Origin: Phycicoccus sp. M110.8
Lineage (GTDB): Bacteria; Actinomycetota; Actinomycetes; Actinomycetales; Dermatophilaceae
DNA length: 64,000 bases
Reading direction: 5' to 3'
NCBI RefSeq assembly: GCF_032464895.1
Contig: NZ_JAWDIC010000002.1
Location: 248,001-312,000, forward strand
Numbering within the stretch: the first letter of the stretch is position 1; every line of letters starts with the position of its first letter. Under the pieces are notes generated by a model. The model was not told the DNA's origin. It saw only the letters and a program-made list of their open reading frames with translations, and did not search any database. Of this stretch, positions 1-64,000 are shown piece after piece. Made by a program: the position numbers and the translations under genes.

Positions 1-248
1 AAGTCCGGGTCACCGTCGAGGACGAGCCACCGCGCATCGACCCCGGCCCCGCGGCTGTAGGCGAGCAGGGCGAGCAGCATCTCCGCGACGCCGCCACCGG
101 TCGCCGTGGCGTTGACGTTCCAGAGCGTGTGGCCGGCGAACAGCGACCGGGCGCGCTCGGCCGCCCCCGCAAGCCGTTGTGCCCGCTGGGGGTCGAGCAA
201 CGCGCCGAGCCGGTCCAGCGGCACCGGCGCGATCGCCACCTCGCGCAC
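1..248 (-). CDS. Glycosyltransferase, trehalose-synthase-like (N-terminal part only)
   Basis: This gene runs off the left edge; only about 82 N-terminal residues are present. Translation from the GTG at 248 gives a start resembling VREVAIAPVPLDRLGALL, followed by LWNVNATATGGGVAEML and then GVDARWLVLDGDPDF. This N-terminal pattern (WNVN, GGGVAEML, WLVxxGDPxF) is typical of GT4-family trehalose synthases of the TreT type, which join a nucleotide-sugar glucose to glucose, and of related glycosyltransferases. The ATG slightly upstream is out of frame, so GTG is chosen. The catalytic C-terminal half is outside the window, so substrate cannot be judged. It is divergent from the aminotransferase at 412, across a repeat-filled gap. 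Confidence 0.75.
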   Translation of the reverse strand, partial: MREVAIAPVPLDRLGALLDPQRAQRLAGAAERARSLFAGHTLWNVNATATGGGVAEMLLALLAYSRGAGVDARWLVLDGDPD

Positions 249-272
249 ACCTCATGCTGGCACGGCGGCGCC

Positions 273-390
273 GTGGCGGGAACCGCCAGACGTCCGGGGT
301 GACGAGACCGGCGCGGCGGGAACCCGCGGGCCTCCGGCGTGGCGGGAACCGGCAGGCCTCCGGCGTGACGGGAACCGGCGCGCCCGCAGG
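273..390. repeat. 26-bp tandem repeat, three contiguous units plus one upstream copy
   Basis: Units of 26 bp lie at 313-338, 339-364 and 365-390, and a fourth diverged copy at 273-298. All contain GCGGGAACC or ACGGGAACC followed by a GC-rich tail such as GGCAGGCCTCCGGC. They fill most of the 163-bp gap between divergent genes, where the promoters for both should lie. A similar GGGAACCGGCAGACC occurs in another intergenic region at 25201. No coding function is seen. Confidence 0.75.
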
Positions 391-411
391 GGTGACGGCT
401 AGCCTGCGCAG

Positions 412-1581
412 ATGGGTAGTCCGCTGGTCGCGCGCATGCAGGGGTTCGGCTCGACCATCTTCGCGGAGATGACCGCGCTGGCGACGGAGCGCGGTGCGGT
501 GAACCTCGGCCAGGGCTTCCCCGACACCGACGGTCCGCGCGCGATGCTCGACGCCGCCAAGGCCGCGATCGACGCCGGCCGCAACCAGTACCCGCCCGGC
601 CCCGGCGTGCCCGAGCTGCTGGAAGCCGTTGCGGCACACCAGAAACGCTTCTACGGCATGGACCTCGACCCGCGCCGCGAGGTGCTCGTCACCGTCGGCG
701 CGACCGAGGCGATCGCCGCGACGATCCTCGCCCTGTGCGAACCGGGCGACGAGGTCGTGACGTTCGAGCCCTACTACGACTCGTATGCCGCGTCGATCGC
801 CCTCGCGGGCGCGGTGCGGCGGACGTCGGTGCTGCGCTTTCCCGACTTCGCCGTCGACGAGGCGTCGCTGCGCGCGGCCTTCTCCTCGCGGACCCGGCTG
901 GTGCTGCTCAACACGCCGCACAACCCGACCGGCAAGGTGTTCAGCCGCGAGGAGCTCGAGCTCGTCTGTGCCCTCGCGCGCGAGCACGACGCGTGGGTCG
1001 TCACCGACGAGGTGTACGAGCACCTCGTGTTCGACGGGGTCGAGCACGTGCCGGTCGCGACGCTGCCGGGCATGTGGGACCGGACGCTGACCATCTCCTC
1101 GGCCGGCAAGACGTTCTCGGCGACCGGCTGGAAGGTGGGCTGGGTCAGCGGGCCGGCCGAGGCGGTGGCTGCGGTGCGGGCCGTGAAGCAGTTCCTCACG
1201 TTCGTCGGCTCGGGACCGTTCCAGCCGGCCGTCGCCGTGGCGCTGGGCCTCGGCGACGACGTGTATGCCGGGCTGGCCTCGTCGCTGCAGGCCAAGCGGG
1301 ACCTGCTCGTGGCCGGGCTGCGCGGGGCCGGGTTGGAGGTCTCGGTGCCGGCGGGGACGTACTTCGTCGTGGCCGACGCGGCGCCGCTGGGGGCGGTGGA
1401 CGCCCTGGAGTTCTGCCGCGAGCTGCCGGGCCGGGCGGGTGTCGTGGGCGTGCCGGTGTCGGTGTTCCACGACGACGTCGACGCCGCGCGGACCTTGGTG
1501 CGCTTCGCGTTCTGCAAGCGCGACGAGGTGCTGCAGGAGGCGGTGGGCCGCCTGGGCACCCTGAGGACCTCGGCCGGCTGA
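412..1581 (+). CDS. PLP-dependent aminotransferase, class I fold (DapC / methionine-aminotransferase-like)
   Basis: This 389-residue protein has the whole fold-type I aminotransferase pattern. The N-terminus carries NLGQGFPDTDGP, the middle NTPHNPTGKVFS and DEVYEHLVFDG, and the PLP-binding lysine lies in SSAGKTFSATGWKVGW at about residue 233. The C-terminal RFAFCK supplies the conserved arginine that binds the substrate carboxylate. Close relatives are annotated as N-succinyldiaminopimelate aminotransferase (lysine and peptidoglycan precursor synthesis), methionine aminotransferase or kynurenine aminotransferase; the sequence alone does not separate these. Length is normal. It is single, with no operon partner on the plus strand before the peptidase at 1712. 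Confidence 0.9.
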   Translation: MGSPLVARMQGFGSTIFAEMTALATERGAVNLGQGFPDTDGPRAMLDAAKAAIDAGRNQYPPGPGVPELLEAVAAHQKRFYGMDLDPRREVLVTVGATEAIAATILALCEPGDEVVTFEPYYDSYAASIALAGAVRRTSVLRFPDFAVDEASLRAAFSSRTRLVLLNTPHNPTGKVFSREELELVCALAREHDAWVVTDEVYEHLVFDGVEHVPVATLPGMWDRTLTISSAGKTFSATGWKVGWVSGPAEAVAAVRAVKQFLTFVGSGPFQPAVAVALGLGDDVYAGLASSLQAKRDLLVAGLRGAGLEVSVPAGTYFVVADAAPLGAVDALEFCRELPGRAGVVGVPVSVFHDDVDAARTLVRFAFCKRDEVLQEAVGRLGTLRTSAG

Positions 1582-1594
1582 CCGGTCCGGTTGC

Positions 1595-1660
1595 GTCCAC
1601 AGGGTCGTCCCTGCGGCGACGCCGTCCACAGGGTCGTCCCTGCGGCGACGCCGTCCACAG
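1595..1660. repeat. 29-bp perfect tandem repeat (2.3 copies)
   Basis: Two identical 29-bp units, 1595-1623 and 1624-1652, start GTCCACAGGGTCGTCCC and end GCGACGCC. A third copy begins at 1653 (GTCCACAG) and then diverges. The array lies immediately after the aminotransferase stop and before the M23 gene. Perfect identity suggests recent duplication or slippage. Confidence 0.85.
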
Positions 1661-1711
1661 CCTCGGGCGGCGGTCGTGGGACTGCCGGTCCCCACCCACC
1701 ACGCTGGCCGG

Positions 1712-2356
1712 ATGAACCTCGCGAGCAGCATCGTCCCGGTCGTGGCCTCGGCCCTCGTGGCCGGGGCGGCCGTGACCGGCGCCCGGTCCACGTCTGCACC
1801 GTCTCCGGTCGCAGGAGTGCAGGGTTCCGTTGTCGCACCCGGTGCGGTGGCGCCCGCCGCTGGGCCCGCCCCGGTGGAATCGTCCACCTCCACTGGAGCC
1901 GTCGGAGGTCCGCGTGCCGCCGCGGCTCCGCGTGGCCGGTGGCAGTGGCCGTTGACCCCACGACCTCCGGTCGCTCGTCCCTACCTCGCGCCCCGGTCGA
2001 CGTGGGGCGCCGGACACCGTGGTGTGGACCTGGCAGCGGCGAGAGGACAGCCGGTCCATGCCGTCGCGGCCGGAACGGTCACCCATGTCGGCGTCATCGC
2101 CGGCCGGCCGACCGTGACGGTGACCCATCCCGGCGGCCTGAGGTCGACCTACGAACCGGTGGACGCCGCAGTCCGACCGGGAGACGCGGTCCGCGCCGGA
2201 CAGGTCCTCGGGACGCTCGTGGTCGCCGGTTCGCACTGCTCCCCCACCGCGTGCCTCCACCTCGGCGCGCTGCGGGGACGCGAGTACCTCGACCCGATGA
2301 CGCTGCTCGGGCCCGTCCGGGTCAGGCTGCTGCCGCTCTGGCGCGCCGGGCCCTGA
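1712..2356 (+). CDS. Secreted M23-family (LytM-type) peptidase-like protein
   Basis: The 214-residue product has an N-terminal hydrophobic export segment (about residues 3-25, VVASALVAGAAVTG), a low-complexity Pro/Ala/Gly linker, and a C-terminal M23 domain. Visible landmarks are WGAGHRGVDLAA (zinc ligands His and Asp), the strand GTVTHVGVIAGRPTVTVTH and the terminal motif LHLGAL. M23 enzymes cut peptidoglycan cross-bridges. In the usual HxHxG motif the first His is catalytic; here the residue at that place is Cys (CLHLG), so activity may be reduced or the variant may be family-specific. The ATG at 1712 is chosen because the export segment follows it directly; an upstream GTG at 1676 would add residues before it. 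Confidence 0.85.
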   Translation: MNLASSIVPVVASALVAGAAVTGARSTSAPSPVAGVQGSVVAPGAVAPAAGPAPVESSTSTGAVGGPRAAAAPRGRWQWPLTPRPPVARPYLAPRSTWGAGHRGVDLAAARGQPVHAVAAGTVTHVGVIAGRPTVTVTHPGGLRSTYEPVDAAVRPGDAVRAGQVLGTLVVAGSHCSPTACLHLGALRGREYLDPMTLLGPVRVRLLPLWRAGP

Positions 2357-2411
2357 CGGACGCACACCGGGCTGGCGGGTTGCCTCGCTGCCGTGCCTGC
2401 TGCAAGCCGGC

Positions 2412-3242
2412 TCAGGCGCCCGTCGGGTAGGGCCAGGGCTTGCAGCCGCCGAGCGAGAGCGTCTGCTGGACCATGACGGGCGCGCGCTCGCCCCGGGCCG
2501 GGCAGCTGCGGTGCTGGTGGCCCAACCCGTGACCGACCTCGTGGTTCACCTGGTACACCCGGTAGCGGGCGACGTCGCTGCCGTAGCTGTCGTCGCCGAG
2601 TGCCCAGCGCCGGAAGTTCAGGACAGAGCGCTGGCCGTTCCAGCAGGAGACCTGCGAGAGCGTGCGCATGGGGGCGCAGAGCTTGTCGGTGAGGCCCGGG
2701 CTGGCGAGCGTGACCCGGATGTCGACGCGGGCGCCGGCAGCAGCCTGTGCGGGGGTGACGTTGACGAAGCGGATGCCGTCGACCTTCTGCCAGCCACGGG
2801 GGTCGAGCAGCACGGACTGGACGGTGCGGGCGACGTCGGCCTCCTCGACGTCCAGGCCACCCTCGATCTCGACGGTGTACCGCACCGTGCGGCCAGCGAC
2901 GTCGTTGGCCACGGCAGGCACTGCGACCACGCGGATCTTCCCGGTGCCGTTCTGGGGAACCCCTGCCGGTCCGCTGGACGTGGCCTGGGTGCTGGGCTCG
3001 CCGTCGTCGTTGCCGGGGGCCACGGTGGGCGCAGGCGTGGTGCCGCGCGTCGTGGGGCTGCTGGCCGATGAGGACGGCGCCGCCGTGGGGACCTCCGCCT
3101 CGCCTCGACCCACGAGACGCACCGTCACCACCGTGAGCAGGGCGAGGACCAGGGCGCCGGCGAGCGTGCGGCGCAGCCTGACGCGCCGACTCGGGCCACG
3201 CCTGCGACGCCGGACGGGGGGCTGCTGCGACTGGTCACCCAC
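2412..3242 (-). CDS. DUF3152 domain protein, membrane-anchored zinc-metalloprotease-like
   Basis: The protein has 276 residues and starts with GTG at 3242. An arginine-rich N-terminus (RRRRRGPSRRVRLRR) is followed by one membrane segment (about residues 27-45), then a Ser/Thr/Pro-rich linker, then the DUF3152 domain. Near the C-terminus is HEVGHGLGHQH, the HExxHxxxxxH zinc site of metzincin-type proteases. Cysteines at the end (KLCAPMR, VSCWNG, HRSCPA, GGCKPW) could form disulfides outside the cell. The family is common in actinobacteria, but I know of no assigned substrate. It stands between convergent M23 and same-strand xerC, with its own short gaps. Extracellular proteolysis is inference. 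Confidence 0.85.
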   Translation of the reverse strand: MGDQSQQPPVRRRRRGPSRRVRLRRTLAGALVLALLTVVTVRLVGRGEAEVPTAAPSSSASSPTTRGTTPAPTVAPGNDDGEPSTQATSSGPAGVPQNGTGKIRVVAVPAVANDVAGRTVRYTVEIEGGLDVEEADVARTVQSVLLDPRGWQKVDGIRFVNVTPAQAAAGARVDIRVTLASPGLTDKLCAPMRTLSQVSCWNGQRSVLNFRRWALGDDSYGSDVARYRVYQVNHEVGHGLGHQHRSCPARGERAPVMVQQTLSLGGCKPWPYPTGA

Positions 3243-3331
3243 GCCGCGTCACCCCTCCCTGCGTCCCGGCGCGCGACGCCCTCCATCGCGCGGCCCGGCG
3301 CCATTGTGCTCCGAGCGTGCCACGTGTCGCC

Positions 3332-4246
3332 TCAGGCGCGCGGGTGGGCCTGGCGGTAGGACTGCTTCAACCGGTCGACCGAGACGTGCGTGTAGATCTG
3401 CGTCGTGGCGAGCGAGGCGTGGCCGAGCAGCTCCTGGACGAGGCGCAGGTCCGCACCACCCTCGAGCAGGTGGGTGGCCGCGCTGTGCCGCAGTCCGTGC
3501 GGTCCGAGGTCCGGGGCGTCCGGGACGTGGCGCAGCAGCTCGTGCAGCGCCTCGCGCACCTGCCTCGGGTCGGCCCGGCGACCACGCCGGCCCAGGAGCA
3601 GAGCGGGACCGCTGGCGGGGGTCACCACCTGCGGCCGTCCGCGGACCAGCCACGCCTCGACGGCCTCCCGCGCGGGGGCGCCGAACGGCACGGTGCGCTC
3701 CTTGCCGCCCTTGCCCATGACCCGCGCCACTCCCGCGGCGAGGTCGACGTCGTCGATGTCCAGGGCTGCGAGCTCCCCCACGCGGATCCCGCTCGCGTAC
3801 AAGAGCTCGAGGGCCGCCCGGTTGCGCAGGTGCATGGGGTCCTCGTCGTCGCTCGCCACGGCGGCGACGTCGAGCAGGGCCGTGGCCTGGGACGGCTTCA
3901 GGACCTCCGGGAGGCGCGAGCTGCGGGAGGGCGAGGCCAGCCGCAGGGACGGGTCCGCCGGGATCCGACCGGTACGGGTCGCCCACCCCAGGAAACCCCT
4001 GGCCGACGCCGCCCGCCTCGCCACCGTCGAGCGCGCCGCCCCGGACTGCGCCTGGCGAGCCAGCCAGGACCGCAGATCCGTCAGCCGGATCTCGTCCAGG
4101 GAGCTGACACCGCGTTCCTCCTCAAGGAACTGCACGAGGTGGCGAAGGTCGCCCAGGTAGGCGCGGATCGTGTGCTCGGACCGGCCCCGCTCGCTGCGCA
4201 GGTGCCGCTCGTACGCCGTCACCGCCTCGGCGCTGTGCCCGTCCAC
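3332..4246 (-). CDS. xerC: Tyrosine site-specific recombinase XerC
   Basis: The 304-residue protein resolves chromosome dimers at dif together with XerD under FtsK control. The SAM-like core-binding N-domain starts with [21 protein letters not shown]. The catalytic domain shows all active-site residues: Arg in [12 protein letters not shown], Lys in [13 protein letters not shown], His-x-x-Arg in [15 protein letters not shown], His in [16 protein letters not shown], and the Tyr nucleophile in that last motif. The GTG at 4246 is preferred because it gives the family length; the reading frame stays open upstream into dprA with unlike composition. XerC beside dprA and comM is the usual actinobacterial order. 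Confidence 0.93.
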
Positions 4247-4304
4247 CGGCCCACCGTCGCAGGACCGTCGTCCCGGGACAAGCCGCCGCACCGCGGGGCA
4301 GCGC

Positions 4305-5486
4305 CTACTCGGGCGCGGTCGTCGGTGCCTTCCGCCACCCACCGCGCTGTCGCTGGCACAGCCCCTCGAGCTCCAGCACGCCGAGCGCCGCGAGCGCCTG
4401 CGCGGCACTGAGCCCGGCCCGCGCCGCGAGCGCGTCGACCCCGAGGGCGCCACGGTGCGGCAGCGCCTCGAGTGCCCGCCGGTGCACCGGGTCGAGCAGG
4501 TCGGCGGGGTCGACCGCACCGCGCTTCACCGGGGCCAGCTCACCGACCCGGCCCGCGAGCTCGACCACCTCGCCGACGTCGGTCACCAGCTCGGCACCGT
4601 CGCGGATCAGCACGTGGCAGCCGGCCGACGCCGCAGAGGTCACGGGTCCCGGCACGGCGCCGACGACCCGGCGCGCCTCCCGCGCGTGCCGGGCGGTGTT
4701 GCCCGACCCCGACCGCAGCCCTGCCTCCACGACCACCGTGCCGCGCGCGAGTGTCGCGATGAGCCGGTTGCGGCTCAGGAAGCGCCAGCGCGTGGGCGCG
4801 CTCCCCGGCGGCACCTCGCTCACCACAGCGCCGTCACGGGCGATGCGGTCGAGCAGGCCGGCGTGACCGGCCGGGTAGGCGCGGTCGATGCCACCCGCGA
4901 GCACCGCGACCGTGACCCCTCGCGCGACGAGCGCACCCTCGTGGGCCGCCGCATCGATGCCGTACGCCGCGCCGGACACCACGGCGAAGCCGCGCTCGGC
5001 CAGGCCCGCCCCGAGCTCGCGGGCCATGTGCAACCCGTAGCCGGTCGCGGCGCGGGCCCCCACCAGGGCGACACTGCGCTCGCCCACGGCCGGAAGGTCG
5101 GCCGGCCCGCGCACCCACAGGCACAGGGGCGGCCGGAGGTCCTCGACCCCCGTCGGCCACTCGTCGTCCCCCGGCACGACGACCCGCGCTGAGAGCGCCT
5201 CGAGGATCCTCGGCTCGCTGGACAGGTCGAGCTCGGCCAGCCGCGGGTGGAGCCGGCGGGCCAGCTCGCCCTCCGGGTCGAGGCCGTGCAAGGCGCCGAG
5301 GGCACCGCCGCCCGCCACGAGCTGGGCGACCACCGGGTCCTCCGGCTCGGACAGGCGCGCCCACGCGACCCGGGCCGTGCGCTCGTCGTCGACCTGTCGC
5401 AGGACGCGCTCGAGGTCCCGGCGCACCTCGGCGGGCGAGGAACCGGACCTCGACGCCCCGGCCTGCGTGGGGCGCTGCGCACTCAT
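4305..5486 (-). CDS. dprA: DNA-processing protein DprA (Smf)
   Basis: DprA binds incoming single-stranded DNA and loads RecA during transformation. The 393-residue protein has an N-terminal helical region, the Rossmann-like core ([75 protein letters not shown]), and a C-terminal winged-helix DprA_WH domain ([22 protein letters not shown]). The ATG at 5486 overlaps the comM stop by 4 bp, so the two are translationally coupled. Many actinobacteria keep dprA without proven competence, so a role in uptake here is open. Confidence 0.93.
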
Positions 5487-7027
5487 GCGGCCACCGCGCC
5501 CTGGCTGCGGAACGTCAGCGCCTGTCCGAGGTCGTCGCGCCCCGGCCGGGAACGGCCGGCCAGGTCGGCCATCGTCCAGCCGACGCGGAGCACCCGGTCG
5601 TACCCGCGCAGGGTGAGGGCGCCACGGTCCAGGGCGCGGTCGATGTCGACGGTCGCCGAGCTCGGGAGCCGCCACGGCGTCCGGCGCAGCCGTGCACCGG
5701 GGACGTGGCTGTTGAGCCGCCACGGTGTCGCCGCCCACCTCTCCGCCTGCGCCGCCCGCGCCCGGGCCACACGTTCGGCCACGGCGGCGCTCGGCTCTCC
5801 CCCGCCGGTCACCATCGAGGACCGGGTGACGGCCGGCACCTCGACCTGCAGGTCGACACGGTCGAGGAGCGGCCCCGACAGCCGGGCGAGGTAGCCGCGC
5901 TTGGCCTTCGGGGAGCAGGAGCAGCCGACGCCCTTGCCGAAGCCGAGCCCGCAGGGGCAGGGGTTGGCCGCCATCACGAGCTGGAAGCGCGCCGGGAACC
6001 GGACGGCGGACCGGGCCCTGGCCACGACGACGTGACCGGACTCCAGCGGCTGGCGCAGCGCCTGCAGCGCGCCGACCTTGAACTCGGGCGCCTCGTCGAG
6101 GAAGAGCACACCGTGGTGGGCCTGGCTGATCGCGCCGGGGCGCACCACGCCGCTGCCGCCGCCGATCACGGCCGCCTGCGTGGCGCTGTGGTGCGGCGCG
6201 ACGAACGGCGGCACCCCGGCCAGGTCCAGCTCGGCCGCCGTCACGCCCAGCAGCGAGCGCACGGCCAGGACGTCGATCGACTGCTCGCGCGTCAGCCTCG
6301 GCATGATCGTGACGAGCCGCTCGGCGAGCATCGTCTTGCCCGACCCGGGAGGTCCCAGCAGGAACAGGTGGTGACCGCCGGCCGCCGCCAGCTCGAGGGC
6401 GCGCCGCGGTTCCTCCTGCCCGACGACGTCGGCGAGGTCCGGCGGGGCCACGGGGCCGCCCGCCTCCTGCGCGGCCGGGACCGCCACACCCACCCGGAGC
6501 GGGTCGCCCGGCGAGCACGCGGCATACGCGGCGATGAGGTCGGCGAGGTGTCGTACCGCGTGGACGCGCACGTCGGGCACCAGGGCGGCCTCGGCGGCGT
6601 TCGCGACCGGCACGACGACGTCGGTGCAGCCCGCCCGCGCGGCGGCCAGCACCGCCGGCAGCACGCCCCGGACGGTCCGCACGGACCCGTCGAGGCCGAG
6701 CTCGCCCAGGTGGACCACGGGCCGCACCACCTCGGCGGGGACCAGGTCCAGCGCCGCCGCGACACTGACCGCGATGGGCAGGTCGAACCCGCTGCCGTTC
6801 TTGGGGATGGACGCCGGGGACAGGTTGACGGTGATGCGGTCCTGCTGCAGCGACCGCCCGATGCTCGCCGCGGCCGCCTTGACCCGGCTCGGCGCCTGCG
6901 AGCACGCGGTGTCGGGCAGCCCGCTCAGCAGGAACGCCGGCAGGCCGCCGGACAGGTGCGCCTCCACCTCGACCACGGCACCGGTCAGGCCCTCCAGCGT
7001 CACCGAGCGGGTGGACCCGAACGTCAC
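5483..7027 (-). CDS. comM: ComM/YifB family AAA+ ATPase (Mg-chelatase-like)
   Basis: The 514-residue protein belongs to the ComM branch of AAA+ ATPases, hexameric helicases that drive branch migration during natural transformation in gamma-proteobacteria. An N-terminal Lon-protease-like ChlI domain (NLSPASIPKNGSGFDLPIA) precedes the AAA+ module with Walker A GPPGSGKT, Walker B VLFLDEAPEF, and the C-terminal domain (LRGYDRVLRVGWTMADL). A zinc-like cluster CPCGLG...CSCSPK occurs after the sensor strand, as usual in this family. Start GTG at 7027 overlaps the yraN stop (GTGA), and homology begins at VTFGSTRSV; the frame is open upstream but that part is unlike the family. Confidence 0.92.
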   Translation of the reverse strand: MTFGSTRSVTLEGLTGAVVEVEAHLSGGLPAFLLSGLPDTACSQAPSRVKAAAASIGRSLQQDRITVNLSPASIPKNGSGFDLPIAVSVAAALDLVPAEVVRPVVHLGELGLDGSVRTVRGVLPAVLAAARAGCTDVVVPVANAAEAALVPDVRVHAVRHLADLIAAYAACSPGDPLRVGVAVPAAQEAGGPVAPPDLADVVGQEEPRRALELAAAGGHHLFLLGPPGSGKTMLAERLVTIMPRLTREQSIDVLAVRSLLGVTAAELDLAGVPPFVAPHHSATQAAVIGGGSGVVRPGAISQAHHGVLFLDEAPEFKVGALQALRQPLESGHVVVARARSAVRFPARFQLVMAANPCPCGLGFGKGVGCSCSPKAKRGYLARLSGPLLDRVDLQVEVPAVTRSSMVTGGGEPSAAVAERVARARAAQAERWAATPWRLNSHVPGARLRRTPWRLPSSATVDIDRALDRGALTLRGYDRVLRVGWTMADLAGRSRPGRDDLGQALTFRSQGAVAA

Positions 7028-7398
7028 GACCCCACCCCCTGCAGGTGGCGCACCCGCGCGGGTCCGGTCGCCGGGCGCAGGATCCCGATGACGTCGATGC
7101 GCACCCGGTCGGCGTGCTCGTCGTGAGCCTGCAGCCAAGCCGCCGCGAGTCGCCGCAAGCGCGCGGCCTTGCGGCGGTCCACCGCCTCCACCGGTGCGCC
7201 GAAACGCTGGGACCGTCGGGTCTTGACCTCGCAGAACACGAGGCAGTCGCCGTCCCGCGCCACGAGGTCGATCTCACCGTGCGCGCACCGCCAGTTGCGG
7301 TCGAGCACGGTCAGGCCGTGCTCCCCCAGGTATCGCGCCGCCAGCTGCTCGCCGTACCTGCCGAGCGCTCGTCGCGGGTCATCCGCTCCGTCCGTCAT
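7024..7398 (-). CDS. yraN: YraN family (UPF0102) endonuclease-like protein
   Basis: A 124-residue UPF0102 protein with the restriction-endonuclease-like core: LGRYGEQLAARYLGEHG at the N-terminus, then NWRCAHGEIDLVARDG and VFCEVKTRR, which supply the E...D...ExK catalytic pattern. The family is widespread; its biochemical role is not settled, though the nuclease fold and neighbours dprA and comM suggest DNA processing. It is the first gene of the yraN-comM-dprA run, and its stop overlaps the comM start. Confidence 0.88.
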   Translation of the reverse strand: MTDGADDPRRALGRYGEQLAARYLGEHGLTVLDRNWRCAHGEIDLVARDGDCLVFCEVKTRRSQRFGAPVEAVDRRKAARLRRLAAAWLQAHDEHADRVRIDVIGILRPATGPARVRHLQGVGS

Positions 7399-7515
7399 GC
7401 CGCCAGCGTCCTGCCGGCGGAGGACGCGCCGACAGCCCGACCTGAACGCCCTGTGGACGACGCCGACGGTGTCGCCGGCCTGTGGACGAAGGGCCGCGGA
7501 CGAGCCGCGGAGGAG

Positions 7516-7833
7516 CTAGAAGCCCTCGCCCTTGGGGAGTTCGAGGTCGGACTTGGCGAGCTCCTCGACGTTGACGTCCTTGAACGTCACGACCCGCACC
7601 TGCTTGGCGAACCGGGCCGGACGGTAGATGTCCCACACCCAGGCGTCCTGCATGGTGACGTCGAAGTAGACCTCACCCCCGTCGGAACGGACCTTCACGT
7701 CGACGGAGTTGCACAGGTAGAACCGGCGCTCGGTCTCCACGACGTGGCTGAACAGCCCCACGACGTCCCGGTACTCGCGGTAGAGCTGCAGCTCCATCTC
7801 GGACTCGTACTTCTCGAGGTCCTCGGCACTCAT
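7516..7833 (-). CDS. DUF2469 family conserved protein
   Basis: A 105-residue acidic protein beginning [20 protein letters not shown]. This is the actinobacteria-specific DUF2469 family, almost always found between rnhB and yraN. The C-terminus [19 protein letters not shown] is typical. There is no membrane segment, cysteine cluster or nucleotide-binding motif; the function is unknown. The start overlaps the rnhB stop by 4 bp, so it is co-translated with rnhB. A 117-bp gap without visible signals separates it from yraN. Confidence 0.9.
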
Positions 7834-8654
7834 CTCGCGATCATCTCCGCGCTCGTCTCGGGGGTCGCCCCTGCGGCCGTCCCCGCACCCGTCTCGTCGT
7901 CGTCCACCGGCAGTCCAGCCGGGGCCGCACCCTCATTCTCGCCCGCCACCCCGGGCAGTCGCCACGACCGCCGGTGCAGGTCGGTGGCGCCGTACGCCTC
8001 GAGCGCCGCGAGGTGCTCCGGCGCGGCATACCCCTTGTTCTCCTCCCACCCGTATGCCGGGTGCTCGGGGGCGGCGGCCACCATCAGGGCGTCGCGCTCC
8101 ACCTTGGCCAGCACGGAGGCGGCGGCCACGGAGGAGCACTTGAGGTCGGCCTTGATCATCGTGGTCACCGGCGGGGTGACCGGTCCCGACTCGTCGGCGA
8201 AGGCGAACAGCCCCACCTCGTCGGGCGCGGTGAGCCAGTCGTGGTTGCCGTCGAGGATGACGAGGTCCGGCACGGTGCCGACGGCCGCGAGGGCGCGCAT
8301 CCCGGCGAGCCGCAGCGCGGCGATGATCCCGATCTCGTCGATCTCGGCGGGTGAGGCGTGGCCGACCGCGAAGTCGAGGGCCCAGCGCCGGATCTTCGGG
8401 ACCATCGCGACCCGGGCGGCGGGCGTGAGCAGCTTGGAGTCCTTGACGCCGGTGGGGGCGCTGCGGGACGTCTCGTCGATGAGCACCACGCCCACCGTCA
8501 CCGGCCCGGCGAGGGCGCCGCGGCCGACCTCGTCCATCCCGGCCAGCACGCGGTGGCCGTCCCGCTGGAGCTGGCGCTCGACGCGCAGGCTGGGCTTGCG
8601 GCTGGTGGCGGCCTTGCGGGTCGCCGGCCGGCGTGTGGTGGCCACGTCAGCCAC
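7830..8654 (-). CDS. rnhB: Ribonuclease HII
   Basis: RNase HII removes ribonucleotides and RNA primers from DNA hybrids. The 274-residue protein shows the catalytic carboxylates in [14 protein letters not shown] (Asp-Glu) and in [10 protein letters not shown], and the conserved [20 protein letters not shown]. It carries a basic N-terminal extension ([15 protein letters not shown]) and an acidic, Gly/Ala-rich C-terminal tail (after WRLPGVAG) of about 40 residues, beyond the usual length of 200-230. It overlaps lepB by 8 bp and DUF2469 by 4 bp. Confidence 0.93.
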
Positions 8655-10005
8655 CCGCCCCGCCGTCCACCGTCCCGCCTCCGGTGGTGGGGGCCTCGGT
8701 GTCCGTGCCCCCGGTGCCGCCCGAACCCGGGTCGCCGGAGCCGCTGGAGTCGGTCGTCGGGGACGGCACCTTGCGGAAGGTCGAGGAGGGGTTGGACAGC
8801 CAGGTCATGTGGTCCAGCGGCCAGACGAGTGCCACCGCCCGGCCCACGATCAGCCGCTCGTCGACCGAGCCGAGGCTGCCGTCGTCGGAGGGGGCGTCGT
8901 GGAACCGCGAGTCCGACGAGCCGGAGCGGTTGTCGCCCATGACCCAGACACGCCCCCGCGGGACGGTGATGTCGAAGTTCTGGTCGCTCGGTGCCACGCC
9001 CGGCTTGAGGTACGGCTCCTTGACCGGCTGGCCGTTGATCGTCAGGCGGCCGCCCGCGTCGCAGCAGACCACGTGGTCCCCGGGCAGGCCGATGACCCGC
9101 TTGATGAGGTGGTTCTCGGCGTCGTCGGGCAGCAGGCCGATGAACATCATGGTGTCCCTGACGAGGGTCACGACCTTGCCGTGCTGCTGCTCGACCGGCG
9201 CCTCGACCCAGTTGCCCGGGTCGCCGAACACGATGATGTCGCCCCGGCGCAGGTCGAACGGTCCCGGCGTCAGCTTGCTGACGATGACGCGGTCGTTGAC
9301 CTGCAGGGTGTTCTCCATCGAGCCCGAGGGGATGTAGAACGCCTGCAGCAGCCAGGTCTTGACCACGAAGGACAGGACGAGCGCCATCCCCACGACGATG
9401 GCGAACTCCTTGACCGCCGCCCCCAGCACGGCGAGGCCTCCGGCGGGCGCGTCGGCGTCCTCGTCGTCCCCGTGCCGGCGGTGTCGCCGCGAAGGGGCCG
9501 TGGACGCCTCGGCGTCGTCGTGCGCCGGGGTCCCGGCGGCCGGGTCGGTGTCGGCGACCCGGACCGGCTGGGTGTGGGCAGCGGGCAGCACCTCGGTCGC
9601 CGGCGGTGGCGTCCACCGCCGCGCGGACTGGCCTGCCGCAGGCACGGACCGGCCGAGGTGACCCGGTTCGGACGGCTGGCCGCCGGCCATCGCGGGCGGC
9701 ACGGCGGTGTCGGGCGCCGCGTCGCGAGCGGCAGCGTCGTCCGGGACGGTGAGCTCGGGCGCCAGCCACGGCGAGGACCCGTCACGCCCGCTGCCGGCCT
9801 GGTCGGGCCGGTCGGTGCGCAGGTCGTGCCGCAGCCACGGCCCGGTCGTCTCGTCGGCCTGGTCCTGGGTACTCGGGTCCGCGTCCGTCGGCCCGGTGCC
9901 GCGCTCCCAGCCCAGCCAGCCGTCGCCCTCGCTGCGGCCACCGTGGCGTCCCTCGTCGCGCCCCGCGTCCCGTCCGTCGTTCCGCGCGCCGTCCCCGGCG
10001 CTCAC
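8647..10005 (-). CDS. lepB: Type I signal peptidase with long N-terminal cytoplasmic extension
   Basis: Signal peptidase I cleaves signal peptides from exported proteins at the outer face of the membrane. The 452-residue protein has about 185 hydrophilic, Asp/Pro/Arg-rich residues, a membrane segment ([20 protein letters not shown]), the catalytic Ser in [11 protein letters not shown], the catalytic Lys in [11 protein letters not shown] and the [11 protein letters not shown] box D. A Gly/Ser/Thr-rich tail follows. The GTG at 10005 overlaps the stop of the upstream lepB copy (GTGA); the reading frame continues upstream but inside that gene. The extension is far longer than the norm. Confidence 0.93.
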
Positions 10006-10745
10006 CGGGTGCTCCCGCGGGGAACCCGTGCCAGCGAGGAGGGCGCCGGGAAGGTACCCAGTCGCGACAGCGGCCAGTAGGTCGCCACCGCACGGCCGAT
10101 GACGTCGTCCGTGCTCACGGTGCCACCGCCGGGGTCGCCGAGGTGGGCCCGGGAGTCCGCGCTGTCGCCACGGTGGTCGCCCATGACCCACAGCCGCCCC
10201 CGGGGCACGGTGACGTCGAAGGTGAGCTCACTGGGCTTGTCGCCGGGGTAGAGGTACGGCTCCGTCACGGCGACGCCGTTGACCGTGAGCCGCCCGTTGT
10301 CGTCGCAGCAGACGACCCTGTCGCCGGGCAGGCCCACGACCCGCTTGACGAAGTCCTGCTCGCCCACGTCGACACCGACGAGCCGGGCGGCGGAGGCGAG
10401 GGTGCGACCGATGAGGCCGTCGTCCTGGTGCGGGGTCCGGTCGGCGGCCGCGAAGGTGCTCGTGCCGTCGAAGACGACGACGTCGCCGCGCTGCAGGGAG
10501 CTGCCGCCGACGAGCTTGTTGACCAGGATCCGGTCACCGGGCTCGATGGTGGGCTCCATCGACCCCGACGGCACGAAGAAGGACTGGACGAGGAACCCTC
10601 GCACCAGCACCATCACGACCAGGGCGATGCCGACGAGCAGCAGCCAGGAGGGGCCACGGGCGGCGCGGCCGGACGACGCCGCCGCGTCAGACGGGGCTGA
10701 CGCGGCGGCCGGGTCCTGCTGGAGTGGTTCCGGTTCCGGGTTCAT
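10002..10745 (-). CDS. lepB: Type I signal peptidase (second copy)
   Basis: A 247-residue signal peptidase I with a short Pro/Ala-rich N-terminus, one membrane segment (SWLLLVGIALVVMVLVRGFLV), catalytic Ser in FVPSGSMEPTI, catalytic Lys in KRVVGLPGDRV, and box D GDHRGDSADSR. It lies upstream of and overlaps the longer copy; the two share the DRVVCCD/GRLTVNG segment, so they are tandem duplicates that have diverged. The pair rplS-lepB-lepB-rnhB is the normal actinobacterial order. Having two peptidases may divide preprotein substrates; that is inference. Confidence 0.93.
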   Translation of the reverse strand: MNPEPEPLQQDPAAASAPSDAAASSGRAARGPSWLLLVGIALVVMVLVRGFLVQSFFVPSGSMEPTIEPGDRILVNKLVGGSSLQRGDVVVFDGTSTFAAADRTPHQDDGLIGRTLASAARLVGVDVGEQDFVKRVVGLPGDRVVCCDDNGRLTVNGVAVTEPYLYPGDKPSELTFDVTVPRGRLWVMGDHRGDSADSRAHLGDPGGGTVSTDDVIGRAVATYWPLSRLGTFPAPSSLARVPRGSTR

Positions 10746-10825
10746 CGCAACCGGAGCCTAACCCCCGACTCTGTGCCCACGGAGGGCGGACACGAGGCGG
10801 GGAGGGAGTGGGAGATCGCAGCGCC

Positions 10826-11185
10826 TTACTTGGCGGGCGTGGTCTCGCGCTTCTCCTTGATCTTGGCGGCCTTGCCGCGCAGGTCGCGCAGGTAGTACAG
10901 CTTGGCGCGACGGACGTCACCGCGGGTCACGACCTCGATCTTGTCGATGATCGGGGTGTGCAGCGGGAAGGTGCGCTCGACGCCGACGCCGAAGGACACC
11001 TTGCGGACGGTGAAGGTCTCGCCCACGCCGCCGCCGTGGCGACGGATGACGACACCCTGGAACACCTGGATGCGGGAGCGGGTGCCCTCGACGACCTTCA
11101 CGTGCACCTTGACGGTGTCACCGGCGCGGAAGGCGGGGACGTCCTCGCGGAGGGAGGCCTTGTCGAGCTCGTCGAAACGCTGCAT
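10826..11185 (-). CDS. rplS: 50S ribosomal protein L19
   Basis: L19 sits at the 30S-50S interface. The 119-residue protein begins [15 protein letters not shown] and has the family motifs [50 protein letters not shown] and [18 protein letters not shown]. The ATG at 11185 matches the normal N-terminus. About 150 nt of untranslated leader separate it from a promoter-like element at 11339-11349. Confidence 0.97.
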
Positions 11186-11338
11186 GGCGGATTCGCTTTC
11201 TTCTCGGCGCCACAGGTCGCCCAGGGTGGTCGGTGGTGCGTGGTGTACGGAGTGCGTCCGGCGTGCGGGAACGGCCACGTGCCGAGTGGTCGGCACTCCC
11301 CCTGTGGCAGGGGCCGTGGGTTCCGCGGACGCGAGGAG

Positions 11339-11349
11339 CCATTCTGCCA
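11339..11349 (-). promoter_or_regulatory. Extended -10 promoter element of rplS (shared with rpsP)
   Basis: On the minus strand the sequence reads TGGCAGAATGG: an extended -10 (TGG plus CAGAAT). Exactly the same 11 bases stand upstream of rpsP at 17354-17364. It lies 154 bp before the rplS start codon, which implies a long leader. No convincing -35 is seen because the preceding bases form a terminator-like hairpin. Promoter function is inferred from conservation and position. Confidence 0.5.
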
Positions 11350-11392
11350 CGGGCCGGGCCCCCGCCAGAAATCGGCGAGGACCCGGCCCGTG
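11348..11392 (-). terminator. Strong hairpin downstream of the lacI-small-gene unit
   Basis: A stem of about 19 bp with two mismatches (left arm CACGGGCCGGGCCCCCGCC, right arm GGCGAGGACCCGGCCCGTG) around a loop of about 7 nt. There is no U-tract, as is common for actinobacterial terminators. It lies 50 bp after the stop of the small gene at 11443 and touches the rplS promoter element, so it probably insulates rplS from read-through. Confidence 0.65.
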
Positions 11393-11442
11393 CGCCGGCG
11401 CCACGACGCGGTTCCCTCAGCGGGCGCCGGCGGCTCGGCGGG

Positions 11443-11652
11443 TCAGCCGCAGACGGGGTCGAGGCGGTCCGCCCAGCGGCGCTCGACCGACGCGGCCGCC
11501 CGCAGGGTCGCGGCGACCGACCGGCGGACGGGCCGGGCGGCGGCCACGGGGGCCGGGTGCCAGCCGTCGTCGACGACGGGTGCGCCCGGCAGGGCCGAGG
11601 TCGCCTCGGACCCGTTGAGGCGGATGGTGGTGAGGGCGAGGTAGTCGCTCAT
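11443..11652 (-). CDS. Small unknown protein co-transcribed with lacI-type regulator
   Basis: A 69-residue protein I do not recognise. It starts MSDYLALTTIRLNGSEAT, has a Pro/Ala-rich centre and ends with a basic-acidic helix (TLRAAASVERRWADRLDP) and a single Cys. There is no membrane segment or signal peptide. A strong ribosome binding site, GGAAGGAG, lies 7 nt before the ATG, and the gene begins 27 bp after the regulator's stop, so it is very probably expressed with it. It is followed by a strong hairpin. It may be a small partner of the regulator or a modulator; function unknown. Confidence 0.6.
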   Translation of the reverse strand: MSDYLALTTIRLNGSEATSALPGAPVVDDGWHPAPVAAARPVRRSVAATLRAAASVERRWADRLDPVCG

Positions 11653-11679
11653 GAGGGGTCTCCTTCCGGGAGGTGGGGG

Positions 11680-12747
11680 TCAGGGAGTGGCGGGTCCGGT
11701 GCTGGACCGCACCACGAGCTCGGTGTCGAGCACCAGGCGGCGCTCGCTGAACGTGGGGTCGAGGAGCATCCGCCCGAGCAGGCGGCCCTTCTCGGCGATG
11801 GGCTGGCGGACGGTGGTGAGGCCCACCTGGGCCGCGGCGGGCACGTCGTCGAAGCCGGTGACCGACAGGTCCCGCCCGATGACCAGCCCACGCTGGGTGG
11901 CGGCCTCGATGGCGCCGAAGGCCATGACGTCGCTCACCGCCGCGATGGCGGTCGGGCGCTCGCGCCGGTCGAGCAGGAACGCGGCCGACCGCACCCCGGC
12001 GTCGTGGGAGTTGTGGCCCGCGTAGACGGCCGTGACGACGGCGTCGTCGCCGAGGGCGTCACGGATGCCACGCAGCCGCGGGCGGCTGTCGACGTACAGG
12101 TCGCCCTCGTCCTCGGGCCGCACGACCTCGGGACGCTCGGTGTGGTGCCGGCTGTCGACGATGATGCCGACGCGGCGGTGCCCCAGGTCGGCCAGGTGGC
12201 GTCCGACGGCGTACGCCGCGCCGTACTCGTCGATGAGGACGAACCCGTGGCGCTCGTCCCCCGGCCCGATGTCGATCGTCGACACCATCGGCAGCCCGCG
12301 CTCGATCGCCACGGTCCGGGCGGGGTGGTCCTCGTCGACGCAGTAGGCGACGACCCCGTCGACGACGGCCTGGCGCATGGTGTCGGCGGCCAGGCGGGCC
12401 TCCTCCTCGTCCTGCGGGTCGGCCAGCGACGGCAGCGGGATGAGCAGGAGCCCCGTGCGGTGCTCCTCGGCGACCTCCGCCAGGCCGGCGAGCATGCCGA
12501 CCGAGTACGGGTCGGAGAAGGCGTAGGACAGCCGCTCGGTGAGCAGCAGCCCGATCGCGCCGGCCCGCTGCGAGCGCAGGCTGCGGGCGGCCGGGTCCGG
12601 CCCGGCGTAGCCCAGCCGCTTCGCGGTGTCCAGGACGCGGGTGCGCACCTCGGCGGAGAGCTGGTCGGGCTTGTTGTACGCGTTGGAGACGGTCGAGACG
12701 GACACGCCCGCCTCCTGCGCCACCGTCCTCAGGGTCACCCGTCCCAT
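11680..12747 (-). CDS. LacI/GalR-family transcriptional regulator
   Basis: A 355-residue LacI-family repressor. The N-terminal helix-turn-helix with hinge helix reads TLRTVAQEAGVSVSTVSNAYNKPDQLSAEVRTRVLDTAKRLGY; the rest is the periplasmic-binding-protein-like effector domain (GAIGLLLTERL, SVTGFDDVPAAAQVGLTTVRQP). The ligand, usually a sugar or nucleoside, cannot be read from the sequence, and no sugar catabolic or transport gene is adjacent. A good ribosome site (AGGAGGCGGAG) precedes the ATG. A near-perfect palindrome just upstream suggests autoregulation and possibly control of the divergent fetB. Confidence 0.92.
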   Translation of the reverse strand: MGRVTLRTVAQEAGVSVSTVSNAYNKPDQLSAEVRTRVLDTAKRLGYAGPDPAARSLRSQRAGAIGLLLTERLSYAFSDPYSVGMLAGLAEVAEEHRTGLLLIPLPSLADPQDEEEARLAADTMRQAVVDGVVAYCVDEDHPARTVAIERGLPMVSTIDIGPGDERHGFVLIDEYGAAYAVGRHLADLGHRRVGIIVDSRHHTERPEVVRPEDEGDLYVDSRPRLRGIRDALGDDAVVTAVYAGHNSHDAGVRSAAFLLDRRERPTAIAAVSDVMAFGAIEAATQRGLVIGRDLSVTGFDDVPAAAQVGLTTVRQPIAEKGRLLGRMLLDPTFSERRLVLDTELVVRSSTGPATP

Positions 12748-12764
12748 CGCACTCCGCCTCCTGG

Positions 12765-12810
12765 TCTCTGCATCGTTCTACTAAATCGTTCAAGTAGAAC
12801 GATACAGAGA
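12765..12810. promoter_or_regulatory. Operator-like palindrome between lacI-type gene and fetB
   Basis: An inverted repeat with 18-bp arms, 12765-12782 (TCTCTGCATCGTTCTACT) and 12793-12810 (AGTAGAACGATACAGAGA), matching at 17 of 18 positions, separated by 10 bp. The inner half-site ATCGTTC occurs a third time at 12785-12791, so a shorter palindrome ATCGTTC-N5-GAACGAT also exists (12785-12803). The segment is far more AT-rich than its surroundings. It lies 18 bp upstream of the regulator's ATG and 77 bp upstream of fetB. Confidence 0.75.
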
Positions 12811-12886
12811 TCTAATCCCGTGATCAAGCGAGCGACCTCCTCGCGCCTGCCCGAGGCCGTCGGCGCACCCGGCATACGGTGACCCG

Positions 12887-13645
12887 GTGACCATCAACCC
12901 CGGGTGGCCCGTCGCGCTCGCCCTCGTGCTCCTGCTCGCGGTGACCCTCGCCGCCCACCGGGTCAGCAGCTACCAGCTCGAGCGCCCCGTCGTCGTGGCC
13001 GCGCTGCGGGCGGTGGCGCAGCTCGCGGTGGCGGCCCTCGTCATCGCGGCGGTCGTGCGCAGCCTCGCCCTGTCGGTGCTGCTGCTCGTCGTCATGTTCG
13101 CGATCGGCGTCCTGACCACGACGCGCCGGGTCGGCGCGCCGCAGGCGTGGCCGTGGGCGGCGGCCGCCATGGCCGCCGGTGTGCTGCCCGTGCTCGCGGT
13201 GGTCCTCGCCACCGGCACGATCCCGCCCCAGGGCATCGCGGTCATCCCCGTCGGCGGGATCGTCGTCGGCAACGCGATGACGGCGCACACGCTCCTCGGG
13301 CGCCGGGCGTTCGCGGCCCTGGAGGAGGAGCACCAGCAGTACGAGGCGTGCCTGAGCCTGGGGCTGCTGCCCGCGCAGGCCATCGAGGAGATCGTCCACC
13401 GACGCGCTCCCGAGGCCCTGCTCCCCGGGCTCGACCAGGTCAAGACGACCGGCGTGGTGACGCTGCCGGGCGCCTTCATCGGCGTCATGCTCGGTGGCGG
13501 CTCACCGGTGCAGGCGGCGACGGCGCAGGTGCTCGTGCTCTTCGGGATCATGGCGGCGCAGACGGTGACCGTGGGCGTGGGCGAGCGCCTCATCGCCGGC
13601 CGCCGCCTCCTGCCACCCGTGCTGGTCGAACGGCTGGTGGACTGA
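12887..13645 (+). CDS. fetB: FetB/UPF0014 family ABC-type permease
   Basis: A 252-residue membrane protein with six to seven hydrophobic segments and the UPF0014 signature: VGGIVVGNAMTAHTLLGRRAFAALEE, SLGLLPAQAIEEI and LPGAFIGVMLGGGSPVQAATAQ. E. coli FetB works with the ATPase FetA in iron export and oxidative-stress resistance. No fetA-type ATPase is adjacent here, so either it is encoded elsewhere or this permease acts with another partner. The start is GTG at 12887. It is divergent from the LacI-type gene and its operator. Confidence 0.85.
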   Translation: MTINPGWPVALALVLLLAVTLAAHRVSSYQLERPVVVAALRAVAQLAVAALVIAAVVRSLALSVLLLVVMFAIGVLTTTRRVGAPQAWPWAAAAMAAGVLPVLAVVLATGTIPPQGIAVIPVGGIVVGNAMTAHTLLGRRAFAALEEEHQQYEACLSLGLLPAQAIEEIVHRRAPEALLPGLDQVKTTGVVTLPGAFIGVMLGGGSPVQAATAQVLVLFGIMAAQTVTVGVGERLIAGRRLLPPVLVERLVD

Positions 13646-13646
13646 G

Positions 13647-14546
13647 GTGCCGATGCACGACGACGAGGTCCCCGCCGACGAGGGCACCGTCCGCACGCTC
13701 CTCGAGGAGCAGTTCCCGCAGTGGTCGGCCCTGCCGCTGCGCCCCGTGCCCTCCGACGGCACCGTCAACCGCCTCCTGCGCCTCGGCGACGACCTCGTCG
13801 TGCGGCTCCCCCTCCAGGCGGGTGACCCGGCCGCCAAGCGCGCGTGGCTCGAGGCGGAGGCGCAGGCGGCCCGCTGGCTCGTCGGGCGCCTTCCGGTCGA
13901 CACCCCCGAGCCGGTCGCCCTGGGCGAGCCGTCGACGGCCTACCCCCTCCCCTGGGCGGTCTACCGATGGCTGCCGGGGACCGTCGCCACCGCCGTCGAC
14001 GTCGGCGGCTCGGTTGAGCTCGCGCGCGACCTCGCCGCCGTCGTGGCCGTCCTCTGGGCGACGGACACCGACGGCCGGGTCTTCACCGGCTCGGGACGCG
14101 GTGGCGCCCTGTCGGACCACGACGCGTACGTCGCCCGGTCGCTCGAGCACAGCCGCGGACTGGTCGACACCGAGGCGCTGCGGCGCCTGTGGTCCGACCT
14201 GCGCAGCACGCCACGCAGCGACGCCGACGCCTGGACGCACGGTGACCTCATGCCCGGCAACCTGCTGGTCCGGGACGGCCGCCTCGGCGCCCTCATCGAC
14301 GTCGGCGGCGTGGGTCCGGCCGACCCGGCGCTGGACCTGCAGCCGGCGTGGAACCTGCTGACCGGCGAGGCGCGGCGGGCGTTCCGCGAGGCGCTCGCGG
14401 TCGGCGACGAGCGCTGGCGCCGCGGCATGGGCTGGGCCCTGGCGCAGGCGGTGGGCTGCCTCTGGTACTACCGAGAGACCAACCCGCCGATGTCGCGGCT
14501 CGCCCACCACACGCTCACCGAGCTGCTGGCCGACGGGGCGTCCTGA
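13647..14546 (+). CDS. Aminoglycoside phosphotransferase (APH) family kinase-like protein
   Basis: A 299-residue protein with the APH/choline-kinase fold: an N-lobe with LRLGDDLVVRLPL, the Brenner-type catalytic loop WTHGDLMPGNLLV (Asp and Asn), and a metal-binding Asp in ALIDVGGVGPADPALDL. Substrates of such proteins range from antibiotics to sugars and are not predictable; resistance should not be assumed. The GTG at 13647 follows the fetB stop by one base; an alternative ATG at 13653 has a better ribosome site (GAGGTG). Tight spacing indicates co-transcription with fetB. Confidence 0.85.
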   Translation: MPMHDDEVPADEGTVRTLLEEQFPQWSALPLRPVPSDGTVNRLLRLGDDLVVRLPLQAGDPAAKRAWLEAEAQAARWLVGRLPVDTPEPVALGEPSTAYPLPWAVYRWLPGTVATAVDVGGSVELARDLAAVVAVLWATDTDGRVFTGSGRGGALSDHDAYVARSLEHSRGLVDTEALRRLWSDLRSTPRSDADAWTHGDLMPGNLLVRDGRLGALIDVGGVGPADPALDLQPAWNLLTGEARRAFREALAVGDERWRRGMGWALAQAVGCLWYYRETNPPMSRLAHHTLTELLADGAS

Positions 14547-14637
14547 CCGGACGCTGCCGCGCACGAGCCTGCGGGCGCACCCGGGCACACGCAGGATCGA
14601 CCGTGCGGGTCAGCGCGGCGCACCCCCGCAGGCGGGG

Positions 14638-15843
14638 TCAGCGGCGGCGCTTGGTGAGGTCGACCGTCCCCGGGAAGGAGCCCTCACCGGGCCGCACCCG
14701 GTAGCCCGCCTTGCGGTAGATGCGCAGGTTGCGGTCGCTGCCCGCCCCCGTGTTGAGCCAGTATGCCGTCGCGCCGGCCGGCGCCTGCGCCTCGGCGAAG
14801 GCGAGCAGCTCGCGGCCCAGGCCGCGGTGCTGCAGGTCCGGCGCCACCATGAGTCGGCCGATCTGCCAGGTGGTGGGGTCCTGCGGGTCGAGCCGGCCAC
14901 GGACCGAGGCCACCAGGCGACCGCCCGAGCGGAAGACCCACGTGCGCCAGTGGCCGAGGTCGTCGGCGACCTGCTCCACCGACTCCTCCCCGGCCCCGAA
15001 CATGCCGTACCGCGCGATCTCGCCGACCCAGCAGGCCCGGGTCAGGACCATGAGCTCGGGGGCGTCCGCCGGGGTCGCGACAGCAAGGTCGAGCTCGGCG
15101 AGAGCGCCGGCGGGCTGCGAGGCGTGGAGCAGGTCGGGCCGGCGGGCGGCCGTGCGCTCGAGCCGCTGCTGGTGGCGCCACTGCGCGATAGCCCGGTGGT
15201 CGCCTGAGAGCAGCACCGCCGGGACGTCACGGGTGGTGCCCGGGGCGGACTCCCAGGACGCCGGCTTGGTGTAGACGGGGTACTCCAGCAGTCCGTCCTC
15301 GTGCGACTCCTCGACCAGGGACTCGGCGTTGCCGATCACCCCCGGCAGCAGCCGCGCCACGGCCTCGGTGACGGCCATGACCGCCACCTCTCCCCCGTTG
15401 AGGACGTAGTCGCCGAGGGAGACGACGTCGACCCGCAGCCCGAGGTCCTGCGCCGCGTGCTCGTACACGCGCTCGTCGATGCCCTCGTACCGGCCGCAGG
15501 CGAAGGCGAGCCACGGCTCCTGCGCCAGCTCCCGCGCCATCGCCTGGGTGAACGGCGTCCCGCCGGGTCCGGGGACGAGGAGCCGGGGGCGGGCGCCGTC
15601 GGGCCGGTCGGCGCCCGACCGCACCACGGCGTCCAGGGCCTCGGCCCACGGCTGGGGCTTCATGACCATGCCGGCGCCACCGCCGTACGGGGTGTCGTCG
15701 ACGGTGCGGTGCCGGTCGTGCGCGAACTCGCGCAGGTCGTGCACGCGCACGTCGAGCAGCCCGTCGCGCCGCGCCCTGCCGATCAGCGACAGGTCGAGCG
15801 GGGCGAGGTACTCGGGGAAGATCGAGACGACGTCGATGCGCAT
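14638..15843 (-). CDS. trmD: TrmD tRNA (guanine37-N1)-methyltransferase fused to a GNAT acetyltransferase domain
   Basis: TrmD places m1G37 next to the anticodon and prevents +1 frameshifts. Residues 1 to about 245 are a complete Trm[32 protein letters not shown], the knot region [31 protein letters not shown] and [11 protein letters not shown]. From about residue 255 to 401 a GNAT domain follows ([29 protein letters not shown], with the acetyl-CoA loop QHRGLG; then [22 protein letters not shown]). There is no stop or frameshift between them. The ATG at 15843 gives the canonical TrmD N-terminus. The acetyl acceptor is unknown. Confidence 0.95.
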
Positions 15844-15856
15844 GCCGTCGCGCCGC

Positions 15857-16411
15857 TCAGCCGTTGAGCTCGAGCAGGCCCGGCGGCGGGTCGAGCACGA
15901 GCCGGCCGCCCTCGACGTCGACCTCGGGCACGATCGCCTCGACGAAGGGCACGAGCGCCTCCCCGCCACCGGCGAGCTCGATGACCAGCAGGTCCTGCGC
16001 CGGGCCGGTCTCGAGCCCGCTCACCCGCCCGATCGGGGCGCCGTCGGTGCCGACCGCCTCGAGCCCGACCAGGTCCTCCTCGTACCAGGCGTCCTCCTCG
16101 TCCTCGGGCTCCTGCTCGTCGATGAGGTCCTGCGCCGCGAGGAACAGCCGGGTGCCACGCAGGCCCTCGGCACCCGTGCGGTCCGGGATCTCCTCGAACC
16201 CGAGCAGCCAGATGTCGCGGTGGAGGCGGGAGCTGCGCAACGTGAGCTGGCGGGGCACGCCGGAGCCGGGTGCGGCCTCGGTGAGGAACGTCGTGCCCGG
16301 CACGAACCGGCGCTCGGGGTCGTCGGTGTGCACCTGCACGGTGGACTCACCGCGCAGGCCGTGGGGCTTGCCGATGCGGGCGACGAGCAGGGCGTCGGAC
16401 GGGACGGGCAT
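15857..16411 (-). CDS. rimM: Ribosome maturation factor RimM
   Basis: RimM helps mature the 3' domain of 16S rRNA in the 30S head and binds S19. The 184-residue protein has the RimM N-domain start [26 protein letters not shown], and the PRC-barrel C-domain ([46 protein letters not shown]). It precedes trmD by 13 bp and follows khpA after a 92-bp gap containing a strong hairpin. Confidence 0.95.
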
Positions 16412-16446
16412 GTCGGGATCCTCTCAGGGCGCAGGGGCCGGGGACG

Positions 16447-16488
16447 CGGCGAGGGCCGCCGGGAGCGAGCTCCCGACGGCCCTCGCCG
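16447..16488 (-). terminator. Terminator-like hairpin inside the rpsP operon (khpA-rimM gap)
   Basis: A 12-bp perfect outer stem (CGGCGAGGGCCG at 16447-16458, CGGCCCTCGCCG at 16477-16488) continues with GGGAG/CTCCC after a small bulge, making a very stable hairpin. It lies between khpA and rimM, in an operon normally transcribed together. No U-tract follows. It may act as a partial terminator or RNA-processing site that sets the rpsP-khpA to rimM-trmD ratio; this is inference. Confidence 0.6.
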
Positions 16489-16503
16489 TGGTGGTGCGAC
16501 CGG

Positions 16504-16746
16504 TCAGCGCACGCGGTCGGTGTCGACGATGTCGACCCGGACGCCGCGGCCACCCGCAAGGGCGCCCACGACGGTGCGCAGCGCGCTGGCGGTGCGGCCG
16601 GACCGGCCGATGACGCGACCGAGGTCGTCGGGGTGCACGCGCACCTCGAGGATCTCGCCACGACGCAGCTCCTTGCGCCGGACGACGACGTCGTCCTTGT
16701 GGTCGACGATCCCCTTGACGAGGTGCTCGAGCGCCTCCTCCAGCAC
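16504..16746 (-). CDS. khpA: KH-domain RNA-binding protein KhpA (UPF0109)
   Basis: An 80-residue single KH domain protein with the GxxG loop in DLGRVIGRSGRTASALRTVV. KhpA proteins bind RNA and, in some Gram-positive bacteria, pair with KhpB/Jag to affect cell division and small-RNA biology. Residues MLEEALEHLVKGIVDHKDDV form the normal N-terminus. It starts 2 bp after the rpsP stop, so it is co-transcribed with it. Confidence 0.93.
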   Translation of the reverse strand: MLEEALEHLVKGIVDHKDDVVVRRKELRRGEILEVRVHPDDLGRVIGRSGRTASALRTVVGALAGGRGVRVDIVDTDRVR

Positions 16747-16748
16747 GG

Positions 16749-17228
16749 TCAGGCCTTGTCCGCGTCGGCGTCGGTGCTGTCCGCGGCAGCGGCACCGGAG
16801 TCGGTGTCGGCAGCCGGGGCGGCCTCGTCAGCCTTGGCCTCGTCAGCCTGCGGCTCGTCGGCCTTCTTGGCGGCGCGCTTCTTCGGGGTGGTGGCCCCGG
16901 ACGCGTCGTCCGAGGTCTTGCCCGCAGCGGCGATGGCGGCCTCGTACAGCTCCTTCTTGGAGGGCTTGGCCGGCTTGGTCTTGACGTTGCCCTCCTTGGA
17001 GAGCTTGAGCAGGGCGGCGACGGCCTCGGTGGGCTGGGCGCCCTGGCTCAGCCAGTAGTCGGCCCGCTCCATGTCGATCTCGATGACCGAGGGCTCCTCG
17101 GTCGGGTGGTACTTGCCGATCTCCTCGATCGCACGACCGTCGCGCTTGGTGCGCGAGTCCATGACGACGACGCGGTAGAACGGGGCGCGGATCTTGCCCA
17201 TCCGCTTGAGACGAATCTTGACGGCCAC
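16749..17228 (-). CDS. rpsP: 30S ribosomal protein S16
   Basis: The 159-residue protein begins with the S16 core [21 protein letters not shown], then [17 protein letters not shown] and [19 protein letters not shown]. The core ends near residue 85; a long Lys-rich and then Ala/Asp/Glu-rich tail ([20 protein letters not shown]) of about 70 residues follows, as in several actinobacteria. The start is GTG at 17228, giving the canonical S16 N-terminus. A leader of about 125 nt precedes it, starting near a promoter element shared with rplS. Confidence 0.96.
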
Positions 17229-17353
17229 GAGTGTGGACCTCTCACTTTCTCGTTGTGAGCACGGCGAGACCGGGTGGGGAACACGCGGGGGGCCGAGGCT
17301 CGGGGTAGGCGCGCGGTCGGGGTAGAGGGCCCGAACCGCACGGGTACAGCCGC

Positions 17354-17364
17354 CCATTCTGCCA
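17354..17364 (-). promoter_or_regulatory. Extended -10 promoter element of the rpsP operon
   Basis: The minus strand reads TGGCAGAATGG, identical over 11 bases to the element upstream of rplS (11339-11349). It lies 126 bp before the rpsP start. TGG-CAGAAT fits an extended -10. The rest of the 197-bp gap between rpsP and the upstream phosphotransferase holds no other clear signal. Confidence 0.5.
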
Positions 17365-17425
17365 GACGGGAGGGGGTGCTCCGGACCACGCGGGCCTGGG
17401 AGACCGGGGCGCCCGGGCGCAGAGG

Positions 17426-18418
17426 TCAGCCTGAGGCGAGCTCCACCACCCGCGACAGCGTCCGTGGCCGAGGGAGGTAGGACCGCAGCGAGAGGTCGAC
17501 GTCGGCCTCCGCGAGCGCGAGCCCCTCGTCGCCCGTGCGAGGGTCGAGGGCCGCCCGTGCCTGCCGCTCGACGAAGTTCAGCTCGGTGCACAGGACGAGC
17601 GCGAGCTCATCGTGGCCCCTGACCTGCCCCGGCCCACCTGCGCTGCGGTATGCCGCGACCGTCGTCCGCACCGCCGCCTCGTCCACCAGGTCGCCGTCGA
17701 CGTGCCACTGCACGAGCACCTTGGCGAGCTCCCGGCCGGGGTCGACCGGGCCGGCGTCCTCCCAGTCGAGGGCGCGCAGCGACCCGTCTGGTGCCACCAG
17801 GACGTTGTCGGGGTGCAGGTCGCGGTGGCCCACCAGCCACGGGCCTGCGCTCGTGCCGGCCCGCGCGACCAGCGCCGCGAGAACCTCCAGGTCCTCGAGG
17901 CGGGACGCGAGCACCGGCCCCCACGGGCGGTCCGACGCGCGGGAGGCGAGCTCTGCGAACACCCCCACGTCGGGCGCCGTCGTCCACCACCTGCCCGGTG
18001 GCGAGGACGCAGGCGGCGCCGCGCGGTGCAGCGCGGCGAGCAGCGCCCCCACGGCGGCGGGCTCGGACGGCGCCGACGTGGCCCGCACGCCCTCGACCCA
18101 CCGGGCGACCCGGACGGTGCCCCCGCCGAGCGCGGTGGGCAGCCGCACGGCATACGCACCGGTCGTGGCCCGCAGGTGCACCGGCACCTCGACGCCCCGC
18201 GCCGCGAGGTGGTCGAGGAGGGCGGCCTCGGCGCGTACGTCGTCCTCGTCGACCGCCTCGTCCGGCTGCTTGAGGGCGTGTGCCGCGTCGCCGACCGCGA
18301 GCCGCGACACCAGGCCGCGGGCGCCGCGAGCCACCGGTTCGCGGTGCAGCGGCCCGGCGCCGAGCGCGTAGGCCTCGCGCACCCACTCCCCCAGCCGGTC
18401 CACCGCTGTCTCGCTCAC
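17426..18418 (-). CDS. APH-family phosphotransferase-like protein
   Basis: A 330-residue APH/choline-kinase-fold protein, unrelated in detail to the one at 13647. Landmarks are the catalytic loop [18 protein letters not shown] and the metal site [22 protein letters not shown]. The nucleotide-binding N-lobe is less clear, with [25 protein letters not shown] as the likely lysine-glutamate pair. Its start overlaps the stop of the zinc-ribbon SDR by 4 bp, so the two are translated together. Substrate unknown. Confidence 0.83.
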
Positions 18419-19971
18419 CAGGGGCTGGGCTCGTAGTCCTTGACGAAGCAGCCGTAGAGGTCCTCGCCGGCCTCACCGCGCACGATGGGGTCGTAGACGC
18501 GGGCGGCGCCGTCGACCAGGTCGAGGGGCGCGTGCCAGCCCTCGGCGGCGATCCGCAGCTTCTCGTGGTGCGGCCGCTCGTCGGTGATCCAGCCGGTGTC
18601 GACGGCGGTCATGAGGATGCGGTCCTTCTCGAACATCTCCCCGGCGCTGGTGCGGGTGAGCATGTTGAGGGCGGCCTTGGCCATGTTGGTGTGCGGGTGG
18701 CCCGCCCCCTTGTAGCGGCGGGAGAACTGGCCCTCCATCGCGGACACGTTGACCACGTAGGCCCGGCGCGCCCCGGCCTGGACCGCGGCGCGCATCGCCG
18801 GCCGCAGCCGTGACACGAGGATGAAGGGCGCCGTCGCGTTGCACAGCTGCACCTCGAGCAGCTCGAGCGGGTCGACCTCGTCGACGGTGTGCGTCCACGA
18901 GTTGGTGCGCTGGGTGTCGGGCAGCAGGCCGCCGGCGTCGACGGCCGTGCCGGCGAGGTGGGCGTCGAGGCTCGCGTGCCCGGCGGTGAGCGCCATCGAC
19001 GTCATCTGGGCTGCGGAGCGGGCGGCGAGCTCCTGCGCGGCGTGCTCGGTGGACTCCCCCTCGTGGTGGGCGACCTGGTGGTGGCCCAGGGTCCGGACGA
19101 GGTTGGCCGGGTGCGCCTCGCTGACCCGGTCGAACGTCACAATCTCGGGCAGCCGGGTGCCGCGCGGCAGGGGCACCTCCTCGTTCTCGACGAGGTGGGA
19201 GTACGAGCCGGGGCTGCGGCGCACGGTCTGGGCGGCGTTGTTGACGAGGATGTCGAGCGGCCCGTCGGAGGCGACCTCGTCCGCGAGCGCGACGACCTGG
19301 GTGGGGTCGCGCAGGTCGATGCCGACGACCTTGAGCCGGTCGATCCAGTCGGCTGAGTCCTCCTGCGCCGCGAAGCGTCTCGCCGCGTCCCTGGGGAAGC
19401 GGGTGGTGATGGTGAGGTGGGCGCCGTCGCGCAGCAGCATGAGCGCGATGTACATGCCGATCTTGGCCCGGCCGCCGGTGAGCAGCGCGCGCTTGCCGGT
19501 GAGGTCGGCCCGCTGGTTGCGCTTGGCGTGGCTCATGGCGGCACAGGGCGGGCAGAGCCAGTGGTAGAACGCGTCGACCGTCGTGTAGTCGGCCTTGCAG
19601 ATGTAGCAGCCGCGCGGCTTCATCAGCTCGCCGACCGTGGTGCCGACGGGCGGGACGGTGAGCAGGATCCCCTTGGTCTCGTCGTCGATGCGCATCGGCG
19701 AACCCGTCGCGGTGCGCGCGAGCAGCGCCTCGTCGTGGTCGACCTGTGGCTGCCTGGCCTCGCGGCGACGGGCCTTGCGGATCTGCTTGTACATGCGCCC
19801 CGTGGCGCGCTTGACCGTCTGGATGTCCGGGTCGTCGGCGTCGAGCGTCGGCAGCTGGGCCAGGACCCGCAGGGCGGTCGCGAGGTCGTCGGGGTCGATC
19901 CGGCCCGCGGTCGAGCCGACGGCCTCTTCGTCCCCGGGCGGGGCCGACCGGTCGTGCGTCGAGGTGGTCAT
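18415..19971 (-). CDS. Short-chain dehydrogenase/reductase with N-terminal zinc ribbon
   Basis: A 518-residue protein, about twice the usual SDR length. Residues 1 to about 140 include a helical part and a zinc ribbon CYICKADYTTVDAFYHWLCPPC (two CxxC pairs). The SDR Rossmann domain then follows with ALLTGGRAKIGMYIALMLLRDGAHL (dinucleotide site TGGRAKIG) and DILVNNAAQTV. In the catalytic region NVSAMEGQFSRRYKGAGHPHTNMAKAALNML the Ser and the downstream NMAK are visible, while the usual YxxxK Tyr is replaced (HTNMAK). Substrate unknown. It overlaps Rrf2 and the phosphotransferase by 4 bp on each side. Confidence 0.85.
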   Translation of the reverse strand: MTTSTHDRSAPPGDEEAVGSTAGRIDPDDLATALRVLAQLPTLDADDPDIQTVKRATGRMYKQIRKARRREARQPQVDHDEALLARTATGSPMRIDDETKGILLTVPPVGTTVGELMKPRGCYICKADYTTVDAFYHWLCPPCAAMSHAKRNQRADLTGKRALLTGGRAKIGMYIALMLLRDGAHLTITTRFPRDAARRFAAQEDSADWIDRLKVVGIDLRDPTQVVALADEVASDGPLDILVNNAAQTVRRSPGSYSHLVENEEVPLPRGTRLPEIVTFDRVSEAHPANLVRTLGHHQVAHHEGESTEHAAQELAARSAAQMTSMALTAGHASLDAHLAGTAVDAGGLLPDTQRTNSWTHTVDEVDPLELLEVQLCNATAPFILVSRLRPAMRAAVQAGARRAYVVNVSAMEGQFSRRYKGAGHPHTNMAKAALNMLTRTSAGEMFEKDRILMTAVDTGWITDERPHHEKLRIAAEGWHAPLDLVDGAARVYDPIVRGEAGEDLYGCFVKDYEPSPW

Positions 19972-20441
19972 CGGCTCACCCACGCGTCCGGGTCGGCGGC
20001 CAGGGCCCGCACGTGCTCGGGCAGCTCGCCGGACAGCACGTCGGCGAGCGAGGTCTCGTCGAGGACCGTGCGCAGGCTCGCGCGGACCGCGACCCACACC
20101 GTGGGCAGGTGCTCGGCGACGCCGTCGTACGCCGTCTCGTGCGGCCGCAGCCCGCGCACCTCCGCGAGCGGGCCGTCGACGGCGCGGAACACGTCACCCA
20201 GGCAGATGTCACGCGGCTCGCGGGTCAGCGAGTAGCCGCCGCGGGCACCGCGGGTGCTGCGGACCAGGCCTGCCGCCCGCAGGTCGGCCACGATGGCCTC
20301 GAGGAACTTGCGCGGGAGCGTCTGCCGGTAGGCCAGCGTCTCGACGCTCACGGGGCCGGCCGCGGTCGTCGCGGCCTCGGCGAGGATGAGCATCGCGCGC
20401 ACTGCGTACTCCGTGCGCGCCGAGATGTCCACGGGCGCCAT
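19968..20441 (-). CDS. Rrf2-family transcriptional regulator
   Basis: A 157-residue Rrf2 protein: DISARTEYAVRAMLILAEA, helix-turn-helix region VETLAYRQTLPRKFLEAIVADLRAAGLVRSTRGARGGYSL, then the loop DICLGDVFRAVDGPLAEVRG. IscR and NsrR bind Fe-S clusters with three Cys in that loop; only one Cys is seen here, so cluster binding is unlikely and a CymR- or small-molecule-type mode is more likely. The ATG at 20441 (MAPVDISART) is chosen. It leads the SDR-phosphotransferase operon and is divergent from a TauE-type exporter. Confidence 0.9.
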   Translation of the reverse strand: MAPVDISARTEYAVRAMLILAEAATTAAGPVSVETLAYRQTLPRKFLEAIVADLRAAGLVRSTRGARGGYSLTREPRDICLGDVFRAVDGPLAEVRGLRPHETAYDGVAEHLPTVWVAVRASLRTVLDETSLADVLSGELPEHVRALAADPDAWVSR

Positions 20442-20613
20442 TGTGGCGCACCGTGACGGCCGCACCGACCACCGGCCGCACCGCCGGGGCGCGCGCACCC
20501 GGCATACCAGCATGCAAGACATAACACGTCGTTACTTGACCCATAAGCGAAAGCGCATTGAAACTCCTACTCGGAAGACCGGATTTCACCTCTCCCCGAC
20601 AGGACCCCACCGC
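20442..20613. promoter_or_regulatory. Divergent promoter region, Rrf2 operon / tauE
   Basis: This 172-bp gap is AT-rich at 20510-20590. It contains the dyad TAACACGTCGTTA (20522-20534) and a TTGACC box (20536-20541) that could be a plus-strand -35, plus one copy of the GGCATAC word at 20501. An Rrf2 site overlapping both promoters would be expected; the dyad is the best candidate. This is inference from layout. Confidence 0.35.
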
Positions 20614-21537
20614 ATGCGCAAGCTCGTCCTCCTCGCCCTCGTCGGCCTCGGCGCCCAGCTCGTCGACGGCAGCCTCGGCATGGCCTACGGGGTCACCTCG
20701 ACGACGCTCCTGCTCGCCATCGGCACGAACCCCGCCGCCGCCTCTGCCACCGTCCACCTCGCCGAGATCGGCACGACGCTGGCGTCGGGCGCCTCGCACT
20801 GGAAGTTCGGCAACGTCAACTGGGGCGTCGTGGCGAAGATCGGCATCCCGGGCGCGGTCGGCGCGTTCGCCGGCGCGACCTTCCTGTCCAGCCTCGACAC
20901 CTCGGTCGCCGCCCCGGTGATGTCGCTGGTTCTGCTCGCCCTCGGCCTGTACGTGCTCGTGCGGTTCACCGTGCGCGGGCTGCGGACCGACCGGCTCGGG
21001 CACCCGCTGCGCAAGCGCTTCCTGGCCCCGCTCGGCCTGTTCGCCGGCTTCGTCGACGCCACTGGCGGCGGCGGCTGGGGGCCGGTCGGCACGCCGGCGA
21101 TCCTCGCGAGCGGCCGGCTCGAGCCGCGCAAGGTGATCGGCTCCATCGACACCAGCGAGTTCCTCGTCTCCGTGGCGGCGAGCCTGGGCTTCCTGCTGGC
21201 CCTCGGGTCCCAGGGCATCAACCTCGGCTGGGTCCTGGCCCTGCTCGCCGGCGGTCTCGTCGCGGCCCCGATCGCCGCCTGGCTGGTGCGGCACATCCCG
21301 CCGCGCGTCCTCGGCTCCGCGGTCGGCGGCATCATCGTCATCACGAACTCGCGGACCCTGCTGCGGTCCGACTGGGTGGACGCCTCGGCCGGCACCCGCT
21401 GGCTGGCGTATGCCGTGGTCTATGGCGTGTGGGCGGCCGCCGTCGCGTGGTCGGTCCGGCAGCACCGCGCCGAGCGCGACCTCACGGCGCACCGCGCCGC
21501 GGACACCGAGCGCGCGCTGGCAGCCGACCCCGCCTGA
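20614..21537 (+). CDS. TauE/SafE family (sulfite exporter-like) membrane protein
   Basis: A 307-residue membrane protein with about eight hydrophobic segments and the TauE repeat: GLGAQLVDGSLGMAYGVTSTTLLL in the first half and GLFAGFVDATGGGGWGPVGTPAIL in the second. Members export sulfite, sulfoacetate or related organosulfur anions, or are of unknown substrate. The ATG at 20614 begins MRKLVLLALVG at the first membrane segment. Divergence from an Rrf2 regulator suggests control by cysteine or sulfur status, as with CymR-type regulators; this is inference. Confidence 0.88.
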   Translation: MRKLVLLALVGLGAQLVDGSLGMAYGVTSTTLLLAIGTNPAAASATVHLAEIGTTLASGASHWKFGNVNWGVVAKIGIPGAVGAFAGATFLSSLDTSVAAPVMSLVLLALGLYVLVRFTVRGLRTDRLGHPLRKRFLAPLGLFAGFVDATGGGGWGPVGTPAILASGRLEPRKVIGSIDTSEFLVSVAASLGFLLALGSQGINLGWVLALLAGGLVAAPIAAWLVRHIPPRVLGSAVGGIIVITNSRTLLRSDWVDASAGTRWLAYAVVYGVWAAAVAWSVRQHRAERDLTAHRAADTERALAADPA

Positions 21538-21546
21538 TCGCGGACG

Positions 21547-21606
21547 CCGCGGTGGCCGCGGTGGCCGCGGTGGCCGCGGTGGCCGCGGTGGCCGCGGTGG
21601 CCGCGG
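21547..21606. repeat. 9-bp minisatellite (CCGCGGTGG)x6
   Basis: Six perfect copies of CCGCGGTGG at 21547-21600, plus CCGCGG at 21601-21606. Related GGACGCCGCGGACGG repeats flank it on both sides. It lies between the convergent tauE-type gene and the amidohydrolase. It is likely variable in copy number between strains; it could also fold into a GC-rich hairpin. Confidence 0.9.
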
Positions 21607-21641
21607 ACGGCGGACGCCGCGGACGGCCGCTCCGCGAACGG

Positions 21642-22730
21642 TCAGACGGTGACGCCGCGCAGGACGATGTGCTCGGGGGCCGCGAGCGCGCCGATCTCGA
21701 CCCGGGGGTCGGCGGCGTAGACGACGAGGTCGGCGTCGGCGCCCTCCTCGAGCCCGGGGCGCCCGAGCCACTCGCGGGCGCCCCACGACACGGCCCACAG
21801 CGCCTCCTCCGGGCTGAAGCCGGCCCGCGTGAGCTCGGCAGCCTCCTGCGCGACCAGGCCGTGGCGCAGGGAGCCGCCGGCGTCGGTGCCCACGTAGACC
21901 GGGATGCCGGCGTCGCGCGCGGCACCGACCGTGGCGTACCGCCGCTCGTGCAGGGCGAGCATCCGGCGGTGGTAGTCGGGGAACTTCTCCCGCGCGGGCT
22001 CGGCGATCTGGGGGAAGGTCGCGATGTTGACGAGGGTCGGCACGATCGCGATGCCCTGGGCGGCGAACTGCGCGATCGTCTCGTCCTCCAGGCCCGTGGC
22101 GTGCTCGATGCAGTCGGTCCCGGCCGCGGCGAAGTCGTACAGGGACGCCTCGCCGAAGCAGTGCGCCGTGACGCGGGCACCCTCGTCGTGGGCGGCGGCG
22201 ATGGCGTCGGTGAGCACGTCCACCGGCCAGCACGGGGTCAGGTCGCCGGCGTCACGGTCGATCCAGTCCCCCACGAGCTTGACCCAGCCGTCGCCGGCCT
22301 TGGCCTCGAGCCGGACGCGGTCGACCAGCTCGTCGGGCTCGACCTCCCAGGCGTAGTTGCGGATGTACCGGCGGGTGCGGGCGATGTGACGTCCGGCGCG
22401 GATGACCTTGGGCAGGTCGGGACGGTCGTCGATCCAGCGAGTGTCGGCCGGTGAGCCGGCGTCGCGGATGAGCAGGGTCCCGGCGTCGCGGTCCGCGATC
22501 GCCTGCGCCTCGGAGGTCTCGTCGTCCACCGCACCGTGGGCGTCGAGCCCCACGTGGCAGTGGGCGTCGACGAGGCCGGGCAGCACCCAGCCGCGCACCG
22601 TCTCGACATCGGCACCTGCGGCACCCGGCCGGTCGAACGTCAGGCGTCCCCCGACCACCCAGGCCTCCGGTCGCACCTCCTGCGGCCCGACGAGGATCTC
22701 TCCCTGCAGGTGCAGCACCGGTGCGCTCAT
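21642..22730 (-). CDS. Amidohydrolase-family protein (imidazolonepropionase-like)
   Basis: A 362-residue metal-dependent amidohydrolase. Metal ligands are visible in LPGLVDAHCHVGL (HxH), VTAHCFG and CIEHATGL (His residues of the barrel) and YVGTDAGGS (Asp). The N- and C-terminal beta sandwich strands (LHLQGEILVGPQEVRPEAWVVGGRL; DLVVYAADPRVEIGAL) complete the fold. It resembles imidazolonepropionase-like and prolidase-like hydrolases; the exact substrate is unknown. It lies 9 bp after the alpha/beta hydrolase start and is probably co-transcribed with ffh and that hydrolase. Confidence 0.88.
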   Translation of the reverse strand: MSAPVLHLQGEILVGPQEVRPEAWVVGGRLTFDRPGAAGADVETVRGWVLPGLVDAHCHVGLDAHGAVDDETSEAQAIADRDAGTLLIRDAGSPADTRWIDDRPDLPKVIRAGRHIARTRRYIRNYAWEVEPDELVDRVRLEAKAGDGWVKLVGDWIDRDAGDLTPCWPVDVLTDAIAAAHDEGARVTAHCFGEASLYDFAAAGTDCIEHATGLEDETIAQFAAQGIAIVPTLVNIATFPQIAEPAREKFPDYHRRMLALHERRYATVGAARDAGIPVYVGTDAGGSLRHGLVAQEAAELTRAGFSPEEALWAVSWGAREWLGRPGLEEGADADLVVYAADPRVEIGALAAPEHIVLRGVTV

Positions 22731-22739
22731 GCGCCGACC

Positions 22740-23576
22740 CTAGCGAGCGCCCTCCGCCACGGGCGCGACGAACCGGCGCAGGGCCTCGGTGACGACCTCG
22801 GGCGCGTCGGTGTGGACCCAGTGGGAGGCCCCCTTGACCGTCAGCTGCCGCACCCGAGGGAACAGTGCGCGCATCGCCTCGGAGTCCTCCGGCTTCACGT
22901 ACCCCGACTCCGCGCCCGCGATCCACAGGACCGGCCCTTCGTATGCCGGGACGTCACCGGGTGCGAGCGGCCAGCCCGCGATGCGTGAGCGCGTGCCGGT
23001 GTCGGCGTCCGCGGCCACCAGGTCGAGGTTGGCCTGCCAGCGCCAGGAGTCGCCGTGCCGCCGCAGGTTCTGCAGCAGGAACGCCTTGACGCCCGGGTCG
23101 GGCTCGCTGAACCGCGCCTCCGCGTCGGCCCGGCTGGTCAGCTCGGCGAGCGGCAGCGACTGCATCTCGCGGATGTAGCCCTCGAACCGCTCCAGCGAGC
23201 CGTAGGACTTCGGCGCGATGTCGACGACGACGAGCCGCTCGACGAGGTCGGGGTGGTGCAGGGCGAGCGCCATCGCGGTCTTGCCCCCGAGGGAGTGGCC
23301 CACGACCACCCACCGCTCCCCCGGTGCGGTGGCACGCAGGGTCTCGGCGACAGCGGCGGCATACGCCTCGAGGGAGAACTCGCGCGACCACGGCGAACGG
23401 CCGTGGTCGGGCAGGTCGACGAGGGTGCACCGGGCGGCGGTGCCGTCCGGGCCGGACAGGGCCTTGGCGATCTGCTGCCAGTTGCGCCCCTGCCCGAACA
23501 GGCCGTGCAGGAACGCGACCCGCGGGCCGGCGGTGCCGACCGACAGGGTGTGCAGCGGCGCGGCCGCGCCGCTCAC
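22740..23576 (-). CDS. Alpha/beta-fold hydrolase
   Basis: A 278-residue alpha/beta hydrolase of the YbfF/esterase type: oxyanion loop LHGLFGQGRNWQQIAKAL, LVDLPDHGRSPWSREFSLEAYAAAVAETL, nucleophile elbow VVVGHSLGGKTAM (Ser), and the catalytic His in KGASHWVHTDAPEVV. Members hydrolyse esters or thioesters. It starts within the ffh stop (4-bp overlap), so it is coupled to ffh; such coupling probably reflects convenience, not targeting function. Confidence 0.88.
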   Translation of the reverse strand: MSGAAAPLHTLSVGTAGPRVAFLHGLFGQGRNWQQIAKALSGPDGTAARCTLVDLPDHGRSPWSREFSLEAYAAAVAETLRATAPGERWVVVGHSLGGKTAMALALHHPDLVERLVVVDIAPKSYGSLERFEGYIREMQSLPLAELTSRADAEARFSEPDPGVKAFLLQNLRRHGDSWRWQANLDLVAADADTGTRSRIAGWPLAPGDVPAYEGPVLWIAGAESGYVKPEDSEAMRALFPRVRQLTVKGASHWVHTDAPEVVTEALRRFVAPVAEGAR

Positions 23577-25177
23577 CGGCCGAGGAACTTCTCGAAGCCT
23601 GCGGGCAGGTTCGCGGGGTCGAGGTCGGGGGCACCGTTGCCGGCGCCCTGGCCGCCGCCGAACGAGGCGCCGGTCGGGGCCGTCTTCGGGGCGTTGGCCC
23701 GCTCGGCCGCCGCGCGTTCCTCGGCGGCCCGCTTGGCGGGGTTGCCGGACTTGGACTTCTTGCGCTGCGGCTGCTGCTTGCCGCGCTTGCCGGGGCCGCC
23801 GCCCATGCCCGGCATACCGGGGATGCCGCCGCCACGGGCGAGCTGCTTCATCATCTTCTGCGCCTCGGTGAACCGCTCGAGCAGCGCGTTGACCTCGGAG
23901 ACCTCGACGCCGGAGCCCTTGGCGATGCGGGCGCGGCGCGAGCCGTTGATCTGCTTGGAGTGGGTGCGCTCGAACGGCGTCATCGAACGGACCATGGCCT
24001 CGACCCGGTCGAACTCCTTGGGGTCGAGGTTGTCGAGCTGGGCTTTCATCTGGCCCATGCCCGGCATCATGCCGAGCATCGACTTCAGGCCGCCCATCTT
24101 CTTCAGCGCGGCCATCTGGTTGAGGAAGTCGTCGAAGGTGAAGTCCTCCTCGGCGAGGAACTTGCGCTGCATCTCCTCGGCCTGGCTGCGGTCGAACGCC
24201 CGCTCCGCCTGCTCGATGAGGGTCAGCACGTCGCCCATGTCGAGGATGCGCGAGGCCATGCGGTCGGGGTGGAAGACCTCGAAGTCCTTCACCTGCTCAC
24301 CGGTGGAGGCGAACATGATCGGCCGCCCGGTGACGCTGGCCACCGACAGGGCCGCACCACCGCGGGCGTCGCCGTCGAGCTTGGAGAGCACGACACCGGT
24401 GAAGTCGACGCCGTCCTGGAACGCCAAGGCGGTCTCGACGGCCGCCTGGCCGATCATCGCGTCGATGACGAAGAGGACCTCGTCGGGCGAGATCGCGGCG
24501 CGGATGTCCGCGGCCTGCTGCATGAGGTCGGCGTCGACGGCGAGGCGGCCGGCGGTGTCGACGATGACGACGTCGTGCTGGGCGCGCTTCGCCTGCTCGA
24601 TGCCGGCACGGGAGACGGCGACCGGGTCGCCGAAGCTGCGGGTGCCCTCGCCGGTCGGGCCGACGGCGTCGTGGCCGCCGACGTTGCCGCGCTCGGGCGC
24701 GTAGACCGGGACGCCGGCCCGCTGGCCGACGACCTCGAGCTGGGTCACGGCGTTGGGCCGCTGGAGGTCCGCGGCGACGAGCATCGGGGTGTGGCCCTGG
24801 TCCTTGAGCCAGTACGCCAACTTGCCGGCGAGCGTGGTCTTGCCGGCACCCTGCAGGCCCGCGAGCATGATCACGGTGGGCGGGTTCTTGGCGAACCGGA
24901 TCGTGCGGGTCTGGCCGCCGAGGATCTCGACGAGCTCCTCGTTGACGATCTTGACGACCTGCTGCCCCGGGTTGAGCGCGGCGGAGACCTCGGCGCCGAG
25001 GGCGCGCTCACGGACGGCGTGCGTGAACTTCTTGACGACCGGCAGCGAGACGTCGGCGTCGAGCAGCGCGAGGCGGATGTCGCGGATCGTGCTGTTGACG
25101 TCGGACTCGGACAGCCGCCCCTTGCCCCGGAGGTTCTTGAAGGTGGCGGTCAGGCGGTCGGACAGGCTGGTGAACAC
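23573..25177 (-). CDS. ffh: Signal recognition particle protein Ffh (SRP54)
   Basis: Ffh binds signal sequences of nascent membrane proteins and 4.5S RNA, and docks to FtsY. The 534-residue protein has the N-domain (FTSLSDRLTATFKNLRGKGRL), the GTPase G-domain with AGLQGAGKTTLAGKLA (G1), VDTAGRL (G3) and LSKLDGDARGGAALS (G4-G5), and the Met-rich M-domain (MGGLKSMLGMMPGMGQMKAQ; ERTHSKQINGSRRARIAKGSG). Between YAPERGN and FGDPVAV there is an insertion of about 14 residues relative to the usual GNGVGDPV. The C-terminal tail is Gly/Lys-rich. The gene sits after glnD and before two hydrolases. Confidence 0.97.
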   Translation of the reverse strand: MFTSLSDRLTATFKNLRGKGRLSESDVNSTIRDIRLALLDADVSLPVVKKFTHAVRERALGAEVSAALNPGQQVVKIVNEELVEILGGQTRTIRFAKNPPTVIMLAGLQGAGKTTLAGKLAYWLKDQGHTPMLVAADLQRPNAVTQLEVVGQRAGVPVYAPERGNVGGHDAVGPTGEGTRSFGDPVAVSRAGIEQAKRAQHDVVIVDTAGRLAVDADLMQQAADIRAAISPDEVLFVIDAMIGQAAVETALAFQDGVDFTGVVLSKLDGDARGGAALSVASVTGRPIMFASTGEQVKDFEVFHPDRMASRILDMGDVLTLIEQAERAFDRSQAEEMQRKFLAEEDFTFDDFLNQMAALKKMGGLKSMLGMMPGMGQMKAQLDNLDPKEFDRVEAMVRSMTPFERTHSKQINGSRRARIAKGSGVEVSEVNALLERFTEAQKMMKQLARGGGIPGMPGMGGGPGKRGKQQPQRKKSKSGNPAKRAAEERAAAERANAPKTAPTGASFGGGQGAGNGAPDLDPANLPAGFEKFLGR

Positions 25178-25222
25178 GCGCCCCAGACTAATCGAGCCGC
25201 GGGAACCGGCAGACCAACCGGG

Positions 25223-25268
25223 TCTTTGAGCGATCGCGGCGGCCAGGACCGCCGCGATCGCTCAAAGA
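25223..25268. repeat. Perfect 20-bp inverted repeat (GCGATCGC-containing hairpin), REP-like copy 1
   Basis: Left arm TCTTTGAGCGATCGCGGCGG (25223-25242), 6-nt loop CCAGGA, right arm 25249-25268 exactly complementary. It stands between the glnD stop and the ffh start, on the 3' side of glnD, so it may end glnD transcription. A second, diverged copy with the same 6-nt loop length lies at 52278-52315. Confidence 0.85.
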
Positions 25269-25299
25269 CTCCTGAACAGCTCGGACGCGGACGGGCCGG

Positions 25300-25350
25300 G
25301 TATGCCGGTGTGCCGGGGATGCGCGTGTGCCGGGATGCGGGTGTGCCGGG
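25300..25350. repeat. Short degenerate GTGTGCCGGG repeats at the 3' end of glnD
   Basis: About three units of roughly 16 bp, each containing GTGTGCCGG or TATGCCGG followed by GATGCG, run up to the glnD stop. No protein-coding role is visible. One contains the GTATGCC word (25300). Confidence 0.45.
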
Positions 25351-27726
25351 TCAGGCGGGGGCGGTGCCGTCGCAGGTGTCGATGATCATGGCCACGGTCC
25401 GCGCCACGGTGGCGGGCGCGAGCAGGCGACCACCGAACTCGGTGACGTAGAAGGTGTCCAGGGTCTGGCCGGCATACGTGGCGATGTGGGCCGAGCGCAC
25501 GGACAGGCCGGCCTTGGCGAACCCGATCCCGAGGTCGTGCAGCAGCCCCGGCCGGTCCTGGGCGCGCACCTCGATCACGGTGGCGTCCTCGGAGGCGTGC
25601 GGCACCACCAGGGCGCGCGCCTGCCCTGGCGAGCCGGTCCCCGACTCCCCACTGGGTCGCGCCGCGAACTGGCGGCGACGCTCGAGCAACCCGAGGGGCG
25701 CGCGGTCACCGGTGGCCAGCCGTTCGAGGCCGCGCGCGATGCGCTCGGCCTGCGGCGCCTCGCCGCTGGGGCTCTCGACGTGCCACTCGTTCGCCGCGAC
25801 GCCGTCGACGGTGCGCAGGATCGCGGTCCGGACGACCAGCCCGTGCGCCGCGAGCAGCCCGGCGGTGTCGGCGAACAGCCCCAGCCGGTCGCGGTCGAAC
25901 ACGTCGATGCGGTACGACCCGCCCTGCGGCCGGACGACGACCCGGGGCTCGCCTGCCGCGACCGCCTCGAGGTCGGACGCGTCGACGGTCACGGTCTGCG
26001 CCGGTGGCGGCACGCTCCCCTCCTCCCAGCCGCTGCGGGCGGCCTCGGCGAGCTGGCGCAGCAGGGTCGCCCGCCAGTCGGTCCACGCCTGCGGGCCGGC
26101 CGCGCTGGCGTCGGCCTCCGTGAGCGCGACGAGCAGGTCGAACACGTCGCGCGACCCGCCCACCGCCGCCCGGGCCGCGGTCACCGTGCCGGGGTCCTGG
26201 TGGTCGCGCCGGGTCGCCAGGTCGATGAGCGTCAGGTGCTCACGCACGAGGGTCTCCACGACCTCGACGTCGGATGCCGGGTAGCCCAGGCGCGTCGCCA
26301 CGGCCCGGGCGATCGGTGCCCCGGTGGCGGAGTGGTCGTGCGCGCCGGGCAGCTTGCCGATGTCGTGCAGCAGCGCGGCGAGCAGCAGCAGGTCGGCGCG
26401 ACCCACCTGCCGGACCAGGCCGCCCGCGAGGACCACCGTCTCGACCAAGTGGCGGTCGACGGTGTGCCGGTGGACGGCGTTGCGCTGCGGGCGCGAGCGG
26501 ACGGCCGCCCACTCGGGGATCCAGCGGTCGACGATGCCGGCCTGGTCGAGCCCCTCCCAGACCGCGATGAGGCCCGGGCCGGTCGCCAGCAGGTCGGCGA
26601 AGAGGTCCCGGGCGATCTCGGGCCACGGCTCGGGCAGCGTCGGCGCCTGGCCGGCGAGGTTGCCCAGGGTGGTCGGTGCGATGGGGAGGTTGTTGCGGGC
26701 GGCGACGACGGCAGCACGCAGGGGCAGCAGCGGCTCGGTCGACAGCGAGCTGCGCGGCCCGAGCACGACCTCGCCGTCGTGCTCGAACATGCCGAACCCG
26801 AGCGGGTTGAGCTGCGGCCGGCGCGGCCCGACCCGAAGGGTGCGCGCGCGCTGGGACTGCCCCGCCCGCCGCACGGTGCCGTCGAGGGCGTATGCCACGG
26901 TGCGGCCGGCGTTGGCGACGGCCGTGAGCAAGTCGTCGGCGTCGGCGTGGCCGAGGAGGGCGGCGACGGCGTCGTGGTCCTCGCGCCCGAGCCGGTCCCG
27001 GCCCCGGCCGGTCACGACGTGGACGGCGTCGCGCACGTCGAGGAGCACCCGGTGCGCCTCGTCCACCCCCTCGTGCGGGCGGTCGGTCAGCCACGCCGCG
27101 ACCAGGGCACCGAGGACGGTCATGTCGCGCAGGCCGCCGTGGGCCTCCTTGAGGTCCGGCTCGATGCTCTGCGCGAGGTCGCCGTGCCGGGCGTGCCGGG
27201 CCCGCAGCGCGTCGAGCAGCTGGGGCAGCCGGCGCCGGGCGTTCGCCCGCCAGTCGTGGGCGACGGTGGAGCGCGCGGCTGCGACGACCTCGGGGTCGCC
27301 CGCGACGCAGGTCAGGTCGAGCAGTCCGACGGCCGCGGTGAGGTCGCCCGAGGCGACGGTGCGGCACTGGTTCACCGTGCGGACCGAGTGGTCCAGCTTC
27401 ACGCCGGCGTCCCACACCGGGTACCAGACGCGGTCGGCGAGGCCGCGCAGGTCCTCCCCGCTGAGGGAGCGCCCGTAGTGCAGGAGCACGAGGTCGAGGT
27501 CGCTGAGGGGACCCGCGTCCCCGCGGGCCAGGCTGCCCACGGCCGCGAGGGCGATCCCCTCGGTGGAGCGCCCGTCGAGGGCCTGGGCCCACACCGTTGC
27601 GAGCCACTCACGCGTCATGGTGGCGATCGCCTCGCGCCGGGCCGTGCCCGCCCCCAGCGCGTCGAAACCCCGCGCGCCGGCCAGGTCGAGGCGGCGGGCC
27701 GCCAGGTCGATCTGCTCCACGCTCAT
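25351..27726 (-). CDS. glnD: [Protein-PII] uridylyltransferase / uridylyl-removing enzyme
   Basis: GlnD senses glutamine and modifies the PII protein (adenylylation in actinobacteria) encoded just upstream. The 791-residue protein has the nucleotidyltransferase domain (VGSLARGDAGPLSDLDLVLL), the GlnE-like helical domain (DLKEAHGGLRDMTVLGAL), an HD phosphohydrolase domain (LLAALLHDIGKLPGAHDHS) and two C-terminal ACT domains (YRIDVFDRDRLGLFADTAGLL; IEVRAQDRPGLLHDLG). The listed start is ATG 27726; the ribosome site AGGAG lies too close to it but 7 nt before the GTG at 27720, so GTG may be the true start. A GlnR-like box lies 22 bp upstream. Confidence 0.95.
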   Translation of the reverse strand: MSVEQIDLAARRLDLAGARGFDALGAGTARREAIATMTREWLATVWAQALDGRSTEGIALAAVGSLARGDAGPLSDLDLVLLHYGRSLSGEDLRGLADRVWYPVWDAGVKLDHSVRTVNQCRTVASGDLTAAVGLLDLTCVAGDPEVVAAARSTVAHDWRANARRRLPQLLDALRARHARHGDLAQSIEPDLKEAHGGLRDMTVLGALVAAWLTDRPHEGVDEAHRVLLDVRDAVHVVTGRGRDRLGREDHDAVAALLGHADADDLLTAVANAGRTVAYALDGTVRRAGQSQRARTLRVGPRRPQLNPLGFGMFEHDGEVVLGPRSSLSTEPLLPLRAAVVAARNNLPIAPTTLGNLAGQAPTLPEPWPEIARDLFADLLATGPGLIAVWEGLDQAGIVDRWIPEWAAVRSRPQRNAVHRHTVDRHLVETVVLAGGLVRQVGRADLLLLAALLHDIGKLPGAHDHSATGAPIARAVATRLGYPASDVEVVETLVREHLTLIDLATRRDHQDPGTVTAARAAVGGSRDVFDLLVALTEADASAAGPQAWTDWRATLLRQLAEAARSGWEEGSVPPPAQTVTVDASDLEAVAAGEPRVVVRPQGGSYRIDVFDRDRLGLFADTAGLLAAHGLVVRTAILRTVDGVAANEWHVESPSGEAPQAERIARGLERLATGDRAPLGLLERRRQFAARPSGESGTGSPGQARALVVPHASEDATVIEVRAQDRPGLLHDLGIGFAKAGLSVRSAHIATYAGQTLDTFYVTEFGGRLLAPATVARTVAMIIDTCDGTAPA

Positions 27727-27748
27727 GCTCCTACGGTGCCGTGCCGAC

Positions 27749-27786
27749 GTTTCCGGTTGCCTGCACTGGTGTTACGTCCGTGTTAG
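27749..27786 (-). promoter_or_regulatory. GlnR-like nitrogen box upstream of glnD
   Basis: On the minus strand: CTAAC at offset 0, GTAAC at offset 11 and GAAAC at offset 33, that is, three half-sites in the 11-bp phase of the actinobacterial GlnR box (gTnAC-n6-GaAAC repeated twice). The fourth half-site (offset 22) is degenerate. The same three half-sites with identical spacing occur before amt. It suggests glnD has its own nitrogen-regulated promoter in the 156-bp gap after glnB. Confidence 0.6.
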
Positions 27787-27882
27787 GTCGTCCGCCGGTT
27801 CGCACACGACACGGGGAGGCGCCCGGGGCTCTCGGGCTCCGGGCACCTCCCCTGCTCGTGGCGGTCCTGCTTCTCCTGGGCG

Positions 27883-29728
<1,846 letters not shown>

Positions 29729-29789
29729 CGAAGGGTCACCGGCGTAAGAAGTACGTTTCGCGGCTGGTATGCCGCGGGTCAAGGACTGG

Positions 29790-30431
29790 TCAGAACGCCG
29801 AGACCGGGCCCTGCGAACGCTGCGGCCGGCTCAGCGCGCGCACCACCGCCGTGGCGCCGTGCCGGTCGGCCGCGACCGCCGCGAGCAGGCCCACGACGGG
29901 CACCACCGCCCCCTCGGGGAACTGCGGCGTCTGCACCCCGACGCTCGCGGCGAGGTCGTCGGCGTGGACGAGCATCTCCATCATCCGGGTCGTCAGGAAG
30001 TCGTCGGTGGTGAGCGACCAGCCCTGCCACGGGATGAAGATCGTGTCCGGGTCCCGCGGCGCGGCGAGCAGCTCGGCCAGCCCGTCGGTGTGGCCGGCCA
30101 CGGTGGCGAGGACCGCGTCGGGGCCGGCGGTGGCCGCCTCGTCGTCGCGCACGTTCTGCTCGGGGTCGACCTGCCCGGCGCGGGACGCGGCCACCCAGGG
30201 CGCCCGGCGGTAGTGCTCGAGGACGGGGATGACCTCGCCGCTGGGCTCGGCAGACAGGCCCCGGGCGACGGTCACGCCCTGGTTGAGCAGGTGGTGCGCC
30301 AGCCCTCCCACGCTCATCCCGGCGCAGGCGCTCTCGTGCGCCCAGGCGTCGCGGACGGCTGCCGAGCCGGCGAGCTCGCGGGCGATGGCCACGGACTCCA
30401 GGAAGGCGGTGCGGTGCTCGGTGAGGCTCAT
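29790..30431 (-). CDS. Mycothiol-dependent maleylpyruvate-isomerase-like (DinB fold) protein
   Basis: A 213-residue protein of the TIGR03083/MDMPI_N type. The metal-binding fold is seen in WAHESACAGMSVGGLAHHLLNQG (first His) and TTRMMEMLVHADDLAASVG (last His and Asp). Members are mycothiol-dependent isomerases or S-transferases, or unknown. It lies before amt on the same strand but a GlnR-like box separates them, so it is probably a separate transcription unit. Confidence 0.8.
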   Translation of the reverse strand: MSLTEHRTAFLESVAIARELAGSAAVRDAWAHESACAGMSVGGLAHHLLNQGVTVARGLSAEPSGEVIPVLEHYRRAPWVAASRAGQVDPEQNVRDDEAATAGPDAVLATVAGHTDGLAELLAAPRDPDTIFIPWQGWSLTTDDFLTTRMMEMLVHADDLAASVGVQTPQFPEGAVVPVVGLLAAVAADRHGATAVVRALSRPQRSQGPVSAF

Positions 30432-30547
30432 GCGGCGACCCTACCCACGGGTGCCGACGGCCGACCGCGGCCCACGGCGGCTCGGCGGCTCACCACGGGC
30501 CACGGCGCCTCGCCCGGGCGGGCGCGGGCGCCTCGCGTGCTCGGGCC

Positions 30548-31567
30548 TCAGGAACCGCCCTCGGGTGCGAGCGCCAGGTAGCGCTCCCCCATGGAGGCCA
30601 GCTCGTCGTCCTCCACCATCCGGGCGAATCCCACCAGGGCCTGGGCCGGCTCCCGCAGGCCCTCGAACCGGCCGGACTCGACCAGGATGTCGCACAGCAG
30701 GATCCGCAGGTCCGGGGGCACCGGCCGTCCGGTGCGCTCGGCGGCGCCGATGGCCTCCTGCAGCAGGACCGTGGCGGTCTCCGGGTCGCCGCCGCGCCAC
30801 AGCACGAGTGCCTCGAGCTCGGCCAGCGAGATCCGCAGCTCCACGGTCGGGTGCGCGTCGACGAGGGCTCGCGCCCGGGCGAGCGTGTCGTCGGTGCGCG
30901 GGTCGTCGACGGCCACCATCGCGCGGACGGCGAGCGTCGCGGCCTCCGCCGCCCAGCCCCCGTCCCCGTCCTGCTCGTAGAAGTGGGACGCCCGCAGCAG
31001 CAGGGTCGGCGCCATCTCCTCGGGGGCGACGTGCGCCAGCCCCATCAGCCCGCCGGCGGCGTGCCCGGGCTCGTCCATCGCGAGCAGCTGCTCGACGTAC
31101 CCCAGCCCGCGCTGCAGGGCCTGCTCGTCACCCACCCCGAGCTCCACGGGCACGAACGCCATCCGGCTGCGGATCTCCTCCAGCATGTCCCCGGCCGCTG
31201 CGGCCGCCTCGATGGACTCGGCCAGCACCTGGCCGGCGGCGGGGTGGCCGGCGCCCAGCAGCACCTGCCCGAGCCGGCGGTCCAGCACCGCCCACTGCGA
31301 CAGCTCCTCGGGCCCCTCGGGCCGCAGGACGCCGCGCGCCTGGGACCACCCGAAGACCAGGTGGTCCATCCGGATGACGTCGTGCGCCTGCGCCGCCTCC
31401 AGGAGCGCCCGGTGGTATGCCGTGACGCTGTCGGGCAGGGGCGCCTGCGCCTCCGCGAGCACCGCGGAGGGAAGCTCCTCCGCGCCCGAGGCGTGTCGTG
31501 GCGACGCTGCCCCGCCCGCGTGGTCCGCCTCGTCGCGCCCCAGCGCGTCCCGGTCCGGCGCCGTCAC
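30548..31567 (-). CDS. TPR-like helical repeat protein, unknown
   Basis: A 339-residue soluble protein made of amphipathic helices with a TPR-like pattern (for example LRRASHFYEQDGDGGWAAEAAT-type units, ALVLWRGGDPETATVLLQEA and FARMVEDDELASMGERYLALAP). I do not recognise a named family. The start is GTG at 31567, which overlaps the stop of the HTTM gene (GTGA). It is the last gene of a three-gene operon. A protein-interaction role is inferred from the fold only. Confidence 0.6.
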   Translation of the reverse strand: MTAPDRDALGRDEADHAGGAASPRHASGAEELPSAVLAEAQAPLPDSVTAYHRALLEAAQAHDVIRMDHLVFGWSQARGVLRPEGPEELSQWAVLDRRLGQVLLGAGHPAAGQVLAESIEAAAAAGDMLEEIRSRMAFVPVELGVGDEQALQRGLGYVEQLLAMDEPGHAAGGLMGLAHVAPEEMAPTLLLRASHFYEQDGDGGWAAEAATLAVRAMVAVDDPRTDDTLARARALVDAHPTVELRISLAELEALVLWRGGDPETATVLLQEAIGAAERTGRPVPPDLRILLCDILVESGRFEGLREPAQALVGFARMVEDDELASMGERYLALAPEGGS

Positions 31568-32445
31568 GAGCGCTCCCCCACGAGTCGTGCGGGCAGCCGC
31601 CCGCGCCAGCGGCCGCCGACCCGGGCCCGCAGCGAGGCGGCATACCGCTCCAGCGGCAGGAAGGCCAGCATCATCACCAGGTGCGGCCAGAACGCGATGG
31701 TGATCGCGGCATACGTCATGGCGTGGAAGACGAACCACGCGGCCACCACGCGCCGGCGCCACCGCTCGGACAGCAGGAAGATCACCGGCGAGGTGAGCTC
31801 GGCCGTGAAGAGCACCCACTGGAACCAGTGCAGCGTCCACGGCACCTCGAGCAGCCACTGCGCCATGGGGGTCCCGCGGCGCACGACGGCCCGCACCATC
31901 GTCGCGGAGTTGACCCACTCCCAGCCGCCGAACCGGACCTTGGCCCACGCGGAGAGGAAGTAGGTGGCGACGGCGGCCAGCTGCACCGCCCGCAGCGCGA
32001 AGCCGGCGGCCTCGGAGCGGCGGCGGTCCGACAGGTGCGCCAGGCCCACGGTGGGCAGCAGCGCCAGCGCGACGACGAAGTCGGCCCGGTCGTGGTCGAC
32101 CTTGCCGTAGGAGAAGGCGACGTACTGGTACCAGGTCCACGCGACCGCCACGGTCCACCCGAGCAGGCGCGGAGCCCTCCCGGTCATCGCCGCGAGCGCG
32201 GCCGCCACACAACCCCACTTGAGCACCTGCACGAGCAGCACCGTCGCGGCGGGGAGGTGGAGCGCCTGCCCGACCAGCAGGGGCTCGTACCAGACCGGGT
32301 CGGCCCAGCCGTGGTACCAGCCGGAGGTGTGCAGGAGCAGGACGTCGACCACGACGAAGGCGAAGACGAGCAGCCGGAGCACGGCCACCCGTGCCACGGG
32401 CATCGGCTCGAACAGCCAGCCCTGCAGCCGGCGCACGGCGCTCAC
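31564..32445 (-). CDS. HTTM domain membrane protein (vitamin-K-carboxylase-like)
   Basis: A 293-residue membrane protein with about six hydrophobic segments. The arrangement WLFEPMPVARVAVLRLLVFAF, GWADPVWYEPLL, TWYQYVAFSYGKVDHDRADFVVALALL, YFLSAWAKVRFGGWEWVNSATM and FTAELTSPVIFLLSERWRRRVVAAWFVFHAM is typical of the HTTM family, the bacterial relatives of gamma-glutamyl carboxylase. The start GTG at 32445 overlaps the stop of the upstream gene. A carboxylase activity is unproven for these short forms. It faces a lipase-maturation-factor-type gene 72 bp away from the operon start. Confidence 0.8.
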   Translation of the reverse strand: MSAVRRLQGWLFEPMPVARVAVLRLLVFAFVVVDVLLLHTSGWYHGWADPVWYEPLLVGQALHLPAATVLLVQVLKWGCVAAALAAMTGRAPRLLGWTVAVAWTWYQYVAFSYGKVDHDRADFVVALALLPTVGLAHLSDRRRSEAAGFALRAVQLAAVATYFLSAWAKVRFGGWEWVNSATMVRAVVRRGTPMAQWLLEVPWTLHWFQWVLFTAELTSPVIFLLSERWRRRVVAAWFVFHAMTYAAITIAFWPHLVMMLAFLPLERYAASLRARVGGRWRGRLPARLVGERS

Positions 32446-32957
32446 CGCGCGCTCCACTGCGCCAGCACCTCGGTCCGGACCTCGCCGGTGGGCTTGCGGT
32501 CGACGACGACGATGAGGCGGCGGACGACACGCAGGGCCGTCCAGGTCGGGGCGTCGGGCCGCAGTCGCGCGTGGCTGGCGGCGAGCGTGCCGAGCCGCGC
32601 GGGGTCGGACGTGATCTGCGGGATGCGGCCCTCGACCTCGGCCCGGTTCAGGCCGGTGTTCTCCGGGGTGAGCGGGGCCGGACGCCACTGCCCGGGTTCG
32701 GCGGCGGTCTGCACCTCGATGCCGGTCGACCAGACCGACCCCGACGGGGCCTGCGAGGTCGAGAACATCCGCCACGGGGAGAACGGCCACCAGTCGTCGT
32801 CGCCGACGAGGGAGCCGGCGCAGAACCCGGCGGCCAGGACCAGGACGACCGCGGTCCGCCACGCCTTCGCGGCGCCGCCCAGCCGCTGCACGGGCTCCTG
32901 CTCCCGCACCTCGACCCGCTCGTCCACCCCGGTCGCCACGCGGTCAGGGTAGGCCAT
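32442..32957 (-). CDS. Single-pass membrane protein, first gene of the HTTM operon
   Basis: A 171-residue protein with a cytoplasmic N-terminus, one membrane segment (WRTAVVLVLAAGFCAGSLVG) and an outside domain that begins DDDWWPFSPWRMFSTSQAP. The WWPFSPWRMF motif is a recognisable cue for small HTTM-partner proteins in actinobacteria. The function is unknown; fixed linkage with HTTM suggests a complex. It overlaps the HTTM gene start by 4 bp. The 72-bp gap to the divergent gene at 33030 must hold both promoters. Confidence 0.65.
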   Translation of the reverse strand: MAYPDRVATGVDERVEVREQEPVQRLGGAAKAWRTAVVLVLAAGFCAGSLVGDDDWWPFSPWRMFSTSQAPSGSVWSTGIEVQTAAEPGQWRPAPLTPENTGLNRAEVEGRIPQITSDPARLGTLAASHARLRPDAPTWTALRVVRRLIVVVDRKPTGEVRTEVLAQWSAR

Positions 32958-33029
32958 GATGGAGGGATGGTCCCGGACCGGAACACCGTGCGGTCACCCC
33001 GCTCGAGGGCGGGCTGAGCGCGGCGCGCC

Positions 33030-34460
33030 ATGGACTGGTTCGCCGCCGAGGGCTACCGGGTCTCGCGCCTGCTGTTCCAGCGCGGGCTGGGCGGGCTCTA
33101 CCTCGTGGCCTTCCTCGCCGCGGCCCTGCAGTTCCGGGCGCTGCTGGGCAGCCGCGGCCTGCTGCCGGTCCCTGCCTTCGTCGCGCGGGTGCCGTTCCGC
33201 CGGTCCCCCAGCCTGTTCCACTGGCGGTACTCCGACAGCCTCTTCGCCGGGGTCGCGTGGACCGGCGTGGGGCTCGCCGCGCTGACGGTCGTGGGCGTCA
33301 CCGAGCGGCTGCCCCTGCCTCTGTCGATGGTGGTGTGGCTCGTCCTGTGGGCGCTGTACCTCTCGATCGTCAACGTGGGCCAGCGCTGGTACGGGTTCGG
33401 CTGGGAGTCGCTGCTGCTCGAGATGGGGTTCCTCGCCGTCTTCCTGGGCACCGCGGACACGGCGCCTCCCCTGCCGGTCCTGGTCGCCCTGCGGTGGGTG
33501 CTGTTCCGGCTCGAGTTCGGGGCGGGGTTGATCAAGCTGCGCGGCGACCCCTGCTGGCGGGACCTGACCTGCCTGTACTACCACCACGAGACCCAGCCGA
33601 TGCCCGGGCCGCTGTCGTGGTGGTTCCACCACCTGCCCGCGCCGCTGCACCGGGTCGAGGTGTCGGCGAACCACGTCACCCAGCTCGTCCTGCCGTTCGG
33701 GCTGTTCCTGCCGCAGCCCGTCGCAGGCTGGTGCGCCGTCGTGATGGTCGTGACCCAGCTGTGGCTGGTGCTCAGCGGCAACTTCGCCTGGCTCAACTGG
33801 AGCGCCATCGTCCTGGGCCTCGCGGTCGTCCCCGACTCGTTCTGGGGGCACGTGCTGCCCCTGCGGCCCGACCCCGGGGCGACGGGCACGCCGGTGTGGT
33901 GGGTGGTCGCCTGCCTCGCGCTCGTGGCCCTCGTGGCCGTCCTCAGCCGGCGGCCGGCGCGCAACCTCGTCTCCTCCGAGCAGGCGATGAACGCCTCGTT
34001 CGACGTGCTGCACCTGGTCAACACCTACGGCGCGTTCGGGAGCGTGACCCGCACCCGGTACGAGGTCGTCGTCGAGGGCTCAACCGCCCTGGCCGGCTCG
34101 CCGTGGCTGGAGTACGAGTTCAAGGGCAAGCCGGGCGCCGTCAGCCGGCTGCCCCGGCAGTGGGCGCCGTACCACCTGCGGCTGGACTGGCTGCTGTGGT
34201 TCGCCGCGCTCTCGCCGAGGTATGCCGAGCCGTGGTTCCCCCGGCTGCTCCAGCGGCTGCTCGAGGGCGACCGGGCGACGCTGCGGCTGCTGCGGCACAA
34301 CCCGTTCCCCGACCAGGCACCGGCCGCCGTCCGGGCCACGCTCTACCGCTACCGCTTCACGACCTGGTCCGAGCGGCGCGGGACCGGTGCCTGGTGGCAC
34401 CGCGAGGTCGTGAGCCAGTTCGCACCCCCACAGGGCCTCGGCGACCGCCCCCTGCCCTGA
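33030..34460 (+). CDS. Lipase-maturation-factor (LMF1)-family membrane protein
   Basis: A 476-residue protein with about nine hydrophobic segments and the LMF1 family pattern: ALYLSIVNVGQRWYGFGWESLLLEMGF, LRWVLFRLEFGAGLIKLRGDPCWRDLTCLYYHHETQPMPGPLSWWFHHLP, and the conserved C-terminal domain VNTYGAFGSVTRTRYEVVVEG and LEYEFKGKPG. In animals LMF1 helps lipases fold in the ER; the bacterial role is not known. The gene is divergent from the HTTM operon, which is also a membrane protein of eukaryote-like family. Confidence 0.88.
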   Translation: MDWFAAEGYRVSRLLFQRGLGGLYLVAFLAAALQFRALLGSRGLLPVPAFVARVPFRRSPSLFHWRYSDSLFAGVAWTGVGLAALTVVGVTERLPLPLSMVVWLVLWALYLSIVNVGQRWYGFGWESLLLEMGFLAVFLGTADTAPPLPVLVALRWVLFRLEFGAGLIKLRGDPCWRDLTCLYYHHETQPMPGPLSWWFHHLPAPLHRVEVSANHVTQLVLPFGLFLPQPVAGWCAVVMVVTQLWLVLSGNFAWLNWSAIVLGLAVVPDSFWGHVLPLRPDPGATGTPVWWVVACLALVALVAVLSRRPARNLVSSEQAMNASFDVLHLVNTYGAFGSVTRTRYEVVVEGSTALAGSPWLEYEFKGKPGAVSRLPRQWAPYHLRLDWLLWFAALSPRYAEPWFPRLLQRLLEGDRATLRLLRHNPFPDQAPAAVRATLYRYRFTTWSERRGTGAWWHREVVSQFAPPQGLGDRPLP

Positions 34461-34528
34461 CCCGCTGGCCCGCACCGGGGTCGGCGGTGACGGCGGCGTC
34501 GGCGACGCGGTCAGCGTCGTGGGCGCGG

Positions 34529-35596
34529 TCAGGGTCGTCGGCGGCGTACCGCCACGACGCCGCCTGCTGCGAGCAGGACGGCCACGAGCGCGGCGGTCGC
34601 TGCCGCCACCGTGCCGCGCGACGGTGTCGACGGGACCGCACGCCCCTCCGCGTCCGCCCGACGCGAGGACGGCGCGGTCGCCGTCGGGGACGTCGGTGCG
34701 GACGACGGTGCAGACGTCGGTGGGGCCGTCGATGGCGCCGCGCCGGACCCCACCGGGACGTCGACGCGCTGCACCAGGGAGCTGCGTCCCTCCGAGCCGG
34801 CGAGCAGTCCGGGCCCGTCCGGGTCCAGCGCGAGGGTCTCGCCCTGTGGCTGCAGCGGCAGCAGGGCCGATGTCCGGACCGCCCAGGTCTGGGGGTCGAG
34901 GAGCACCAGCTGTGTGTAGGTCCGCACCGCGAGGGCGGACCCGTCCGCCAGCCAGACCGCGTCGGTCGCGACGGCCGGCCCGGCGCCGACGCGCACCAGC
35001 CGGTTCACCCGGGTCCGGCTCGGCTCCTGCGGCAGTGCGTATGCCGTGCCGAATCCCGACTTCGTGACCACGACGACGCGGCCAGTGCGGGGGTCGACGG
35101 CCAGCGCCTCGGCGTCGTGCGGGCCGTCGGGGTAGACGAGGTCCCAGGACGACCAGCCCCCGCGGGTGTCCCCGAGGCCGGGCTCGTCGAACCAGTACAC
35201 CGTCACGTGCCGGCGGGTCCCGCTGTTGTCGCCGATGTCGCCCACCAGCACGCGTCCCTGCGGCGTCACGGCGAGCGCCTCGACGTCCCGCACGGGGGCG
35301 CCGAAGGTGTGGACGCCGACGGTTCGCCCGGTCCGGGTGTCGATGGCGAAGATCCGGCCGCTGTCGCCGGAGTCGTTCGCGGTCCAGACCACGTGCGGGT
35401 GCCGCACGCTGCGCGCCAGCCCGGAGGACTCGGTCACGCGTGGGTCCTCGATGCGGAAGTCGCGCGCCACCGCCGGCCCGGCGGCATACGCGGCTCCCGT
35501 GCCGAGCACCGGCGGCCCACCGGCAGACGCGGTCCCCGCCACGAGCGGGCCCCAGGCCAGCGTGGTCGCCGCAGCGGCGGCCACGCACCGGGGCAT
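34529..35596 (-). CDS. Secreted, membrane-anchored beta-propeller-like protein
   Basis: A 355-residue protein with a signal peptide (to about residue 25), a repeat-rich middle (SSGLARSVRHPHVVWTANDSGDSGRIFAIDTRTGR; VEALAVTPQGRVLVGDIGDN; AEALAVDPRTGRVVVVTKSG), a Ser/Pro/Thr linker (APPTSAPSSAPTSPTATAP), then a C-terminal membrane helix with a basic end (AAATAALVAVLLAAGGVVAVRRRRP). This architecture anchors a propeller outside the cell. No enzymatic motif is visible. It lies 2 bp before ftsY on the same strand, so it is downstream of ftsY. Function unknown. Confidence 0.75.
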   Translation of the reverse strand: MPRCVAAAAATTLAWGPLVAGTASAGGPPVLGTGAAYAAGPAVARDFRIEDPRVTESSGLARSVRHPHVVWTANDSGDSGRIFAIDTRTGRTVGVHTFGAPVRDVEALAVTPQGRVLVGDIGDNSGTRRHVTVYWFDEPGLGDTRGGWSSWDLVYPDGPHDAEALAVDPRTGRVVVVTKSGFGTAYALPQEPSRTRVNRLVRVGAGPAVATDAVWLADGSALAVRTYTQLVLLDPQTWAVRTSALLPLQPQGETLALDPDGPGLLAGSEGRSSLVQRVDVPVGSGAAPSTAPPTSAPSSAPTSPTATAPSSRRADAEGRAVPSTPSRGTVAAATAALVAVLLAAGGVVAVRRRRP

Positions 35597-35598
35597 CG

Positions 35599-36813
35599 TC
35601 AGCCGACGATGGCGTCGACGAAGGCCTCGGGGTCGAACGGAGCGAGGTCGTCCGGGCCCTCGCCGAGGCCCACGAGCTTCACCGGCACCCCGAGCTTGCG
35701 CTGCACCGACACGACGATGCCGCCCTTGGCCGTGCCGTCGAGCTTGGTCAGGACGATGCCGGTCACGTCGACGACCTGAGCGAACACCTCGGCCTGGCGC
35801 AGCCCGTTCTGGCCGGTGGTGGCGTCGAGGACGAGCAGGACCTCGTCGATGGGGCTCTGCTTCTCGATGACGCGCTTGACCTTGCCGAGCTCGTCCATGA
35901 GCCCGACCTTGTTGTGCAGCCGCCCGGCCGTGTCGACGAGCACGACGTCGGCCTCCATCTCGGTGCCCGCCCTGACCGCGTCGAAGGCGACCGCAGCGGG
36001 GTCGGCGCCCTCACGGTCCGAGCGCACGGTCGGCACGCCGACGCGGCTGCCCCAGGTCTCGAGCTGGTCCGCGGCCGCCGCGCGGAAGGTGTCGGCAGCA
36101 CCGAGGACGACGTCCTTGTCCTCGGCGACGAGGACGCGGGCGAGCTTGCCCACGGTCGTGGTCTTGCCGGTGCCGTTGACGCCCACGACGAGGACGACGG
36201 CCGGCCGCTCGGCGACGCGGGAGCTGGCGACGCTGCGGTCCATGGTGGGGTCGACCAGGCGCAGCAGGTCCTCGCGCAGCCAGGCGCGCACGGTGGCCTC
36301 GTCGGTGGTGCCCTCGACCTTGACCCGCGAGCGCAGGCGGTCGACGAGCTCGGTGGTCGCCTCGACGCCGAGGTCGGAGCCGATGAGGGTGTCCTCGACC
36401 TCCTCCCAGGCCTCCTCGTCGAGGCGGCCGCGGGACAGCAGGGCGAGCAGGCCCTGGCCGAGCGCACTGTTGGAGCGGGCCAGGCGTGCCCTGAGCCGGG
36501 TCAGGCGGCCGGCGACCTCGGCCGGGCGCTCGACCGTGGGGGCCGGCGGCGGCTCGACGAGGGTGTCCTCGGGCACCGGGAGGGTGTCGACCGACCCGGC
36601 GTCCTGCACGGACCTCTTCGGCGCGTCCCGCGGCGGCTCCGCGTCGTCCCCGACGCCCGGCAGCACGTCGCCCGACGGCTGCGTGCCGCGCGGCGCCTCC
36701 TTGCTGCGCCCGCCCCGCCCGCGGGTGAGGCCGACGACACCCCCGACGAGGACGACGAGCAGTACGACCGCGACAGCGATCCATTCCCAGAGCTGATCGA
36801 TCACGCGCGCCAT
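35599..36813 (-). CDS. ftsY: Signal recognition particle receptor FtsY
   Basis: FtsY is the membrane-bound GTPase that receives Ffh-ribosome complexes. The 404-residue protein has an N-terminal membrane segment (IAVAVVLLVVLVGGVVGL), an acidic A-domain, the NG domain with GVNGTGKTTTVGKLARVL (G1), ADTFRAAAADQL (SRP insertion box), VDTAGRLHNKVGLMDEL (G3) and LTKLDGTAKGGI (G4-G5), and ends LAPFDPEAFVDAIVG. The ATG at 36813 places the membrane segment at the start. FtsY and smc are normally adjacent; here a secreted protein and a small membrane protein lie between them. Confidence 0.97.
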   Translation of the reverse strand: MARVIDQLWEWIAVAVVLLVVLVGGVVGLTRGRGGRSKEAPRGTQPSGDVLPGVGDDAEPPRDAPKRSVQDAGSVDTLPVPEDTLVEPPPAPTVERPAEVAGRLTRLRARLARSNSALGQGLLALLSRGRLDEEAWEEVEDTLIGSDLGVEATTELVDRLRSRVKVEGTTDEATVRAWLREDLLRLVDPTMDRSVASSRVAERPAVVLVVGVNGTGKTTTVGKLARVLVAEDKDVVLGAADTFRAAAADQLETWGSRVGVPTVRSDREGADPAAVAFDAVRAGTEMEADVVLVDTAGRLHNKVGLMDELGKVKRVIEKQSPIDEVLLVLDATTGQNGLRQAEVFAQVVDVTGIVLTKLDGTAKGGIVVSVQRKLGVPVKLVGLGEGPDDLAPFDPEAFVDAIVG

Positions 36814-36917
36814 CCTCTCATCGACGGGCGACCCCGTCCGACGGCCGCCCGGCACGCGCACCGCCCCCGGTCGCTGCTGCGGCCGGGGGCGGTGCGGTCA
36901 GTGCTGGACGGGACTGC

Positions 36918-39602
36918 TCACGGGAGCGGGATGCTCCACATGCCCCGGCCGTGCGTGGCGGCGTACAGGTCGCCGTCGGGTGCCACCTCGAGGTCCATGA
37001 CCACGGTGGTGGGCAGCCCGGTGCCGAGCACCTGCCAGGACGTCGCACCGGGAGCCCGGTAGAACGTCGTCAGGTCGGTGCCCAGGACGAGCCCGCCGTT
37101 GGACAGCCGCTTGACCGAGCTGGCCGGCACGTCGGGCAGGTTGCCGCTGATGTCGGTCCAGTGCTCACCGCCGTCGGTCGTCTCGTAGACGTGGCCGACA
37201 CCGGCGCCCGGGCCCTCGGTGAACCGGCGCGAGAAGCCGTTGATCGCGGCGTACGCGTGGTTGCCGTTGGCCGGGTCCACGGCCAGGCCCTGGACGAAGC
37301 GGTTCGGGAACGAGGAGTCCAGCGTCAGCTGGTGCCACGTGCCGCCGGCGTTGGTGGCGATGCCGCGGGCGAAGCCGGCGTTGTTGCACGGGCCGCACCA
37401 GGAGACGTATGCGGCGCCGTTGACCATGGCGACCGCCGTGGCCGAGTGGCCCGCACCCAGGTCGAACTGCTTCTTCATGACGCTGGAGTCACGGGCCTTC
37501 CACACGTTCGAGGCCGTCCAGACGTACTCGCCACCGAAGATGGCGTTGTCCGGGTTGGCCCCGTCCAGGCCCATCGGGGCGATGAAGCGCGGGTTCGGGT
37601 CGCCCGGGTCGAGCGACCACGACGTCGCCGTGGCAGTGCTCGTGGCACCCGGGTTCTGCGCGCAGTTGTTGGTCACGTAGACCGACAGGTAGACGTACTC
37701 CTGCAGCTGGTTGCAGCCGTTGCGCGGGTCGGCCGCGCCGTCACCACCGTCACCACCGAAGTTGGAACCCATCTCCGTGTCGCCGTTGGTGCCGTCGGGG
37801 GCCACCTTGCGCAGGTTGGACACGCCGTTGTCCTGCAGGCCGCCGGAGACCACCATGCCCGTGCCGGACGGGTCCTTGCCCACGGACGAGGAGTAGTACT
37901 GCAGCGCGCCCAGGGTGCCGTCGCGGGAGACGGAGACCAGGTCGGTGGCGTTGCCGTTGGCGTTGACGGCGCCGTTGACCGGACGCCGGTAGACGCCGCC
38001 GTCGTTGCCGAAGAAGACGACGGGCTTGCCGCCGGCCGACCCGACGGTCACCGAGTGCTGGTCAGGGTGACCGGCGAGCGGGCACGTGTTGCTCGCGTCA
38101 TTGATGCTCCAGCACGGGAACGTGAAGTTCCAGTACGGGGAGACAGCCGACCAGTGCGAACCGGCGTCCTTGGTCTCGAAGACCTCCTCGAGCCCGGCCC
38201 AGACGTGGTTGGAGTTCGCGGGGTCGACCTGGAGGAACTGGTTGTACCAGGCCTGCACGCCGACGGCGTAGCCCTTGCGGTCCAGCGCCGAGCCGCTGTT
38301 GTGCAGCTGGGCGGAGTCCGCGATCTTGTTCCACGGACCGTTCGGCGAGCCCGTCTTGGAGACGAAGATGCCGGCCAGCGAGGAGGACGAGGCGATCTTG
38401 CTCGGCTGCTGCACCATCGCGTAAAGGCGGTCGCCGGTCTTGCTGAAGGCGAACGTCGTGTAGCCCACGTCGTTGGTGTTCGTGATGCCGCCGAGGGTCA
38501 CCGAGAGCTTGTGCCAGCTCGACGGGCCCTGGGTGAAGTCGTTGGTCTCGTAGAACCCGTTGTAGGTGTCACCCGAGCGCCAGCCGATGGCCGCGACGAC
38601 GTGCTTGGGGTTCTTCGGGTCGACCGCGATGTCGTTGACGATGTTCTTGTACGCGGCGTTGGTCGCGCCGGACGAGGTGTCGCCCGACCAGTTCGACCCG
38701 GCCGGCACGAGCACCTTGCCCGCGTCGTCCTTGATCTCCGGCATCCACGACATGTTGGGCGCGAAGCCGAAGTTCCAGTCCCCTGCTGCCGTGCCGGCCG
38801 CGTGGTACCAGATGCCGCGGTTGGTCGCGGCGAAGACGGTCGAGCCGCCAGAGCGGACACGCCCGATCGTGGTCGACTCCAGCTCCTTGCCGCCGACCCG
38901 GTCGGACGGGCTGAAGGTGCCCGTGGCCGGGTTGGCCAGCCGGTAGACGCCGGCCCCGACGTAGGACGTGCCGCCGGTGTTCGCCTCGCCCGTGGCGAAC
39001 CACAGCGAGCCGTCGCTGGTCGCGAGCTGCAGGTCGCCACCGCTCAGGGAGGGCAGCGCGTCGGCGATCCGCGTCCAGGCGCCGCCACCTGTGGACGAGC
39101 GCCAGACGCCGCCGTCGGCGCCGGCGGCATACACATGGTTGGCGTTGTCGGCGGCCAGGCCGGTGACGCGGCCCGTGGCGTAGCCGGCACCGCCGGAGGA
39201 GTTCGAGTACCAGTCGCGGTAGCGCGGGTCGTCCTCGTTGTAGGGCACCTTGGTGACCTCGTGCCAGGTGCCGCTGGTGCGGGGCATGGACGACAGCTGC
39301 GCGAACGCGTTGCCGTAGGCCCCGGGCGCGACGATGCCGGGAGCGGTCCGCGCCTGCGCGAACTGCTCCTCGATGGTCACGGCCTCCTTGGACTCGTTCT
39401 GGGCCTCGGTGGGGTTGCCCCCGGCGATCATGAGCGCCTTCTCCATGACGGCGCCGTTGTAGTGGCGGTCGCGCCACTGGTACTTCAGCCAGGCCTCGTT
39501 GAGCTCGTGCCGGCCGGCGTAGCCGGCGGTACCGGCTGCGACGACGGCGGCTGCGGCCGCTCCGGCGAGGACCCTGCGCGTTCGGGGTGACAGAGACGTC
39601 AT
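36918..39602 (-). CDS. Large secreted BNR/Asp-box repeat (sialidase-like propeller) protein
   Basis: An 894-residue exported protein. It starts at ATG 39602 with a strong ribosome site (GGAGGAG) and an N-terminal signal segment (RRVLAGAAAAAVVAAGTAG). The rest is a series of propeller strands with Asp-box-like turns: GADGGVWRSSTGGGAWTRIADALP, ATGEANTGGTSYV, FFGNDGGVYRRPV and YETTDGGEHWTDISGNLPDVP. Such repeats occur in sialidases, xyloglucanases and VPS10-like proteins. No clear catalytic residues can be assigned. It resembles secreted glycan-binding or glycosyl-hydrolase-like proteins. The 24-bp palindrome upstream may control it. It is inserted between ftsY and smc. Confidence 0.8.
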   Translation of the reverse strand: MTSLSPRTRRVLAGAAAAAVVAAGTAGYAGRHELNEAWLKYQWRDRHYNGAVMEKALMIAGGNPTEAQNESKEAVTIEEQFAQARTAPGIVAPGAYGNAFAQLSSMPRTSGTWHEVTKVPYNEDDPRYRDWYSNSSGGAGYATGRVTGLAADNANHVYAAGADGGVWRSSTGGGAWTRIADALPSLSGGDLQLATSDGSLWFATGEANTGGTSYVGAGVYRLANPATGTFSPSDRVGGKELESTTIGRVRSGGSTVFAATNRGIWYHAAGTAAGDWNFGFAPNMSWMPEIKDDAGKVLVPAGSNWSGDTSSGATNAAYKNIVNDIAVDPKNPKHVVAAIGWRSGDTYNGFYETNDFTQGPSSWHKLSVTLGGITNTNDVGYTTFAFSKTGDRLYAMVQQPSKIASSSSLAGIFVSKTGSPNGPWNKIADSAQLHNSGSALDRKGYAVGVQAWYNQFLQVDPANSNHVWAGLEEVFETKDAGSHWSAVSPYWNFTFPCWSINDASNTCPLAGHPDQHSVTVGSAGGKPVVFFGNDGGVYRRPVNGAVNANGNATDLVSVSRDGTLGALQYYSSSVGKDPSGTGMVVSGGLQDNGVSNLRKVAPDGTNGDTEMGSNFGGDGGDGAADPRNGCNQLQEYVYLSVYVTNNCAQNPGATSTATATSWSLDPGDPNPRFIAPMGLDGANPDNAIFGGEYVWTASNVWKARDSSVMKKQFDLGAGHSATAVAMVNGAAYVSWCGPCNNAGFARGIATNAGGTWHQLTLDSSFPNRFVQGLAVDPANGNHAYAAINGFSRRFTEGPGAGVGHVYETTDGGEHWTDISGNLPDVPASSVKRLSNGGLVLGTDLTTFYRAPGATSWQVLGTGLPTTVVMDLEVAPDGDLYAATHGRGMWSIPLP

Positions 39603-39845
39603 CCAAACTCCTCCGGGTGATGATGGGTGGCCCCGGTTCGGGCCTGCCCAAGCATCAGGGCTCATCAGCCGAACGGCCCATGACAAATGTCATGGGCCAC
39701 GGACGAGATCGCCCCCTCACCAGCGGCGTTTGTCCGCAGAGGTGGCAGTTGGGTGCCAGCGGCTGTGCGCGGGCACCCTCGACTGGCACGATCCGGTCAC
39801 CGTGCGCCGGGAGGACGGCGGAGCGAGGAGTCGCTGCCGCGGGCC
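39603..39845. other. Intergenic region with palindrome, BNR-gene promoter region
   Basis: This 243-bp stretch has no gene that I can support. It holds a 24-bp palindrome at 39675-39698 (see next entry). The part 39720-39840 is the downstream region of the small membrane gene and shows GC-rich sequence without an obvious hairpin. Confidence 0.5.
39675..39698. promoter_or_regulatory. 24-bp perfect palindrome (TGACA-N2-TGTCA core), likely operator
   Basis: GGCCCATGACA-AA-TGTCATGGGCC: arms of 11 bp, 2-bp centre. The ATGACAaaTGTCAT core resembles binding sites of NarL/LuxR-type response regulators of the DesR class. It lies 72 bp upstream of the BNR-protein ATG, where an activator or repressor would sit. 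No response regulator is encoded nearby, so the regulator would act from elsewhere. Confidence 0.6.
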
Positions 39846-40127
39846 TCAGCCGGCGCGGTGGCGCCCGGTGTCCTCGGGCGTTCCGCTGCTGCCGATGGAC
39901 CCGACCGAGTCGGTGACCTTGTCCTTGGCGGTGCTGAGCGCGTCGCCGGTCTTCTCCAGGGCGCTCTCGGTCTTCTCCCGGGCCTTGTCCTTGGCCGCGG
40001 AGATCAGCTCCTCGCCCTGGGGCGTGAGCAGGTCGCGGCCCTCGCGTCGCGCGGGGATGGCCACCACGGCGACCACGGCAACCGCGAGCGCGACGCAGAC
40101 GAGCATGCCGATGATGAGGGCGACCAT
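39846..40127 (-). CDS. Small membrane protein, unknown
   Basis: A 93-residue protein with an N-terminal membrane segment (VALIIGMLVCVALAVAVVAVVAI), then a charged helical part with heptad-like repeats (AKDKAREKTESALEKTGDALSTAKDKVTDSV) and a flexible end. I do not recognise it. The helix would be amphipathic or coiled-coil, outside or along the membrane. It lies between smc and the BNR protein with a 68-bp gap to smc. Confidence 0.6.
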   Translation of the reverse strand: MVALIIGMLVCVALAVAVVAVVAIPARREGRDLLTPQGEELISAAKDKAREKTESALEKTGDALSTAKDKVTDSVGSIGSSGTPEDTGRHRAG

Positions 40128-40195
40128 GCCTCAAGAGTGCCCCTGCGCACGGCATACCTCAAATCCACCCGTCCCGGACGGCGTGGCGCGCCCCG

Positions 40196-43100
40196 TCAGG
40201 CGCTCTGGGCAGCCACGTCCCTGATGCGCTGCGACACCACAGTGGTCACACCGTCCCCACGCATCGACACACCGTAGAGGGCGTCGGCGACCTCCATGGT
40301 GCGCTTCTGGTGGGTGATGACGATCAGCTGGCTGGAGTCGCGCAGCTCCTCGAACAGGGTGATGAGGCGGCCCAGGTTGGCGTCGTCGAGGGCGGCCTCG
40401 ACCTCGTCCATGATGTAGAAGGGGCTGGGCCGGGCCTTGAAGATCGAGACGAGCAGCGCCACGGCGACGAGCGAGCGCTCGCCACCGGAGAGCAGCGAGA
40501 GCCGCTTGATCTTCTTGCCCGGAGGTCGCGCCTCGACCTCGATGCCGGTCGTGAGCATGTTGGACGGGTCGGTGAGCGTGAGCCGCCCCTCACCGCCGGG
40601 GAACAGACGCCCGAAGACCTGCTCGAACTGCGCCGCCGTGTCGTGGTACGCCTCGGTGAAGACCCGCTCCACCCGCTCGTCGACCTCGCGGACGATGTCG
40701 AGCAGGTCGCGCTTGGACTTCTTGAGGTCCTCGAGCTGCTCGGTGAGGAACTTGTGCCGCTCCTCCAGCGCCGCGAACTCCTCCAGCGCCAGCGGGTTGA
40801 CCCGCCCGAGGGCGTTCAGCGCCCGCTCGGCCTTGCGCAGCCGCTTCTCCTGCACGTCACGGACGAACGGCGCCGGCTCGGGCAGGGCGTCCGGGTCGTC
40901 GTCGGGGCCGGGCACGTGGGGCACCATCTGGTGCGGGCCGAAGTCCTCCATGAGCACCTCGGGGTCGATCCCGAGCTCCTCGACGGCCTTGGCCTGCATC
41001 GCCTCGATCCGCAGCCGCTGCTGGGTGCGGGCCACCTCGTCGCGGTGGACGGTGTCGGTGAGATCGCGCAGCTCGTCCTGCAGGGCGGCGACGGCGCGGC
41101 GGACCTCGGCGAGGGCGGAGTCGCGCTCGGTGCGCTCCTGCTCGGCGCGGGTCCGCCGCTCGGCCGCGGTCTCGAGGGCAGTCGTGACGAGCGTGACCGC
41201 GTATGCCGCCCCACCCCGGACCGCCTCGGCCACCGTGGCCTCGCGCTTGCGCCGCTCCTGCCGGGCTGCCAGCCGCTGGCGGGCGGCGAGCTCGTTGCGG
41301 GCAGCACCCTCGAGGGAGTCGGCGCGGCCCTTGAGGGCCCGGGCCCGCTCCTCCTTGGTGCGCAGCGTCAACCGCAGCTCGGTCTCACCGGTGCGAGCCC
41401 GGCTCGCCTCGAGCTCGAGGCGGTCGCGCTCGTCGGTGCTGGGGTCGTCGGCCTCGGTGGGCTCGGCGCCGGCCTCCTCGAGCCGCTCGGTGAGGGCGGC
41501 GAGCTCGGCACGGTCGGCCTCGAGGGTCGCCTCCACGTCGGCGATCGCGCGCTCGGTGCGCTCGGACTCCGCGCGGGCGGACCGGACGGTCGCGCCGAGG
41601 TGGCCGAGCCGCTCGGCGACCGCCGCCATCTTGGCGTCGGACTCGTGCAGCGCCTCCAGCGCGGCCTCGACCTCCTCGGTCGCGGCCCGGTGGCGCTCCT
41701 GCGCGGCCGTGAGGGCGAACCGCGCCTGCTCGCCCCGACGCGTCGCCTCGGCCACGCGGTCGCGGGTCTCGTCGACGGCCGACTGGATCTCGATCAGGCT
41801 GGGCGCACTCGAGGAACCGCCGCGGACGAAGCCCGGCGCGAAGACGTCGCCCTCGGCGGTCACGGCGGTGACGCCCTGACCGCGGGAGACGAGCGCGGTG
41901 GCCTGGGCCGCGTCGGCCACGAGGGCGACCCGGTCGAGCAGCTGCTCGACCGCCGGACGGACCGTGGCAGGCGCGTCGACGACCTCGCGGGCCCAGACGG
42001 CGCCGTCCTCGAGGGCCGGCCAGCTCGACGGGTCGGAGGCGGCGGCGGTCTGCCCGACGAGGAACGCCGCGCGTCCGGCGTCGTCCTGGCGAAGCGTCTG
42101 GAGGGCGGCTGCCGCGTTGTCCACGGACTCGACCGCGAGCGCGTCGCCGGCCCAGCCGAGGGCTGCGGCGACGGCGGCTTCGTGGCCACCGCGCACCTGG
42201 AGCAGGGAGGCCACGGAGCCGACGATGCCGTGCCGGGAGTCGGCGGCGGCGAGCAGCGTGGCCGCGCCGTCCTTGCGCGAGAGGCTGAGCTCGAGGGCCT
42301 CGAGCCGTGCGCTGGCGGTGGTGCGGTCGCGCTCGGCGGTGCGCTCGGCCTCACGCAGCCGCTCGACCTCGGCCTCGACCTCCTCCAGGGCCGCGGCGGC
42401 GGTCTCGTAGGTCGAGTCCAGGCCCTCCTCGCCCTCCTCCTCGACGGCGATCGAGGCCTCGAGGGTGGAGAACTCCTTCTCGGCGGCGCGGGCCCGCTCC
42501 TGCGACTGCTCGACGACGCCGCGCAGCCGGCCGATCTCGGCCTCCCCGGCCTCGATGCGGCTCTTGCGCGCGCCGACCTGGCCGGCGAGCTTGGCCAGCC
42601 CCTCGCGGCGGTCCGCGGCCGCGCGGGCGAGGCGCTGCAGGCGCTGCTGCTCCGCGGCATACGCCCGCTCCAGCTCCTCGCGGGCGGACACGGCGGACTG
42701 GAGCGCGTCCTTGGCCTCGCGCACCTCGGCGAGCAGCGACTCCTCCTGGCGGCGGGCCTCGGCGGCCTGCGCGCGCAGCTCCTCGGGGTCGCGGCCGGTG
42801 GTCTGCTCGTCGGCGGTGTCCTGGCTGAGCAGGCGCACACGCTCGGCGGCGAGCGACTCGGTCGAGGTGAGCTTGTCGCGCAGCTGCTGCAGGGCGAACC
42901 AGCGCTCCTGGGCGCGGGACAGCTCGGGGGCGGCGTCGGCGGCCTGCTGCTCGAGCGTGGCGAGGCGGCTGCGCTGCTCGGCCAGGCCCTCCTCGACCTC
43001 CGTGCGCTTGGCGATCAGGGCGGTCTCGTCGGCGACCTCCTGCTCGAGCGTCGAGGTCAGCTGGACGAGGTCGTCGGCCAGCAGGCGCAGGCGGGCGTCG

Positions 43101-43768
43101 CGGGCATCGGCCTGGATGACCGCGGCCCGGCGGGCTGCCTCGGCCTGGCGGCCCAGCGGCCCGAGCTGACGGCGGATCTCGCCCGTGAGGTCGCTGACCC
43201 GGGTGAGGTTGGCCTCCATCGCCTCGAGCTTGCGCAGCGCCTTCTCCTTGCGCTTGCGGTGCTTGAGGACCCCCGCGGCCTCCTCGATGAAGCCGCGTCG
43301 CTCCTCGGGCGTCGCGCGCAGGACGGTGTCGAGCTGGCCCTGGCCGACGATGACGTGCATCTCGCGGCCGATGCCGCTGTCGGACAGCAGCTCCTGGACG
43401 TCGAGCAGCCGGCAGGAGGTGCCGTTGATGGCGTACTCCGAGCCACCGTTGCGGAACATCGTCCGGCTGATGGTGACCTCGGTGTAGTCGATCGGCAGCG
43501 CGCCGTCGGTGTTGTCGATGGTCAGGGCGACCTCGGCGCGGCCCAGCGGCGCGCGGCCGGCGGTCCCGGCGAAGATGACGTCCTCCATCTTGCCGCCGCG
43601 CAGGCTCTTGGCTCCCTGCTCCCCCATCACCCACGCGAGCGCGTCGACGACGTTGGACTTGCCGGAGCCGTTGGGGCCGACGATGCAGGTGATGCCCGGC
43701 TCGAGCCGCATCGAGGTCGCCGAGGCGAAGGACTTGAAGCCCTTGAGGGTGAGGCTCTTGACGTACAC
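40196..43768 (-). CDS. smc: Chromosome segregation protein SMC
   Basis: SMC with ScpA/ScpB compacts and separates chromosomes. The 1190-residue protein shows the N-terminal head (YVKSLTLKGFKSFASATSM; Walker A IVGPNGSGKSNVVDALAWVMGEQG), long coiled coils, the hinge near residues 510-680 (GIVGSVASLLQVRGGHEAAVAAALG; VRGGSSSAPS), a second coil, and the C-terminal head (signature LSGGERSLVAVALL; Walker B PFYIMDEVEAALDDANL). The start is GTG at 43768, so the protein begins (V)YVKSLTLKGF, the standard N-terminus; the open frame upstream is low-complexity and not conserved. Confidence 0.97.
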   Translation of the reverse strand: MYVKSLTLKGFKSFASATSMRLEPGITCIVGPNGSGKSNVVDALAWVMGEQGAKSLRGGKMEDVIFAGTAGRAPLGRAEVALTIDNTDGALPIDYTEVTISRTMFRNGGSEYAINGTSCRLLDVQELLSDSGIGREMHVIVGQGQLDTVLRATPEERRGFIEEAAGVLKHRKRKEKALRKLEAMEANLTRVSDLTGEIRRQLGPLGRQAEAARRAAVIQADARDARLRLLADDLVQLTSTLEQEVADETALIAKRTEVEEGLAEQRSRLATLEQQAADAAPELSRAQERWFALQQLRDKLTSTESLAAERVRLLSQDTADEQTTGRDPEELRAQAAEARRQEESLLAEVREAKDALQSAVSAREELERAYAAEQQRLQRLARAAADRREGLAKLAGQVGARKSRIEAGEAEIGRLRGVVEQSQERARAAEKEFSTLEASIAVEEEGEEGLDSTYETAAAALEEVEAEVERLREAERTAERDRTTASARLEALELSLSRKDGAATLLAAADSRHGIVGSVASLLQVRGGHEAAVAAALGWAGDALAVESVDNAAAALQTLRQDDAGRAAFLVGQTAAASDPSSWPALEDGAVWAREVVDAPATVRPAVEQLLDRVALVADAAQATALVSRGQGVTAVTAEGDVFAPGFVRGGSSSAPSLIEIQSAVDETRDRVAEATRRGEQARFALTAAQERHRAATEEVEAALEALHESDAKMAAVAERLGHLGATVRSARAESERTERAIADVEATLEADRAELAALTERLEEAGAEPTEADDPSTDERDRLELEASRARTGETELRLTLRTKEERARALKGRADSLEGAARNELAARQRLAARQERRKREATVAEAVRGGAAYAVTLVTTALETAAERRTRAEQERTERDSALAEVRRAVAALQDELRDLTDTVHRDEVARTQQRLRIEAMQAKAVEELGIDPEVLMEDFGPHQMVPHVPGPDDDPDALPEPAPFVRDVQEKRLRKAERALNALGRVNPLALEEFAALEERHKFLTEQLEDLKKSKRDLLDIVREVDERVERVFTEAYHDTAAQFEQVFGRLFPGGEGRLTLTDPSNMLTTGIEVEARPPGKKIKRLSLLSGGERSLVAVALLVSIFKARPSPFYIMDEVEAALDDANLGRLITLFEELRDSSQLIVITHQKRTMEVADALYGVSMRGDGVTTVVSQRIRDVAAQSA

Positions 43769-44047
43769 GAGCGGCGTGGCTCCCGGGGAAGGCTGCGGGT
43801 GGTCGGACGGGGTCGGATCGGGGGCCACCCTACCCGCGGGCACGACGAGGGCCGTGGACCTTCCGTCGACCTGCGTTGCCTGTGCCTGCTGTGACGCAAT
43901 TGACGCCGCGTCGGCGCGTTGCGTCCGCCGAAGTCCCAGACCTCGGTTCTCCGGGCCCTGGGATGACCCGAAGTCCCGGACTTCGGAGCGGCAGACCCCG
44001 TGGGTGCCGAAGTCCCAGACCTCTGGGACCTCTGGGCGGGACGCAGG
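43769..44047. other. 279-bp intergenic region with repeated CCGAAGTCC elements
   Basis: No supportable gene. It lies downstream of chorismate mutase and upstream of smc. The left part (to about 43900) is the smc leader; the right part carries three copies of CCGAAGTCC described in the next entry. Confidence 0.6.
43928..44023. repeat. Three CCGAAGTCC(C/G) elements, the middle one a perfect 19-bp palindrome
   Basis: CCGAAGTCCCAGACCTC at 43928-43944 and again at 44007-44023 (identical 17 bp). Between them CCGAAGTCCCGGACTTCGG at 43968-43986 is a perfect palindrome around its central C. The repeats could be a protein-binding array or transcription-ending hairpins for the chorismate mutase unit. 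Confidence 0.75.
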
Positions 44048-44359
44048 TTAGTCGGAGGCGGCGATGGCCTCGTGGTGGTGGATCACCTCGGCGATGACGA
44101 AGTTGAGGAACTTCTCGGCGAAGGTCGGGTCGAGTCCCGCCTCGTCGGCCAGGGCGCGCAGCCGCGCGATCTGGCGCTCCTCGCGCGAGGGGTCGGCCGG
44201 CGGCATACCGGTGCGCGCCTTGTACTCACCCACCTGCTGGGTGCACTTGAAGCGCTCGGCGAGCAGGTGCACGAGGGCGGCGTCGATGTTGTCGATGCTG
44301 GCGCGCAGCCGCACCAGCTCGGCGGGTGTCTCCGGGTCGGTCGGGACGGGTGAGGTCAC
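44048..44359 (-). CDS. Chorismate mutase (AroQ type)
   Basis: Chorismate mutase converts chorismate to prephenate for Phe and Tyr. The 103-residue helical protein fits the AroQ family: LVRLRASIDNIDAALVHLLAERFKCTQQVGEYKARTGMPPADPSREERQIARLR, with the Arg, Lys (EYKA) and Glu (EER) active-site residues in expected order. It overlaps the small coiled-coil gene upstream by 4 bp. Confidence 0.9.
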   Translation of the reverse strand: MTSPVPTDPETPAELVRLRASIDNIDAALVHLLAERFKCTQQVGEYKARTGMPPADPSREERQIARLRALADEAGLDPTFAEKFLNFVIAEVIHHHEAIAASD

Positions 44360-44583
44360 CCGGCAATCGTAGGCACGGCAGCGCCCACGACGTCCGGCTG
44401 TCTCACGTCCTCACGGACGCGGTCGCCCTCACGCACGCGGTCGTTGTCGCGCAGGCGGTCGTTGTCGCGCTGCAACGCCTCGACGAGGTGCTCGAGGTCG
44501 CGGACCCTGCGACGCAGCTCGATGGTCTCGAGCACCAGCCGTGGCTCGTTCGCCACGCGGTAGCCCACGAGGGCCTTGGCCAT
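44356..44583 (-). CDS. Small coiled-coil protein (MAKAL-type), unknown
   Basis: A 75-residue protein starting MAKALVGYRVANEPRLVLETIELRRRVRDLEHLVEALQ, then a repetitive charged segment RDNDRLRDNDRVREGDRVRED. Proteins beginning MAKAL-x-G with a following RLxxLxxxV/LRxRVRDLE coil are common in actinobacteria, and I know of no function. ATG 44583 has a good ribosome site (GGAGAAGGAG). The DNA of the repeat segment consists of imperfect GGTCGTTGTCGCG-type units. It is coupled to chorismate mutase by a 4-bp overlap. Confidence 0.65.
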   Translation of the reverse strand: MAKALVGYRVANEPRLVLETIELRRRVRDLEHLVEALQRDNDRLRDNDRVREGDRVREDVRQPDVVGAAVPTIAG

Positions 44584-44781
44584 GGTCGACTCCTTCTCCG
44601 CAGGCGGCGGGGGTTCGCGAGCTGCGGCCCGGCCCGAGCGGCCCACCCCCCACGGGGCGACCGGGGCCATCTCTCAGGGTGGCAGGCAGTCCGGTGCGGG
44701 TCAATGGCGTCCGGTGTGCCCTTTTTGCCCGTGCGTCACTCCTCCACCACACCCGGACCCACGGGGGCCCCCGCGCCGGGG

Positions 44782-45078
44782 TCACTTCTCGACGAAGCCC
44801 TCGACCCCGTCGCGCGCGGCGCCCCAGGTGCACACGCAGGTGTGGACGTCGCCGGGGCGCAGCGCCTGGGACGGCTTCTCCTCCAGCAGGGTCACGAGCT
44901 CGCGGATCTTGGGCGGCGGCCCCTGCGCGACGATCTCCACCCGGCCGTCGCCGGCGTTGCGGGCGTGCCCGACCAGTCCCAGCTCCAGCGCGCGCGCCCG
45001 GGTCCACCACCGGAAGCCGACGCCCTGGACCCGTCCGTGCACCCAGATGACCGCCCGCGCCGGCTCGTTGTCGTCCAT
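44782..45078 (-). CDS. acyP: Acylphosphatase
   Basis: Acylphosphatase hydrolyses carboxyl-phosphate mixed anhydrides. The 98-residue protein has VHGRVQGVGFRWWTRARALELGLVGHARNAGDGRVEIVAQG: the catalytic Arg is in GVGFR and the Asn in ARNAGDG. The end contains two Cys (TCVCTWG). ATG 45078 gives the family N-terminus. The gene sits between the coiled-coil gene (198-bp gap with no visible gene) and mutM. Confidence 0.94.
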   Translation of the reverse strand: MDDNEPARAVIWVHGRVQGVGFRWWTRARALELGLVGHARNAGDGRVEIVAQGPPPKIRELVTLLEEKPSQALRPGDVHTCVCTWGAARDGVEGFVEK

Positions 45079-45110
45079 GACTCCAGTTGTACCTCCGCCG
45101 GAACCGGCTG

Positions 45111-46061
45111 TCAGGTGGAAGCCGCCCGGCCCCGGCCGGCCCTCGGCGAGCCACCCTGCGCGGCCCTTACGGCACCTGCCCGACCACCCCTGCCGGGGGC
45201 CGCGCGACGGGGCCGCGGCTGGCAGCGCGGGCAGGAGAAGGACGAGCGGTTCATGAACGCCTCGCGCCGGATGGGGGTGCCGCACCGGTCGCACGGCCGC
45301 CCCTCCTGGCCGTACGCGTGCAGCGACCGGTCGAAGTAGCCCGAGGCGCCGTTGACGTTGACGTACAGCGCGTCGAAGCTCGTGCCGCCCTGCAGCAGCG
45401 CCGCGGCCATGACGTCGCGGGCGTGGTCGAGGATCCCCGACAGGACCGGCTTGCTGAGCGACGAGCAGAGCCGCTCGCCGTGCACCTGGGCGCGCCAGAG
45501 GGCCTCGTCGGCGTAGATGTTGCCGATCCCGGCGACGAGGGTCTGGTCGAGCAGGGCGCGCTTGACCGCCACGTCCTTGGCCTTCATCCGGCGCACGACG
45601 GCCGCCTGGTCCCAGGCGGGCTCGAAGGGGTCGGGGGCGATGTGCGCGATCGTCTCCGGGACCAGGTCGCCGGTCAGCTCGGCCAGCGCCATGCCGCCGA
45701 AGGTCCGCTGGTCGACGAACCGCAGCTCGGGCCCGCCGTCGGTGAAGCGGAAGCGCGCGTGCAGGTGCTTCTCGTCGGGCGCGCCGGGGTCCTCGACCAG
45801 GAGCTGACCGCTCATCCCGAGGTGGGCGAGCAGCGCCTGCCGCTCCCCCTCCTGCGTCCGCAGGACGAGCCAGAGGTACTTGCCGCGGCGGCGGGCCGAC
45901 TCGACGGTGTTGCCCGCGAGCCGCTCGCCGAGGTCGACGGGGCCGGCGAGGTGCCGGCGCGCGACGCGGGTGCCATGGAACGCAGCGGTCTCGATCGTGC
46001 GGCCGGCCACGTGGTCGGCCAGGCCACGACGGACCACCTCGACCTCGGGCAGCTCGGGCAC
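45111..46061 (-). CDS. mutM: Formamidopyrimidine-DNA glycosylase
   Basis: MutM removes 8-oxoguanine and opened purines. The 316-residue protein starts [17 protein letters not shown] (Pro-2 nucleophile, after GTG start), has [12 protein letters not shown], the H2TH region [17 protein letters not shown], and the C-terminal zinc finger [26 protein letters not shown] basic, low-complexity tail of about 35 residues follows the zinc finger. GTG at 46061 is fixed by the required Pro-2. Confidence 0.97.
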
Positions 46062-46085
46062 GGCGGGAGTATGCCGGGTGCTCGC

Positions 46086-46862
46086 CTACGTGGGCGAGCC
46101 CACCGCGGCGTCGTCCTCGGCCGTGGCGTCACCGTCGCCGGTGTCACGCCTCTTGCCGGTCTCGCGACCGGCGGCGGCGCCGCCGGTGTCAGCGTCGCCG
46201 AGGTGGCCGGCGCGCGCGGACAGGGCACGCCAGGCGAGCTCGGCGGCCTTCTGCTCGGCCTCCTTCTTCGAGCGGCCGGTGCCCTCGCCGAGCACCTCGT
46301 CACCGACGACGGCGCGGGCGTGGAAGGTCTTCTCGTGGTCCGGGCCCTCCTCCTCGACGCGGTACTCGGGCACCCCGAGCGTCGAGGCGGCAGCCAGCTC
46401 CTGCAGGGACGTCTTCCAGTCCAGGCCGGCGCCGAGCGTGGCGGACTGCGCCATGAGCGGGTCGAGCAGGTGGTGCACGAGCGTGGCCGCGGCCTGCATC
46501 CCCGAGGACAGGTAGACGGTGCCGATGACGGCCTCCATCGTGTCGGCGAGGATCGAGGCCTTGTCGCGACCGCCGGTCGCCTCCTCGCCACGGCCGAGCA
46601 GGACGTGGTCGCCGAGGCCGAGGGTGCGGGCCACGTCGGCGAGCGCCCGCATGTTCACGACCGCCGCGCGCAGCTTGGCCAGCTGGCCCTCCGGCAGGTC
46701 GGGGTGCGTGGCGTAGAGCGTGTCCGTGACGACGAGGCCGAGGACCGAGTCACCGAGGAACTCGAGCCGCTCGTTGTTGGGCAGGCCCCCGTTCTCGTAC
46801 GCGTAGGAGCGGTGCGTGAGGGCACGCAGAAGCAGCGACTCGTCGACGGGGCCGCCGCACAC
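46086..46862 (-). CDS. rnc: Ribonuclease III
   Basis: RNase III cuts double-stranded RNA, including rRNA precursors. Visible are [36 protein letters not shown] (catalytic [11 protein letters not shown]), [17 protein letters not shown], and the dsRNA-binding domain starting [16 protein letters not shown] at 46862 is the only ATG/GTG/TTG in frame after the rpmF stop, but it falls inside the usual first helix (HLAEVCGG...). Homology suggests the protein begins earlier, perhaps at CTG 46958 (290 residues) or inside rpmF. The listed start is therefore a minimum. A C-terminal Gly/Ala/Asp tail follows the dsRNA-binding domain. Confidence 0.92.
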
Positions 46863-46963
46863 CTCGGCGAGGTGTGTGGCGAAGTCGTCGACGGGCCGCT
46901 GCGTCGCGTCGGTCCGCGGCGGTGCCGCCGCGGACCGTGGGGACCTCGCGTTCGTCAGGGAGC

Positions 46964-47158
46964 TCAGCCCTGGTGCTCGGTGCGCTCGGCCGGCGTGTAG
47001 TGACGACCCTTGTAGTAGCCGCAGGACGGGCACGCCTGGTGGGGCTGGGCCGGCGACTTGCACTGGGGGCACGTGGTGAGCGTGGTCGCCGTCGCCTTCC
47101 AGTTCGCACGACGCGAACGGGTGTTGGAGCGCGACATCTTCCGCTTCGGGACAGCCAC
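46964..47158 (-). CDS. rpmF: 50S ribosomal protein L32
   Basis: A 64-residue L32 of the zinc-binding type: [22 protein letters not shown] at the start (GTG start), then [23 protein letters not shown] with two CxxC pairs. It begins 1 bp after the yceD stop, the standard yceD-rpmF pair. It precedes rnc. Confidence 0.97.
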
Positions 47159-47159
47159 G

Positions 47160-47732
47160 TCAGTTCCTCTTCTCTTCGGTGTCGGCGGACAGCGCCTGGA
47201 GCGCGGACCACCTCGGGTCGATCACTTCGTGGTGGTGGTCCGGGTCGTCCGCCAGGCGTGCTCCGCACTCGGAGCACAGACCCGGACAGTCCTCCCGGCA
47301 CACCGGCTGGAACGGCAGCGAGGGCACCACTGCGTCCCGGAGCACCGGCTCGAGGTCGAACAGGTCTCCCTCGAGCGTGTACTCCTCGGTCTCGTCGTCG
47401 CCGGCCCCCACCTCACGGTGGTGGGCCGCACGGTCGGCGTAGGCGAACAGCTCCTGGAACCGCACGTCCACCGGGACGGCGACGGGGTCCAGGCACCGCA
47501 CGCAGGCGCCGGTCGCGGTGGCGGTCGCCGAGCCGGTGACCAGCACGCCCTCCACGACGGACTCGAGCCGCAGGTCCAGCTCGACCGGGTCGCCCTGGGG
47601 CACCCCGATGACGTCCGTGCCGAGGTCGGCAGGTGCCTCGGCCGTACGCTGGACGAGCTCCATCGAACCGGGTCGCCGACCCAGGCTCTTGGTGTCGAAG
47701 ACCAAGGGCGAGCGCGGGTCGAGGTGGTTCAT
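47160..47732 (-). CDS. yceD: YceD family (DUF177) protein
   Basis: A 190-residue DUF177 protein with the family's four cysteines: [10 protein letters not shown] and [16 protein letters not shown]. The centre is acidic ([26 protein letters not shown]). DUF177 proteins accompany rpmF; in plants and E. coli they are linked to 23S rRNA and L32 regulation. ATG 47732. Confidence 0.94.
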
Positions 47733-47795
47733 GGCTCCAGCAGACGTCGAGGGCTCGGCTCACGCTCCGGACGAGACGCAGACCGACGCACGAGG

Positions 47796-49952
47796 TTACC
47801 GGAGCCCTGCCTGCTCGCCCAAATGCGCCTCGAGGGCACGACCGAGCACGCCCGCCATCGTGCGCACGTAGGTCGCCGTGAGGTGGTCCCCGGCCCGGTG
47901 GACGGTGACGTGCCCGATGGCCACGGGACAGCGCTGCGCCGGGCAGATCCAGTCGGTGAGGTCGAGCAGCTCGACCCCCGACGCCGCCGCCGCGGCGCGC
48001 TGCACCGGCAGCCCGCTGCCCTCGACCGCAGGCGCCCGGTCGAACGAGCACAGGCTCAGCCGGTGCGGGTGGCGGGCGGTGCAGACGTCGAGGTCGTCCG
48101 GGGACAGCGGGCTGTCGCCGAGGACGGCGAGCGGGACGCCGAGGTCGCGCACCTCCGACCAGCGGGCCGCGAGCCCGTCGACGAGCGCGTCGCGGCTGGG
48201 GCGCCTGCCGTCCCAGGCGGTGGTGGCGTAGCTCGACGTGAGCAGCAGGTCGGGTGGGTCGGCCCGGAGGCGCTGCATCACCCTGGCGTTCCAGGCGTCG
48301 CACTCCTCGTACGGCTCCCCCGCCTGCTGGGCGTTCCCGCGTGCGAACGCGCACGAGGACTTGCCGTAGGTCACGACGTGCCAGCCGTGGCGCGAGGCGA
48401 GCACCTGCACGGCCGGCAGCCACTGCATCGCCTTGGAGTCCCCGACGAGGGCGACCGTGCGGGCGCCTGCCGGGTCGCCGAAGTCGCACCGCACGGGCTC
48501 GCGGGCCAGGCGGTCGACCTGGCAGTGGTCGACGTCGGCCGCCGGCCGGTCCTTGCCGGCCAGTTGCGGGTCGGGGGTCAGCCACCCCCAGTCGTCGACG
48601 GCGAACCGGCTGGGGTCGCTCGTCGGCTCGGCTCCGAGGACCCCGGCACCGAGGGACTCGGGAGCGGGCACGGGTCCGGCCACCGGGGCGGTCCGGAAGG
48701 GCGACTGCACCCGCAGGAGCGGCACGGCCGCCAGTGCCCCGGTCAGCGAGAGCGCCAGGCCCAGGACCAGGACGGGACGCGTGCGGGTGGCCAGCACCCT
48801 GCTGTGGTGCACGGGCGCCTCGAGGAAGCGGTGGCCTGCCCACGCCGGGAGGAGCGAGGCGGCCACGACCGCGACCCGCACCCGCGGGTCGAGCCCGTCG
48901 GCCGCCCAGTCGGCGAGCACCACGGCGGGCCAGTGCCACAGGTAGATCGAGTACGACAGGCCGCCGACCCGGACCATCGGCGCGAGGCCGAGCACACGGA
49001 CCGGCCCGGCGGGCACGCCCGCCCACCCGGCATACAGGACCGCGGCCGTGCCCAGCGTCGGCACCAGCGTCCACGGGCCGGGGGTGACCGCGTGCGGAGG
49101 GAGCCAGAACGCGCTGCCCAGGACGGCGACGAGTCCGACCCAGCCGATGGCGGCCGTCGTGCGCGCACCGGTGGGGGCGACTGGGCTCGCGGCCGGGTCT
49201 GCGCCCGGCTCTGCGTCCGGGGCCGGCAGCGTGGCCGGGCCCGGGTCCCGGTCGGCGCGCGCGTGCAGCCAGACCGCGAGGGCGGCACCGACCCCGAGCT
49301 CCCAGGCGCGGGTGGTGGTCACGAAGTACGCGCGTGACGGGTCCACTGCCCCGAGCCACACGGCATACGCGAAGGACGGCACCGCGATCGCGGCGAGCAG
49401 GCCGCCGACGGCAGCCGGCGAGGGCGCCCGCGGTGAGCGGCGCAGCCGGCGCACCGACCACGCGAGGGCGATGAGCGCGAGCGGCCAGACCACGTAGAAC
49501 TGCTCCTCGACCGCCAGCGACCAGAAGTGCTGCACGGGCGAGGGCGTGCTGTCGGCGGCGAGGTAGTCGACGGCGCGGTGCGCGAGCACCCAGTTGACGA
49601 CGTAGAGCGCGGCGCCCGCGACGTCGGTGCCGACCTCGCGGCGCCGCAGCCCGGGGACGACGAGGTATGCCACGGCGGCCGTGACCACGAGCACCAGGAT
49701 CGCGGCGGGCAGCAGGCGACGGATGCGTCGGCCGACGAACCGGGCCCACGAGATGGTGCCGGTCGAGCCGAGCTCGCGGACGAGGATCCCGGTGATCAGG
49801 AAGCCGGAGATGACGAAGAAGACGTCGACGCCGAGGAAGCCGTTCGGGACCGGCAGGCCCGCGTGGTAGGCGAGGACGAGCAGGACGGCGACGGCCCGCA
49901 GCCCCTCGATGTCGGGCCGGAAGCCGTGCCCCCGTCGGGGTGCGGCGGTCAG
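47796..49952 (-). CDS. Membrane O-acyltransferase with C-terminal SGNH domain (OafA/OatA-like), CTG start inferred
   Basis: Acyltransferase_3 proteins move acyl groups to sugars of the cell surface. In the reading frame from 49952 the protein begins (L)TAAPRRGHGFRPDIEGLRAVAV, then LAYHAGLPVPNGFLGVDVFFVISGFLI with the catalytic His, about ten membrane segments, and from about residue 480 an SGNH domain with GDSKAMQ (about 504) and AGDHLTA (about 689). No ATG, GTG or TTG lies in frame before 49694, which would remove the first membrane segments and the His. CTG at 49952 forms CTGA with the coaD stop, so a CTG start coupled to coaD is the best reading. Length 718 residues. Confidence 0.75.
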   Translation of the reverse strand: MTAAPRRGHGFRPDIEGLRAVAVLLVLAYHAGLPVPNGFLGVDVFFVISGFLITGILVRELGSTGTISWARFVGRRIRRLLPAAILVLVVTAAVAYLVVPGLRRREVGTDVAGAALYVVNWVLAHRAVDYLAADSTPSPVQHFWSLAVEEQFYVVWPLALIALAWSVRRLRRSPRAPSPAAVGGLLAAIAVPSFAYAVWLGAVDPSRAYFVTTTRAWELGVGAALAVWLHARADRDPGPATLPAPDAEPGADPAASPVAPTGARTTAAIGWVGLVAVLGSAFWLPPHAVTPGPWTLVPTLGTAAVLYAGWAGVPAGPVRVLGLAPMVRVGGLSYSIYLWHWPAVVLADWAADGLDPRVRVAVVAASLLPAWAGHRFLEAPVHHSRVLATRTRPVLVLGLALSLTGALAAVPLLRVQSPFRTAPVAGPVPAPESLGAGVLGAEPTSDPSRFAVDDWGWLTPDPQLAGKDRPAADVDHCQVDRLAREPVRCDFGDPAGARTVALVGDSKAMQWLPAVQVLASRHGWHVVTYGKSSCAFARGNAQQAGEPYEECDAWNARVMQRLRADPPDLLLTSSYATTAWDGRRPSRDALVDGLAARWSEVRDLGVPLAVLGDSPLSPDDLDVCTARHPHRLSLCSFDRAPAVEGSGLPVQRAAAAASGVELLDLTDWICPAQRCPVAIGHVTVHRAGDHLTATYVRTMAGVLGRALEAHLGEQAGLR

Positions 49953-50452
49953 GGCTCGCGCCTGCGCAGCCGGTCGACGAGGGCGTCGCGGACGGGGTCG
50001 GGCACCAGGCCGCTGACGTCGCCGCCGTAGCGGACGACCTCCTTGACCAGCGAGCTCGAGACGTGGCCGAACGCCGGGTCGCCGGGCAGGAAGACCGTCT
50101 CGACACCGGTGAGGTGCTTGTTCATCAGCGCCATCGGCAGCTCGTAGGCGAAGTCGGTGTCCCCGCGCAGCCCCTTGACGATGGTGGCGGCGTCGACGTC
50201 ACGGCAGACGTCGACGAGCAGCCGGTCGGCGAAGACCTCGACGCGCACACCCGGGAGGTCGGCGCACGCGTCCGCGAGCAGCTCGCGCCGCTCGTCGGGG
50301 GTGAAGACCCCCTGCTTGGCGGGGTTGTGCAGCACGGCGACGACGACCTCGTCCCACAGCGCAGCCGCACGACGGATGACGTCGAGGTGGCCGGCGGTGA
50401 CGGGGTCGTACGAGCCGGGGCAGACGCACCGGCGCGGGCTGGGGCTGGTCAC
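49949..50452 (-). CDS. coaD: Phosphopantetheine adenylyltransferase
   Basis: CoaD makes dephospho-CoA from 4'-phosphopantetheine and ATP. The 167-residue protein has CVCPGSYDPVTAGHLDVIRRAAALWD (TxGH-type motif), VEVFADRLLVDVCRD, LRGDTDFAYELPMALMNKHLTGVETVFLPGDP and HVSSSLVKEVVRYGGDVSGLVP. The start is GTG at 50452. Its stop overlaps the first codon of the acyltransferase frame. Confidence 0.97.
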   Translation of the reverse strand: MTSPSPRRCVCPGSYDPVTAGHLDVIRRAAALWDEVVVAVLHNPAKQGVFTPDERRELLADACADLPGVRVEVFADRLLVDVCRDVDAATIVKGLRGDTDFAYELPMALMNKHLTGVETVFLPGDPAFGHVSSSLVKEVVRYGGDVSGLVPDPVRDALVDRLRRREP

Positions 50453-50464
50453 ACCGGAACGCTA

Positions 50465-50497
50465 GCAGCGGCGGCCGGTCTGGCCGGCCGCCGCTGC
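50465..50497. terminator. Hairpin between hemerythrin gene and coaD
   Basis: A 14-bp perfect stem (GCAGCGGCGGCCGG at 50465-50478; CCGGCCGCCGCTGC at 50484-50497) with loop TCTGG. It follows the hemerythrin stop by about 60 bp and precedes coaD by 13 bp, and has no U-tract. It would end hemerythrin transcription. Confidence 0.65.
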
Positions 50498-50557
50498 GTC
50501 GTCGCGGACCCGGCGGCACGCGCTCGCCGGGTCACTCGGTCGTCCTCGCCGAGGCGG

Positions 50558-51121
50558 TCAGTCGTCCTCGTCGTCCTCGTCGTCGGCGGGCAGCAGCCCC
50601 TCGTCGTGGGCGCGCTCGACGATCCGGCGGACGTTGGCCTCGCTGCCGCAGTCCTCGTCGAGGAGCTCGTTGCGGCGCTGGGCCCAGGCGACGCCGAGCT
50701 CCTGGCGCACGGTCTCGGACACGTCGGTGCGGGCGGGGTTGAGGATGGTCTGCTCCTCCTCGCCGATGTGGTGGTTGAGCGCGGTGGCCAGGTCCTCGAC
50801 CGCGTCGTCGAACTTCTGCGTGTCGGTGCCCTTGCACTCCAGCAGCGCGAGCAGCACCTCGTTGCCCTCGGCGTGCTCCTCCTCGCCGTGCTCCGCCTCG
50901 TGCTCGTCGATCGCGTCCTTGCGGCGCAGGGTCGTGTAGACCTTCTCCTCCTCGGCCTCGCCGTGGGCGATGAGCACCGCGGACAGGGCGGCCCGGGCGG
51001 CCTCGCGGTCGGCGGTGGCGTCGCGCAGCTCGCGCAGCAGGCTCTCGAACAGCCGGTGGTCGTCGAGGATCAGCTCCACCACGTCACCCTCGATCGGGCG
51101 CGGGATCTCATATCGCGTCAT
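50558..51121 (-). CDS. Hemerythrin HHE-domain protein
   Basis: A 187-residue helical protein with HHE cation-binding motifs: VELILDDHRLFESLLREL, LSAVLIAHGEAEEEKVYTTL, EHEAEHGEEEHAEGNEVLLALL and ALNHHIGEEEQTILNPA. These His/Glu supply a di-iron site for oxygen, nitric oxide or iron sensing. The C-terminal end is acidic (LLPADDEDDEDD). ATG 51121. It is divergent from a HesB-like gene with a 144-bp shared gap. Confidence 0.9.
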   Translation of the reverse strand: MTRYEIPRPIEGDVVELILDDHRLFESLLRELRDATADREAARAALSAVLIAHGEAEEEKVYTTLRRKDAIDEHEAEHGEEEHAEGNEVLLALLECKGTDTQKFDDAVEDLATALNHHIGEEEQTILNPARTDVSETVRQELGVAWAQRRNELLDEDCGSEANVRRIVERAHDEGLLPADDEDDEDD

Positions 51122-51265
51122 GGGCCAACCCTCTCCCACCTGCGTCTTCGCCGCCCGCCGGGGACGACCTCCCGCTGGCGTCCCACCCAGCGGACGCCCG
51201 GTTTGTCCCCTCGGCCGGGCTGCGACACGGTGGAGAGGTCCTGACCTCCATCGCAAGGAGAGCTC

Positions 51266-51571
51266 ATGCTCACCCTGACCGAGAACGCCAGCACGATCGT
51301 CAAGACCCTCGTCGAGCAGAACCTCCCCACCGACGAGGCCGGCCTGCGCTTCAGCCACGAGGGTGCCAACTCCGGCGCGCTGACCGTCACCACCGCCGAG
51401 GCCGCCGAGCCCGGTGACGCCGTCGTCGAGCGCGACGGTGCCAAGGTCTTCCTCGACGAGACGGCCGCGGTCGCCCTCGGCGACCAGGTGCTCGACGCCA
51501 CCGTCGACGAGGCCGGGAGCGTGCAGTTCAGCATCGCCCCCGCCGACGGAGCGGCCCCGCCGACGGTCTGA
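51266..51571 (+). CDS. HesB/IscA-fold protein lacking cysteines
   Basis: A 101-residue protein with the A-type Fe-S carrier fold: LTLTENASTIVKTLVEQNLPTDEAGLRFS, then strands ending GDAVVERDGAKVFLDETAAVALGDQVLDATVDE. In true IscA/ErpA proteins three conserved Cys hold the cluster; there is no Cys in this protein at all. The fold is kept but cluster transfer is unlikely. A good ribosome site (AAGGAGAG) precedes the ATG. It is divergent from a hemerythrin gene, which may be relevant to iron handling (inference). A terminator follows. Confidence 0.82.
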   Translation: MLTLTENASTIVKTLVEQNLPTDEAGLRFSHEGANSGALTVTTAEAAEPGDAVVERDGAKVFLDETAAVALGDQVLDATVDEAGSVQFSIAPADGAAPPTV

Positions 51572-51591
51572 GCCGCCACCTCTCGCGCACA

Positions 51592-51627
51592 GAAGGGGCC
51601 CGACCGCTGCTGCGGTGGGGCCCCTTC
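51592..51627. terminator. Bidirectional terminator between the HesB-like gene and rsmD
   Basis: Arms GAAGGGGCCC and GGGCCCCTTC with an inner CCGC/GCGG stem. It lies between convergent genes and would serve both. Confidence 0.75.
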
Positions 51628-51666
51628 GTCGTGCCTGCGCCAGAGGTGCGTCAGGCGGGGCCACGG

Positions 51667-52242
51667 TCAGGCGACGCCCTCGGGGTGCCGCGGGCCGGCG
51701 AACCAGACCTTGGTCTCGCCGTAACGCCGCTCCCCCTCGGGCTCCCAGTCCGCGGGCCAGCGCGGCTCGGGCGAGCGGGACGAGCGCTCGACGACGACCA
51801 GGGCGTCGGGCGCGAGCCAGCCGTGCTCGGCGAGGAGGGCGAGGTCACCGGCCAGCGCCTCCTCGGGAAGGTCGTACGGCGGGTCGCTGAAGACCAGGGT
51901 GCAGGGGGTGGACGGCGGCGCCGCCAGCGTGCGGGCCACCGTGGCGTGGCGGACCGACGTGCCCGGTATGCCGAGTGCCGCCACATTGCGCCGTGCGACC
52001 GCCGCAGCGGCGCGGTCCGACTCGACGAGGAGCACCGACGCGGCCCCACGGCTGGCCGCCTCGAGGCCGAGGGCACCGGACCCGGCATACAGGTCGAGCA
52101 CGTGGGCTCCACGCAGGACGTCGAGGTGCTCGAGGCGGGAGAACAGCGCCTCGCGCACCCGGTCGCTCGTGGGGCGGGTGCCCTGGCCCGGCGGGGTGGC
52201 GATCCGCTGGCCGCCGGCCCGGCCGCTGATGATGCGCGTCAC
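51667..52242 (-). CDS. rsmD: 16S rRNA (guanine966-N2)-methyltransferase RsmD
   Basis: The 191-residue protein has the RsmD start VTRIISGRAGGQRIATPPGQGTRPTSDRVREALFSRL, the SAM-binding VLDLYAGSGALGLEAASRGA, and the catalytic FSDPPYDLP (DPPY). The start is GTG at 52242; the frame is open upstream but that sequence is unlike the family. It belongs to the recG-rsmD-coaD neighbourhood; here an alpha/beta hydrolase lies between it and recG. Confidence 0.94.
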   Translation of the reverse strand: MTRIISGRAGGQRIATPPGQGTRPTSDRVREALFSRLEHLDVLRGAHVLDLYAGSGALGLEAASRGAASVLLVESDRAAAAVARRNVAALGIPGTSVRHATVARTLAAPPSTPCTLVFSDPPYDLPEEALAGDLALLAEHGWLAPDALVVVERSSRSPEPRWPADWEPEGERRYGETKVWFAGPRHPEGVA

Positions 52243-52277
52243 GGCGGCACCGTAGCGCGCCGGCTGCCCCCGGTCTT

Positions 52278-52315
52278 CGAGCGATCGCGGCGGTGGGAGC
52301 CGCCGCGACCGCTCA
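52278..52315. repeat. REP-like hairpin copy 2 (GCGATCGC core)
   Basis: Left arm CGAGCGATCGCGGCGG (52278-52293), 6-nt loop TGGGAG, right arm CCGCCGCGACCGCTCA (52300-52315), 14 of 16 pairs. The left-arm core GAGCGATCGCGGCGG is identical to that of the perfect palindrome at 25223-25268. It lies directly after the stop of the hydrolase at 52328 and before rsmD. Confidence 0.75.
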
Positions 52316-52327
52316 CGGACCTGGGGC

Positions 52328-53104
52328 TCAGGACGTGCGCACCTCGCTCTGGCGCTCGAGGGCCTCGAGGAGCATGGCCGCGACCTCGTCCGGGCGCTCG
52401 AGCGAGGGCAGGTGGCCGGCCCAGGGCAGCTCGACGTGCTCGGCACCGGGCACCTGCGTGGCCAGGACGGTGGCGACCTCGCCGAAGTGGGCGAGGTCCA
52501 GCGCCCCCGAGACGACGAGGGTGGGGGCAGCCAGTCGTGACGGGTCGACCTCCACCCGCTCCGGCTGCGGGCCCGGCTCGAGCGCGTCGGCGGCGAGCTG
52601 CACCGCGAAGGACCTGCGCTGCATCTGCGCCACGCGGTCCGCGGTCGCCTCGTCGGCGTCCGGCCCGAGGAAGGTGCGGACGTTGAGCTGCACCGCCCCC
52701 TCGACGTCACCGGCCTCGAGCAGCCGGTCCTCCTCGGCGCCGAAGGCCTGCAGCTCCTCGTCGGGGTCCACGCCGCGGTATGCCGGGCAGAGCAGGACGA
52801 GGGAGGACACGCGGCCGGGGTGCCGGGTGGCGAGCTCCATGGCGACCCGGCCGCCGTAGGACGACCCCACGACCGCAGCCTCGGCGACGCCGAGCGAGTC
52901 GAGCAGCGCGGCGAGGTCGTCGGCGTCGGCATACACCTCACCCGGCAGGGGGCTGTCCCCGAAGCCGCGCAGGTCGGGCCGCACCACCCGGTGGGCGCGG
53001 GTCAGCGCGGGCAGGAGTGGCTGCCACATCCGGCGGTCGCAGACCCCGGAGTGCAGCAGGAGGACGGCCGGGCCGTCACCGTCGACGTCATGGGCGAGGA
53101 TCAC
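52328..53104 (-). CDS. Alpha/beta-fold hydrolase
   Basis: A 258-residue alpha/beta hydrolase with VLLLHSGVCDRRMWQPLLPAL (oxyanion loop), DLRGFGDSPLP, nucleophile elbow AAVVGSSYGGRVAMEL (Ser), and catalytic His in PWAGHLPSLERPDEV. The GTG start at 53104 begins VILAHDVDGDGPAVLLLHSG, the usual N-terminus. Substrate unknown. It is separated from recG by a 187-bp repeat-bearing gap. Confidence 0.88.
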   Translation of the reverse strand: MILAHDVDGDGPAVLLLHSGVCDRRMWQPLLPALTRAHRVVRPDLRGFGDSPLPGEVYADADDLAALLDSLGVAEAAVVGSSYGGRVAMELATRHPGRVSSLVLLCPAYRGVDPDEELQAFGAEEDRLLEAGDVEGAVQLNVRTFLGPDADEATADRVAQMQRRSFAVQLAADALEPGPQPERVEVDPSRLAAPTLVVSGALDLAHFGEVATVLATQVPGAEHVELPWAGHLPSLERPDEVAAMLLEALERQSEVRTS

Positions 53105-53175
53105 GGCGGGGAGCCTAGGCCCGCGGGCGCTGGTCCCACGAACCCATTTCCGCGCGCTCCAGCTCCAGGCACCCA

Positions 53176-53258
53176 GGTCTGCGCACAGACGAGCGTGTGA
53201 GTGCGCAGAGAGCAGATCCGTGCGTAGTGGGACGGAGGTCTGTGCGCCGACGAGCGTG
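53176..53258. repeat. Pair of 22-bp direct repeats upstream of the hydrolase
   Basis: GGTCTGCGCACAGACGAGCG (first 20 of 22 bases, 53176-53197) and a copy at 53237-53258 with three mismatches, 61 bp apart. Each contains a small dyad GTCTG-CGCA-CAGAC or its variant. The gap follows the recG stop and precedes the hydrolase, so it may hold the hydrolase promoter or a regulator site. Confidence 0.55.
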
Positions 53259-53291
53259 CATGGCCGGGGGGCCGGCTGGGAAGGGGCCGGG

Positions 53292-55466
53292 TCAGCCGCG
53301 CTCGAGGAAGGCGGCCTGCTGCTCGTCCACCTGCTCGGCGACGGCGGCCGCGAGGTCGGGGTGGGCGGCCAGCTCGGGGTCCGCGGCGACGAGCGCGGTG
53401 GCGTCCTCGCGGGCCTGGTCGACCAGCGCCTCGTCGCGCAGGATCGACAGCCACTCCAGCGAGTTGCGCCCGCCGGACTGCCGGGCACCGAGCACGTCGC
53501 CCTCGCGCCGCTGCTCGAGGTCGAGCCGGGCGAGCTCGAACCCGTCGGTCGTCCCGGCCACCGCCTGCAGGCGGACGAGGGCCGACTCGGCGTCGGTGCT
53601 CGTGAACAGCAGGCACAGGCCGGCGTGCTGCCCGCGGCCCACGCGTCCGCGCAGCTGGTGCAGCTGGGAGACCCCGAACCGGTCGGCGTCCATGACCACC
53701 ATGACCGTGGCGTTGGGCACGTCGACGCCGACCTCGATCACCGTGGTCGAGACGAGCAGGTCGACCTCGCCGCGGTTGAACCGCGCCATCACGGCGTCCT
53801 TGGCCTCCGGCGGCATCCGCCCGTGCAGGACCTCGATGGTGAGGCCGGCGAGCGCCGGTGTCTCGCGCAGGGTGGCCTCCACGGCATACACGCTCGCGAG
53901 CTCGCGCGGGGCCTCGACGGGGTTGCCCTCCTCGTCGACCTCCTGCGGCAGGAAGGGCTCGTCCTCGACGCCCTTGTCGTCGCCGCCGATCCGCGGGCAG
54001 ACGACGTAGGCCTGCCGGCCGGCCCGCACCTCTTCGGCGATGCGCTCCCAGGTGCGCTCGACCCAGCGGGCGTTGTCGCCGGGCACGACGTGCGTCGCGA
54101 TCGGCGAACGGCCGCGCGGGAGCTCGCTCAGGGTCGAGGTCTCGAGGTCGCCGAACACGGTCATGGCGACGGTGCGCGGGATCGGCGTCGCGGTCATCAC
54201 GAGGACATGGGGCGGCTGGTTCCCCTTCTCCCGCAAGGCATCTCGCTGCTCGACCCCGAATCGGTGCTGCTCGTCGACGACGACGAGGGCGAGGTCGAAG
54301 AAGGACACGTTCTGCTGGATGAGCGCGTGCGTGCCGACGACGATCCCGGCGTCGCCGGAGGCCGCGTCGAGCAGTGCCTGCTTGCGCGCAGCGGTCGACT
54401 GCGAGCCGGTCAGCAGCGTGACGCGGGTGCCGATGTCGCTGCCGCCGAGCATCCCTCCCTCGGCGAGGTCGCCGAGCATCGCCGTGATCGACCGGTGGTG
54501 CTGGGCGGCCAAGACCTCGGTCGGGGCGAGCAGGGCCGCCTGCCCGCCCGCGTCGACGGCGGCCAGCATCGCCCGCAGCGCGATGACGGTCTTGCCGGAG
54601 CCGACCTCGCCCAAGAGCAGCCGGTGCATCGGGGTGTCGCGCGCCATCTCCTCGGCGAGCACCTCCCCCACCTCGCGCTGGCCGGCGGTGAGCTCGAACG
54701 GCAGCCGCGCGTCGAACGCCGCGAGCAGCCCGCCCTCGCGCGGGCGCCGGGCCAGCGTCTTCTCCTGCGCCTGCCGGTGCCGCCGTTGGGCCAGCACGGT
54801 CTGCAGGACCAGCGCCTCCTCGTACCGCAGCCGCTTGCGCGCCCGCTCCACCTCCGGCCAGCCGCTGGGCTGGTGGATGCCGCGCAGCGCCTCCAGCCGC
54901 GACGGCAGCCCGCGCGCGGCGGCGAGGTCGGCCGGGACGACGTCGACGACCGAGTCGAGCTGGTCGAAGACGAGGTTGAGGCTGTCGATGACGGTCCAGT
55001 TCTGGACCTTGGGCACCTGCAGGTAGATCGGCAGCAGCCGTCGGCGCGCGTCGAGGCCGTCGGAGTCCGGCGGCAGGATCTGGTAGTCGGGGTGGGTGAG
55101 CTGCCAGGTCCGGCCGTAGCGGCCCACCTTGCCGGCGAAGATCGCTCGCGCGCCCGGGACGAGGCGGCCCTCGTGCCCGTACGGCTTGAAGAAGGTCACC
55201 TCCATGTCGTTGGTGCCGTCGGTGATCGTGGCGGTGAGGATGCGGCCCCGGCGGTTGCGCATCGGGCGCGTGACGGCGTCGCGGACGTCGGCCACCACGA
55301 CGACGTACTCGCCCTCGTGCAGGCTCGTCAGGTCGGCGTCGAAGCTGGTGTAGCGCCGCGGCCAGAACCGCAGCAGGTCGCCCACGGTGTGCAGGTCGCG
55401 GCCGGCGGCCAGCTTGGGGGCCGCGCTCGAGACGACCGAGCGCAGGTTCGTGCTCTCGTCGACCAC
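53292..55466 (-). CDS. recG: ATP-dependent DNA helicase RecG
   Basis: RecG regresses stalled replication forks and processes branched DNA. The 724-residue protein has an N-terminal wedge/OB domain (VGDLLRFWPRRYTSF; FAGKVGRYGRTWQLTHPDYQIL), the helicase domain with LLGEVGSGKTVIALRAML (Walker A), VVDEQHRFGVEQRDAL (DExx), and the second helicase lobe VATHVVPG...RGRVGRGQHAGLCLLF (motif VI), and ends with the RecG wedge tail. The start is GTG at 55466. It follows the fakA-like gene by 2 bp. Confidence 0.96.
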   Translation of the reverse strand: MVDESTNLRSVVSSAAPKLAAGRDLHTVGDLLRFWPRRYTSFDADLTSLHEGEYVVVVADVRDAVTRPMRNRRGRILTATITDGTNDMEVTFFKPYGHEGRLVPGARAIFAGKVGRYGRTWQLTHPDYQILPPDSDGLDARRRLLPIYLQVPKVQNWTVIDSLNLVFDQLDSVVDVVPADLAAARGLPSRLEALRGIHQPSGWPEVERARKRLRYEEALVLQTVLAQRRHRQAQEKTLARRPREGGLLAAFDARLPFELTAGQREVGEVLAEEMARDTPMHRLLLGEVGSGKTVIALRAMLAAVDAGGQAALLAPTEVLAAQHHRSITAMLGDLAEGGMLGGSDIGTRVTLLTGSQSTAARKQALLDAASGDAGIVVGTHALIQQNVSFFDLALVVVDEQHRFGVEQRDALREKGNQPPHVLVMTATPIPRTVAMTVFGDLETSTLSELPRGRSPIATHVVPGDNARWVERTWERIAEEVRAGRQAYVVCPRIGGDDKGVEDEPFLPQEVDEEGNPVEAPRELASVYAVEATLRETPALAGLTIEVLHGRMPPEAKDAVMARFNRGEVDLLVSTTVIEVGVDVPNATVMVVMDADRFGVSQLHQLRGRVGRGQHAGLCLLFTSTDAESALVRLQAVAGTTDGFELARLDLEQRREGDVLGARQSGGRNSLEWLSILRDEALVDQAREDATALVAADPELAAHPDLAAAVAEQVDEQQAAFLERG

Positions 55467-55468
55467 GC

Positions 55469-57163
55469 CTACTCGACTCCCAGCAGCAGCGGGTAGTGGG
55501 GCTGACCGCCCTCGATCACCTGGACGTCGAGGTCCCGCTGGGCCTGGCGCACCCGCTGGCCCACGGCCTCACCCAGGCCCTCCGGGGCGCCCTCCCCCGT
55601 CACCACCGTGACGATCTCGCCGCCGCTGGACAGCAGCCGCGTGAGCACCTCGACCCCCACCGCCTCGAGGTCGTCGCCCACCACGACGACGTCGCCCGAC
55701 ACCGCCCCCAGGACGTCGCCCGGGGCGCACGGGCCGGCACTGGTGAGCGCCTCCTTGCTGGCGACGGCGACCGCGCCGTGCCGGGTCGCCGCGGCCGCGT
55801 GGCCCATCTCCGAGGCGTTGCGGGCGGCGCTCGCCGTGGCCTCCCAGACCGCCATCGCGGCCAGCCCCTGCACCGCCGTGCGCGAGCGGACGACGTGGAC
55901 CTCCACACCGTCGGCCTCCGCCGCCCGGGCGGCCGCGTGCGCCGCCATCTCGGTGTCGCGGTCGTTGGGGAGCATCAGGACCGACGGGGCGCCGGTGGCG
56001 CGCACCGCGTCGAGCAGCTGGCCCGCCGAGGCGCGCCGGCCGGGGCCGCTGGCCACCACCACGGCGCCGGCCGCCTCGAACACGGTGGCCAGGCCCGGCC
56101 CGGCCGCACACGCGACGACGGCGACGCCCGTGACGTGGCGCTCCCGGCGCGCCGCCTGGTCGGCGAAGTGCGTGACCCGCACCCGGAACGGCCGGCCCGC
56201 GTCGATCCCCGCCTCGAGCGCGGCCCCGACGTCGTCGACGTGGACGTGGACGTTCCACAGCTCGGGACCACCGACGACGAGCAGCGAGTCGCCGAGGGCG
56301 TCGAGGGTCGTGCGCAGCGTGGCCGCGCGGCCCTCGTCGCTGTCGCGCAGCAGGTACATCACCTCGTATGCCGGTCCGCCCTCGACGAGGTCGCCGTCAC
56401 CGGTGGACGACCCGCCGTGCGAGCCCACCGGCTCGACCACCCCGCCGTTGCTGCGGGTCCAGTCCTCCCGTCGGCGCAGGGTCTGGTCCTCGGTGAACGG
56501 CTCGACCCGCTCGCCGACCTGGGTGGCGTCCTGGTGCACGACCCGGGCGAGGGCCTCGAGCATGAGCACGTACCCCGCGGCCCCGGCGTCCACGACCCCG
56601 GCACGGGCGAGGGCCGGGAGCTGCTCGGTCGTCTTGCGGAGCGCGACGGTGGCGGCGTCGAGGGCGGCCTCGGCGACCGCCGCGAGGCCGTCGTCCACCG
56701 GCTCGGCTCCCGCCAGGGCCGCCGCGTGCGCGACGGTGAGGATCGTCCCCTCGGCGGGGTGCATGACGCTGGCGCGGGCCCGGTCGCTGGCCCGGGCGAG
56801 GCCGTCGGCCATCACGGACGCGTCGGCTGTCTCGACGCCCCGCTCGGCGATCGCCTCGGCGAACCCGCGCACGAGCTGGCTGAGGATGACGCCGGAGTTG
56901 CCCCGCGCGGTGAGCAGCATCGCGTGCGCGAGGTCGCCGCACTCCTGCTCGAGCGAGGCCTCGCCGAGGATGCCGGCCCGCTCGTGCTCGGTGCGGACGG
57001 CGTCGAGCGCGGCGTCCAGGGTGAGGTAGAGGTTGGTACCCGTGTCGCCGTCGGGGACGGGGAAGACGTTGAGCGCGTCGATCTCGGCACGCCGGGCGGC
57101 GAAGGCGGCCCGGGTGAGCACAGCCCACCGCCGGGCATCGGCGGCGGTGAGGGCATCGAGCAC
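55469..57163 (-). CDS. DAK2-domain protein, fatty-acid-kinase (FakA)-like
   Basis: A 564-residue protein. The N-terminal DhaL/DAK2 domain has ALNVFPVPDGDTGTNLYLTLDAA (Asp residues binding Mg-ATP), MLLTARGNSGVILSQLVRGF and VVDAGAAGYVLMLEAL; the C-terminal part is the FakA-type domain. FakA phosphorylates fatty acids delivered by FakB; this one is fakA-like by domain order, and no fakB is adjacent. The GTG start is at 57163. It is followed by recG, the common actinobacterial pair, and is divergent from rpmB. Confidence 0.88.
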   Translation of the reverse strand: MLDALTAADARRWAVLTRAAFAARRAEIDALNVFPVPDGDTGTNLYLTLDAALDAVRTEHERAGILGEASLEQECGDLAHAMLLTARGNSGVILSQLVRGFAEAIAERGVETADASVMADGLARASDRARASVMHPAEGTILTVAHAAALAGAEPVDDGLAAVAEAALDAATVALRKTTEQLPALARAGVVDAGAAGYVLMLEALARVVHQDATQVGERVEPFTEDQTLRRREDWTRSNGGVVEPVGSHGGSSTGDGDLVEGGPAYEVMYLLRDSDEGRAATLRTTLDALGDSLLVVGGPELWNVHVHVDDVGAALEAGIDAGRPFRVRVTHFADQAARRERHVTGVAVVACAAGPGLATVFEAAGAVVVASGPGRRASAGQLLDAVRATGAPSVLMLPNDRDTEMAAHAAARAAEADGVEVHVVRSRTAVQGLAAMAVWEATASAARNASEMGHAAAATRHGAVAVASKEALTSAGPCAPGDVLGAVSGDVVVVGDDLEAVGVEVLTRLLSSGGEIVTVVTGEGAPEGLGEAVGQRVRQAQRDLDVQVIEGGQPHYPLLLGVE

Positions 57164-57214
57164 GGTGGCAGGCTAACGTCAGGGGCCGTCGGCGAGGCGG
57201 CCATCGGCGCCGTT

Positions 57215-57244
57215 TTGGTCGATGAGCCACCGCTCGGCTACGCT
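57215..57244 (+). promoter_or_regulatory. rpmB: Promoter of rpmB
   Basis: -35 TTGGTC (57215-57220), 18-bp spacer, -10 TACGCT (57239-57244), 96 bp before the rpmB start codon. This fits the primary sigma consensus of actinobacteria. Confidence 0.55.
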
Positions 57245-57339
57245 TGACCGGTTCCCGTGAACCTCTCCGTCGCTGGCTCCTGCCCGCGGTGGATCACGGG
57301 GCGCCCCGAGTTTGTACGCATCGAACCAGGAGAACACCC

Positions 57340-57534
57340 GTGGCTGCCAACTGCGACGTCTGCGGCAAGGGACCGGGCTTCGGTCACAACATCTCGCACT
57401 CGCACCGCCGCACCAAGCGTCGTTGGAACCCCAACATCCAGCGCGTGAAGGCTCTGGTGGGCGACGCGGGCGTGACCCCGAAGCGTCTCAACGTCTGCAC
57501 CTCGTGCCTGAAGGCCGGCAAGGTCAAGCGCTGA
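57340..57534 (+). CDS. rpmB: 50S ribosomal protein L28
   Basis: A 64-residue L28 with [34 protein letters not shown] and [13 protein letters not shown], that is, the four-Cys zinc-type. The GTG start at 57340 has a ribosome site (AGGAG) 8-9 nt upstream. A leader of about 90 nt precedes it. Confidence 0.97.
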
Positions 57535-57557
57535 CCCAGCCTCCCGGCACACGCACT

Positions 57558-57591
57558 CGAAGCCGATCTCCCCACGGGGAGGTCGGCTTCG
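57558..57591 (+). terminator. rpmB terminator
   Basis: A 16-bp stem with one mismatch (CGAAGCCGATCTCCCC at 57558-57573; GGGGAGGTCGGCTTCG at 57576-57591), 24 bp after the rpmB stop. Confidence 0.75.
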
Positions 57592-57649
57592 GTCGTTGAC
57601 GGGGCCTCGACGCCGGACCACACGGCCGCGACCTGCTCCGGCTTCCCGC

Positions 57650-57701
57650 GGCTTTGGGGGTGCAGGAGTGACCCATCGGCCACTCCTGCACCCCCAAAGC
57701 C
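57650..57701. repeat. Perfect 21-bp inverted repeat after thiL
   Basis: Left arm 57650-57670, beginning GGCTTTGGGGGTGCAGG and ending AGTG; loop ACCCATCGGC; right arm 57681-57701 exactly complementary. It lies between the rpmB terminator and the thiL stop and probably acts as the thiL terminator. Its outer CTTTG/CAAAG pairs resemble those of the 25223 hairpin. Confidence 0.85.
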
Positions 57702-57728
57702 CGGGGAGTCCCGTGCCGGGCAGGTCGC

Positions 57729-58763
57729 TCAGCCGGCGAAGTGGTCCCAGCCGCGGGGCTGCTGGGGCTCACCGTCGAGGGTGACGCCCTCGCCCTCCTC
57801 GACCCGGCCCAGCGCCCGCCACCCCGGCGGCAGCTCACCGCCGAACGTCGCGAGCAGGCTGTGCTCCTCCCCACCGGCGAGCACGCACTCGAGCGCCCCG
57901 TCGCCGACCACCTCGCGCAGCACGTCCACGTCGGGCGCCAAAAGCGCCGAGTCGAGGGCCACCCGCACCCCGCTGGCCGCTGCCAGCCGGGACCCGTCAC
58001 GCAGCAGCCCGTCCGACACGTCGAGCATCGCCGTCGCCCCGCTCGCCGCAGCCCGGGGGCCGGCCGCCAGCGGCGTCGTCGGCCGCAGGTGGTGCGCGAC
58101 GCACTCGGCAGCGGTGCCGCTCCACCCCTCTGCCTCGCGAGTGGCGTGGCCCCGGCCCCCGGCGCCGGCCTCGCCCCGGGCAGCGTCGCCCCGAACAGCC
58201 TCGTCCCTGACAGCCCCGGCCCGGAGCAGCTCCAGGCCTGCTGCCGAGCGCCCCAGCGTGCCGCAGACGGCGACCACGTCACCGGGGCGGGCGCCCGAGC
58301 GCAGGACGGGGCGGCCCGGCAGGTCCCCCAGCGCCGTTACGGCGACCGCGAGGACCCCCGCGGGCGCGGACGACAGGTCGCCACCTGCCACGGCGACCCC
58401 CGCCTCCGCGGCCCGGGCGCCCAGCTCCCGGGCGAAGTCGAGCACCCAGTCCACCTCCACGGCCGGGTCCGCCATGAGTGCGACGAGCACGGCCGTCGGC
58501 CGGCCGCCCATCGCGGCGACGTCGGCGAGGTTCTGGGTGAGCGCCTTGGCCGCGACGTCGGCCCCGCTGGACCACTCGTCCACCCAGTCGCGCCCACGGA
58601 CCATCGTGTCGGTCGTGGCGACCGTCCGGCTCCCCGTGGCGAGGACGGCCGCGTCGTCCCCCGGGCCCACCGGCATACCCGGCCCGCCGGTGAAGAACGG
58701 GAAGATCTCGGCCAGCAGGGCACCCTCGGACACCTGCGCGAGCGTGCGCGCCTGGTCGGGCAC
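57729..58763 (-). CDS. thiL: Thiamine-monophosphate kinase
   Basis: ThiL makes thiamine pyrophosphate from thiamine phosphate. The 344-residue protein shows GPGDDAAVLATGSRTVATTDTMVRGRDWVDEWSSGADVAAKALTQNLADVAAMGGRPTAVLVAL and AGGDLSSAPAGVLAVAVTALG, with Asp clusters for Mg-ATP, and LDVSDGLLRDGSRLAAASGV. Between ELLRAGAV and ECVAHHLRP is an insert of about 30 residues rich in Gly, Ala, Glu and Arg (RGDAARGEAGAGGRGHATRE). The start is GTG at 58763 with ribosome site GAGGAGG. Confidence 0.95.
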   Translation of the reverse strand: MPDQARTLAQVSEGALLAEIFPFFTGGPGMPVGPGDDAAVLATGSRTVATTDTMVRGRDWVDEWSSGADVAAKALTQNLADVAAMGGRPTAVLVALMADPAVEVDWVLDFARELGARAAEAGVAVAGGDLSSAPAGVLAVAVTALGDLPGRPVLRSGARPGDVVAVCGTLGRSAAGLELLRAGAVRDEAVRGDAARGEAGAGGRGHATREAEGWSGTAAECVAHHLRPTTPLAAGPRAAASGATAMLDVSDGLLRDGSRLAAASGVRVALDSALLAPDVDVLREVVGDGALECVLAGGEEHSLLATFGGELPPGWRALGRVEEGEGVTLDGEPQQPRGWDHFAG

Positions 58764-58902
58764 GGCGTGACCTCCTCGTGACGGGTCCTGGGGAGACGGG
58801 TGGGACACGGGCACGGTAGCGTCTGGGTCACCGTGGCGCCCCGCCGCGGCAGGTTCTCTCGGGACGCCTCCGTCCCGGCCAACCAGGAAGAAGAGGTGTC
58901 AC

Positions 58903-59139
58903 GTGGTGGTCCAGGCCTACATCCTGATCCAGACCGAGGTCGGCAAGGCGGCGACAGTGGCCGAGGCCATCGCAGGCATCGCCGGTGTGGTGCTGGCCGA
59001 GGACGTCACCGGCCCCTACGACGTGATCGCCCGCGTCGAGGCCAACACCGTCGACGAGCTGGGCAAGCTCGTCATCGCCAAGATCCAGGACGTCGCGGGC
59101 ATCACCCGCACCCTGACCTGCACCGTCGTCCACGTCTGA
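58903..59139 (+). CDS. Stand-alone Lrp/AsnC ligand-binding (RAM) domain protein
   Basis: A 78-residue protein consisting of only the alpha/beta RAM domain of Lrp/AsnC regulators: VQAYILIQTEVGKAATVAEAIAGIAGVVLAEDVTGPYDVIARVEAN...IQDVAGITRTLTCTVVHV. There is no DNA-binding helix-turn-helix. Such single domains bind amino acids or interact with full-length Lrp proteins. GTG at 58903. It is followed 1 bp later by the DUF3515 gene, a common pair near thiL and ddl. Confidence 0.9.
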   Translation: MVVQAYILIQTEVGKAATVAEAIAGIAGVVLAEDVTGPYDVIARVEANTVDELGKLVIAKIQDVAGITRTLTCTVVHV

Positions 59140-59140
59140 C

Positions 59141-59614
59141 GTGCGCCGCGCCGCGCGTCGGCGCGCGCTCCTCGCAGCCGCCGGCCTCCTGATCCTCGGG
59201 ACGGCCGGCGCTGTCGTGTATGCCGTGTGGCCGCGCGGCGTCGACGTGGCCGTCCCCGGCTATGCCGGCACCGGCTGCGACGCCGCCTCCGGGGCGTGGC
59301 CGAAGCGCGTGGCCGGGCGCGACCGCGTGGACACCTCCCCGGCGTCCGCCCGGACCCGCGCGTGGGGCGACCCTGCCGTCGTCGCCCGGTGCGGCCTGCC
59401 CGCGCTCGGCCCGACGACCGACGAGTGCCTCGACGTCGACGGCGTGGGCTGGGTGGTCGAGCGGCTGTCCGACGGCGCCCGCTTCACGACGTTCGGCACG
59501 GACCCTGCGATCGAGGTCCTGGTCCCCAGCGCCTACGCCCCCGAACCGCTCCTCCTGCCTGCGTTCGGCCCCGCCGCGAAGGCCCTGCCCCAGAACGGCC
59601 GCCACTGCTCCTGA
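59141..59614 (+). CDS. DUF3515 domain protein
   Basis: A 157-residue protein with one N-terminal membrane segment (ALLAAAGLLILGTAGAVVYAV) after a basic start (RRAARRR), then an outside domain with four Cys (GYAGTGCDAA, VARCGLPAL, DECLDVDG and NGRHCS). The DUF3515 family is actinobacterial and lies beside ddl; I know of no function. GTG start at 59141, co-transcribed with the AsnC domain. An inverted repeat follows at 59642. Confidence 0.88.
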   Translation: MRRAARRRALLAAAGLLILGTAGAVVYAVWPRGVDVAVPGYAGTGCDAASGAWPKRVAGRDRVDTSPASARTRAWGDPAVVARCGLPALGPTTDECLDVDGVGWVVERLSDGARFTTFGTDPAIEVLVPSAYAPEPLLLPAFGPAAKALPQNGRHCS

Positions 59615-59641
59615 CGGCCCGCCGTCACCCTTCCCTAACTT

Positions 59642-59702
59642 GTTGCCAGCAGGTGGTCATGCGGGAGCTGGATCGGCGTCCCCGTGACCACCACGTGGCA
59701 AC
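59642..59702. terminator. Long inverted repeat between DUF3515 and ddl
   Basis: Arms GTTGCCAGCAGGTGGTCA (59642-59659) and TGACCACCACGTGGCAAC (59685-59702), 14 of 18 positions complementary with the mismatches clustered in the middle. It lies between convergent genes and could end transcription from both. Confidence 0.5.
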
Positions 59703-59732
59703 ACGTGGGCAGCGTTGCCGGTCGGCGACGGG

Positions 59733-60866
59733 CTAGCGGAGTCCGACGGGGCGCTCGAGCGCGAGCTGGATCAGCTCGTCGATGAGGTCGCGGTAGGACA
59801 GGCCGGTCGCCTCCCACATCTGCGGGTACATCGAGTGCGGCGTGAACCCCGGCATCGTGTTGATCTCGTTGACGACGACGTCACCGGCGTCCGTGTAGAA
59901 GCAGTCGACCCGGGCCAGCCCCTCGCACCCGAGCGCCTCGAACGCGGCGGCGGCCAGCCGCTGCACCTCCTTGGACACGGTGTCGGGCACGTCCGCCGGG
60001 CACGACAGCACGGCCCCGTCGTCGAGGTACTTCGCCTCGAAGTCGTAGAACTCGTGGCCGCCCTCGGCGGTCACCGCGATCTCCCCGACGTGCGAGACCC
60101 GCGGCCCGTCGGTGCCGCGTCCCTGGAGCACGGCGCACTCGATCTCGCGGCCGACGATCCCCTGCTCGACGACGACCTTGCGGTCGTGCTGGCGCGCGAT
60201 CTCGATGGCGCCCTCGAGCGCCTCGGGGTCGGACACCTTGGAGATGCCCATGCTCGACCCGGCGCGGGCCGGCTTCACGAAGACGGGGTACTTCAGCGCC
60301 GCCACGGCCTCCATGGCGGCCGCCTTGTCGCGGCGCCACTGCACGTCGGTGACCACCACATACGGCCCGACGGGAAGCCCGGCGCCCGCGAAGAGCACCT
60401 TCATGTAGTGCTTGTCCATGCCGGCGGCCGAGGCGAGGACGCCCGACCCGACGTAGCGGATGTCGGCCATCTCGAGCATGCCCTGGATGGTGCCGTCCTC
60501 GCCGAACGGCCCGTGCAGCAGCGGGAACACCACGTCGACCTCGCCCAGGTCGCGCGGGATCTCCTGCGCCTCGAACGTGGTCAGGGTGCGGTTGGTCGTG
60601 GACAGCGGCACGACGACGCCGGCGCCGCTGTCGTGGGCCACCTCGGGGGTGGCCGTGGCGGTGAGCTCGAGCCGGGAGGGGTCCCCGTCGGAGAGCACCC
60701 AGTGGCCCTCACGGGAGATGCCGATCGGGATGACGTCGTACGCGTCGCGGTCGATCGCGCGCATGACGCCCGCGGCCGTGGCGCACGAGACCGCGTGCTC
60801 CGAGGAGCGACCGCCGAAGACGATGGCGACGCGCGGCTTGCGGGGCGTGGGCTGGTCGGTGCTCAT
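59733..60866 (-). CDS. ddl: D-alanine--D-alanine ligase
   Basis: Ddl joins two D-alanines for peptidoglycan. The 377-residue protein has VAIVFGGRSSEHAVSCATAAGVM, VVFPLLHGPFGEDGTIQGMLEMADIRYVGSGVLASAAGMDKHYMK, VFVKPARAGSSMGISKV (ATP-grasp Lys and loop), EGGHEFYDFEAKY and VVNEINTMPGFTPHSMYP (metal ligands). The specificity residue is in SSMGISKV-FYDFEAKY of the Ala type. Divergent from the Cys/Met-metabolism enzyme. Confidence 0.96.
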   Translation of the reverse strand: MSTDQPTPRKPRVAIVFGGRSSEHAVSCATAAGVMRAIDRDAYDVIPIGISREGHWVLSDGDPSRLELTATATPEVAHDSGAGVVVPLSTTNRTLTTFEAQEIPRDLGEVDVVFPLLHGPFGEDGTIQGMLEMADIRYVGSGVLASAAGMDKHYMKVLFAGAGLPVGPYVVVTDVQWRRDKAAAMEAVAALKYPVFVKPARAGSSMGISKVSDPEALEGAIEIARQHDRKVVVEQGIVGREIECAVLQGRGTDGPRVSHVGEIAVTAEGGHEFYDFEAKYLDDGAVLSCPADVPDTVSKEVQRLAAAAFEALGCEGLARVDCFYTDAGDVVVNEINTMPGFTPHSMYPQMWEATGLSYRDLIDELIQLALERPVGLR

Positions 60867-60935
60867 CGCCGACGAGCGTATCCCGCCCGGTGGCCCGCGC
60901 CGTCACCCGCCGCGCCTCACGCCTACGCTGGCCGC

Positions 60936-62060
60936 GTGACCTCCCACGACCTGCCCGACGTGCCCAAGCCCGCAGCGGACGTCGCCGCCCACGACGACCT
61001 GTCCCCGGCCTCGCGCGTGGTGGCGCTCGGGCGCCCGGCTCGCGTCCCGGGTGCCGGCGTGAGCCCTCCGCTGGAGCTCTCCTCGACGTATGCCGCGGGC
61101 GGCCCGCAGGGGTACGCCCGGGGCGGCAACCCCACGTGGTCGGCGTTCGAGGAGGCCCTCGGCAGCCTCGAGGGCGGCGATGCGCTGGTCTTCGCATCCG
61201 GCATGGCCGCGGTGAGTGCCGCCCTGTCCCTCGCGCCCCACGGCAGCCCCGTCGTCGCCTCGAAGACCGCGTACAACGGCACCGTGGCCTCGCTGCTCGA
61301 CGCCGAGCGCGACGGTAGCCACGAGGTGCGCTGGGTCGACCTCACCGACACGGCCGCCGTGGTGGCCGCGCTCGACGGCGCGGCCATGGTCTGGCTGGAG
61401 TCGCCGAGCAACCCGCTCCTGGAGGTGGCCGACCTGCCCGCCATCGCAGCCGCCGCCCGCGAGCGCGGCGTGCTGTCCGTGTGCGACAACACGTTCGCCA
61501 CTCCCCTGGGCCAGCAACCGCTGTCCTTCGGCGTCGACGTCGTAGTGCACTCGGTGACCAAGTACCTCAGCGGCCACAGCGACCTCATCCTCGGCGCCAC
61601 CGTCACCGCCTCCACCGAGGCCGGCACCGCCCTGCACGACCGCCTCGCGCACCACCGCCTCCTCGGCGGCGGCATCGCCGGGCCGATGGAGACGTGGCTC
61701 GCCCTGCGGGGGCTGCGCACCCTGCACGTGCGGCTCGAGCGCGCCACCGCGAATGCCGCGGCGCTGGCCGAGCGGCTCCACGGCCACCCGTCCGTGGAGC
61801 GGGTCCGCTACCCCGGCTTCGGGGCGATGGTGTCCCTCGAGGTCGTGGGTGGACCCGAGGCCGCCGAGCGCGTCGCCGACGCCGTGCACCTGTGGAGCCA
61901 CTCGACCAGCCTCGGCGGCGTGGAGTCCCAGGTCGAGCGTCGTCGGCGGCACGTCCTGGAGCCCGAGACCACCCCGGAGAACCTGCTGCGCCTGTCGGTC
62001 GGCATCGAGGACGTCGAGGACCTCTGGCGCGACCTCGACCAGGCCCTCCGCCACGCCTGA
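60936..62060 (+). CDS. Cys/Met-metabolism PLP-dependent enzyme (cystathionine gamma-lyase/synthase-like)
   Basis: A 374-residue fold-type I PLP enzyme of the gamma family: PPLELSSTYAAGGPQGYARGGNPTWSAFEEALGSLEGG, ALVFASGMAAVSAALSL, VWLESPSNPLLEVADL, CDNTFATPLGQQPLSFGVDVVVHSVTKYLSGHSDLILGA (PLP Lys in SVTKYLSGH). The C-terminal domain SHSTSLGGVESQVERRRRH is present. Exact reaction (cystathionine lyase, synthase, methionine lyase) is not decided. The GTG at 60936 starts TSHDLPDVPKPAADV. Divergent from ddl. Confidence 0.9.
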   Translation: MTSHDLPDVPKPAADVAAHDDLSPASRVVALGRPARVPGAGVSPPLELSSTYAAGGPQGYARGGNPTWSAFEEALGSLEGGDALVFASGMAAVSAALSLAPHGSPVVASKTAYNGTVASLLDAERDGSHEVRWVDLTDTAAVVAALDGAAMVWLESPSNPLLEVADLPAIAAAARERGVLSVCDNTFATPLGQQPLSFGVDVVVHSVTKYLSGHSDLILGATVTASTEAGTALHDRLAHHRLLGGGIAGPMETWLALRGLRTLHVRLERATANAAALAERLHGHPSVERVRYPGFGAMVSLEVVGGPEAAERVADAVHLWSHSTSLGGVESQVERRRRHVLEPETTPENLLRLSVGIEDVEDLWRDLDQALRHA

Positions 62061-62142
62061 CCCCTGAGCCAGCATGACCCTGGGCCGCATCCGAGCCGGG
62101 GTGGCGGGCAGCCCCGCGGAGCCGCCATCCCCACCACGTCAT

Positions 62143-62275
62143 GCCACCTGACCGCGGTCAAGCGCTGCACATGCGCGGCCACGTGGCCCGAAGTGGGGTG
62201 CATCTCCCACTTGAGGCCACCTGACCGCGGTCAGGCGCTCTGCCTGCGGGGCCCGGTGGCCCGAAGTGCGGGAGG
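62143..62275. repeat. Two-copy direct repeat with TGACCGCGGTCA palindromes
   Basis: Copy 1 from 62143 and copy 2 from 62216 start GCCACCTGACCGCGGTCA, each followed by (A/G)GCGCT and later by GGCCCGAAGTG. The repeat period is 73 bp. Inside each is the perfect 12-bp palindrome TGACCGCGGTCA. They lie between convergent genes (the PLP enzyme and gpsA). They could be terminators or a binding array. Confidence 0.75.
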
Positions 62276-62286
62276 AGGAGCTCGGG

Positions 62287-63285
62287 TCAGTCGGTCTCGT
62301 TCTTGAGCTCGCGCTGCATGAGCGCGCCGACGACGTCCTTGGGCGAGCGCCCGTCGTGGACCACCGCCGCCACCTGCTCGATGATCGGCACCCGGACGTC
62401 GTGCTGGTGCGCGAGCTGCAGGATCGACTCGCAGGACTTCACGCCCTCGGCCGTCTGCTTGGTCACCGCGACGACCTCGGCGACCGACATGCCCTTGCCG
62501 AGGTTGACCCCGAACGTGTGGTTGCGCGACAGCGGTGACATGCAGGTGGCGATGAGGTCGCCCACCCCGGCGAGGCCCGCGAACGTCATGACGTCGGCCC
62601 CCAGGGCCAGCCCTAGCCGGGTCGTCTCGGCCAGGCCGCGGGTGATGATCGAGGCCTTGGAGTTGTCCCCCATGCCGAGGCCCTCGGCCATGCCGACCGC
62701 GAGCGCGATGACGTTCTTGACGGCGCCGCTGATCTCGGTGCCGACGACGTCGGTGTTCGTGTACGGGCGGAAGTAGGGCGGGTTGGAGGCCCGCGCCACC
62801 ATGTCGGCGACCGACTCGTCGATGCAGGCGACGACGCTGGCGGCAGGCTGCTTCTTGGCGATCTCGGGAGCGAGGTTGGGGCCCGAGACGACGACGATGC
62901 GGTCCTGCGGGACGCCGCCGGCCTCGTGGATCACCTCGCTCATCCGCTTGGTCGTGCCGAGCTCGACACCCTTCATCAGCGACACGACGGCCTTGGCGTC
63001 CCCGAGGAGGTGCCCCCAGGTCGCGAGGTTGGTCCGCAGCGTCTGGGACGGCACGGCCAGGACGACGATGTCGGCGCCCCGGACGGCCTCCTCGGGGTCC
63101 GTGGTCGCGGTCACCGTGGGCGGCAGGACGAGGTCCGGGAGGTAGTCGCGGTTGCAGCCGGCGTTGACCTGGTCGACGGCCTCCTGCCGGCGCCCCCACA
63201 TCCGCACGGGGGTGCCCCCGTCGGCGAGCACGGCGGCATACGCGGTCCCCCAGCTGCCCGTGCCGAAGACCGCGGCGGTGCTCAT
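62287..63285 (-). CDS. gpsA: Glycerol-3-phosphate dehydrogenase [NAD(P)+]
   Basis: GpsA makes glycerol-3-phosphate for phospholipids. The 332-residue protein has the Rossmann start AAVFGTGSWGTAYAAVLADGGTPVRMWGRR (GxGxxG), VSLMKGVELGTTKRMSEVI, VVSGPNLAPEIAKKQPA, EISGAVKNVIALAVGMAEGLGMGDNSKASIITRGLAE (catalytic Lys) and TFAGLAGVGDLIATCMSPLSRNHTFG. ATG 63285 overlaps the plsC stop. Confidence 0.96.
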   Translation of the reverse strand: MSTAAVFGTGSWGTAYAAVLADGGTPVRMWGRRQEAVDQVNAGCNRDYLPDLVLPPTVTATTDPEEAVRGADIVVLAVPSQTLRTNLATWGHLLGDAKAVVSLMKGVELGTTKRMSEVIHEAGGVPQDRIVVVSGPNLAPEIAKKQPAASVVACIDESVADMVARASNPPYFRPYTNTDVVGTEISGAVKNVIALAVGMAEGLGMGDNSKASIITRGLAETTRLGLALGADVMTFAGLAGVGDLIATCMSPLSRNHTFGVNLGKGMSVAEVVAVTKQTAEGVKSCESILQLAHQHDVRVPIIEQVAAVVHDGRSPKDVVGALMQRELKNETD

Positions 63286-64000
63286 CGACCACCCCGCTGG
63301 GAACGACGGAAGTTGCCGGTCTCGGGGAGCCCGTGGCTGCGGGAGTCGAAGCGCTCGGTGGGCGCCTGCTCGCCGCGGATCTGCTCGAGCTGGACGGTGA
63401 GCGCGGCCATGATCCGCGAGGTCGCCTCGCGCAGCAGGGTCGAGGTCACGGGCTGGTCGTACAGGTCGGACAGGTCGACCGGCGGCCCGGCGGTGACGTG
63501 CATGGTCTTGCGCGGCAGCAGCCGCAGCTTCTTGCCGTACGGCGCGAGGAGCTCCTGCGGACCCCACTGGGCGACGGGGATCACGGGGCAGCGGGTGGCG
63601 AGGGCGATGCGCGCGGCACCCGTCTTGCCGACCATGGGCCACAGGTCGGGGTCCCGCGTGAGGGTCCCCTCGGGGTACACGCCCACGGCCTTGCCCTCCT
63701 GCACCGCGGCCACCGCCGCGCGGAACGCGTCGGCCGCCTTGCCGGTGTTGCGGTAGACCGGGATCTGCTGCGCGGCGCGCAGGATCGCCCCCACGACGGG
63801 CACCCGGAAGACGCCCTCCTTGCCGAGGAAGAACGCCGGCCGCCCGTTGTCGAGCATGAAGTGGGCGAAGACCAGTGGGTCGGTGTACGAGAGGTGGTTC
63901 GGCGTGGCGACGAAACCGCCCTCCCGCGGGAGGTTCTCGGCACCGTGCCAGTCGCGCCGGGTCAGGACCATGAGCAGCGGCCGCAGGATCGCGACGACGG
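63282..64000 (-). CDS. plsC: 1-acyl-sn-glycerol-3-phosphate acyltransferase (PlsC), N-terminus beyond window
   Basis: The partial protein runs off the right edge; an in-frame upstream segment VVAILRPLL precedes MVLTRRDWHG. It has the acyltransferase motifs: NHLSYTDPLV (NHxxxxD), a GKEGVFRVPVVGAILRAA block, VYPEGTLTRD (PEGT) and PVIPVAQWGPQELLAPYG. PlsC adds the second acyl chain to lysophosphatidic acid. Its C-terminus is tightly coupled to gpsA (4-bp overlap), and gpsA-plsC is a common phospholipid pair. Confidence 0.93.
   Translation of the reverse strand, partial: VVAILRPLLMVLTRRDWHGAENLPREGGFVATPNHLSYTDPLVFAHFMLDNGRPAFFLGKEGVFRVPVVGAILRAAQQIPVYRNTGKAADAFRAAVAAVQEGKAVGVYPEGTLTRDPDLWPMVGKTGAARIALATRCPVIPVAQWGPQELLAPYGKKLRLLPRKTMHVTAGPPVDLSDLYDQPVTSTLLREATSRIMAALTVQLEQIRGEQAPTERFDSRSHGLPETGNFRRSQRGGR

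Follow-up and report, generated by a model that had tools for sequence, protein, structure and literature searches.

A short over-represented word as a candidate DNA uptake sequence in Dermatophilaceae

We detected an exact octamer, GTATGCCG, which, together with its downstream flank, we propose as a candidate DNA uptake sequence for the Dermatophilaceae. We put the probability of this reading at roughly 65%. The word is read in this way because its anatomy resembles that of neisserial and pasteurellacean uptake sequences. The prior for a Gram-positive case is low, since reviews name two Gram-negative families as the users of such words (available part of PMC5031613).

The window, which is the whole 64-kb stretch of DNA that was analysed, contains exactly 45 copies of GTATGCC (22 on the plus and 23 on the minus strand), the first at 783 and the last at 63235–63241. 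The original prediction had arrived at about 45 copies (22 and 23) by eye against about six expected, and the excess is stronger than it stated: 100 dinucleotide shuffles of the window gave a mean of 1.46 copies and a maximum of 4. The further G that it placed on the CC side of most copies is found in 43 of the 45, which extend to GTATGCCG, while the next letter is A at 26890 and 49665. All copies are listed below as exact matches, where (G) marks the following G and intergenic positions are from our own gene calling, together with two context genes.

783..789, plus, GTATGCC(G)
1263..1269, plus, GTATGCC(G)
6521..6527, minus, GTATGCC(G), within the comM-like gene (Pfam)
8025..8031, minus, GTATGCC(G), coding, inverted close pair with 8052..8058
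8052..8058, plus, GTATGCC(G), coding, inverted close pair with 8025..8031
12871..12877, minus, GTATGCC(G), intergenic
14761..14767, plus, GTATGCC(G)
17648..17654, plus, GTATGCC(G)
18149..18155, minus, GTATGCC(G)
20501..20507, minus, GTATGCC(G), intergenic
21408..21414, plus, GTATGCC(G)
22941..22947, plus, GTATGCC(G)
23358..23364, minus, GTATGCC(G)
23811..23817, minus, GTATGCC(G)
25300..25306, plus, GTATGCC(G), intergenic
25471..25477, minus, GTATGCC(G)
26890..26896, plus, GTATGCC then A
28314..28320, plus, GTATGCC(G)
29133..29139, minus, GTATGCC(G)
29767..29773, plus, GTATGCC(G), intergenic
31415..31421, plus, GTATGCC(G)
31639..31645, minus, GTATGCC(G)
31708..31714, minus, GTATGCC(G)
34220..34226, plus, GTATGCC(G)
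35039..35045, plus, GTATGCC(G)
35483..35489, minus, GTATGCC(G)
39126..39132, minus, GTATGCC(G)
40151..40157, minus, GTATGCC(G), intergenic
41201..41207, plus, GTATGCC(G)
42656..42662, minus, GTATGCC(G)
44202..44208, minus, GTATGCC(G)
46069..46075, plus, GTATGCC(G), intergenic
49029..49035, minus, GTATGCC(G)
49362..49368, minus, GTATGCC(G)
49665..49671, plus, GTATGCC then A
51966..51972, plus, GTATGCC(G)
52084..52090, minus, GTATGCC(G)
52778..52784, plus, GTATGCC(G)
52928..52934, minus, GTATGCC(G)
53883..53889, minus, GTATGCC(G)
56366..56372, plus, GTATGCC(G)
58672..58678, minus, GTATGCC(G)
59218..59224, plus, GTATGCC(G)
61088..61094, plus, GTATGCC(G)
63235..63241, minus, GTATGCC(G)
4305..5486, minus, dprA (context; Pfam DNA_processg_A E 3.5e-66, DprA_WH E 1.4e-9)
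5483..7024, minus, comM-like gene (context; Pfam Mg_chelatase E 7.2e-83)

GTATGCCG is the top octamer of the window, with a second-order Markov expectation of 1.0. In 484 kb of the genome, 272 copies were observed against 8.4 and 13.6 expected from second- and third-order models, the kind of comparison that the original prediction had proposed as a check. A maximal-order model expects 44.1 copies of GTATGCC in the window, about the number observed, because TATGCC and GTATGC occur almost solely within the longer word; at this order the refuting count named in the original prediction is therefore uninformative, and the expectation was set aside. Across the whole genome (4.12 Mb), GTATGCC occurs 1305 + 1289 times (reversed-word control 153 + 140) and GTATGCCG 2,476 times (1234/1242 on the two strands; reversed word 135). 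The word is thus short, non-palindromic, present about once per kb and far above expectation, as is typical of uptake sequences. Over 5-kb bins of the 484 kb its spread is near-uniform, with somewhat less scatter than a Poisson process would give (variance 2.09 for a mean of 2.81). Its count follows the GC content of stretches only weakly (rho 0.42 and 0.38; p 0.07 and 0.10), a point against the uptake reading.

The core is strict and the flank weaker, another trait of uptake sequences. Among one-base variants in the 484 kb, GTATGCCA is raised (11 vs 3.2 expected) and GGATGCCG mildly so (80 vs 48), while GCATGCCG (37 vs 64) and GTCTGCCG (26 vs 50) fall below expectation. The downstream flank has the consensus not A, G, any base, G; the G at +9 is found in 71–80% of words compared with 36–51% of controls, whether the copies are intergenic or coding in either of the two main frames. 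An apparent enrichment at position +12 within the window disappeared against phase-matched controls. Both orientations are used equally, as expected of an uptake sequence: 20 evenly spaced stretches of a congener assembled in one contig contain 122 forward and 125 reverse copies; 130 copies lie on the strand that carries most of the genes and 117 on the opposite one, and no strand or region pattern was seen along these stretches.

Thirty-nine window copies are coding and six lie in gaps according to our own gene caller; the predicted gap copies at 20501, 25300 and 40151 are all intergenic, and those at 12871, 29767 and 46069 can be added to them. In the 484 kb, density is 0.69/kb in gaps and 0.54/kb in genes. 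As predicted, coding copies are mostly read as TAT-GCC or GCA-TAC (23 and 12, or 35/39), and 127 of 166 sampled TAT codons fall within the word, with 39 outside. Between word-rich relatives, 48% of orthologous word sites are exact and 8% carry one mismatch (controls 18% and 26%), whereas in the rich-to-poor comparison the word is exact at 3 of 800 sites (control 15%). This genome and six strong congeners have 10/12, 8/10, 9/10, 7/12, 11/12 and 11/12 orthologous words in common, compared with 19–24% for other octamers at orthologous sites. Together with the genomic excess, these data support the earlier proposal that selection apparently maintains the DNA sequence of the word itself rather than any codon or peptide.

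Close pairs of the word provide a further likeness to uptake sequences. In 884 kb, 19 of the 20 pairs no more than 60 bp apart are in opposite orientation, compared with 14.6 pairs and 7.3 opposite under random placement. Ten of the 20 have the arrangement GTATGCCG...CGGCATAC (random 3.6, maximum 11 over 2,000 trials). Nine of these ten are intergenic, and all nine lie 6–32 nt after a stop codon as placed by our own gene caller. Six of the nine were folded and gave predicted hairpins of −31 to −58 kcal/mol. Inverted pairs are thus located at putative, terminator-like sites, and such post-stop hairpins would presumably terminate transcription.

The word is abundant in 11/11 genomes of the genus and in 12/25 other genomes of the family, with the top count, 4,724 copies of GTATGCCG in 4.2 Mb, in another genus. 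None of the 273 genomes of the order outside the family has more than 177 copies. Presence is patchy within this one family, and rich and poor genomes occur as sisters. At one 20-kb locus in 11 genomes, density is 0.73/kb in bases aligned in 5–10 other genus genomes, 0.21/kb in those aligned in 1–4 and 0.47/kb in those aligned in none. The contrast between widely shared and less shared DNA at this locus is 0.73/kb vs 0.28/kb along a gradient that is not smooth, and the higher density in unshared than in partly shared DNA counts against uptake. No Phage_portal match was found in the 11 genus genomes, and therefore no prophage was available for a comparison of word density. In ten word-poor family members, a small sample of one 20-kb stretch each, no enriched word of comparable sharpness was seen. 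Microbacteriaceae have a related word, GGATGCC, which differs by one base; it is looser, less conserved and without hairpin pairs, and was rejected as a full equivalent of GTATGCCG.

The genome carries the competence machinery expected alongside an uptake sequence: comEA, comEC and two tad clusters outside the window, and the dprA and comM-like genes within it. The original prediction pointed to dprA and comM, both of which were recovered by Pfam; on their own they are no proof of uptake. ComEC (57/58 relatives) and ComEA (40/40 loci) are also present in word-poor relatives. Similarly, the seven tad-1 genes were found in all 16 loci that were compared within the family, from nine rich, three intermediate and four of the ten poor genomes. 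These loci were picked among the matches listed, a choice that gives preference to genomes where a tad-1 match was visible; four further stretches from poor genomes (L211–L214) proved to be a different tad locus and were not used. The machinery genes do not separate word-rich from word-poor genomes, which counts against the uptake reading. No convincing rich-only gene for a sequence-specific receptor was found in the com loci or tad-1. The gene adjoining comEA, which we take to be PlsY-like, is present in 14/18 rich, 4/4 intermediate and 1/10 poor loci by our own gene caller, which missed ComEC in 3/10 poor loci where a separate search found it. This gene has the look of a lipid enzyme, and its tracking of the word may be mere synteny. 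A canonical type IV pilus was rejected as the uptake route, as PilM (PilM_2) is absent from 11/11 genus genomes. The narrow part of the matching literature that was covered held no transformation reports for these genera.

The most serious alternative, which we nevertheless consider unlikely, is that the word is bound by a protein of chromosome organisation, segregation or recombination which requires sites scattered over the genome and has no part in uptake. The near-uniform spread, strong site conservation and sharp consensus would all suit such a protein, as would uptake genes that do not track the word. The patchy loss among sister genera would however be odd for a housekeeping function, and the congener stretches without strand or region pattern also speak against it, as does the locus at which less shared DNA has fewer words per kb. 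Much of what is observed would also be predicted if some other protein read the word, a point that counts against the uptake reading.

That the word is linked to restriction, methylation or another defence system, serving as a protected mark of self, appears improbable. Type I/III and BREX methylation typically targets asymmetric words of 7–8 bases, but such systems are expected to lead to avoidance or neutrality of their word and not to a 32-fold excess, and the spread within a family and site conservation exceed their usual turnover. Still less credible is a Chi-type or KOPS-type signal for a recombination nuclease or FtsK. Signals of this type are known as over-represented, clade-specific short words, but strand symmetry, which the original prediction had already held against them, leaves in the congener neither the orientation bias of a Chi site nor the skew of a KOPS/FtsK-orienting sequence. 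RecC was found in 1/11 genus genomes (not this one), 2/12 other rich and 5/10 poor family genomes, and both candidates were rejected. There is a negligible chance that the excess stems from the context of codons, the use of dipeptides or a bias in mutation: 207 of 230 coding copies encode Tyr-Ala or Ala-Tyr, but these dipeptides are only 1.12x and 1.06x expectation, TAT codons also lie outside the word, the word is conserved at orthologous sites, and the Tyr-Ala explanation that the original prediction had named as a way to be proved wrong is refuted because the word occurs in gaps and in both orientations.

Under the uptake reading, competent cells would capture double-stranded DNA on their surface by means of the Flp/Tad pilus, or of a receptor associated with it, that has a preference for the word. 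One strand would be passed inward via ComEA/ComEC, and DprA and ComM would assist its recombination. Recombination would spread and preserve the word in the chromosome, in either orientation and wherever protein sequence allows, because word-bearing fragments would be taken up more often. Inverted pairs would be parked in terminator-like hairpins downstream of genes, and lineages that lose specificity would lose the word. Inferred from genome data are the role of the uptake machinery as reader of the word, the occurrence of any transformation in these bacteria, transcription termination at the hairpins, and the identity of the receptor protein. Density, hairpins, flank and patchiness speak for the uptake reading of the original prediction; the presence of dprA and comM is no evidence in itself.

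Like the neisserial DUS, whose dialects number 2,245–5,918 copies, the word is short and asymmetric, has thousands of copies in genes and gaps, is restricted to a family with absences, and forms inverted pairs at terminators, putative ones in the present case (available part of PMC3630211). It differs in its Gram-positive host, in the absence of PilM and in that no receptor was found, and it is missing the CTG core described in that part of PMC3630211. The neisserial 12-mer ATGCCGTCTGAA (PMC5031613, in part) has ATGCCG in common with GTATGCCG, which may well be a coincidence. The octamer over-represented genome-wide in cyanobacteria, HIP1 (GCGATCGC), has a palindromic sequence and a link to methyltransferases (PMC4390886, in part), unlike the non-palindromic GTATGCCG, which is no iterated palindrome of that type. 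In the same phylum, Micrococcus luteus has Flp/Tad-dependent transformation (PMC4322843, in part) and resembles this genome in ComEA, ComEC and two tad clusters; the term “uptake sequence” was absent from the portion of its transformation literature that was searched. The pasteurellacean USS (AAGTGCGGT) combines high density, sharpness and strand symmetry, all of which GTATGCCG displays, although the two sequences are unrelated and USS uptake is Gram-negative.

More tentatively, and with rather less than even odds, Dermatophilaceae (GTATGCCG) and Microbacteriaceae (GGATGCC, a second dialect with ATGCC in common) could both tag kin DNA via a Flp/Tad-associated receptor, in a Gram-positive system that evolved independently beside those of Neisseriaceae and Pasteurellaceae and that is old in the family and repeatedly lost.

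If the uptake reading is true, kin-selective transformation would have evolved again with a different pilus, a large group of actinobacteria from soil would be naturally transforming now or would have been until recently, and DNA to which the word is added may render these strains transformable. Even with another reader, an exact octamer selected at thousands of sites in some genomes of a family is a strong feature that calls for explanation.

GTATGCC occurs exactly 45 times in the window, where shuffles average 1.46; the plus strand has 22 copies and the minus strand 23, which bears out the count and strand balance of the original prediction, as well as its observation that most copies carry a further G on the CC side. 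The resulting octamer, GTATGCCG, accounts for 43 of the 45 and is the most over-represented octamer of the window (about 1 expected, second-order Markov model). Across the whole 4.12 Mb genome, GTATGCC occurs 1305 times forward and 1289 times in reverse, against 153 and 140 for the reversed word. A 484 kb sample of this genome, made up of the window and 21 stretches, has 272 copies of GTATGCCG, whereas a second-order Markov model expects 8.4 and a third-order one 13.6. Among its one-base variants in the same sample, GTATGCCA is raised (11 versus 3.2 expected), GGATGCCG mildly so (80 versus 48.4), GCATGCCG and GTCTGCCG fall under expectation (37 versus 64.0 and 26 versus 49.7), and the remainder are close to expectation or have single-figure counts. 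GCATGCC is rarer than expected in the window (4 versus 19, both strands), perhaps through avoidance of the GCATGC palindrome.

By our own gene caller, the 484 kb hold 230 coding (0.54/kb) and 42 intergenic (0.69/kb) copies of GTATGCCG. The coding copies are read as Tyr-Ala (127), Ala-Tyr (80) or in other frames (23), and these two dipeptides occur at only 1.12 and 1.06 times expectation. The word contains 127 of the 166 TAT codons sampled in this genome and 99 of 247 in the one-contig congener G003. Downstream of the word, base composition is biased in each of the two main coding frames and also in gaps, with G at +9 in 71%, 79% and 80% of copies, respectively (controls 36%, 51% and 49%); in gaps, A is avoided at +8 (3% versus 21% in control contexts) and G is favoured at +11 (70% versus 32%). 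Twenty evenly spaced 20-kb stretches of G003 have 122 forward and 125 reverse copies of GTATGCC, 130 along and 117 against the majority gene strand, summed over stretches. Spacing in the 484 kb is nearly exponential (coefficient of variation 0.92), and copy number per 5-kb bin varies slightly less than at random (variance 2.09 for a mean of 2.81). The word-poorest stretches are low in GC (5 copies at GC 0.66 in G003, 6 at 0.67 in this genome), while word count and GC are weakly related over all stretches (rho 0.42, p 0.07 and rho 0.38, p 0.10 for two sets of 20 stretches).

The comEC region aligns at ~79% identity among 11 genus genomes, this one included. Of 1026 pairwise word sites in it, 610 (59%) are identical; other octamers reach 22% and permuted octamers 27%. 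Words of this genome are kept at 10/12, 8/10, 9/10, 7/12, 11/12 and 11/12 sites in six strong congeners, and at 3/12, 4/12, 4/11 and 6/10 in four lower-density congeners. Among 18 word-rich family loci (1743 site comparisons), the word is intact in 48% and has a single mismatch in 8%, versus 18% and 26% for controls. In comparisons with 10 word-poor loci, an exact word stands at 3 of 800 sites (control 15%), and the commonest replacement is GTACGCCG. The pairwise counts in all these comparisons are non-independent. In the lower-density congeners G006 and G007 (L120, L121), former words are often GTATGGCG, GTAGGCCG or GTATGCAG, not GTACGCCG, which may reflect drift or shifted specificity. Aligned window copies are kept at 5/7 in P. 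bigeumensis, 5/7 in Phycicoccus sp. Soil802, 1/6 in Soil748, 4/7 in a MAG and 2/5 in Humibacillus, with other octamers kept at 14-24%.

Among 506 copies in 884 kb of two genomes, 20 neighbouring pairs lie at most 60 bp apart, start to start; the two copies face opposite ways in 19 of them and the same way in one. Orientation, not closeness, is exceptional, because random placement yields 14.6 close pairs, 7.3 of them opposite. Ten pairs have the form GTATGCCG...CGGCATAC (random 3.6; maximum in 2,000 trials 11). Nine of these fall between genes, each 6-32 nt past a stop codon by our gene caller. The six pairs folded reach -30.8 to -58.3 kcal/mol (z -3.2 to -8.3), and no shuffle was equally stable. 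Inverted pairs of uptake sequences at terminators are described for Neisseria in excerpts of PMC3630211. We infer that the hairpin pairs act in transcription termination.

In a 58-genome set, 11/11 genomes of the genus have 625-3,986 copies. Of 25 other members of the family, which we take to be Dermatophilaceae for this genome and its relatives, 12 exceed 900, ten have 11-95, and G026, G029 and G030 lie in between (196-293); the 22 genomes outside the family have 2-167. In an order-wide scan of 297 genomes, 14 of 24 family genomes have at least 625 copies and 10 have at most 71, and none of the 273 genomes outside the family exceeds 177. Judged by ComM, Pedococcus bigeumensis (81% identity) and two Phycicoccus strains are the closest relatives with a name. 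Nine of 14 named genomes have 6-111 copies and five have 625-3,097:

P. bigeumensis, 2,551 copies
Phycicoccus sp. Soil802, 2,241 copies
Phycicoccus sp. Soil748, 625 copies
Humibacillus xanthopallidus, 2,908 copies
A Micrococcales MAG, 3,097 copies

A ComEC and LeuRS tree of 40 genomes (five without LeuRS; support values not given) joins rich and poor genomes as sisters at several points (G013/G033, G014/G034, G021 with G016 and G024, G027/G011). Our reading is that an old feature was lost repeatedly, with repeated gain as a possible alternative.

Microbacteriaceae, to which the genera concerned presumably belong, have an excess of a second word, GGATGCC (116 versus 15.3 in Salinibacterium loci). 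Of 14 named genomes counted for it, 13 have 1,943-3,806 copies and Clavibacter has fewer. Counts against the reversed word, and GGATGCC-rich stretches, are:

Salinibacterium amurskyense, 2,834 versus 247
Microbacterium sp. CH12i, 3,346 versus 290
Clavibacter, 823 versus 339
Stretches from f19, another family of the order: e.g. L101, L175-L184, L186
Named loci: L022, L026, L031, L037, L064

In the order-wide scan, f19 is the single outstanding family, with 18/22 genomes above 1,000 copies per strand, three at 774-1,054 and G103 at 435/377; some large or f6 genomes also exceed 1,000, yet at ~2-5x control. Since GGATGCC is common to both, f19 is probably Microbacteriaceae. The highest f19 count is 5,725 (G129), and downstream flanks are genome-specific. 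GGATGCC is looser (in G055, GGATGTC 64 versus 13 and GGATGAC 44 versus 17), its sites are conserved at 39% versus 19%, and its close pairs form no hairpins after genes. As a lead, it could be a dialect of the GTATGCC-type word. The word-poor family member G011 (L083) has GGATGCC at 895/882 versus 254/274 reversed, a possible switch of word, and its congener G283 has 506/407.

Competence-related loci of this genome are:

Inside the window: dprA and a comM-like gene
Outside the window: comEC, and comEA with helix-hairpin-helix and SLBB domains
Outside the window: two tad clusters, one tad-1-like and the other with a Flp pilin
L173:8421-10186: a third, incomplete-looking tad-like locus containing a T2SSE match and, judged by eye, a TadZ-like gene

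No Pfam match was obtained for one putative minor pilin of tad-1. Flp/Tad-dependent transformation is described for Micrococcus luteus, a member of the same phylum, in excerpts of PMC4322843. ComEC is present in 57/58 relatives and ComEA in 40/40 loci, the G006 match ending before the helix-hairpin-helix part. The seven tad-1 genes occur in nine rich, three intermediate and four poor family genomes and one outgroup, the comparison covering four of the ten poor genomes. Because ComEC, ComEA and tad-1 occur in both, the machinery examined fails to split rich from poor. This fits the loss of a specificity factor and equally fits a word reader outside the uptake machinery. The main rival, in which some other DNA-binding protein recognises the word, is unlikely in our judgement. 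In the word-rich G004, the ComEC match (G004:C1:1517076-1517881) is split into two pieces in different open frames, through either a recent break or an error in sequencing. RecC has a scattered distribution in the family (1/11 genus, 2/12 other rich, 2/3 in-between and 5/10 poor genomes; G001, G016, G019-G021, G023, G029, G030, G034 and G035).

At one locus, the com region of the 11 genomes of the genus, word density is 0.73/kb (106 words in 144.6 kb) for bases that align in 5-10 other genomes, 0.21/kb (11 in 53.1 kb) for those aligning in 1-4 and 0.47/kb (10 in 21.2 kb) where no other genome aligns; widely shared DNA is thus richer in the word, with an uneven trend. In the open-access PubMed Central literature, one of the words stands as a whole word in three papers, all on unrelated subjects by title, and no uptake word in actinobacteria appears among the matches listed, by title and start of abstract. 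Pasteurellaceae and Neisseriaceae are named as families with sequence-specific uptake in excerpts of PMC5031613. The GTATGCC-type word is genuine, under strong selection and restricted to the family, and at the sequence level it appears to have most hallmarks of an uptake sequence. DNA uptake is its best reading, with a probability of about 0.65, and we regard it as a candidate uptake sequence.
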